From a virus: a stretch of 33,145 nt of DNA. This document shows, in pieces, positions 1-33,145 of the stretch; position 1 is the stretch's first letter, and each line of letters starts with the position of its first letter. The notes below the pieces were generated by a model. It saw nothing but the letters and a program-made list of their open reading frames with translations. It ran no database searches and had not been told where the DNA came from. The translations under genes and the position numbers were made by a program. Location of the stretch: IMG/VR virus record IMGVR_UViG_3300030107_005559, positions 1-33,145 of that record; one strand, given 5' to 3'.

Positions 1-530
1 TTGAGTTCTTGAATATCATGATAATCGATTCTAGTTATAGCATCGTACTTATGAATTTCCTTGATACGGTTCAGTCTTTCGATTTTAGTCTCCCCATAGA
101 GTTTGATATGTGAACTTTCATCATATTCTTCATCTTGTGCTAAATCTGCTTCTGCTTTAATAAGAGTATGTGTTTCAGTCCTAAGTGAATCATTGGCTTG
201 ATTCAAAGCCATGTATGCTAAGGCATGGTCACATTCTTCTGCCGATTTCCTACTAACATTACAAGTGAAATCTGCTTCGGATAATTTCTCAACAAATTCA
301 AGAGTGATGGGCCAATAATTGTGTGAAGGGTTAGGACTTTGTATTCTATCATAGAGAGCAAAACGCCTGTATGCCTCTTCTATTGAAGTCTGATGTCGAG
401 CGTCACCGATACTACCTACGCCAGTGACCATACACATTACGCCCATTCCCATCGAAGGAATGAATTGGCGTTGAAGCCAAGCAAACTCCTCAAACTTTTC
501 TTTATTATTACATCCTACTATCAACGGCAT
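1..530 (-). CDS. Hypothetical protein, 3' end off the window
   Basis: An open frame of 176 codons starts at ATG 530 and runs off the left edge without a stop. The stop of the upstream gene (TAA) lies one base before this ATG, in the arrangement TAAAATG that recurs at other junctions of this block. The N-terminus reads MPLIVGCNNKEKFEEFAWLQ, followed by a glycine/methionine-rich stretch and a charged helical C-terminal half. I do not recognise the family. It belongs to the minus-strand block of small genes and is probably translated by coupling to the gene before it, whose acidic tail codons supply the Shine-Dalgarno sequence. Truncation prevents any statement about full length. Confidence 0.75.
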   Translation of the reverse strand, partial: MPLIVGCNNKEKFEEFAWLQRQFIPSMGMGVMCMVTGVGSIGDARHQTSIEEAYRRFALYDRIQSPNPSHNYWPITLEFVEKLSEADFTCNVSRKSAEECDHALAYMALNQANDSLRTETHTLIKAEADLAQDEEYDESSHIKLYGETKIERLNRIKEIHKYDAITRIDYHDIQEL

Positions 531-531
531 T

Positions 532-738
532 TTACTCCTCCTCCTCTTCTTCATTTTCCATAGCCTCAATCAATTGTTTCATTTCAGAAATTCTCTTAGT
601 TCTACTCCAAAGTTTGTAAGCATTATCATTCATCGTTTCTAATTCCTCAAGACTATACCTATTCAACAATCTGTTGGGCTTCTTTTCTTTCATCCAAAAA
701 ATTAATTCTTCTATCCATCTCCATTCAATCGGTTTCAT
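532..738 (-). CDS. Small hypothetical protein (68 aa) with acidic tail
   Basis: I chose ATG 738 (MKPIEWRWIEEL) over an in-frame GTG at 747. It follows the upstream stop directly (TGATATG) and has an AGGAG sequence about ten bases before it. The protein is short, rich in Trp, Lys and Glu, probably helical, and ends in a run of six glutamates. Those GAG/GAA codons form the Shine-Dalgarno sequence of the next gene, so the acidic tail is probably shaped by translation signals rather than by function. A promoter of the minus-strand family lies upstream, inside the 3' end of the preceding gene. No function can be assigned. Confidence 0.7.
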   Translation of the reverse strand: MKPIEWRWIEELIFWMKEKKPNRLLNRYSLEELETMNDNAYKLWSRTKRISEMKQLIEAMENEEEEEE

Positions 739-739
739 A

Positions 740-1189
740 TCATTCACTCTCCTGTGTGCTTCCTGTTAAATTGTCCTCTACTTCCACGCTTATATATTTT
801 TCGCTGGCGGGTTCGTTAAGTGTCCAATTGTTTGCTTTATTTAGATTCTCGTCAGTCTTATGAGCGAACCAAACAGTGCAACCCCAATCATGAAAACTAA
901 TGTAGCAAACTGTCGATACTCTACAATTACGATAATCTTGTTTTTCGCCTAAGTTTTGAGTCAAGTTTTCTTTGAATGATTTATACGAAGGAAATCTCAA
1001 GTGTAAAGCCGGTATGCTATTAGAACCGTAAATACCAGCAATCGCTCTAAATTGTCTAAAGGTTTTACCCAATAAAAGAGACTTCTTTTTTCTTTTTTCT
1101 ATTAATCGGGTTACAAAAACAGCATCTTCAAAAGGCCCAAGCCAATCTTCACCTAATTCTCCTAGTGAGTAAGTTATTCCATCGCTCAT
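740..1189 (-). CDS. Hypothetical protein (149 aa) carrying one VFVT repeat
   Basis: The start at ATG 1189 is supported by GGAGGTG just upstream and an ATGA overlap with the preceding gene. The protein is mixed alpha/beta with a lysine-rich segment near residues 31-37. Residues 24-27 (VFVT) are encoded by one copy of the genome-wide 12-mer GTTTTTGTAACC, in the sense orientation. The C-terminal region is encoded by a promoter module for the downstream gene. I recognise no known domain. Its place in a dense run of small coupled genes suggests an accessory or early viral role, which is inference only. Confidence 0.7.
   Translation of the reverse strand: MSDGITYSLGELGEDWLGPFEDAVFVTRLIEKRKKKSLLLGKTFRQFRAIAGIYGSNSIPALHLRFPSYKSFKENLTQNLGEKQDYRNCRVSTVCYISFHDWGCTVWFAHKTDENLNKANNWTLNEPASEKYISVEVEDNLTGSTQESE
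790..820 (-). promoter_or_regulatory. Minus-strand promoter module inside the 740-1189 gene
   Basis: The minus strand reads CTTAACGAACCCGCCAGCG followed by a TATA box at 790-797. It sits within the last codons of the preceding gene and encodes part of that protein (EPASEKYIS). The predicted start of transcription is near 768, giving a leader of about 30 bases before ATG 738. It differs from most other modules by one inserted base in the upstream element. Confidence 0.6.
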
Positions 1190-1644
1190 TCTTTCACCTC
1201 CAAGCCGACTATTTCAAATCCACTCCATTTGGTACAGGCCTTTTGAAAATTATCATCAATTGTATCTAAGATATAATAACCATTTTCATCCCTTTCTATA
1301 ACAAGTTCTTTGATTTCATCCCACGATAAATCGCTTCCTTTCTGATGTTCTTCTGCTAATGAAACCCACGGTGGGAATAAACAATTCATGTCGTTATAAT
1401 TTTGAGCGCGTTCATCCCATCTATCGTTTTCATAATCCCATGTCCATTTGTAATTAGGGTCTGATTCTGAATAATGAATGATACCCTTCTTTACTAAAGA
1501 TGTAGTTATTGCTCTCCATTGTTTAGGATTTAGGCTACAATATCCAGCCGATACCCACATGACTATACCTTGTCCGTCAGTCGTATGGTCTGAAAAAACC
1601 ATGTCCTTAATAAATTCAAATTCTAGTTTCGTTATTTTCTTCAT
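1186..1644 (-). CDS. Hypothetical protein (152 aa)
   Basis: The preferred start is ATG 1644 (MKKITKLEFE). It follows the upstream stop as TAAAATG and has a GAGGAGG sequence about ten bases upstream; two closer in-frame ATG codons lie too near that sequence. The N-terminal 50 residues (EFEFIKDMVFSD, then PKQWRAITTSLVKKGII) look like a winged-helix or compact helical domain. This resembles small phage proteins that use a helix-turn-helix-like fold, but it is weak evidence. A tryptophan- and asparagine-rich middle and an acidic C-terminal part follow. The 3' end overlaps the next start by four bases, consistent with translational coupling. Confidence 0.7.
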   Translation of the reverse strand: MKKITKLEFEFIKDMVFSDHTTDGQGIVMWVSAGYCSLNPKQWRAITTSLVKKGIIHYSESDPNYKWTWDYENDRWDERAQNYNDMNCLFPPWVSLAEEHQKGSDLSWDEIKELVIERDENGYYILDTIDDNFQKACTKWSGFEIVGLEVKE

Positions 1645-1645
1645 T

Positions 1646-1846
1646 TTATTCATCCTCCTCAAAATATCTTAATATCTTTTTTATTGTGTGATTTGAAAAC
1701 TCATCTTCCATATGAGCCTTATCAAGAGCGTAAATCAATCTCAATCTTTCACTAGGTTGCTCTAACGCCTTCGTAAAAAGCGATGCTAATTTATTATACC
1801 TGTACGCTTTCATTTTCTTCATTTCTGCATATTCTTCTAAATCCAT
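1646..1846 (-). CDS. Small hypothetical protein (66 aa), helical
   Basis: ATG 1846 is preceded by GGAGGAAG and follows the upstream stop in the arrangement TAATATG. The sequence is nearly all helical (residues 1-50 rich in Leu, Ala, Lys, Glu) and ends in FEEDE, whose codons provide the Shine-Dalgarno sequence of the next gene. I do not recognise a family. The gene sits in a tight run with its neighbours and is likely co-transcribed with them. Confidence 0.65.
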   Translation of the reverse strand: MDLEEYAEMKKMKAYRYNKLASLFTKALEQPSERLRLIYALDKAHMEDEFSNHTIKKILRYFEEDE

Positions 1847-1847
1847 A

Positions 1848-2159
1848 TTATTCTTCCTCCTTGATTATTTTTACTGCATCCATTATGGACATGACGCTCC
1901 ATTCTACTTCGCTTGAACCTTCAATCAAGACGTTACCATCTCCACCGTATTCGCACCATTTCCAATTAGGATAGTGCATTAGCATTTTGTGAAAGCATTC
2001 TTTTATTGAATCATATTTTTTGATAGCCTCTCCTAATGTAGCAATCTCATATGAATCATCAGCAACACCTAAACTATAATCCCCATTATCATCTATATGA
2101 CCATCTTCGGGGCCGTACCAAACAAGCACATTAAATTCTCTCATTACATATTCACTCAT
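1848..2159 (-). CDS. Hypothetical protein (103 aa)
   Basis: The start at ATG 2159 overlaps the stop of the upstream mini-gene (ATGA). The protein has two Trp-rich segments (VLVWYG near residues 11-16 and PNWKWCEYGGDG near 64-75) and looks like a small alpha/beta fold. The ending KIIKEEE is encoded by the AAGGAGG sequence that serves the following gene. No family is recognised. Confidence 0.7.
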   Translation of the reverse strand: MSEYVMREFNVLVWYGPEDGHIDDNGDYSLGVADDSYEIATLGEAIKKYDSIKECFHKMLMHYPNWKWCEYGGDGNVLIEGSSEVEWSVMSIMDAVKIIKEEE

Positions 2160-2320
2160 TCTTGTTCACCTTCTCTTGTTTCCGGCATACATTCGGGATG
2201 ATACCAACGCTTCATTTTATCTCGCTCCGTTGCTCCAACTTTATCAAAACTGAAATCCTCATAATGTGTAATCGGTTCCCCGCATTTCTTACAGGTGAAT
2301 GGTGTCCTTCTTAGTCCCAT
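2156..2320 (-). CDS. Zinc-finger-like mini-protein (54 aa)
   Basis: This frame starts at ATG 2320, exactly 25.5 bp from the centre of a TATA box, so its mRNA is probably leaderless. Cys10, Cys13, His41 and Cys44 form a C-x2-C plus H-x2-C set (FTCKKCGEP and YHPECMPE), a pattern typical of small treble-clef or LIM/PARP-like zinc fingers. The body between the pairs is charged and contains a helix. The stop overlaps the start of the next gene. The likely role is nucleic-acid or protein binding; the specific function is unknown. Confidence 0.7.
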   Translation of the reverse strand: MGLRRTPFTCKKCGEPITHYEDFSFDKVGATERDKMKRWYHPECMPETREGEQE

Positions 2321-2322
2321 AT

Positions 2323-2610
2323 TTACTCCTCTCCTTCTAGGTATTTATAGTTTTCGTTAGCGGGTTCGTAAGTTCGTATAATTTGATTCATTTTTCTTAG
2401 TATATCAAAAGCATGAATCAATCTATCCGTTGCATAATCCATAGCATAATCGTACCCTTCTTCTTCTATCATCCCATCAAGGAAATTATAATGCTCAAGA
2501 ACTGTTTCACAGACTTCCCAATTGTTAAGGAAATTCCATTCACCAATCTCAATAGCCAATTCAATCCATCGTTGGTTTTTAGCCAATTCTTCAAAAATTC
2601 TTGTTACCAT
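2323..2610 (-). CDS. Hypothetical protein (95 aa)
   Basis: ATG 2610 overlaps the upstream stop (TAATG). The protein is predominantly helical (for example RIFEELAKNQRWIELAIEIG) with a central acidic segment (GMIEEEGYDYAMDYATDRL). The last 20 residues, TYEPANENYKYLEGEE, are encoded by the promoter and Shine-Dalgarno signals of the next gene, so this tail is not good evidence for function. A related tail (KPANES, KPAIDS) recurs in unrelated neighbours for the same reason. The family is not recognised. Confidence 0.7.
   Translation of the reverse strand: MVTRIFEELAKNQRWIELAIEIGEWNFLNNWEVCETVLEHYNFLDGMIEEEGYDYAMDYATDRLIHAFDILRKMNQIIRTYEPANENYKYLEGEE
2342..2373 (-). promoter_or_regulatory. Minus-strand leaderless promoter module
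   Basis: The element CTTACGAACCCGCTAACG (2356-2373 on the plus-strand numbering) is followed by TATAAATA at 2342-2349. The TATA centre lies 25.5 bp from ATG 2320. The element lies inside the 3' end of the upstream gene and encodes its residues TYEPANEN. Confidence 0.75.
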
Positions 2611-2990
2611 TAAGCATCATCTCCTAGAACTTCTTCCCTTAGCATAGTGATTACTTCATCAACAACATCGGGATATTTTTCACTATCGGGTTTGTAAGAC
2701 CAATCAACAATCGGTACGACATCACACCACGCATCTCCAGTATAATCAACGGCTACTGTTTGAGAATTCCCTGTTTCTTTGTTGAACAGTCTTACGTTAC
2801 AACCCTCAAAGTTTTGAGATTGATACGTCACTTCATCCAAATCAGAAAAGTCAAGCGGTCTTACTTCTTCATATCCGTAACCCATCCAAGTTACCTCAAA
2901 TCCTCGTTCTCTCATTTCCCAAAAGAAGGCGTATAAATTATCGCCAAACTTAAAGTTACAAATTCTTTCTTTCTTTATTCTTCCTCTCAT
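2610..2990 (-). CDS. Hypothetical protein (126 aa)
   Basis: ATG 2990 overlaps the upstream stop (ATGA). The N-terminus is basic (MRGRIKKERI) and is followed by a beta-rich body with several aromatic residues and a possible two-strand repeat (CNVRLFNKETGNSQTVAVDY). A weak copy of the promoter element is embedded near the 3' end (2681-2698) and encodes SYKPDSEK. No family is recognised. It is coupled to genes on both sides. Confidence 0.7.
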   Translation of the reverse strand: MRGRIKKERICNFKFGDNLYAFFWEMRERGFEVTWMGYGYEEVRPLDFSDLDEVTYQSQNFEGCNVRLFNKETGNSQTVAVDYTGDAWCDVVPIVDWSYKPDSEKYPDVVDEVITMLREEVLGDDA

Positions 2991-3280
2991 TGTTTCACAC
3001 TCCTTTTTTCTGCCCTATCGTAAGCATAATCCCATAAATCCTGTACTGAATCTTCTAAGATGTCTCTAGCATTATCATAATAGTCGGTCCAAACTAATCT
3101 TCCTCGACCCAATGATTTTCTGTATAAATCATCTTCTGAAAATCCTATTACTGGTCTATGTTGTCCGTCTTTGAATTCGATTACACCAATCCAAATAGTA
3201 GTATTACCATTTACCGATTGAGGTAAATCATCATTCGCTTCAAAAATTTCTTCTGCTAATTTGTCTATGTTATTCGTCAT
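2987..3280 (-). CDS. Hypothetical protein (97 aa), first gene of a unit
   Basis: ATG 3280 lies 25.5 bp from the centre of a TATA box, so it is the promoter-proximal gene of its unit. A Shine-Dalgarno-like GGAGAGG also lies just upstream, at or near the predicted start of transcription. The protein (MTNNIDKLAEEIFEANDDLP onward) looks alpha/beta with a central IGVIEF strand and an acidic, helical C-terminal half. No family is recognised. Confidence 0.7.
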   Translation of the reverse strand: MTNNIDKLAEEIFEANDDLPQSVNGNTTIWIGVIEFKDGQHRPVIGFSEDDLYRKSLGRGRLVWTDYYDNARDILEDSVQDLWDYAYDRAEKRSVKQ

Positions 3281-3301
3281 ATTTAGTCCTCTCCTTTCAA
3301 C

Positions 3302-3333
3302 TATTTATACCTTCCGATGGCGGGTTCGTAAGG
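3302..3333 (-). promoter_or_regulatory. Minus-strand leaderless promoter module
   Basis: CTTACGAACCCGCCATCG is followed by TATAAATA (3302-3309) whose centre lies 25.5 bp upstream of ATG 3280. The element starts directly after the stop codon of the upstream gene. It is a clean intergenic example of the module. Confidence 0.78.
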
Positions 3334-3334
3334 T

Positions 3335-3667
3335 TTACCAATCCTCCACGATTATGCCGATTTGAATTTGAATCCAACCGCCGTATTCGCACTTATCATA
3401 ACCCCAAACAGGAATTACATGGGTATAGTCACTGATTTCTTCATCATCATTTAGACCGTAGGCTTCTCGGATTTCATCTTCATCCTCATATTCGGTATAT
3501 CCACAACAAATAGCGATGGGGTCATATTCAAACTCTTCCCCAATATCTTCTTCCAGTTGTTCAAAGTATTCAAACAGGGCTTGCCTCCCTTCGTAAGAGA
3601 AGTTATTCTCTCGGTTATAAATCCTAAATCCATCTATAAAATCGTGTTCACTTACTGTTTGTTTCAT
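3335..3667 (-). CDS. Phage-type conserved hypothetical protein (110 aa)
   Basis: ATG 3667 overlaps the upstream stop (TAATG). The segment FEYDPIAICCGYTEYEDEDE near residues 46-65 resembles a sequence often met in small phage proteins of unknown function (a Y/FD-IAICC-YTEY core followed by an acidic stretch and an LNDDEEI-like loop). I know no biochemical role for that group. The C-terminal part is beta-rich (WIQIQIGIIVEDW). The protein is acidic overall. The resemblance is from memory and should be treated as moderate. Confidence 0.7.
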   Translation of the reverse strand: MKQTVSEHDFIDGFRIYNRENNFSYEGRQALFEYFEQLEEDIGEEFEYDPIAICCGYTEYEDEDEIREAYGLNDDEEISDYTHVIPVWGYDKCEYGGWIQIQIGIIVEDW

Positions 3668-3927
3668 TAATAATCACCCTCTTCATAGTATTTTTCAATA
3701 TGTAATTCTAGTCCGTGAATAGCATCGGGATGTATATTCGCTTCATCCTTAGTATAAAGAACCCCACCAATCATTACTGAATTTTCATGATTCATCGGGT
3801 CTTGAAAAACCTCTTCAACATCGGGAGCATATTCAAGAATCCACTTTTCATATTTTCTTAATCTCCGAACCTGCATCCTAAGATATGCAATATCCTTTAC
3901 TAGCGTTAGAATTTCACTACTACTCAT
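3667..3927 (-). CDS. Small coiled-coil protein (86 aa)
   Basis: ATG 3927 follows a GGAGGAG sequence and a TATA box of the promoter family lies 23.5 bp upstream. Residues 1-30 form a probable amphipathic helix or short coiled coil (LVKDIAYLRMQVRRLRKYEK). A compact domain with a VMIGGVLYTK strand follows. The end EEGDY* matches the DDY and ADY ends of other genes here, because the GGTGATTATTAATG junction carries the next gene's start signals. Function unknown. Confidence 0.68.
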   Translation of the reverse strand: MSSSEILTLVKDIAYLRMQVRRLRKYEKWILEYAPDVEEVFQDPMNHENSVMIGGVLYTKDEANIHPDAIHGLELHIEKYYEEGDY

Positions 3928-3929
3928 AT

Positions 3930-4337
3930 TTACTCCTCCTCTTCTTTATTTATAACACTTTCGTTAGCGGGTTTGTAAGGTTTATTGCTAATATTATCCC
4001 AATCCCATTTATCTTCTACGAGCATAGATTCACCTATCGCAGAAACTTTATCCATTACCTCTTCAATCATGTTGTTATATTCATAAGGAATATTATATCT
4101 ATTGCCCCAAGAATCATATTTTGTGTATAATATATTGAACAATTCTTGACGCACCTCATCTATTTGGATTTTCAAAGATACTATTTCATCTTTGGTTGGA
4201 TTTAGATTTATCATAGTTTTATCATCATCTTCTGAACACCAATTACAAACAGGACAAGAAGAAAGCCAATCGCCTCCCCAAGCATCATCATAAAATGGCC
4301 TTTCGATAATTTCAGTATCACAATGAGAACATTCCAT
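3930..4337 (-). CDS. Zinc-ribbon protein (135 aa)
   Basis: I place the start at ATG 4337 (MECSHCDTE) because GGAGGT lies at good spacing and the upstream mini-gene stops one base before it. A longer in-frame start at 4352 would overlap that gene. Cys3/Cys6 and Cys28/Cys31 form a zinc ribbon in the first 40 residues. A helical region follows (about residues 45-110, with EIVSLKIQIDEVRQELFNIL as a possible coiled coil). The C-terminal tail PANESVINKEEEE overlaps a promoter and a Shine-Dalgarno sequence. A nucleic-acid-binding or adaptor role is plausible but not shown. Confidence 0.72.
   Translation of the reverse strand: MECSHCDTEIIERPFYDDAWGGDWLSSCPVCNWCSEDDDKTMINLNPTKDEIVSLKIQIDEVRQELFNILYTKYDSWGNRYNIPYEYNNMIEEVMDKVSAIGESMLVEDKWDWDNISNKPYKPANESVINKEEEE
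3947..3980 (-). promoter_or_regulatory. Minus-strand promoter module
   Basis: CTTACAAACCCGCTAACG (3962-3979) is followed by TATAAATA at 3947-3954, centred 23.5 bp from ATG 3927. It lies within the 3' end of the upstream gene and encodes the residues KPYKPANES. Confidence 0.72.
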
Positions 4338-4338
4338 T

Positions 4339-4428
4339 TTACTTACCTCCATAAAATACCATTGATGGTGATATGCGTTTAATAAATTCCGTTAGGAATG
4401 TTGGTTGTGTGTTGTCTTCTTTGCTCAT
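4339..4428 (-). CDS. Leaderless mini-gene (29 aa)
   Basis: ATG 4428 lies 25.5 bp from the centre of a strong TATA box that follows a perfect promoter element, and the frame ends one base before the next gene. The peptide starts MSKEDNTQPTFLTEFIKRIS. Its last codons supply the GGAGGT Shine-Dalgarno sequence of the zinc-ribbon gene. It could be a real micro-protein or a leader that couples translation of the next gene. No family is recognised. Confidence 0.55.
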   Translation of the reverse strand: MSKEDNTQPTFLTEFIKRISPSMVFYGGK

Positions 4429-4449
4429 ATATATCCATTATCGCCCTAG

Positions 4450-4481
4450 TATATAAACCTGTCGATGGCGGGTTTGTAAGG
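4450..4481 (-). promoter_or_regulatory. Minus-strand leaderless promoter module
   Basis: CTTACAAACCCGCCATCG is followed by a TATA box (4450-4457) centred 25.5 bp from ATG 4428. A copy of GTTTTTGTAACC pointing away from the gene (4498-4509) lies just upstream, as at two other block-leading promoters (5113 and about 8036). Confidence 0.75.
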
Positions 4482-4514
4482 TTTTTTCGACCACATTGTT
4501 TTTGTAACCGTAAC

Positions 4515-4707
4515 AAAAAATAAAAAAACTTACGACCCCCTTCTCGGTCCTCCACCACTACCGGATGAGGGTGGGCCAAAAAAGGGGCCGTAAAAAATGA
4601 ATATGGTCAACGGGGAGGAATGCGCGTCCTCTTTTCCCCAAAGGGTTTTTAATATCCCAACTATCGGTAGCGAGCCGACTTGATACAGGAATCTCCGCCG
4701 TTGTGTA
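4515..4707 (-). ncRNA. Candidate non-coding transcript
   Basis: A complete promoter module (element plus TATA at 4729-4736) points into this stretch, but no start codon lies at the expected distance. The only nearby ATG (4726) gives a four-codon frame ending in TAG. The predicted transcript would start near 4707, is richer in GC than its surroundings, and reaches a T-rich tract (TTTTTTTATTTTTTG on the minus strand) near 4510-4525. Part of it is open as the tail of a frame that starts inside the neighbouring gene, but that frame is mostly antisense-like in composition. I call it a candidate RNA on promoter position alone. Confidence 0.3.
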
Positions 4708-4728
4708 AAATGAACTAATCTTCCATAG

Positions 4729-4760
4729 TATATAAGGTTTTTTATAGCGGGTTTGTAAGG
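4729..4760 (-). promoter_or_regulatory. Minus-strand promoter module with no ATG at the usual distance
   Basis: CTTACAAACCCGCTAT is followed by CTTATATA (4729-4736 in plus numbering). Transcription is expected near 4707. Unlike the other modules it is not followed by a coding start, which suggests an untranslated product. Confidence 0.6.
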
Positions 4761-4761
4761 A

Positions 4762-5058
4762 TTAGTATATCCCAAATCCAATAAAAGGAGTAATCCTTTC
4801 ATCGGGGAAATTTGTAATATACCAAGCGCGAGTCATCTTGTCGATTCTTTCTAATAAGTTTGCATATCTTGACGGACCCATATCGTATTTTATGCCTCTT
4901 ACATCTACCCAAAACATATGTCTATCATAACAAGCATGGACTATTTCACTAAACTCATCTTTTGTTTTACATTTGGATAATGCTATTCTCACAGTTTTTT
5001 CCCAACCATCAAAAGTTCGGGAGTTGTAAATGTAATCTACGGGTTTCATCTTACTCAT
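4762..5058 (-). CDS. Hypothetical protein (98 aa)
   Basis: I place the start at ATG 5058 (MSKMKPVDYI), 25.5 bp from the TATA centre, instead of an in-frame TTG at 5067. The protein looks like a compact helical domain with a basic first half (TVRIALSKCKTKDEFSEIV) and an aromatic-rich second half. The stop codon is followed after a few bases by the promoter element for the candidate RNA. The phrase PVDYI also occurs in the protein at 7243, but the rest does not match clearly. Family not recognised. Confidence 0.7.
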   Translation of the reverse strand: MSKMKPVDYIYNSRTFDGWEKTVRIALSKCKTKDEFSEIVHACYDRHMFWVDVRGIKYDMGPSRYANLLERIDKMTRAWYITNFPDERITPFIGFGIY

Positions 5059-5079
5059 ATATACCAATTATCGCTATAC

Positions 5080-5111
5080 TATTTATAGTTTGTGTTAGCG
5101 GGTTCGTAAGG
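5080..5111 (-). promoter_or_regulatory. Minus-strand leaderless promoter module
   Basis: CTTACGAACCCGCTAACA is followed by TATAAATA at 5080-5087, centred 25.5 bp from ATG 5058. A copy of the 12-mer repeat (5113-5124) abuts the upstream edge of the element, so the two related TTACRAA cores lie side by side on the minus strand. Confidence 0.78.
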
Positions 5112-5112
5112 T

Positions 5113-5614
5113 GTTTTTGTAACCGTAACTTTTTATTTTACCAACCTAAATGTTTTTGTAACCCTAACTTTTTGTAGCGGATTTTTAGGATTTTGTTTTT
5201 GTAACCTTAAGTTTCGGCTGGAGAAAGCGGGTTACAAAAACTGTTTTTGTAACCGGCGCGAGCGAGCAAAAAAAATAGCGCGAAAAAAACGGGTTACAAA
5301 AACTTATAGAAGTCTGTAACAATGGGTTACAAAAACTCTCTTAGGGTTTTCGCTCGGAGTGAGGGATTTACCGACAAACGAAGCGAGGATAGTTGTTCCC
5401 TCGTTGGGTATGTAAGAATGGGTTACAAAAACTCTCTTATGTTTTTTTGGTTTCTACTTTCTGGCCAACCTCCACAAGGGCGCATTTCCATATAACTTTA
5501 CGGTTTGGCGGGAGTAACTACTCTGCATATTTTACAGGCATAGTAGAGTGACTATGATTAACTTCCAATGCACGCTCTCGGAGCCATTGGAATGTGATAA
5601 TGGGTTACAAAAAC
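5113..5614. repeat. GTTTTTGTAACC repeat region, intergenic
   Basis: This gene-free stretch of about 500 bases holds nine exact copies of the 12-mer: forward at 5113, 5152, 5195 and 5243, and reverse at 5230, 5292, 5325, 5421 and 5603. The last copy abuts the TAA of the 5615 gene with no gap. The copies at 5113 and 5152 are extended by a shared TAACTTTTT. A degenerate promoter-like element (TAGCGGATTTTTAGG) lies near 5175-5190 without a clear gene. Two hairpins lie at 5518-5592. I see no convincing coding frame here. Confidence 0.85.
5518..5592. other. Pair of hairpins, possible structured RNA
   Basis: CTACTCTGC (5518-5526) pairs with GCATAGTAG (5538-5546), eight of nine positions matching. 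TTCCAATG (5563-5570) pairs perfectly with CATTGGAA (5585-5592), and GCTC/GAGC form an inner stem with a three-base loop. Both lie in a segment without repeats between 12-mer copies at 5421 and 5603. No TATA box is clear on either strand, so an RNA, a terminator or a DNA-level structure are all possible. Confidence 0.4.
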
Positions 5615-6058
5615 TTATTGTTTCTTCCTCCTTACATGATATACTGATGTGATTCTATGCCTTCGGCCACTTGTCCAATCATGGATTTGACCTGCTCGGA
5701 CACACAAAACATGTCTTGAAGTGAAAACAATATACACGCCACGTTTCGGGATAATTCCGGCCCGTTGCATGGCTCCAATAGTCATAGACGAACCGAATTT
5801 TTTCCTCCAAAGGGTCGGACTCATTTTGTGATTACCTTCAACCGGCTCGGTTACAAAATCTAAATCGTTGATGGCTTTTAGCATTCTTGATTCAGTAAGA
5901 CCTTTCCGATAACTTCTACCACGAAGGGCGCATTTACCATGAGCAGTTTCATAATTTACGCCGGTAGCAATCGCAACCGCCGTGACCGTACAATCATTCA
6001 TTTCGCCCCATTTATCCGAGGCTTTAGACATCTTCTTAAACAATTTTGATTCGCTCAT
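5615..6058 (-). CDS. Papain-like cysteine peptidase fold protein (147 aa)
   Basis: The sequence matches a type of phage protein with a papain/C39-like fold. It has an NDC motif at residues 21-23 followed by TVTAVAIATGVNYETAH, then VYIVFTSRHVLCV with His116, then GQIHDW with Asp127. Cys23, His116 and Asp127 fit a catalytic triad by order and spacing. Length fits the small phage members. Start ATG 6058 has GGAGAGGAG upstream. Residues 68-70 (FVT) come from a copy of the 12-mer (core TTTTGTAACC), and the stop codon abuts another copy. Substrate unknown; cleavage of a host or viral protein is inference. No signal peptide, so it acts in the cytoplasm. Confidence 0.72.
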   Translation of the reverse strand: MSESKLFKKMSKASDKWGEMNDCTVTAVAIATGVNYETAHGKCALRGRSYRKGLTESRMLKAINDLDFVTEPVEGNHKMSPTLWRKKFGSSMTIGAMQRAGIIPKRGVYIVFTSRHVLCVRAGQIHDWTSGRRHRITSVYHVRRKKQ

Positions 6059-6060
6059 AT

Positions 6061-6309
6061 TTACTCCTCTCCTGATTCTCGGTACGAACCATAGTTCGAC
6101 ATCTCGGTACGACCTAACTCTTCTTCTATCCTATCAAGTAGTTGGGATGGTAGTTCGCATAGGAAATCAGTCCACTCAAGAAGATAGCGAAGCATCCCCA
6201 CACTCTTAATGAAAGCAACAGAATCGAAGTCAGTTCCCTCGGTATCTGCCTTCTCTTTGTAAAATGTGTAAGCCTCCGAAACACAGTCAAATTGAAATCG
6301 TCCTTTCAT
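6061..6309 (-). CDS. Small hypothetical protein (82 aa)
   Basis: I place the start at ATG 6309 because it overlaps the stop of the preceding gene (ATGA); a longer frame to 6345 would lie within that gene. The protein is helical, acidic and leucine-rich in its second half (RYLLEWTDFLCELPSQLLDR). It ends ESGEE, whose codons form the GGAGAGGAG ribosome-binding sequence of the peptidase-like gene. No family is recognised. Confidence 0.68.
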   Translation of the reverse strand: MKGRFQFDCVSEAYTFYKEKADTEGTDFDSVAFIKSVGMLRYLLEWTDFLCELPSQLLDRIEEELGRTEMSNYGSYRESGEE

Positions 6310-6497
6310 TCTTCCACCCCGTAAATAAGGTCTTCTTCGGAACAACCAAGATGTTCAGCCAAAACATCGAGTCCAACAACGACATAAAAGCCCTTTTGTT
6401 CCTCTCGACCATCTTTAGCAGACACATAGGTTCCATGACCCCATATCTCTTTCCAATTCGTTCTAATCCATTTGTATAGGTTGCTTTTTCCGCTCAT
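6306..6497 (-). CDS. Small hypothetical protein (63 aa)
   Basis: ATG 6497 has a GGAGGAC sequence upstream, and a promoter element ends 34 bases before it. The protein has a basic, Trp-containing N-terminus (NLYKWIRTNWKEIWGHGTYV) and an acidic end. The part after residue 40 (VVGLDVLAEHLGCSEEDLIYG) resembles a short helix-turn-helix, in which a helix GLDVLAEHLG is followed by SEEDL. DNA binding is therefore possible, with weak support. Confidence 0.65.
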   Translation of the reverse strand: MSGKSNLYKWIRTNWKEIWGHGTYVSAKDGREEQKGFYVVVGLDVLAEHLGCSEEDLIYGVEE

Positions 6498-6499
6498 AT

Positions 6500-6658
6500 T
6501 TAGTCCTCCATTTCATCAGTAATAAGGCTATCGATAGCGGGTTTGTAAGTCTTCTTAAAACCCACACATGCTGAACAACAAATACCTGTGTATGCTGCGT
6601 ACCACGTTGCACATATGCAGTTTGCTTTCCACTCTTTATAATCATCCCAAGTTACCAT
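6500..6658 (-). CDS. Cysteine-rich mini-protein (52 aa)
   Basis: The frame starts at ATG 6658, overlapping the upstream stop (TGATG), and ends just before the next gene. It contains five cysteines (residues 14, 16, 27, 28 and 31) in a tyrosine- and tryptophan-rich background (CICATWYAAYTGICCSAC), which could bind a metal. The C-terminal 15 residues are encoded over the promoter of the next gene. No family is recognised. Confidence 0.6.
   Translation of the reverse strand: MVTWDDYKEWKANCICATWYAAYTGICCSACVGFKKTYKPAIDSLITDEMED
6521..6549 (-). promoter_or_regulatory. Minus-strand promoter module with weak TATA
   Basis: The element CTTACAAACCCGCTATCG is intact and lies at the standard distance from ATG 6497. 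The TATA position reads CCTTATT, which is poor. It is inside the 3' end of the upstream mini-gene and encodes TYKPAIDS. Confidence 0.5.
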
Positions 6659-6858
6659 CAAATCGCCCCCTCGGTTACAAAATCAATTACCGCTACTGTA
6701 TTTGAACAACTAATTTTCGGACATTCATATTCTTTGATTTTTACCCAACCTAAAACATGATGTTCATATGACCGCGAACTACCCAAATCCATATACACTA
6801 TTCCTCTCCTACTTGCATCATCAAGATAACTAGAACATTTCAAACAGACAACACTCAT
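6658..6858 (-). CDS. Zinc-finger-like small protein (66 aa)
   Basis: ATG 6858 is preceded by GGGGGCGATATA. Cys5/Cys8 and Cys46/Cys51 make two cysteine pairs (CLKC and CPKISC) of a probable zinc ribbon. The end DFVTEGAI is encoded by a 12-mer copy (core form) joined to the GAGGGGGCGAT junction sequence. The next upstream gene ends in the same seven residues, FVTEGAI, for the same reason. A nucleic-acid-binding role is plausible. Confidence 0.68.
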   Translation of the reverse strand: MSVVCLKCSSYLDDASRRGIVYMDLGSSRSYEHHVLGWVKIKEYECPKISCSNTVAVIDFVTEGAI

Positions 6859-6859
6859 A

Positions 6860-7147
6860 TTATATCGCCCCCTCGGTTACAAAAACAACTTTTCCATTAA
6901 CAAGTTTGAATCTCTCTCCGGTTTTAGAATTTGTATAAATCACTTCGGCCCAATAAGTTCCTCCGTCATCATCACCATACTCAACGATTTCACCAATCGA
7001 TACCCGATACCAAAATTCACTTTGTTCATGTAAATCTTTTTGCTCATCTAGTTCATCTTTGTAATATTCATAATCCTCATGGTCTTTAGGCATCGTTTTT
7101 AATTTAGCCTCAAGTTCATCCATATAATCATAATCTAAACCTACCAT
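6860..7147 (-). CDS. Hypothetical protein (95 aa), SH3-like C-terminus possible
   Basis: I place the start at ATG 7147 (MVGLDYDYMD), which overlaps the TAA of the upstream mini-gene and has GGGGGCGAT before it. Residues 1-45 are a charged helix or coiled coil. Residues 50-88 (GEIVEYGDDDGGTYWAEVIY, then TGERFKLVNGKVVFVTEGAI) look like a small beta barrel. VVFVTEGAI is encoded by a full 12-mer (6872-6883) plus the junction cassette. No family is assigned. Confidence 0.7.
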   Translation of the reverse strand: MVGLDYDYMDELEAKLKTMPKDHEDYEYYKDELDEQKDLHEQSEFWYRVSIGEIVEYGDDDGGTYWAEVIYTNSKTGERFKLVNGKVVFVTEGAI

Positions 7148-7242
7148 TATATCGCCCCCTTCAATCTCAAATTTTTGCACTCTCTACATTTGCATTTTGC
7201 TGGATTTCCGGCACACATTTCATCTAAAATATCTAGTATCAT
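7147..7242 (-). CDS. Cysteine-rich mini-protein (31 aa)
   Basis: This short frame fills the gap between two genes, starting one base before the stop of the upstream gene region and overlapping the next start (TAATG). Cys10, Cys17, Cys19 and Cys22 (CAGNPAKCKCREC) suggest metal binding. It ends KGAI, encoded by the same GGGGGCGATATAATG junction as its neighbours. The tight fit and Cys pattern support it as a gene; function unknown. Confidence 0.55.
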   Translation of the reverse strand: MILDILDEMCAGNPAKCKCRECKNLRLKGAI

Positions 7243-7473
7243 TTAATAATCATCTCCATTAAAGCCCAATTTTTCATGAATAAGATATAGAATATAATCT
7301 ACTGGTTCAAATTTTTGAGGATGAACACTAACTGTATCGTAATTAATGAAATTTAAGATTTCACAACACGCATTTTCAAGTCTTGATATTTGCTCATCCG
7401 ACATTTTTTCTAACCTTCTCTTTATTAAATTGGCCGAGTCTAACGATTTTGGGTTACTACCTTTCCAATCCAT
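7243..7473 (-). CDS. Small hypothetical protein (76 aa)
   Basis: ATG 7473 follows the stop of the upstream mini-gene directly (TAAATG). The protein is helical with a basic first half (SANLIKRRLEKMSDEQISRL) and ends LGFNGDDY. The gene at 7814 ends DLGFNGADY, so the two share a 3' junction that contains the GGAG ribosome-binding site of the next gene. No family is recognised. Confidence 0.65.
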   Translation of the reverse strand: MDWKGSNPKSLDSANLIKRRLEKMSDEQISRLENACCEILNFINYDTVSVHPQKFEPVDYILYLIHEKLGFNGDDY

Positions 7474-7581
7474 TTAACGCACCACCCTCTTAGTTTTACA
7501 GTGTGGACAATTTTTAACAGGACATTTATAATTTGGAAATACGTTCAGCATCATATCATGACCAATTTTTTCGGGACTCAT
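7474..7581 (-). CDS. Zinc-knuckle-like mini-protein (35 aa)
   Basis: ATG 7581 follows the upstream stop as TAAAATG with AAGAGGAGG before it. Cys20, Cys25 and Cys28 (CPVKNCPHC) are followed by a basic tail KTKRVVR, a pattern of short metal-binding, nucleic-acid-binding peptides. The frame ends exactly where the next gene starts. Function unknown. Confidence 0.55.
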   Translation of the reverse strand: MSPEKIGHDMMLNVFPNYKCPVKNCPHCKTKRVVR

Positions 7582-7582
7582 T

Positions 7583-7813
7583 TTAATTCCTCCTCTTCAA
7601 TAACGGCATCTCGTTCTCATATTCACAAGTTCTTATCATCATTTCAAGAATCATATCTTCATAAGTTCTAGTTATAAGTATGATATTTCTATTTTCATCC
7701 CTCAATGTCCAATACAATCTTATTTTACCTTCGGAATTTTCTTGTTCTTCTCGGCAAATTTCAATACACATACATTCATGTTTAACAATTCGATTTTCAT
7801 AATTACTGTACAT
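7583..7813 (-). CDS. Small hypothetical protein (76 aa)
   Basis: ATG 7813 follows the TAA of the upstream gene directly. The protein is beta-rich in its first half (IRLYWTLRDENRNIILITRT) and helical in the second. It carries a CMCIEIC cluster near residue 14 and ends LLKRRN, whose codons form the AAGAGGAGG sequence of the next gene. No family is recognised. Confidence 0.62.
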   Translation of the reverse strand: MYSNYENRIVKHECMCIEICREEQENSEGKIRLYWTLRDENRNIILITRTYEDMILEMMIRTCEYENEMPLLKRRN

Positions 7814-7972
7814 TTAATAATCCGCTCCGTTAAATCCTAAGTCCGCAATTTGATTCAAAACCCAATCCGATAGAGGTGGGTCGGAATTCAATCGCTCCTT
7901 TCTTTCATTCAATATTCTTTCAATTTTAGCAATTACCTTGGGGCAACGCTTTGGTAGGCTTCTTCCGCTCAT
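7814..7972 (-). CDS. Leaderless small protein (52 aa), first gene of the left block
   Basis: ATG 7972 lies 25.5 bp from the centre of a TATA box in a perfect promoter module, so this is the promoter-proximal gene of the minus-strand block. The protein is basic at the N-terminus (MSGRSLPKRCPKVIAKIERI), then helical, and ends in DLGFNGADY. No domain is recognised. Confidence 0.65.
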   Translation of the reverse strand: MSGRSLPKRCPKVIAKIERILNERKERLNSDPPLSDWVLNQIADLGFNGADY

Positions 7973-7993
7973 AATCAACAATTAGCAACCTAG

Positions 7994-8025
7994 TATTTAT
8001 ATGTGTCGGTAGCGGGTTTGTAAGG
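7994..8025 (-). promoter_or_regulatory. Minus-strand leaderless promoter module, right-most
   Basis: CTTACAAACCCGCTACCG is followed by TATAAATA (7994-8001), centred 25.5 bp from ATG 7972. A 12-mer copy pointing away from the gene (starting near 8036) lies just upstream, as at 4498 and 5113. Confidence 0.78.
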
Positions 8026-8500
8026 TCATACTTATGAAGTTTTTGTAACCCGATACTTTGGGGGAGGATTGAATCTTTTCTACTATAAAGTATGACGCGC
8101 TCACGCGAGTATAGCGTTTTTGATTTTGTAACCCATTTTTTGTAACCAGTTTGAGAATGATAATATATTTCAAGTTTTTGTAACCGGATATTTTCTGAAC
8201 TGTTTTTGTAACCCCGAAAACACCTACTGCCTCATTCACACTTGCTTTACTCTTTGCACTCGGTTTACTTTTTACACCAACTTTGTTTTTGTAACCGATG
8301 GTTGGGGGTCGATTTTCCTCTCTCTGTGGGGTTACAAAAACACTTTTTGGGTTACAAAAACACGTTTTGGGTTACAAAGACAGGTTACAAAAACACGCTT
8401 TTGTAACCCGAAAATCGTTAGACTGGTCGGCATTTTTTAATCGTCAAAAAACAACTACGATTTGCCCCTACTTTATCGAGATTTTTGCACTTTTTTGAAT

Positions 8501-8538
8501 TTCACTTTCAGTTTTTTTTGAAAGTGAACCTGAAAGTG
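8501..8538. repeat. Competing inverted repeats
   Basis: TTCACTTTC (8501-8509) pairs perfectly with GAAAGTGAA (8520-8528), leaving a T-rich loop. CACTTTCAG (8503-8511) pairs perfectly with CTGAAAGTG (8530-8538). The two nine-base stems share their left arm, so only one can form at a time. The site contains no 12-mer and may be an operator or an RNA structure. Confidence 0.5.
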
Positions 8539-8635
8539 TTTACGTCTAGCGTTTTTTTAATTTTTGTAACTGTTTTTGTAACCCAAAAAATGTTATTTTT
8601 TGTTTTTGTAACCTGTTTTTGTAACCGAGCCTTAC

Positions 8636-8643
8636 TATATATT
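8636..8643 (+). promoter_or_regulatory. TATA box before a tiny leaderless frame
   Basis: TATATATT is centred 26.5 bp upstream of ATG 8666, the spacing used by real leaderless genes here. A second TATA-like sequence (8741-8747) has an ATG at the same distance (8770), but that frame is only three codons long because the 12-mer supplies the stop. Confidence 0.35.
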
Positions 8644-8665
8644 AATTTAGCAAACATTATATACT

Positions 8666-8722
8666 ATGAATGGTTTTTGTAACCGGACCCAAATCGCCAG
8701 CATATCGGAGCCGTTTTCTTGA
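8666..8722 (+). CDS. Possible leaderless micro-ORF (18 aa)
   Basis: The frame encodes MNGFCNRTQIASISEPFS and is supported only by its TATA spacing. FCN is encoded by a 12-mer copy. It could be a micro-protein, a regulatory upstream frame or chance. Confidence 0.2.
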   Translation: MNGFCNRTQIASISEPFS

Positions 8723-8874
8723 AGCATCCACTTACAAGTATATAAACAATTGTTTTTGTAACCCCCCCAATGTTTTTGTAACCGCACTGGTGTAAAAAAT
8801 GCACTAAATTACTAAAAAAAACCTAAAAGGTTACAAAAACAGAAAAAACCTACAAATGCACAAATCAACGAACA

Positions 8875-8882
8875 TACTATAA
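8875..8882 (+). promoter_or_regulatory. TATA box of the 8904 gene
   Basis: TACTATAA is centred 25.5 bp from ATG 8904, implying a leaderless mRNA. A reverse 12-mer lies upstream at about 8829-8840. Confidence 0.6.
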
Positions 8883-8903
8883 GGGAAGGGGGTATCTCGT
8901 ACC

Positions 8904-9371
8904 ATGAGCAAAACATACCACCGCCACAAAACGTCAAAATACTGTAAGCCATGCAAGAAAACCAAGAGGGGTATCATTATTGATGATGCCTTCATGTGTG
9001 TTGATTGTGCAACCGAGGCAGGTTATACAGTCATCAAGAGAAGCAACGCGAACAGTGCTTCATTCACATCAAAAACAGGACAGAAAGCACGTAAGAAGCA
9101 ATTAAACGACGTTGATGCTATGCACCGAGCAAACCAAGCCCGAAAGGTCAAGGCTACCCAAAGAGCAAAGAAGGCCGCTGAGAGGCGTAAAATCGCACTT
9201 ATGGAGGATATGGTAGGTATTCAAGGCTTAGAAAATCACTTCAAGAAGTCGGGCATTTGCCGAGGTTGTAAGGGTCGCGTTCCTGTTGCTCAAGCAACAT
9301 ATGTTCATCGTGATGATTTCAGAAACCCAAACGATACTCCGACAGTAGTATGTAGGGGGTGTGCTGAATGA
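8904..9371 (+). CDS. Double zinc-ribbon basic protein (155 aa)
   Basis: Two zinc-ribbon modules flank a very basic helical middle. Cys14/Cys17 with Cys32/Cys35 form the first, and Cys119/Cys122 with Cys150/Cys153 the second. The linker (about residues 58-98, KARKKQLNDV to AAERRKIALM) is rich in Lys, Arg and Ala, as in DNA- or RNA-binding proteins. The gene is the first of the plus-strand block, is probably leaderless, and sits beside the densest repeat region. I infer a viral transcription factor or nucleoid-type protein and a possible binder of the 12-mer. No named family is recognised. Confidence 0.75.
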   Translation: MSKTYHRHKTSKYCKPCKKTKRGIIIDDAFMCVDCATEAGYTVIKRSNANSASFTSKTGQKARKKQLNDVDAMHRANQARKVKATQRAKKAAERRKIALMEDMVGIQGLENHFKKSGICRGCKGRVPVAQATYVHRDDFRNPNDTPTVVCRGCAE

Positions 9372-9568
9372 AAGACTACATAGAGGTCATTAATTTTTGT
9401 AACCACGAACTTCAATGTTGGGCTGATGGTTCAATTGATTTATGTTTTTATGAATTTGATGAACCTACTCAAGAGGTTCCTATGTATTACATTTCATTAC
9501 ATCATGATTTTGTAACCAACCATGTTTTACACTTACACGTATTTAGATTAGGACAATGGCTTTTGTAA
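9368..9568 (+). CDS. Small hypothetical protein (66 aa) ended by a repeat copy
   Basis: ATG 9368 overlaps the stop of the preceding gene (ATGA). The protein is rich in His, Tyr and Phe. Three copies of the repeat core act in the gene, each in a different frame: one encodes NFCN near residue 10, one encodes DFVT near residue 47, and the last supplies the stop codon (TTT-TG-TAA read as CTT TTG TAA). This is a compact example of how the repeat is accommodated in coding sequence. Function unknown. Confidence 0.65.
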   Translation: MKDYIEVINFCNHELQCWADGSIDLCFYEFDEPTQEVPMYYISLHHDFVTNHVLHLHVFRLGQWLL

Positions 9569-9773
9569 CCGCTTTTGTAACCTATCTCTGTACGTTTTTG
9601 TAACTCTGTATCTCTGTATCTCTCTGTATCTCTGTACGTTTTTGTAACCGTTTTTGTAACCTGTGCAATTTTGTTTTTGTAACCGGAGGCGCGTAGCGCG
9701 GACCCCGATACCACTTGAGATGCAGGTATATAATCATATGTTTTTGTAACCCATAAGGGTGCTTTTCCGAAAC

Positions 9774-9781
9774 ATATATAT
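9774..9781 (+). promoter_or_regulatory. TATA box without a coding start
   Basis: ATATATAT follows AAAC as in the leaderless promoters downstream and has a 12-mer upstream at 9739. The predicted start of transcription is near 9803, where there is no start codon. Confidence 0.45.
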
Positions 9782-9799
9782 GCTGCGACCTCCTCCCAT

Positions 9800-9905
9800 T
9801 AAATAGAGGAGGAGGAAACGAGAACAGACCACTTGCGGAAGGTCGAAATTGAAAGGAGGATAGCACCGAGTAAAGGAGAGTCGTAAGAAGAACAGTCATA
9901 AGCAG
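9800..9905 (+). ncRNA. Candidate purine-rich non-coding RNA
   Basis: The predicted transcript from the TATA box at 9774 contains no ATG for about 100 bases. It has at least three Shine-Dalgarno-like segments (GAGGAGGAGG at 9806-9815, AAAGGAGGAT and AAAGGAGAG further on) and ends at a 12-mer copy near 9904. CCTCCTC (9789-9795) can pair with GAGGAGG (9806-9812) at the DNA level, and GACC/GGTC flank a short loop inside. Its existence rests on promoter position and composition. Confidence 0.3.
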
Positions 9906-10024
9906 TTTTTGTAACCTAGTCCCACACCCCCCCGTAACCAATAAGACCTAACTACTTGCTTTTGTAACCGGCTGCTATACCAACCACGGCGAAGTCACTG
10001 GGCTACGGGATAAGGGGGGGCGTG

Positions 10025-10219
10025 AAACTTTTTTTGTAACCCAGTTTTTGTAACTGGGTTATTTTTTTTTGTAACCCAATTGTTTTTGTAACCCACACTC
10101 TCTGTGTGTTTTTGTAACCTAATTTCTCTCTGTTTGTTTTTGTAACCCAAGACGCGAAGCGTAAAAAATGTTTTTGTAACCGTACACATAGGGCTACAAA
10201 AACAATTGTTTTTGTAACC
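10025..10219 (+). repeat. 12-mer repeat cluster upstream of the 10267 gene
   Basis: Seven forward copies of the core (about 10030, 10063, 10082, 10108, 10136, 10169 and 10208) plus one variant (10043) and one reverse variant (10192-10203, GGCTACAAAAAC) occupy 190 bases. The last two form a palindrome beside the promoter. Confidence 0.85.
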
Positions 10220-10245
10220 TATAACTACAAACCAAACATATATAA
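10195..10245 (+). promoter_or_regulatory. Palindromic operator plus TATA box
   Basis: A perfect 22-bp palindrome (10195-10216) is formed by a reverse and a forward 12-mer meeting at CAATTG. The TATA box ATATATAA (10238-10245) follows and is centred 25.5 bp from ATG 10267, giving a leaderless mRNA. The same layout recurs at 12220 and 13013. Confidence 0.7.
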
Positions 10246-10266
10246 GCGGAGCCTCCATCTCAGTAC

Positions 10267-10470
10267 ATGGACGGAAAATACCTAACATGGTTTAATGAAC
10301 TAAGCACCGCAGACCAACTTGAGGAATTGGCCGAAATCGTTGGAGACATAACCGACGACGAAGGTGATATGCTTGATATGGTTGCGTGGATAAATGCACG
10401 AACGCTGATTGCTATAATGCAAACCGGAAACGTAAAAATAGATGTTGGTAGGTGCTACTATGGGTACTAG
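10267..10470 (+). CDS. Small acidic protein (67 aa)
   Basis: The start is fixed by the TATA box 25.5 bp upstream. The protein is acidic and helical (ADQLEELAEIVGDITDDEGD), with a hydrophobic second helix (DMVAWINARTLIAIMQTG). No domain is recognised. It is the first gene of a two-gene unit with the zinc-ribbon protein that follows, which has its own Shine-Dalgarno sequence. Confidence 0.68.
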   Translation: MDGKYLTWFNELSTADQLEELAEIVGDITDDEGDMLDMVAWINARTLIAIMQTGNVKIDVGRCYYGY

Positions 10471-10511
10471 ATTTTTGATTTTGTAACCAACGAAAAGGAG
10501 GTTGAAGTTTA

Positions 10512-10709
10512 ATGTGCAAAATATGTAAAAATGATGACGGATTGAAAGACCATTTTAGAATTAAGGATGAGTTAGAAACTACCGGCTTGATATATTGGTT
10601 CTGTCCCGATTGTGGTAGAATAGACCGACCCTATCATGATGAATTCAATAAGTTAGGGTTCGGAGTATGGATATGGGGTTCGCCCGATTGGATGATTCAT
10701 GATGAATGA
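10512..10709 (+). CDS. Zinc-ribbon small protein (65 aa)
   Basis: ATG 10512 has a strong AAGGAGG sequence (10495-10501) at good spacing. Cys2/Cys5 and Cys31/Cys34 (CKIC, CPDC) form a zinc ribbon, followed by a Trp-rich C-terminal region (VWIWGSPDW). The stop codon is followed without a gap by a TTTTGTAACC copy. A role in nucleic-acid or protein binding is plausible. The gene probably shares an mRNA with the preceding one. Confidence 0.7.
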   Translation: MCKICKNDDGLKDHFRIKDELETTGLIYWFCPDCGRIDRPYHDEFNKLGFGVWIWGSPDWMIHDE

Positions 10710-10789
10710 TTTTGTAACCCTCTCTCTTTAGTTTTTGTAACCGTTTTTGTAACCGATGGATTTATGTTTTTCATTTTTGTTTTTGTAAC
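10710..10789 (+). repeat. 12-mer cluster between 10512 and 10839 genes
   Basis: Four copies lie here: a core copy abutting the stop at 10710, a tandem pair at about 10731 and 10742, and one at about 10778. CTCTCTCTTT separates the first from the second. This order (stop, repeat, pyrimidine tract, repeats, TATA) recurs in other gaps. Confidence 0.82.
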
Positions 10790-10810
10790 CGGACTACTCA
10801 TTCCAAACCA

Positions 10811-10818
10811 TTATATAC
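10811..10818 (+). promoter_or_regulatory. TATA box of the 10839 gene
   Basis: TTATATAC is centred 24.5 bp from ATG 10839. A 12-mer copy lies about 22 bases upstream of the TATA box. Confidence 0.6.
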
Positions 10819-10838
10819 CTACACCACTTCGTAGGGGT

Positions 10839-10970
10839 ATGAGCGAACAACACGACGCACACGTTAGAGCATGGAAGCAATATCAAGAAGAAGAAAGGAA
10901 ATTGATGGAAGCAGACCGAGCATTAGACCGCCACCTGCAAAGAATAGAAGATGCTTACGGAGAGTATTGA
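10839..10970 (+). CDS. Short helical protein (43 aa)
   Basis: The ATG at 10839 is fixed by the TATA box; a longer frame would begin inside the repeat cluster. The whole peptide is a charged amphipathic helix (AWKQYQEEERKLMEADRALD), possibly a coiled coil that dimerises. Such short helical proteins often act as anti-factors or adaptors in viruses, but nothing here shows it. The next gene starts one base after its stop. Confidence 0.58.
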   Translation: MSEQHDAHVRAWKQYQEEERKLMEADRALDRHLQRIEDAYGEY

Positions 10971-10971
10971 T

Positions 10972-11163
10972 ATGAGCAAACCATTGTTTTTTGTAACTCC
11001 CAACGCACCTAAAGGTCGGGCCTGTATTTGGACAGACAAAGCCCAACGCACTAGAAATGCACAAATTAAGGCACTAATCCCATTAGCGCGAAATGGTAAT
11101 GTTGAGGCCATGCAAGCCCTTCGACTTGTTCTTTGGACTAATGTAGTAGCGGGCGCAGTTTAA
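10972..11163 (+). CDS. Small basic protein (63 aa)
   Basis: ATG 10972 follows the preceding stop (TGATATG) with GGAG about ten bases upstream. The N-terminus MSKPLFFVTPNAPKGRACIW contains FFVT from a variant repeat (TTTTTTGTAACT). The rest is a helical, basic segment (AQRTRNAQIKALIPLARNGN). The stop TAA is followed without a gap by a full 12-mer at 11164. No family is recognised. Confidence 0.62.
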   Translation: MSKPLFFVTPNAPKGRACIWTDKAQRTRNAQIKALIPLARNGNVEAMQALRLVLWTNVVAGAV

Positions 11164-11362
11164 GTTTTTGTAACCGTCTTTGTAACCGGAGTTTTTGTAA
11201 CCCGTTTTCTTTTTTTTTGTTTTTGTAACCCATGTTTTGTTAATCCTTGTGGGTACAAAAACATTTTTGTTTTTGTAACCCTAGTTATTTATTTTGCTCG
11301 CGCAACGGTTACAAAATCAGTTACAAAAGCAGTTACAAAAGCGTTGTTGGGTTACAAAAACA
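11164..11362. repeat. 12-mer cluster between 10972 and 11414 genes
   Basis: Forward copies lie at 11164, 11190, 11219 and 11269 and a variant at about 11178. Reverse copies or variants lie at about 11250, 11306, 11320, 11334 and 11350. A head-to-head pair at about 11250-11280 (GGGTACAAAAAC facing GTTTTTGTAACC) matches the operator layout of other promoters. Confidence 0.82.
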
Positions 11363-11384
11363 ATATTATTGGGTAATCGTTGGG

Positions 11385-11392
11385 TTTATATG
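11385..11392 (+). promoter_or_regulatory. TATA box of the 11414 gene
   Basis: TTTATATG is centred 25.5 bp from ATG 11414. The stretch between TATA and start (GCGAACACCCTATCC..ACAAACATG) closely matches that of the 12293 gene, which has GCGGACACCCTATCCCATAA. Confidence 0.62.
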
Positions 11393-11413
11393 CGAACACC
11401 CTATCCGACAAAC

Positions 11414-11599
11414 ATGAACGTACGACTATCGAACGACAAAGGAATGACTGTTCATTACATCAAGGCCCGAAGGTTGCTTATCAGAACCAATAACGGCGTA
11501 CGAGATGTAACGACATTAGACGACCAACAAGCCCATGCTTTTGAAACCTTAGTGCTTCAAAACCGCTTCAAGGGTTGCACTATTGAGGTATTAGCATGA
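11414..11599 (+). CDS. Small basic protein (61 aa)
   Basis: I place the start at ATG 11414 by TATA spacing; the longer open frame upstream only translates repeat copies (LQKQLQK). The protein reads as a small beta-rich domain (VRLSNDKGMTVHYIKARRLL) with several basic residues. It overlaps the next gene by four bases (ATGA). Function unknown. Confidence 0.62.
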   Translation: MNVRLSNDKGMTVHYIKARRLLIRTNNGVRDVTTLDDQQAHAFETLVLQNRFKGCTIEVLA

Positions 11600-12084
11600 A
11601 ACCCACACCAATTGAAAAAATATGTAATGTTCCTATGAGCCTTAGATATTCTCATGAGGATAATATAATTGCTTTAGTAGTGAAGCATTTGAATAAAGAG
11701 GCAGATAATCATAGAAATGAATCCCATTGTGATTGTTGTGAAACATTTGAGTTAGTTGATATGTGGACAAACCATTGGTCCGAATATGATTATGATGGAG
11801 GCGAGGATGACTTTTGCTCCCAAACTTGTTTTATGTTTCAGTGTCCTGTATGTAGTATTGAATTTGGTTCTACACCGCATGAAATTGAAGAAATTAAAGA
11901 GAACTATTACCTAAGTAAAATGGCCAATATGTCGAATTATCAGCGTTTAATAACACAAGTAGCAGTATTAGAAAATGAACTAAGAAAACAATTTGGAGAT
12001 AGTTACGTGAGAGATTTTTATGATTTAGGTTATAGAGAACAATCCTTCACTCAATTTGAGTTGATTAGGCGAGGATATAGGTGA
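11596..12084 (+). CDS. Zinc-finger protein (162 aa)
   Basis: ATG 11596 overlaps the preceding stop. The region of residues 44-90 holds clustered cysteines and histidines: HCDCCETFEL, then FCSQTC, then CPVCSIEFG. This suggests a treble-clef or double zinc-binding domain. The C-terminal third is a helix (LITQVAVLENELRKQFG) likely to form a coiled coil. The stop codon is followed directly by a repeat copy. A nucleic-acid-binding role is plausible. The gene itself has no repeat copy, unlike its right-hand neighbour. Confidence 0.68.
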   Translation: MKPTPIEKICNVPMSLRYSHEDNIIALVVKHLNKEADNHRNESHCDCCETFELVDMWTNHWSEYDYDGGEDDFCSQTCFMFQCPVCSIEFGSTPHEIEEIKENYYLSKMANMSNYQRLITQVAVLENELRKQFGDSYVRDFYDLGYREQSFTQFELIRRGYR

Positions 12085-12244
12085 TTTTGTAACCCATTTT
12101 GTAACCCCCTCTCTCTATGCTTTTGTAACCGACCACTCTTTGTTTTTGTAACCTAGTGTTTTTGTAACCTCTACGACGCACAATGTTTTTGTAACCGGAG
12201 GTTTTATTCGCTTGCGGCCACAAAAACAATTTTGTTTTTGTAAC
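12085..12244. repeat. Repeated intergenic cassette, copy 1
   Basis: Copies of the core abut the stop (12085) and recur at about 12096, 12119, 12140, 12158, 12184 and 12233. The order is stop, core, core, CCCTCTCTCTATG, 12-mers, a CTACGACGCACA segment, GCGGCCACAAAAAC and then a forward 12-mer. The gap at 12886-13083 has the same order and related spacer sequences (CTCTCTCTTTG, CCACGACGTACA, GTGGCCACAAAAAC), so the two gaps appear duplicated. Confidence 0.8.
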
Positions 12245-12270
12245 CGAAGTATAAATCGGAACATATATAA
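12220..12270 (+). promoter_or_regulatory. Palindromic operator plus TATA box
   Basis: ACAAAAACAA and TTGTTTTTGT (12220-12241) form a palindrome with a TT centre. ATATATAA (12263-12270) is centred 26.5 bp from ATG 12293. It matches the promoters at 10195 and 13013. Confidence 0.68.
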
Positions 12271-12292
12271 GCGGACACCCTATCCCATAAAC

Positions 12293-12733
12293 ATGAACGA
12301 AAGAGCATACAACACGAATGAAATTCTTGAATTGACCATTGAAAACGGTGGCGGTACTTGGCTAAGATTAGGCAGGGGGGGTTTTTGTAACCCCTTTCAA
12401 TATGACCGTTATGTCCTAGCCGGTTATGAGGGCGACGGCTTAGTTATTCCAAATTTCAAGAGTCAGCCTGTTGATTTTGTAACCCACCTTATTGAGTGGT
12501 TTGCATTACAAATAAACCGAGGCGGTCAAATATTCACAGAAAACGGTTTTTGTAACCCAGTTCATAATGCACACTTTGGAACTTGGGTTCGTGGTGATGA
12601 TTTAGTTCTTGATATTGTAGAACTAGAAGATGATTTTGTAACCGCGATGGAAGAAGCGAGAGAGCGCAATCAAGATGCAATCTTTGACCTAGTAGAGATG
12701 AAAGAGGTTTTTGTAACCGAGGTGATTGAATGA
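12293..12733 (+). CDS. Hypothetical protein (146 aa) with five in-frame repeat copies
   Basis: The start at ATG 12293 is fixed by TATA spacing; the longer frame upstream translates the repeat. Five copies of the core lie in the gene. Two are read in one frame as GFCNP (near residues 30 and 86), and three in another as DFVT or VFVT (near residues 61, 113 and 139). The protein nevertheless looks globular, with LTIENGGGTWLRLGRGG and a second similar GGQIFTENGFCNP segment. These suggest an internal duplication or a fold like the small poly-ADP-ribose or macro-type domains of phages, but that is speculation. The next gene overlaps by four bases. Confidence 0.68.
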   Translation: MNERAYNTNEILELTIENGGGTWLRLGRGGFCNPFQYDRYVLAGYEGDGLVIPNFKSQPVDFVTHLIEWFALQINRGGQIFTENGFCNPVHNAHFGTWVRGDDLVLDIVELEDDFVTAMEEARERNQDAIFDLVEMKEVFVTEVIE

Positions 12734-12885
12734 AACACTCAAGGTTAATGGCTACATTGTTACATGAGTTTTTTGTAACCCTTGAAGATGATAACCCTCT
12801 CAAAGATTATATCAGATTTCATGTTGAAGTATTTGGTATTGAATCGGCGGTTCTATTTTTACGAGAACAAGGATATGATGTTTGA
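12730..12885 (+). CDS. Small protein (51 aa) with an in-frame repeat
   Basis: The frame starts at ATG 12730, overlapping the preceding stop (ATGA), and encodes MKHSRLMATLLHEFFVTLED followed by a helical region. FFVT comes from a repeat copy. The stop TGA is followed with no gap by a full 12-mer at 12886. The overlap and stop-repeat arrangement match the neighbouring genes, which supports it as a real gene. No family is recognised. Confidence 0.62.
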   Translation: MKHSRLMATLLHEFFVTLEDDNPLKDYIRFHVEVFGIESAVLFLREQGYDV

Positions 12886-13036
12886 GTTTTTGTAACCGCT
12901 TTTGTAACCTCTCTCTCTTTGTTTTTGTAACCAAGAGATTTGTGTTTTTGTAACCTACCACGACGTACATGTTTTTGTAACCCATTTGTTTTTGTAACTT
13001 AACGTCGTGGCCACAAAAACAATTGTTTTTGTAACC
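12886..13036. repeat. Repeated intergenic cassette, copy 2
   Basis: Copies lie at 12886, about 12897, 12920, 12942, 12970 and 13025, with a variant at 12987. A perfect nine-base inverted repeat, CCACGACGT (12958-12966) and ACGTCGTGG (13002-13010), encloses two of them. The layout parallels the gap at 12085-12244. Confidence 0.83.
12958..13010. repeat. Inverted repeat around two 12-mers
   Basis: CCACGACGT and ACGTCGTGG are perfect complements 35 bases apart. They could bring the enclosed 12-mer copies into a loop in DNA or in RNA. The equivalent left arm in copy 1 (CTACGACGCACA) has no matching right arm. Confidence 0.6.
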
Positions 13037-13061
13037 TACTTACTAATCAAAACATATATAA
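13013..13061 (+). promoter_or_regulatory. Palindromic operator plus TATA box
   Basis: The 20-bp perfect palindrome ACAAAAACAATTGTTTTTGT (13013-13032) precedes ATATATAA (13054-13061), which is centred 26.5 bp from ATG 13084. Confidence 0.72.
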
Positions 13062-13083
13062 CCCTAGCCACCATCCGATAAAC

Positions 13084-13584
13084 ATGGATGCTATAACACA
13101 CCAAATGAATGACGAACTTGCATGGAGTCAAATTGAGGCCCAAAGGCAAAGAGTGAACGAAAAGAAAGTTTTTGTAACCGAACTTCACTTGAACCCTCCG
13201 GCTAAAGATGCTGGCGAAGAAGTTTTGGATGAATGGATGTTAAGGTGCGAAAGACAGACCTATATCCTTAGAGGTATGGAAAGGTCACTTAACCACGCTA
13301 TTGAAATCCAAAATATGAAAGAGAGTACCATCAACGTCGGTAATGCAATCAACTTCGCTGGATATAACGGACAAGGTATTGTTCAGACTATCCTTGAAAA
13401 TGCCCTTAGAATCGCTGAAAAAGGCCTAGACAGCCTATACAATGAGCATTTCAATAGAGGTGCATGGGTTGGAGAAGTTCGATATAATATTGAGCCTTCT
13501 GATGGTGCTTATGATGCTGAAACTGATTTACTTAATGCAATCAAGGAATTGAAGGAACAATTGCAGAAGATTTCAGAAGAGTGA
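13084..13584 (+). CDS. Hypothetical protein (166 aa)
   Basis: ATG 13084 is fixed by the TATA box. The protein is helical at both ends (residues 1-30 and 140-166, the latter LLNAIKELKEQLQKISEE, a likely coiled coil). The middle (TINVGNAINFAGYNGQGIVQ) is glycine- and asparagine-rich. VFVT at residues 29-32 is encoded by a full 12-mer. The stop codon is followed directly by a repeat copy. I recognise no family. Confidence 0.7.
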   Translation: MDAITHQMNDELAWSQIEAQRQRVNEKKVFVTELHLNPPAKDAGEEVLDEWMLRCERQTYILRGMERSLNHAIEIQNMKESTINVGNAINFAGYNGQGIVQTILENALRIAEKGLDSLYNEHFNRGAWVGEVRYNIEPSDGAYDAETDLLNAIKELKEQLQKISEE

Positions 13585-13852
13585 TTTTGTAACCCAAGGG
13601 GGTTCCCTTGTTTTTGTAACCTCTCTCTTCCCCCTTCTCTTTTTTTTCTCTCTTTGTTTTTGTAACCGAGCGGTCCCTTTGTTTTTGTAACCCTCTCTCT
13701 TTATCTCTCTCTCTTAATGTGTATGTGTTTTTGTAACCCATGTTTTTGTAACCCAAGTTACAAAAACAAAATTAATAACTCAACCTTGAAAAATTAATAA
13801 TGTGTTTTTGTAACCCAATTTCAAAAAATCAAAATTATTGTTTTTGTAACCC
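13585..13852. repeat. 12-mer cluster after the 13084 gene
   Basis: Core copies lie at 13585 and about 13609, 13655, 13680, 13726, 13741, 13803 and 13839, with a reverse variant at about 13757. Long pyrimidine tracts (CTCTCTCTTCCCCC-like, 13621-13655 and 13692-13713) lie between them. No gene is seen. This is the last dense cluster; to the right the repeat almost vanishes. Confidence 0.83.
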
Positions 13853-13903
13853 GTCAAAATCGATATACTCGCGTGTTACTTAGAGGGGAGAAAAATCAAG
13901 GGG

Positions 13904-14098
13904 TTGAATAATTGGGTTCGATGGGTCCGAGAAATGACCCCGAAACGTGAAAAAATGGCCGTTTTTGTAACCAAGTTGATATACCGGCATCCTTCCAGTG
14001 GGGGGCATGGCTACGCCATTGAACACACAGAAGAACGGGGCACAGGGGACCAGTGTATTGATTACGCTGCTCGCTTGGTTTATCGGAACTTTACCTAA
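13904..14098 (+). CDS. Small protein overlapping the next gene (up to 64 aa)
   Basis: The frame can start at TTG 13904, after a GAGGGGAG sequence, or at ATG 13934 (MTPKREKMAVFVT). A 12-mer encodes VFVT, as in other genes here. It overlaps the first 92 bases of the 14007 gene in another frame. The peptide has normal codons and a plausible globular end (GTGDQCIDYAARLVYRN). It may be an independent gene, or the two frames may be one protein joined by a frameshift near 14007-14098. Confidence 0.45.
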   Translation: MNNWVRWVREMTPKREKMAVFVTKLIYRHPSSGGHGYAIEHTEERGTGDQCIDYAARLVYRNFT

Positions 14099-15107
14099 AT
14101 CGGGTCAAGTACTGATATTGAACGCACTAGGTAAGGACACAAACAAGAAAACCGACACCTATGACGAGTTGATGAGGGTTCTATACCTTGAACTCAAGAA
14201 TAACACCAAATGGATTATGAAAAAGGACATTGGGAACACTGAAACATGGTTTCATCAATTCCCCAATGCCTTCAATTATCTTCCATTCGTTGAAGTCACT
14301 CGCCGTCATATGGTTCGTGTTTCCGGCTATGTTACAGGTCGGTCAAAGCAGGTCGAAACCGAGACACGCAGAGACAAAAACGGGGCAGAACTTCAAGACG
14401 GTTTGCGCCACTTTTGCGCTCAATGTGGATGGCTTCCATACATGGGTTTGAATGCCGATGGGGTCCGCTATTGTTGCGGTTCCGTTGCTGAATTAATGAC
14501 CCGTGATGTTGCCGTATCGGACCGATATGAGCCGGTTATTCGCATCCCTTGGTTAGTTGCTGGAACTTTGATTGATTGGAGTGTAAACCTAACAACATTA
14601 GGCGGTGACCCTGTGGGAGCAGTTATGCGAATTATGGACACTGTGAGGGTATGGAATCACAAAGATATGATGACTTCAACACCTAAAAGACACCCAAATC
14701 ACGGACCGGATAACGCACAACCTCACAAGGACAAAAACAAGCGCATCAAGGCCTTATTATGCCGAATTCCTGTATTGAATGATATGGGTCAAACTGTGCC
14801 TATGTGGGTCAATTTACCGGCTATCAAGGGCGATATATTCCACCCAGTAGCACGAAGTTATCACGGTTTGATTGATTCACAATTGAAGCGAATCGTTCAA
14901 TATAATGAGATGCTAATGAGCCGCAGTCATTTGATTTCGATACTATCCGAGCAGACAAAAAGCCTCAAGGTTTCAAAGTTGGTTGATATTCCTCAAGAAG
15001 TTCAAAACCACCTAAATCGTTACCCCAAGGCCCAAAAAATCGACTTGAATGCAGTTGCTAGAGTTGAAGAAAAGAGGAGAAGCAGAGTGGTTGAAACCAT
15101 ATCTTGA
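14007..15107 (+). CDS. Hypothetical protein (366 aa), largest of the left half
   Basis: I place the start at ATG 14007; an in-frame GTG at 13998 is possible. The protein contains a cysteine-rich centre (HFCAQCGWLPYMG, then GVRYCCGS, about residues 140-170) likely to bind zinc. A hydrophobic segment follows (WLVAGTLIDWSVNL), then a basic, histidine-rich region (TSTPKRHPNHGPDNAQPHKD) and a basic helical end. It lacks polymerase, helicase or Walker motifs. Its size, position at the end of the plus-strand block and zinc site would suit a replication or recombination role, but I cannot name a family. It contains no repeat copy and ends in a strong hairpin terminator. Confidence 0.7.
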   Translation: MATPLNTQKNGAQGTSVLITLLAWFIGTLPKSGQVLILNALGKDTNKKTDTYDELMRVLYLELKNNTKWIMKKDIGNTETWFHQFPNAFNYLPFVEVTRRHMVRVSGYVTGRSKQVETETRRDKNGAELQDGLRHFCAQCGWLPYMGLNADGVRYCCGSVAELMTRDVAVSDRYEPVIRIPWLVAGTLIDWSVNLTTLGGDPVGAVMRIMDTVRVWNHKDMMTSTPKRHPNHGPDNAQPHKDKNKRIKALLCRIPVLNDMGQTVPMWVNLPAIKGDIFHPVARSYHGLIDSQLKRIVQYNEMLMSRSHLISILSEQTKSLKVSKLVDIPQEVQNHLNRYPKAQKIDLNAVARVEEKRRSRVVETIS

Positions 15108-15180
15108 GGGCTTCGGCCCTCCCCTTTCGGGGGTCAGTCATGCGTTTCGGCGCATGATTGGCCCCCTTTTTTTTATTTTC
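15106..15180 (+). terminator. Three stacked TTCG-loop hairpins with T-run
   Basis: The stop codon of the 14007 gene leads straight into GAGGG-CTTCGG-CCCTC (15106-15121), then CCCC-TTTCG-GGGG (15121-15133). A long stem follows from GGGGGTCAGTCATGCG to CGCATGATTGGCCCCC (15129-15166) closed by a TTTCGG loop, all positions pairing if G-T pairs are allowed. TTTTTTTTATTTT comes next. The three hairpins share bases at their edges, so not all can form at once. Confidence 0.75.
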
Positions 15181-15458
15181 AAATCACAATTGAAAATATT
15201 GACCATGACCCACGCTCAAAATTGCCGTTTCCTGTGCGTATAGATACCCTAGAATGCACGCAAACCCCTTCAAGCACAATATATACTACTGACCCCCTAA
15301 AGTGCGTTAAAACGCGTTTTAAGGGCATTTTTAGGCATATGGCTCTCAGTGTAACGATTTTCTCTCTGTAATATATTCAACGCCAAAAATTAACATTTTT
15401 GCTCGTAGCCGTCTAGCCTAGCACCTCTCAAAAAATTTTACAAAAATTTTGAAACCAA
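15181..15458. other. Convergent intergenic region next to terminase
   Basis: About 280 bases separate the ends of two converging genes. The region is AT-rich, holds TATA-like ATATATAC (15279-15287) and the large palindrome at 15296-15335, and ends with AAAATTTT blocks near the terminase stop. I see no coding frame. It is a candidate for a replication or packaging site. Confidence 0.4.
15296..15335. repeat. Forty-base palindrome
   Basis: The core TTAAAACGCGTTTTAA (15307-15322) is a perfect 16-bp palindrome. It is extended by TGC/GCA and CCTAAA/TTTAGG on the two sides with single unmatched bases between. It lies between two converging genes, so it is not placed as an operator. A bidirectional terminator, origin element or packaging site are possible readings. 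Confidence 0.6.
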
Positions 15459-16967
15459 CTATTTATATCTGCGACGGATTACTCCACCTATGCCTAACTT
15501 TCCTTTGCGAGCAATACCTTTGCTCTTATTACCGCCAATCCATTCGCCGCCCGATAAACTGCCCATCGCAACCGCCACATCTCCCTGTGGAATCTGTAAC
15601 TGGTCAACGGCGTGTGCAAACGCCATAGCCGCGTCGTTGTGTTTGCCTAAGTCCACAATCAGTCCTTCGCGCCACGCATGAGTCTCCAATTCTTGAAACA
15701 GGATATTCACCTTACGTCGAGTAGCATCGTCGCCATATGGGAAGATTAACTTCTCGCGCTCAAACCAAACGCGCAACCTGTTCATCAAACCCTGCTTCAA
15801 CACGCGATTGCTGACTCGGCTCTTACGGTAGTCCACCAAAGCACCCTTTTGAGCCAACAAACTTTCATACAATTGTTGGAAGCCCACATCTTCTGCCGCC
15901 AGTGGCGCATTACCATAGCGTTTAATCATATCAATCAAAACATCAGCCTGTCTATCCGGTGGGAAATCGTTACGTCGCCACATATTTACAAAGTGGACAA
16001 AACCATCGCTATCCTGTCGGACCACAACTATTACCGAATAGTCCTGTCCTAAACCTTGTGCGGGGTCAAACCCAATAACATACCTAGAGTCGTGTATCTT
16101 CTCAACCTCAAGTATTCCCTCCATATTCAAGTTCTTACGCACAAGCATACGGGGATATACTGCTGCCTCATCATCAACAACCCTACACAAATATTCCTGT
16201 ATGAAAGATAACTCTCCCATAGCCTGTTTTTGTTCTAATAAGAAATCAATCGGCCTGTATTCCGGCCACAATTCTTGTACCGGATGGCTTTCGGGGTCTT
16301 GTTTCCATTCATCCCAATTTGTAATCGCAGACCAAGTACCGGATTTCCATGCGTCATTTTCTAACATCTCCGTATGGTACAAATCATTCATACTCATCGG
16401 CGTACCGACCACATAGATGCTAGTACCCGGACTTAGCATCGGTGTAACCTTCTTACGGAACCATTCACGGGTAACACCCGGATTTAAGTCGCCCATATCG
16501 TCTAGTACGTCATCAAAAGCGATAGCCGCCGGATGTTCACCACGAATAGCCGACCCTACACTCGTAGCACGAATCCATGCGCCGTTAGTAAAGCGAAGTT
16601 CTAATTTGTTACCCCTGCGTGGGTCAAGATACCTACTAAGTTCGGGATGCCTCTTCATATCTTCTCGGATTTCTTCAAGACGACGAACCGCCAAATCTTT
16701 ACTCGCAGAAAACAACCAAATGGTAAACGGCTTCTCGCGCCACCTTTCAAAAAGACACTGATGCAACAACTTCACACGGAGAGTAGTAGATTTACTATGG
16801 TCCCGTGGTGCGATGATACAAACTCGGTGAACCTGCGCTCCTTCTCTTTTGCCGTACATATCCATCCATTCTCCAATGTGGTCGCCCCATGTGTAACCCA
16901 ACCACTTATAGAAATATTCAATATCGCTCTTACTACGAGCCATAGCGAAAGCAGAATTATTAGCCAC
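15459..16967 (-). CDS. terL: Terminase large subunit (TerL)
   Basis: The 502-aa protein has the full set of large-terminase motifs. APRDHSKSTT (53-62) fits a deviant Walker A, AAIAFDD (147-153) Walker B, and VVGTPMS (186-192) the coupling motif. The nuclease domain carries the acidic residues Asp301 (VIGFDPAQGLGQDY), Asp360 (LAAEDVG) and Asp445 (KHNDAAMAF) of the RNase H-like fold. It is an ATP-driven motor and endonuclease that packages DNA through the portal. The start is GTG 16967 with GAGGTGA upstream. It is the last gene of the minus-strand packaging block. The C-terminal 50 residues are glycine-rich and basic. Confidence 0.95.
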   Translation of the reverse strand: MANNSAFAMARSKSDIEYFYKWLGYTWGDHIGEWMDMYGKREGAQVHRVCIIAPRDHSKSTTLRVKLLHQCLFERWREKPFTIWLFSASKDLAVRRLEEIREDMKRHPELSRYLDPRRGNKLELRFTNGAWIRATSVGSAIRGEHPAAIAFDDVLDDMGDLNPGVTREWFRKKVTPMLSPGTSIYVVGTPMSMNDLYHTEMLENDAWKSGTWSAITNWDEWKQDPESHPVQELWPEYRPIDFLLEQKQAMGELSFIQEYLCRVVDDEAAVYPRMLVRKNLNMEGILEVEKIHDSRYVIGFDPAQGLGQDYSVIVVVRQDSDGFVHFVNMWRRNDFPPDRQADVLIDMIKRYGNAPLAAEDVGFQQLYESLLAQKGALVDYRKSRVSNRVLKQGLMNRLRVWFEREKLIFPYGDDATRRKVNILFQELETHAWREGLIVDLGKHNDAAMAFAHAVDQLQIPQGDVAVAMGSLSGGEWIGGNKSKGIARKGKLGIGGVIRRRYK

Positions 16968-16973
16968 ACTAAA

Positions 16974-17114
16974 TCACCTCATGTAATATGTTTTTGTTTT
17001 AGGTTCAAGAGCCTTTTTCCCACAATAAGGACAAATACCTTTTTCTGCTTTAGAGCGCAAAATTCTCGGTATCTGCGCCCCACAAGCCCTACAATTAACT
17101 GCTACCCATCCCAT
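16974..17114 (-). CDS. Zinc-ribbon mini-protein (46 aa)
   Basis: The frame starts at ATG 17114, sharing a base with the stop of the next upstream gene, and ends seven bases before the terminase start. Cys8/Cys11 and Cys28/Cys31 (CRAC, CPYC) with a basic linker form a rubredoxin-like zinc ribbon. It is one of three such mini-proteins in a row. They could be packaging accessory factors or a small terminase substitute, which is inference from position. Confidence 0.72.
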   Translation of the reverse strand: MGWVAVNCRACGAQIPRILRSKAEKGICPYCGKKALEPKTKTYYMR

Positions 17115-17266
17115 TAGTATCTTCCTCCTAATTGAAATCTAACACAATCTTTAACACATTCAAAACAAACGCATCTGCCGTCAATCCACATTATTTCACG
17201 AAAATAAACACTACACAAAGCACACTGGAACTGTTCAAAATCCCTAGAGCCTCCCATTCTACTCAT
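17114..17266 (-). CDS. Zinc-finger mini-protein (50 aa)
   Basis: ATG 17266 lies inside the end of the upstream mini-gene and the stop overlaps the next start (TAATG). Cys15/Cys18 (CALC) and Cys34/Cys37 (CFEC), with extra Cys32 and Cys41, form a treble-clef-like site. Its last codons (LGGRY) supply AGGAGG for the following gene. Function unknown. Confidence 0.7.
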   Translation of the reverse strand: MSRMGGSRDFEQFQCALCSVYFREIMWIDGRCVCFECVKDCVRFQLGGRY

Positions 17267-17396
17267 CTCTAACCACCCTCATATAACCACAGTATATTCT
17301 TTTTCCATCTTTATAGACCATGCACTTAGTATCGCAAAGCACCTTTTCTTTACCACAATTATTACAACGACGTAATTTAGATGTTTTACTCTTCAT
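17259..17396 (-). CDS. Zinc-finger mini-protein (45 aa)
   Basis: ATG 17396 overlaps the last codons of the metallophosphoesterase gene. Cys11/Cys14 (CNNC), Cys21/Cys25 and Cys36 with a basic N-terminus (KSKTSKLRR) suggest zinc and nucleic-acid binding. It overlaps the next mini-gene by eight bases, showing tight translational coupling. Confidence 0.65.
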   Translation of the reverse strand: MKSKTSKLRRCNNCGKEKVLCDTKCMVYKDGKRIYCGYMRVVRDE

Positions 17397-18855
17397 GTTC
17401 CATCACCGGAGCATACAAACTCCCAACTAATCCTTGTTCACAATCAATAATGTGGGCGCACAATCCGGGGCGTGAACGATACCCATGTCGCGCATGATAC
17501 CTGTCTGCGCCAGCCAAACTTGGTAATTGGACTACAAAAGCACCGTTGTTTTCAGTCAAAGACCTATGATGCAAATGTCCGTGGAACCAAACGTGGTTTT
17601 CACAAAGACCCCATTCTTTACGTTGTTCTTGAGCCATTAAACTAGGAAGTCTATCCGGCTTAATAGAATCACCATGCGTAAAGCCCAATAAATTCTCACG
17701 CCAAACCACATACTGTCGTGTACCAGCATTAATAACTACTTCAACATCATCTGCTCGTTCATACACCGCACTAAGATACATCATAAGTGCTAGGCTGCTC
17801 ATACGGTCATGATTACCCGGCATAAATACAACCTGTACAGGCGCAACGGCTCTTAGCATCTCAATATGCTCACGGGCCATTTCGCAACCACTCATCATAA
17901 TTTGACCGGGACTACCAGCAACATCTTGTGGAGTACCTTTTGTTGTTGTAGCAAAGTCGGTATCAATGTGGAACCAATCACTACCTGTCGGTACAATAAT
18001 CTTTTCCGGCTGACCCGGCAACCTACCAATCAAATTTTGCGTCTTGGAAATCAAGCGGCTGCGAGCAATACCAAAGTCATAAGCCTCTCCTGTCTCATCT
18101 TCCCAACCGTATTTACCCCAATGGAAATCCGTAGGAGATATAACCGCAACATACTCACTGATAGGAGTTTCTAATTTAATTGGTTTGTACCTAGCAGAAA
18201 AATCAACGTCGGCCAAAAGATTACGGAACTCATTAAGTAAGTAATAGTCTAACTCATTAAATGCCTCCGCATCCTTTTTCATTTGGGTCATCATTTTTAC
18301 TTCTGCCTTTTTCATAAAGCCCATACGTTGCTTTTCTATAATATCATCTATCATATCATCCACATTACGACTAAGCATATCTTCATCGGTATATGGGTCC
18401 ATATCGTGTTTCCACTTATGCACCTTAACATATTCAGAAACCCATTGGCGAGGAAAACCAAACTTTAGGGCCATCTGACTAATTGTGTAACCTTTGCCGG
18501 TAAAATCACTGTAAGCACTTTTCATCATACGGTGTGTATCACCATCTACAACTACCATATTGTTAGCCCCTTTTAATGATGTAATATATCTATCATTATG
18601 ACCGTCATAATAATAATCTTCGCCACTAAGCCAACCATCTTCATCATCAACAAATTCATTAGGTGTTGGTAATTTTTCTATATTATTTTCTTTCATATAT
18701 CTAATGACGCTCATACGCCAAGCCTCCGACGCAGCCTGTTTTTCATCAATCTTAGCCAAAAACCTAGAAAATTCAGAAGGGTTGTACCAACCATTATATA
18801 TGTATCTTTCAATTAATTCACGTTGGTAGATTCCCCGTACCTTTTCTCCCGCCAT
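17386..18855 (-). CDS. HTH-metallophosphoesterase fusion protein
   Basis: The C-terminal half (about 235-485) has the calcineurin-like phosphoesterase motifs in order: D243-x-H245 (TDFHWG), a GSD at 291-293 where GD-x is usual, GNHD (347-350), HGD (394-396) and GHLHH (426-430). These bind two metal ions and point to a phosphodiesterase or nuclease. The N-terminal half holds a helix-turn-helix near 122-146 (GYTISQMALKFGFPRQWVSE), resembling small-terminase or transposase-type DNA binding. The gene leads the packaging block, so the HTH part may serve as DNA recognition for packaging; that is inference. A TATA box lies 26.5 bp upstream of the ATG. Confidence 0.85.
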   Translation of the reverse strand: MAGEKVRGIYQRELIERYIYNGWYNPSEFSRFLAKIDEKQAASEAWRMSVIRYMKENNIEKLPTPNEFVDDEDGWLSGEDYYYDGHNDRYITSLKGANNMVVVDGDTHRMMKSAYSDFTGKGYTISQMALKFGFPRQWVSEYVKVHKWKHDMDPYTDEDMLSRNVDDMIDDIIEKQRMGFMKKAEVKMMTQMKKDAEAFNELDYYLLNEFRNLLADVDFSARYKPIKLETPISEYVAVISPTDFHWGKYGWEDETGEAYDFGIARSRLISKTQNLIGRLPGQPEKIIVPTGSDWFHIDTDFATTTKGTPQDVAGSPGQIMMSGCEMAREHIEMLRAVAPVQVVFMPGNHDRMSSLALMMYLSAVYERADDVEVVINAGTRQYVVWRENLLGFTHGDSIKPDRLPSLMAQEQRKEWGLCENHVWFHGHLHHRSLTENNGAFVVQLPSLAGADRYHARHGYRSRPGLCAHIIDCEQGLVGSLYAPVMEHEE

Positions 18856-18877
18856 GAAACTAACTGCGTAGGGTTGC

Positions 18878-18885
18878 TTAATAAA
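18878..18885 (-). promoter_or_regulatory. TATA box of the packaging block
   Basis: TTTATTAA on the minus strand is centred 26.5 bp from ATG 18855. There is no CTTACRAACCCGC element and no 12-mer, although CAAAAACAATAAAAACAATAG upstream is a loose direct repeat. This suggests a different, possibly late, promoter class. Confidence 0.5.
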
Positions 18886-19148
18886 GGGATGGGTTCAGTC
18901 TATTGTTTTTATTGTTTTTGCTACTTACTGAAAAAAATAATCAATGGACAGGGGCGCAAAATAACTAATTAATTTTTTTCTTCTTTAATGTGTTTAGGGT
19001 TCTTCCTAATTTTCTTAAACATCTTTGAAATAAAAAAACAATAAAAAAAACCAGCAGACGTAAAGCCATTAATTTTTTCAGAAGAAAATTGAAAGAATAA
19101 AAACAATTCATACAAACCTTGATACGAGGCAATAATAAATGGTTAATT
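18886..19148. other. AT-rich divergent intergenic region
   Basis: This 260-base region separates the packaging and virion blocks. It has long A and T runs, a direct CAAAAACAAT repeat near 18900-18920 and GAATAAAAACAATTCATACAAA before the first virion gene. AATTTTTTTCTTCTT and ATTTTTTCAGAAGAAAAT are partly complementary. I see no gene. It must hold divergent promoters and could hold an origin. Confidence 0.4.
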
Positions 19149-19415
19149 GTGAAAATAAATGCTTTAGACCTTCCCGCATTGTGGAGTGCATTAAGAAACG
19201 ACGAAGATTTTCAAATGTGTTACGATGAAGCGCAAACTGCTTGTTTAGATGTACCCGGATATGTAAATACAAGCCTAGTATTAGCCGCGATTTTTGCAGA
19301 AGCACTGTTTTTCATATTTTTGTTTATATCTACGCGGGTAATGTTAAAACATCGTAAAAAATCTCGTAAAGATAATGGAACCGAGCGAGGGCAGGGCCAT
19401 AATAGAGAGGCTTGA
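19149..19415 (+). CDS. Single-span membrane protein (88 aa)
   Basis: The likely start is GTG 19149 (then KINALDLPALW); an in-frame TTG at 19119 is also possible. Residues 42-66 (SLVLAAIFAEALFFIFLFIS) form one transmembrane helix followed by a strongly basic tail (KHRKKSRKD). The N-terminus would then lie outside and the tail inside by the positive-inside rule. Its place at the head of the virion module, before another small membrane protein, would fit a lysis or virion membrane role. No family is recognised. Confidence 0.6.
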   Translation: MKINALDLPALWSALRNDEDFQMCYDEAQTACLDVPGYVNTSLVLAAIFAEALFFIFLFISTRVMLKHRKKSRKDNGTERGQGHNREA

Positions 19416-19668
19416 TAGTCTCCGAAATAGAATGGACCGACAGGATGGTAGAATAGGTGAAATCGTTGGCTATGTGCGCCAACCTTACGAGAATACAAGC
19501 CGATTAATGTCGCTTGAACTCAAAGTTGACGAAATACAAAAGGATATACAGGCTATTAAGGCCGGTCCAGTGTACTCACTAGACCGAGCAATTAACAAAA
19601 AAATCGCAAAAAGTGGCGGAATTCTCATGATTTTGCTAATTTTGGCTCAAAGTTTGGCGATGATTTAA
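19375..19668 (+). CDS. Coiled-coil protein with C-terminal membrane anchor (97 aa)
   Basis: ATG 19375 lies inside the end of the preceding gene. Residues 8-65 form coiled-coil segments (RLDSLRNRMDRQDGRIGEIV and ELKVDEIQKDIQAIK). Residues 80-97 (GGILMILLILAQSLAMI) form a C-terminal membrane helix. This layout resembles XhlA-type haemolysin/holin-associated proteins of phages, but sequence identity to them is not evident. A role in lysis or in a membrane-linked virion step is inference. Confidence 0.62.
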   Translation: MEPSEGRAIIERLDSLRNRMDRQDGRIGEIVGYVRQPYENTSRLMSLELKVDEIQKDIQAIKAGPVYSLDRAINKKIAKSGGILMILLILAQSLAMI

Positions 19669-19693
19669 TAATCAGCAGAAATAGTCGCTTTGT

Positions 19694-21091
19694 ATGGTAG
19701 AGCGAAAGCCCCGTCGGTTTTCTTGGTTTAGACGGGCAGAAGCAGAAGAGAAACCACAGGCGAGGGTTGGTACAAACACCCCACTTAGAGTTGCGGCAGG
19801 TATTCCCGACATCATGCGGGACACAGAAGTTTTACAAAAAGATAGTAACTTCGACAATGAGTTTGACTTGTACGACAAAATGATTAAATTAGACCCCGAA
19901 CTCAACGGTGCAGTTCGCGCCGTAAGCCTAACCGCTAACAATTACGAGATAGATTACTCGCGTGGTAAAAACGGTACAATAAGAAATGCTATCGAAGAAC
20001 TTGTGCATAAAATTGATTTCGATGATTTCCTAATCAATGCTATGCGCTCACTTATGGTATATGGTAACGACATCAACAAATTGGTCGGTAAAGCAGGTAT
20101 AGGTATTACAGATGTACAAAGCCTTCCGGTGAAACAGATTACTATTGTTGATGAGCGCGGCGGTCTTGAATCATACTTCGTGGCCGATGAAGATTCTCCA
20201 ATAATTCGCCCTGTAACATATATGTTACGCGAAACATCACCCTACGAACAGGCATTTCCTGTTGATGAAATACTACACATTCGTATTGACTACCGTTCCA
20301 ATTGGTTCACAGATAACAAAGGTCGGCGCACTTACGGTGTATGGGGAGCATCCCGATTTACTTCCCTAAAACAACCAATTCGTGCAAAGTATAACACTAT
20401 TAACAATCGCGTTTCACTAGAAGATGCGATGACCAAGCAATACATTACAATCGACCAGTCTGCTATTGAACATATACAAGACCCAATAGAGCAGAAGGAA
20501 AGATTACAGTATATTATTGACGAAGTTATTACTCTTTTCGATGGGCTGCGAGGCGACCAAATTCCAGTGCTTCCGCACTATGTACAATTGCACCATGTTG
20601 ATTTAGAAAACACAATCCCTTCTTCATCAGACTTCCTAGACACCATTAACGCTGATATTGCGGCAGTTCTACAAGTTCCCCGTGTGGCTGCTGGTCAAGA
20701 ACGAGGCTCAACCTTTGCTGCTACCTACAACGCTAACTTGTGGGCGGTCCAAGCAATTAGTAGGCTACAAAAGATTCTCGGAGAGGCAGTACATCGCCTC
20801 TTTTCCACCCATCTTGAATTATCGGGCATACCGCACAGTATGGCGGACATTCCCCCGATTAGATTTGAGGCTATGAACGAAGAATCCCCTCTTGCTATGA
20901 TGCAACGCGCAGTTATGGGCTACAATGCTGGCGTTATTACGCTAAACCAAGCATTAGATATGGTAAACCTCCCATTGGCCGGTGCAGAAGGTGAAGAAAG
21001 AAAGGAATCTTCAAACGACACTCCCGACATAGGTGACTTGCCTAGAGAGGATTCTCAAGAGGGCGCGTCGGATTTGGTAGAAGATGAGTAA
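19694..21091 (+). CDS. Portal protein
   Basis: The 465-aa protein has the character of a tailed-virus portal: an N-terminal basic segment, YDKMIKLDPELNGAVRAVSL (typical of the first portal helix region), VYGNDINKLV, the DEILHIR strand, and the long helical stem and wing region (LEDAMTKQYI to DEVITLFDGLRG). SSSDFLDTINADIAAVLQVP and ERGSTFAATYNANLW follow, as in many portals. The portal forms the dodecameric ring through which terminase pumps DNA. It precedes the protease and capsid genes, the usual order. The C-terminal 40 residues are acidic and disordered. Confidence 0.88.
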   Translation: MVERKPRRFSWFRRAEAEEKPQARVGTNTPLRVAAGIPDIMRDTEVLQKDSNFDNEFDLYDKMIKLDPELNGAVRAVSLTANNYEIDYSRGKNGTIRNAIEELVHKIDFDDFLINAMRSLMVYGNDINKLVGKAGIGITDVQSLPVKQITIVDERGGLESYFVADEDSPIIRPVTYMLRETSPYEQAFPVDEILHIRIDYRSNWFTDNKGRRTYGVWGASRFTSLKQPIRAKYNTINNRVSLEDAMTKQYITIDQSAIEHIQDPIEQKERLQYIIDEVITLFDGLRGDQIPVLPHYVQLHHVDLENTIPSSSDFLDTINADIAAVLQVPRVAAGQERGSTFAATYNANLWAVQAISRLQKILGEAVHRLFSTHLELSGIPHSMADIPPIRFEAMNEESPLAMMQRAVMGYNAGVITLNQALDMVNLPLAGAEGEERKESSNDTPDIGDLPREDSQEGASDLVEDE

Positions 21092-21437
21092 GAAAAATGG
21101 TAGGTCGTTTAACGACAAGATGATAGCGCGTACCGTCTTACCAGTAATCTATTTATGGATGGCTTCTGCTGGCGCAGTTGTCGCTATGGGTATTTACCAA
21201 CCCGACATTGTTCTAACTAATCTCGACGGGTTTATTGCTCTTATTGCTATTATTGGCGGTGTGGCCGCTCCAGCATTTAACACGCTTATGCGTATGTGGG
21301 AATCAGAACAGGCAGCAGAAGTCGCTGAAATACCGGCAGACTTTGTGCATGAAAGAGAAAGAGAAGTTGACCAACATCAACATACAATGATAGTCGAAAA
21401 ACATGAGGCGGGTGTAACCAGTGGGAAAAAATCCTGA
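21084..21437 (+). CDS. Small membrane protein with two helices, holin-like
   Basis: ATG 21084 overlaps the portal stop. Two hydrophobic helices (about residues 16-37, TVLPVIYLWMASAGAVVAMG, and 46-66, LDGFIALIAIIGGVAAPAF) are followed by an acidic and then histidine-rich tail. Two spans and small size fit a holin or a similar membrane-permeabilising protein, but no signature confirms it. It overlaps the start of the next gene, also a membrane protein. Confidence 0.62.
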   Translation: MSKKNGRSFNDKMIARTVLPVIYLWMASAGAVVAMGIYQPDIVLTNLDGFIALIAIIGGVAAPAFNTLMRMWESEQAAEVAEIPADFVHEREREVDQHQHTMIVEKHEAGVTSGKKS

Positions 21438-22929
21438 CGATTTCGATATGCTAGTCCGTAAGGCTAAGACTCTTGCAGAAGCCACTGGTCGTTCCGAAGA
21501 AGATGTTCTAGCGGACCTAATGGATGACGGTGTGCTTAACGAGTCTAACAAAGAAAAACGCGACCTTGTTTCTGAATTAAAAGAGGCAGCAGAACTAATT
21601 AATACTGTACAAGCAATCAACAAAGAAGTGTCTGATAATAAGGTGCTAAACGGCAACGGTAATAGCACAAAAGTTGAAGTTGATACTACATTAGAAGGAG
21701 ACATAGTGGACCGGGCTATCGAATCCGTACAACGTAAGGCCGAAAACATCAAGAAAATACTAATATTGATTTCCCCACTTTTCTTGATACTAGGTGGTGG
21801 TAGCCTAGAAATGTTTGGTGTTACAGACTTTACTGGCGACGATGACGAATATGATGATACTTATTACGAAGTTTGGGGATGCACTGATTACGACGCAGAA
21901 AATTACGATGAGTATGCAAATATGGATGATGGCTCATGTTATTATCCTACCTATGGTTGTACCAATGATGCTGCGCCCAATTATGACCCCGAAGCAGATA
22001 TAGATGACGGCTCATGCGAGCCAAATCCACCTCCGCCGAGGCCCGGTTGCACTGACCCCGAAGCCGAAAACTATGATGATGACGCACAGGAGGATGATGG
22101 CTCTTGTACCTACGAAGAACCCGAACCTATCTACGGATGTACTGATTCCGAAGCAAATAACTACGATGCAGAAGCAGAAGAAGATGATGGGTCATGTGAA
22201 TATGATGAGCCGGAACCCGAACCGGAACCCGAACCGGAGCCGGAAAATAACTGTACCGTTGAGATAACCAATCATTATCGAGGCCATGTAGCCGAAGATG
22301 ATGAACAAGATGCTATCCTAATAGCATTCCGTATCGTACCGAATGATTGCGAAGGTGAAACAATTGAGGTTGATATTGATATGCACCCGCCGGGTGAAGA
22401 TGATGAGGTGGACTACCATCACTATGTAACTGTAAGCGGTAATGAATCAACTGATGTCTCACATACCTTTGATAATGTTGCTCCGGGCGTTTGGGTTCCA
22501 AGAATTACTGCGGCACTTGATAATGAGCCAGTAGAAGTAATTTGGATGTGGTCAATTGAAGTCGAAGAGGAAACTTGTGAAATCAATCTATTTGCTATTA
22601 ACATAGGAACAAATAATACTTCGGCAGTTGTCTTTTATGACCTTGATTGCGGCACAGAATCCAATCAACTAGATGGTTATAATGTAACTGTTCAGTTTCT
22701 TGTGTATAATGTGAACTCAACAAACAGTAGTGAACTTCCTATTAAGTATAATACAACAGAACATTACATACAAGGTTATGCAGATGACCTGCGTATGTTA
22801 CGCTTAAGTAATTTTACTACCAACAATACAACTGCATATGACTTCTATTGGTATGCTTCTTGGGAAAATGCTGACGGCGAATGGGAATTTATTGAACGTA
22901 TGTGGCTAAATAGAGAGTTAAATGCTTGA
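21421..22929 (+). CDS. Membrane-anchored surface protein with GCTD-DDGSC repeats (502 aa)
   Basis: The start is GTG 21421 with an in-frame ATG at 21448 as alternative. Residues 1-110 are charged and helical, and 111-128 (KKILILISPLFLILGGG) form a membrane helix. Four repeats of the pattern GCT(D/N)..A.NY...A..DDGSC lie at about 153-173, 180-199, 210-229 and 240-259, each with paired cysteines. A Pro-Glu stretch (261-275) and beta-sandwich-like domains with many N-x-S/T sequons follow. Such repeats occur in secreted proteins of marine bacteria and Poseidoniales. It is probably displayed outside the cell or virion, perhaps as an adhesin or receptor mimic. Host capture is inference. Confidence 0.72.
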   Translation: MGKNPDDFDMLVRKAKTLAEATGRSEEDVLADLMDDGVLNESNKEKRDLVSELKEAAELINTVQAINKEVSDNKVLNGNGNSTKVEVDTTLEGDIVDRAIESVQRKAENIKKILILISPLFLILGGGSLEMFGVTDFTGDDDEYDDTYYEVWGCTDYDAENYDEYANMDDGSCYYPTYGCTNDAAPNYDPEADIDDGSCEPNPPPPRPGCTDPEAENYDDDAQEDDGSCTYEEPEPIYGCTDSEANNYDAEAEEDDGSCEYDEPEPEPEPEPEPENNCTVEITNHYRGHVAEDDEQDAILIAFRIVPNDCEGETIEVDIDMHPPGEDDEVDYHHYVTVSGNESTDVSHTFDNVAPGVWVPRITAALDNEPVEVIWMWSIEVEEETCEINLFAINIGTNNTSAVVFYDLDCGTESNQLDGYNVTVQFLVYNVNSTNSSELPIKYNTTEHYIQGYADDLRMLRLSNFTTNNTTAYDFYWYASWENADGEWEFIERMWLNRELNA

Positions 22930-22937
22930 GGTGGAAA

Positions 22938-23369
22938 ATGTTCGACATCTTACAAGAAGTCGAACTAAAAGAACGACTGGAAAACTTTCAAAGTTCTACC
23001 GATAAGGGTTATCCCGAATTTGTAACTCCTCTTACATACTATACTAGAAAAGAAGATGATAAAATTTTAGCATACTCTTCTTTTTCTGATATGGGTGCTT
23101 TTTACTTTGTAGGTAATACCTACGTTATGCCTCACAGTCGAGGAAAGGGAATTTATGGTAATCTTCTTACTAATAGAAACCAGCATTTAGCAGATAAGCC
23201 AAAAATTACTCTTGTTAATCCTATTGAGGGTACAGACATAGAGATATTAAAAAACCAAGTGGCTAAACAGGGCGGTATAGAAGTCCGTAGTTACGATGAT
23301 GTTGCAGATATTATGAGTAAAGAAACATACGACAAATTAGCGAAACTACCCATGTATGTTTACAGGTAA
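22938..23369 (+). CDS. GNAT-fold acetyltransferase-like protein (143 aa)
   Basis: I place the start at ATG 22938 (MFDILQEVEL) after GAGGTGG; a TTG at 22926 is in frame. Residues 56-76 (FYFVGNTYVMPHSRGKGIYG) match the GNAT acetyl-CoA site, beta-4 followed by the R-G-x-G-x loop (SRGKGIYGNLL) and a helix. GNAT proteins transfer an acetyl group from acetyl-CoA to an amine. The substrate is unknown. Location between the surface protein and the protease suggests modification of a virion or host protein during assembly. Confidence 0.62.
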   Translation: MFDILQEVELKERLENFQSSTDKGYPEFVTPLTYYTRKEDDKILAYSSFSDMGAFYFVGNTYVMPHSRGKGIYGNLLTNRNQHLADKPKITLVNPIEGTDIEILKNQVAKQGGIEVRSYDDVADIMSKETYDKLAKLPMYVYR

Positions 23370-24735
23370 TACTAACAGTTATACTGATAAATCATCCACA
23401 GCCTCACATGATAACATGACTTGCGATGACTGTACTACGGTAGCCGAATGTGCAGAAGAAGATAAGTGCCTAAATATGGAGGCTGCTGAACCTGTTCCTA
23501 GTCCCGATGAAACTCACGAAGAATACATGACTCGTTGTATGGCTATGGGTTATACTAGCGAAGAATGTATGGTAGCACATGAAGGACATGAATTCAAAGA
23601 GGCTAAAAAAGATGAAGAAGAAAAGTATGCGGAAGAAATTTCCGTTACTATTGATTTAGAGGTTTCAGAAGTTGTTGCGGTAGTAGAGGCTACTACAAAA
23701 CAAACTGTTATGGAAATTCGTGGAGTTGCTTTCCACGAAGGCATGAATAAGAATAATTGGTCCCTTACCCGTGAAGGTGCAGAAGTTGTGGTTGAACAAA
23801 TGGTGGGAGCGGATGTAACACTCAATCATCCTAAAGCACATGAGGAAGGGGCGGGTTTTACCCGCAACATGAATGGTGATGTTGATGAAGCCGTTGTCGG
23901 CGTAATCAAACAAGCATCCATTCGTGACCTTTCCGATGGGCGTTGGGAAGTAACTTATGTAGCCCATGTAGTTCGTACAGAACTCTTTGCTGCTCTTGAG
24001 TCCGGTCTTTGGGAGCGCGAAAACTATGGCGTTTCAATCGGTGGAACAGGTATTCCAGTTTCATCCTCCGAGGATGGAATTGTATTCGGCGAAAGGTTCC
24101 GGTTTGACCATTTGGCTATTGTCCACAAACCAGCATATCCGAGGGCTAATATCGAATCAGTACAACGAATTGAAGTACAAGAAGAAGAACTAGAGGCTTC
24201 TGAAATGCTTAAGTATCATTCACCTACTGAGGAGGGACAACAACAGGTGATTGCGATGACCGATGAAGAGATGAACGACGCTAACAACGAGATGGAGGCA
24301 CTTAAGGCCGAACTCGTTTTAGCAAATGCTAGAGTAAACGAATTTGAGGCCGCAGAAGCAGCCCGTATAGAAGAAAGCCGAATGGAATTAGTTTCCGAGG
24401 CTTCTGAATTGGGTATGAGCGGTCATGAAGACCTATCCACAGACACACTAAAGAGCCTAATTGCGTCATGGCGCGAGGCTCATCCCGACCCGGAGCCAGT
24501 TGAAATGGCTCCAGTCGCAGAACCACAGGTTGCATCCGAGGAGCCAGTAATTGCTTCCGAAGTACCAACACAAGTGGTCGCTAACTATCTCAACGGCAAA
24601 ATGGTCGAAACCGACGAAAGCACCTATGCTAAAGCATGGAACGCATGGGCTTCTGCGTGGAACAAGACACTTGCTGTTGCAGAGCGCAACACAATGCGCG
24701 CACCAAACTTTGAAGAAAGAAAGGAGATGATTTAA
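23356..24735 (+). CDS. Prohead protease-scaffold fusion
   Basis: The 459-aa protein begins with a cysteine-containing acidic segment. The centre (about 117-270) matches phage prohead serine proteases: HP near DVTLNHPKAH (His158), NYGVSIGGTG with Ser227, and RFDHLAIVHKPAYPRANI with His252. The C-terminal half is a charged coiled coil (EEMNDANNEMEALKAELVLA to MELVSEASELG) and a Pro/Glu-rich linker, typical of a scaffold. It directs capsid assembly and is then cleaved. It sits immediately before the decoration and capsid genes. The start overlaps the preceding gene by 14 bases. Confidence 0.82.
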   Translation: MFTGNTNSYTDKSSTASHDNMTCDDCTTVAECAEEDKCLNMEAAEPVPSPDETHEEYMTRCMAMGYTSEECMVAHEGHEFKEAKKDEEEKYAEEISVTIDLEVSEVVAVVEATTKQTVMEIRGVAFHEGMNKNNWSLTREGAEVVVEQMVGADVTLNHPKAHEEGAGFTRNMNGDVDEAVVGVIKQASIRDLSDGRWEVTYVAHVVRTELFAALESGLWERENYGVSIGGTGIPVSSSEDGIVFGERFRFDHLAIVHKPAYPRANIESVQRIEVQEEELEASEMLKYHSPTEEGQQQVIAMTDEEMNDANNEMEALKAELVLANARVNEFEAAEAARIEESRMELVSEASELGMSGHEDLSTDTLKSLIASWREAHPDPEPVEMAPVAEPQVASEEPVIASEVPTQVVANYLNGKMVETDESTYAKAWNAWASAWNKTLAVAERNTMRAPNFEERKEMI

Positions 24736-24736
24736 G

Positions 24737-25156
24737 ATGGTATATGGACAAGGTACAGACCCACGAACAGCAACTTTACTGGCCTCAACCACTGTTAGTG
24801 GCGCAGGTCTTCTGTTGACTAACCACAGCACAACCAACACACTAGACTTGTGCGCTGATGGTGAAGTCGCTATCGGCGTTAGCGCGGCAGATTCCTCCCG
24901 CGATGTAGATGGAACTCTTGAAACCTCCGGCGCAACCGTTTCCTACTACCCTCTCGGTCCTGTTCTGATGATTCAATCAGAAGCCTCCCAAAATTATACA
25001 ACCGGATTGCTAGTATATGCTGGTGCATCCGGTCAAGTTATTGACTCCAACGACCACACAAGCAAAGTCGTAGGAGTATATGTCGGCGAAGGTGTTACAA
25101 GCACCACAGCCGGTGATTTGATTCCTGTTAATACTGCGGGACATGCAACTGCTTAA
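24737..25156 (+). CDS. Capsid decoration (cement) protein-like
   Basis: The 139-aa protein is rich in Ala, Gly, Thr and Ser, with a beta pattern and alternating strands (TVSYYPLGPVLMIQ, GLLVYAGASGQVID). This resembles small capsid cement proteins such as the DUF2190/gpD-like group. It lies between protease and capsid genes, where such proteins usually lie. The start ATG has a strong AGGAG sequence. Function by family resemblance only. Confidence 0.62.
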   Translation: MVYGQGTDPRTATLLASTTVSGAGLLLTNHSTTNTLDLCADGEVAIGVSAADSSRDVDGTLETSGATVSYYPLGPVLMIQSEASQNYTTGLLVYAGASGQVIDSNDHTSKVVGVYVGEGVTSTTAGDLIPVNTAGHATA

Positions 25157-25169
25157 GGAGATGATTAAG

Positions 25170-26081
25170 ATGGTAAACGAAACATTAGACAAAATATTGA
25201 ACGCAGAAGCGGCTGCTGGCCCTTTCGCACCGGGCGACCAAGTTCTTGAGCAAACCTTAAGAGACTTCATCCAACTACAATCTAACGTCATAAGCGTTGG
25301 TACAAAACTTGTTGGAGTACGAAGTGTACCGTGGTTGGACTTCAAGTGGTACACTGGAGTTACTGGAACTTTCACTTACCCAATCGATGATGTAGCAATC
25401 GTTGACCCTACAAAGATTGGAACTGAAAACTATTCAGTACAATTAGAGAAGGGACAAGGCCGTGTTACATTCTTAGACGCTGTAAGACTAAGAGGCGAAT
25501 CCTTTGAGAACATCGACAGGCAACAATTGGCTATTGTCCGTGGTCGTGCAGACACTATCGATAACCACATTCTAACAAAGTTGATTGCTGGTGCTGGACA
25601 AACTAACGCTGCAACTGCTACCTTTGGTTCTGCAACCGCAGACGAAGAGAAGGACTTGTTGGATTCAATGGACTTAATCTTCGCTAACGCAAAGGTTTCC
25701 GGTGACGAGCCAATGGCTCTTGTACTACCTGCTGATAAGAGAAGTGCTATGCTAAACACTCAACTCTTTGGTAACGTAGTAGAGTCAATGACTGACCACT
25801 TAAAGAGAATCGCTAACTTAACAGTGTACTATTCCCGTGACTATGGAGCAGGTAGCGCATTGGTGAACGACGCAATCTTAATGATTCCCGGTGCTGAAAC
25901 TGCTGAATTCTTCACATACAATGGACCCGGATTCCAAGAGACAGAATTGACCCGCCTACCCGGTGTTGGTTTCGACTGGCTCTTGACTGGTTACATGGGT
26001 ACTGTTATCCATGAGTTCCAAGACGGTGCATCCTCCGGTACTAATCGCCGAATTGTGAAGATTACAGACGTAAGGGCTTGA
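25170..26081 (+). CDS. Major capsid protein, HK97-fold type
   Basis: The start is ATG 25170 (MVNETLDKIL), preceded by AAGGAG; a longer frame at 25143 would overlap the previous gene. The 303-aa sequence reads like an HK97-fold capsid protein: an N-terminal helix, the extended-loop-like region (WYTGVTGTFTYPIDDVAIVD), a long spine-helix region (IDRQQLAIVRGRADTIDNHI), and beta-rich P and A domains ending in TRLPGVGFDWLLTG. Codon use is notably regular (AAG, GGT, AAC), as expected for a highly expressed gene. It forms the icosahedral shell. Confidence 0.82.
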   Translation: MVNETLDKILNAEAAAGPFAPGDQVLEQTLRDFIQLQSNVISVGTKLVGVRSVPWLDFKWYTGVTGTFTYPIDDVAIVDPTKIGTENYSVQLEKGQGRVTFLDAVRLRGESFENIDRQQLAIVRGRADTIDNHILTKLIAGAGQTNAATATFGSATADEEKDLLDSMDLIFANAKVSGDEPMALVLPADKRSAMLNTQLFGNVVESMTDHLKRIANLTVYYSRDYGAGSALVNDAILMIPGAETAEFFTYNGPGFQETELTRLPGVGFDWLLTGYMGTVIHEFQDGASSGTNRRIVKITDVRA

Positions 26082-26120
26082 ATCTTAACAACGGGTTGAT
26101 AATACTAGGAAGGTGAAAAA

Positions 26121-33145: not shown

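Follow-up and report, generated by a model that had tools for sequence, protein, structure and literature searches.

The window analysed here is the complete 33,145-bp sequence of an IMG/VR virus record. Within it, the exact 12-mer GTTTTTGTAACC was found 65 times (53 copies on the plus strand and 12 on the minus strand), always within 1109-13972, and its core TTTTGTAACC was found 89 times (74 plus, 15 minus). With 74 cores in 8-14 kb, 14 in 1-7 kb and one at 31936, 88 of the 89 cores fall within 1.1-14.0 kb. Markov models of order 1 to 3 predict 0.006-0.074 copies of the 12-mer and 0.09-0.90 copies of the core in 1-14 kb, which rules out chance or composition bias. The first-pass annotation had estimated 85-90 copies, far above chance, with a single core in 14-33 kb; our recount gave the same picture, and its numbers for 8-14 kb and 1-7 kb were exact.

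The sites are spaced irregularly and form only short tandem runs. As had been proposed, they are neither a CRISPR array nor a simple iteron origin: the 12-bp units are not separated by regular spacers, and instead of regular direct repeats in one origin they are spread irregularly over ~9 kb, on both strands and also inside genes. Most copies run along the genes that they accompany, again in agreement with the earlier claim. In 8-14 kb, 68 of the 74 sites are on the plus strand, like the genes there, and in 1-8 kb, where the genes are on the minus strand, 9 sites are minus and 5 plus. Seventy-six of the 89 sites lie outside called genes and 13 inside, and all 13 are co-directional with the gene that contains them (reverse-strand ORFs that are mere strings of sites, GYKN..., were left out of the gene calls used for these counts). 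The in-gene sites use two reading frames, which avoid the TAA of the word and encode VFVT/DFVT or FCN.

Sites are also placed non-randomly with respect to gene ends and gene starts (Table 1). Of the eight stop codons in the window with noncoding DNA behind them, five are followed by a site at an offset of 0-4, where 0.8 are expected (p=0.0003). Three promoters on the plus strand have an inverted pair GGNYACAAAAACAATT(TT)GTTTTTGTAACC 17-18 bp before ATATATAA, and the ATG follows 21-22 bp past this TATA element. Similar site-to-TATA spacings were found in the related viruses L016, G001 and L052 and not in most of the other relatives, so that a universal spacing was rejected; only a minority of sites is near TATA-like sequences. 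A second repeat family, CTTACRAACCCGC, adjoins TATA boxes. A known RNA family was rejected as an identity of the repeat (Rfam matches were sub-threshold only), and the segment 9790-10060 folds no better than its shuffles (z -0.6).

Table 1 Sites, promoters and genes in the window, and words of related viruses
Feature	Position or virus	Strand	Remark
In-gene site	1109..1120	-	outlying; VFVT, in gene 740-1189
Noncoding site cluster	5113..5614		9 sites, both orientations
Noncoding control region	8039..8840	+	17 sites (13 plus, 4 minus), upstream of candidate reader
Candidate reader	8904..9371	+	basic, 155 aa; homologs in or at edge of repeat zone; AF2 model
Cluster of plus-strand sites	9561..10219	+	mostly noncoding
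Promoter	10192..10245	+	inverted pair 10192-10219, 18 bp, ATATATAA; ATG 10267
TGA, then directly TTTTGTAACC	10707..10719; 12082-12094; 13582-13594	+
Rest of repeat zone	10721..13972	+	to last site, 13961-13972
Site directly after stop codon	11164..11175; 12886-12897	+
Site directly after stop codon	5603-5614	-
Promoter, same design	12218..12270	+	inverted site pair, ATATATAA; ATG 12293
Zone gene	12293..12733	+	five in-frame sites
Promoter, same design	13009..13061	+	inverted pair 13009-13036, ATATATAA; ATG 13084
Fast-evolving protein with CxxC pairs	14008..15107	+	between repeat zone and terminase; second, weaker candidate partner
Dialect TTTTGTAACCA	G001, L010
Dialect GTTTTGTAACGG	G005
Dialect GTTTTGTAACA	L052
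Dialect TATTTTGTAGGGTT	L032-L036
Dialect TGTTTTGTAGGCA	L044, L046
Dialect TGTTTTGTAGTT	L093, L158
Dialect GTTATGTAGTT	L155
Dialect AATTTGTAGTA	L163, L166
Dialect CTACAAATTTGTAGC	G003
Dialect AAATTTGTAGCAT	G012, L172
Dialect ACTTCGTAGG	L062, L070, L167
Dialect AAATTGTAACC	G008
Dialect TTTTTGTCC	G009
Possible dialect TTTGGATTT	L145-L148

A search with the terminase identified 128 relatives in IMG/VR, and the window groups with marine archaeal tailed viruses. Among these, the large genomes, which reach 72 kb, code for PolB, a clamp-loader AAA ATPase, an ERCC4/HHH nuclease and a PD-(D/E)XK nuclease. Such gene types would be expected of the magroviruses of Poseidoniales (archaeal replication genes together with tailed-virus head genes), and the best PolB E-values were obtained with haloarchaeal tailed viruses. 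The affinity of PolB and the TATA-type promoters make an archaeal host very likely; Poseidoniales are a plausible host. Since no match to a named magrovirus record was found, we infer taxon and host from these features. Neither repeats nor motifs are mentioned in the magrovirus paper that we searched in full text. The terminase search revealed no provirus in a sequenced genome, and the window protein 23356-24735 has no named relatives in INPHARED phage records.

Even among relatives whose terminases are as much as 98% identical, the word found in this zone, between the terminase and the replication module, differs. A dense word of its own characterises every lineage, with a kernel T(T)TGTA in most; these words, which we call dialects, include GTTTTGTAACG and those listed in Table 1. 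The comparison of related contigs thus points to a virus-specific system. A host origin of the repeat was rejected, as ~85,000 prokaryote species yielded 8 scattered stretches, no array and no hit in a marine archaeon.

Some dialects are palindromic. Everted pairs occur at a fixed distance of 8 bp in G003 (11 pairs) and G012 (7), and at a fixed 12 bp in L052 (5), L093 (4), L163 (4) and L143 (2). Such pairs point to a protein of two-fold symmetry that recognises duplex DNA. A general ORF-based test of orientation was spoiled by spurious backward ORFs through the arrays, and therefore genes with homologs were used. In the asymmetric dialects, the site and the nearest such gene had the same direction in ~263 cases and opposite directions in 69 (summed; the window and L016 still contained some spurious reverse ORFs). 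By this measure, the palindromic dialects lack the bias; the viruses without it are G003, L172, L140 and L143.

Comparison with the close relatives L016 and L012 allowed us to ask what is conserved. Noncoding site columns are 93-100% identical to those of the window, versus 76-85% for other noncoding columns, and in the region 8039-8840 the three sites closest to the downstream gene are conserved in both relatives. At one position towards the C-terminal end of 8904-9371, L016 and L012 have FVT with a site, and the window has FRN without one. The five in-gene sites of 12293-12733 fall at other residues or at a gap in homologs from other dialects; since homologs do not keep these residues, the encoded tripeptide is not needed by the protein. 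These alignments show that the sites are selected as DNA.

Among the zone proteins tested, 8904-9371 has homologs across dialects. They were detected in the window, L012, L016, G001, G002, G003, G005, G006/G007, G009, G011, G012, L032-L035, L044, L046 and L093, and in others by dedicated scans. In every checked motif-bearing contig that spans the zone, this family is encoded in the zone or at its edge; the motif-bearing contigs in which no homolog was detected (e.g. L057, L089, L062, L040, L086, G015, G016) are partial. In the lineage with the type A protein (window, L012, L016, G001) the gene is inside the zone, and outside this lineage the arrays are mainly upstream of its start, with a few sites also downstream in L032, L046, G003 and G012. 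The protein consists of an N-terminal CxxC/CxxC zinc part, a long helix and a C-terminal CxxC/CxxC zinc domain. The AlphaFold (AF2) model likewise has a zinc-ribbon-like N-terminus, the long helix and the C-terminal zinc domain (mean pLDDT 82, pTM 0.41). The C-terminal domain is conserved, and at least four types of N-terminal part can be distinguished; a distant homolog in G008 has an RGRP AT-hook-like stretch. No Pfam match above the cutoff, no match among solved structures (PDB sequences) and no named relative in INPHARED were found. The fold search gave no significant match and no helix-turn-helix (HTH) fold, nor did a type C member have a fold match. Homologs are also present in viruses that have no T-GTA array (G004, G006/G007, L149-L152, L159/L160, L164/L165); these share an element GACGCTTGCGA in ~10 copies, which in G006 lies upstream of an AT-rich promoter-like sequence.

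The word covaries with the N-terminal region of this protein. For 20 viruses, word distance correlated with N-terminal distance after removal of the terminase (partial Mantel r 0.38, p 0.001), and with terminase distance after removal of this protein (0.24, p 0.011). In the 11 viruses that share an adjacent DUF932 gene, the correlation with the N-terminal region was 0.49 (Mantel r, p 0.002), and it persisted after correction for terminase (0.44, p 0.006) and DUF932 (0.46, p 0.003; the converse was -0.06). In the same 11 viruses, no correlation was found with the C-terminal domain (0.20, p 0.14) or with DUF932 (0.21, p 0.15). These Mantel tests are exploratory, with small samples and uncorrected p values, and pairs of protein and dialect are not independent of ancestry. 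Individual pairs show the same. The window and G009 have terminases 94% identical, unrelated N-termini and different words, and L032 and L046 have terminases 98% identical, a neighbouring gene 86% identical, the candidate protein at 59% identity and different words. In these comparisons, the dialect appears to follow the N-terminal region and not the C-terminus, DUF932 or, after correction, the terminase.

What might such a word do? Zone genes are nearly all singletons (G001, G003 and G005, in which the zone was mapped gene by gene as one 6-10 kb stretch), gene order is shuffled among the window, L016 and G015, and identical intergenic blocks recur beside different genes. These observations favour a recombination or cassette-exchange signal, with repeats that flank small gene cassettes and give homology for shuffling, regulation being secondary. 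We consider this unlikely, as it predicts neither the orientation along transcription nor the fixed-spacing palindromes, the in-frame sites inside genes, the adjacency to stop codons or the covariation with the N-terminus. Cassettes are indeed shuffled in the zone, so a recombination role may nevertheless coexist with recognition by a viral protein.

The strong co-direction with genes and the position after stop codons would also suit an RNA-level element, i.e. a 3'-end, processing, antitermination or translation signal for a viral RNA-binding protein, and zinc modules can bind RNA. However, perfect palindromes of exact spacing, with the strand bias lost in those dialects, fit duplex DNA, and site pairs upstream of TATA boxes would be untranscribed from that promoter, which makes this explanation rather less probable still. 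One dense zone per genome, adjoining the terminase, might suggest iterons for replication origin, partition or packaging, but 60-90 irregular copies across 6-9 kb, also inside genes and with a strand that follows the genes, render this quite improbable. Ordinary archaeal oligo-T terminators are disfavoured and seem the most improbable, for despite the T4-T5 run past stop codons, dialects without a long T run (GTTATGTAGTT, ACTTCGTAGG) are equally array-like, and the conserved GTAACC part and the dialect switching would be unexplained.

The selection on the sites, the palindromes, the dialects and the covariation are most economically explained by a viral protein that reads its own word, and we regard recognition of the 12-mer by a virus-encoded, sequence-specific factor as highly probable. 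The first-pass annotation had proposed a site for a viral or host regulator. The viral part of this proposal is supported by the dialects, the covariation with the zinc protein and the lack of cellular arrays, whereas the difference in words between close relatives makes a host regulator unlikely. We somewhat favour 8904-9371 as this reader; its protein would bind DNA, and its N-terminal region would set which word is recognised. With sites upstream of several TATA boxes and after stop codons, mostly along transcription, the reader would probably silence or gate transcription, at initiation and during elongation, across the hypervariable accessory zone; a variant of the same hypothesis is activation at promoters with pairs upstream of TATA and blocking at gene ends. 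It had also been claimed that the site governs accessory and not virion genes. Its confinement to the accessory zone and its absence from virion genes were borne out, and the transcriptional control would follow from position and orientation; such a stoperator-like role is tentative. The whole account, i.e. that the word is an operator- or stoperator-like site of a co-evolving viral DNA-binding protein, likely 8904-9371, seems to us evenly balanced. A joint change of word and reader between viruses would make control or superinfection immunity specific to each virus, although immunity is speculative, since no integrase or lysogeny gene was present among the proteins scanned.

Two known systems are close in some respects. 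The operators and stoperators of cluster A (L5) mycobacteriophages are short asymmetric sites that are dispersed in the genome, at promoters and in small gaps between genes, and mostly have one orientation to transcription. Their motif varies between phages together with the phage-encoded DNA-binding repressor, motif distance correlating with repressor distance (PMC9283540, PMC6550527). Similarly, the word of the window is present in many copies in promoters and intergenic spaces, one orientation to transcription dominates (except in G003, L172, L140 and L143), and the motif varies with a viral protein, a correlation in a small sample for a protein whose DNA binding is predicted. Unlike in cluster A, 60-90 copies are concentrated in one 6-9 kb zone (~20-30 genome-wide there), and the candidate is a two-zinc-module protein without a detected HTH, accompanied by archaeal-type promoters and palindromic dialects. 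Since an HTH and a stoperator domain homologous to the L5 repressor were not found in the candidate reader (Pfam, PDB sequence and fold searches), we do not assign the system to the cluster A stoperator/repressor family. The class I/II repeats of halovirus HF2 are intergenic, promoter-linked repeats of an archaeal tailed virus in one genome module (PMC8707807). Confinement to one module is shared, but those of HF2 measure 58 or 29 bp and are few, conserved among relatives and themselves promoters, whereas the words here are 10-13 bp, virus-specific, mostly away from promoters, and do not each contain a TATA-box promoter. The closer analogue of the HF2 repeats is the CTTACRAACCCGC family.

No comparable system in uncultured marine archaea was found in the literature searched. 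It is possible, if a little short of an even prospect, that these viruses have a new regulatory or immunity system, in which an exchangeable N-terminal region of a two-zinc-module DNA-binding family resets, throughout the genome, a word of 10-13 bp (20-90 copies per zone) and makes close relatives mutually unreadable. If this is true, archaeal viruses would have evolved, on the basis of an unrelated protein, a dispersed-operator control of the kind known in detail from one actinobacteriophage group. The many natural pairs of reader and word would then be available for the study of a recognition code, and the system would give access to gene control and to exclusion between viruses in marine archaea that have not been cultured.

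A second repeat family in the window, CTTACRAACCCGC, is a promoter upstream element, with a TATAAA-type element usually lying ~10 bp after its copies, where leftward genes start. It has CTTRCGAAC in common with GACGCTTGCGA, a word present in ~6-10 copies in each of the related viral contigs G004, G006/G007, L150, L152, L160 and L165; in G006, AT-rich promoter-like sequence was found downstream of these copies.

Features of the window outside the main 12-mer family
Feature	Position	Strand
Second repeat family, CTTACRAACCCGC	2360, 3320, 3967, 4468, 4747, 5098, 6537, 8012	minus
Conserved noncoding segment	9780-10060	
Gene adjoining the terminase	14008-15107	

Several relatives without the T-GTA word (G004, L060, L066, L071, L077, L088, L091) had TCTCTC/AGAGAG runs as their top-enriched words, and such runs were also found among the window's 12-mer sites. 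A second dense word of the related contig G005, TAAAAGTAAC, was observed in its replication module (L133-L134; about 5-25 kb). Counted as TTACTTTTA, it occurs 24 times; the copies are mostly co-directional with the module's genes, and in some cases a start codon follows directly.

The noncoding segment, conserved in the relatives L016 and L012, is possibly a small RNA; an Rfam search of it returned nothing above threshold, and its folding stability showed no excess. The protein encoded beside the terminase evolves unusually fast: it is only 34% identical to its L016 counterpart despite 92% identity between the two terminases.
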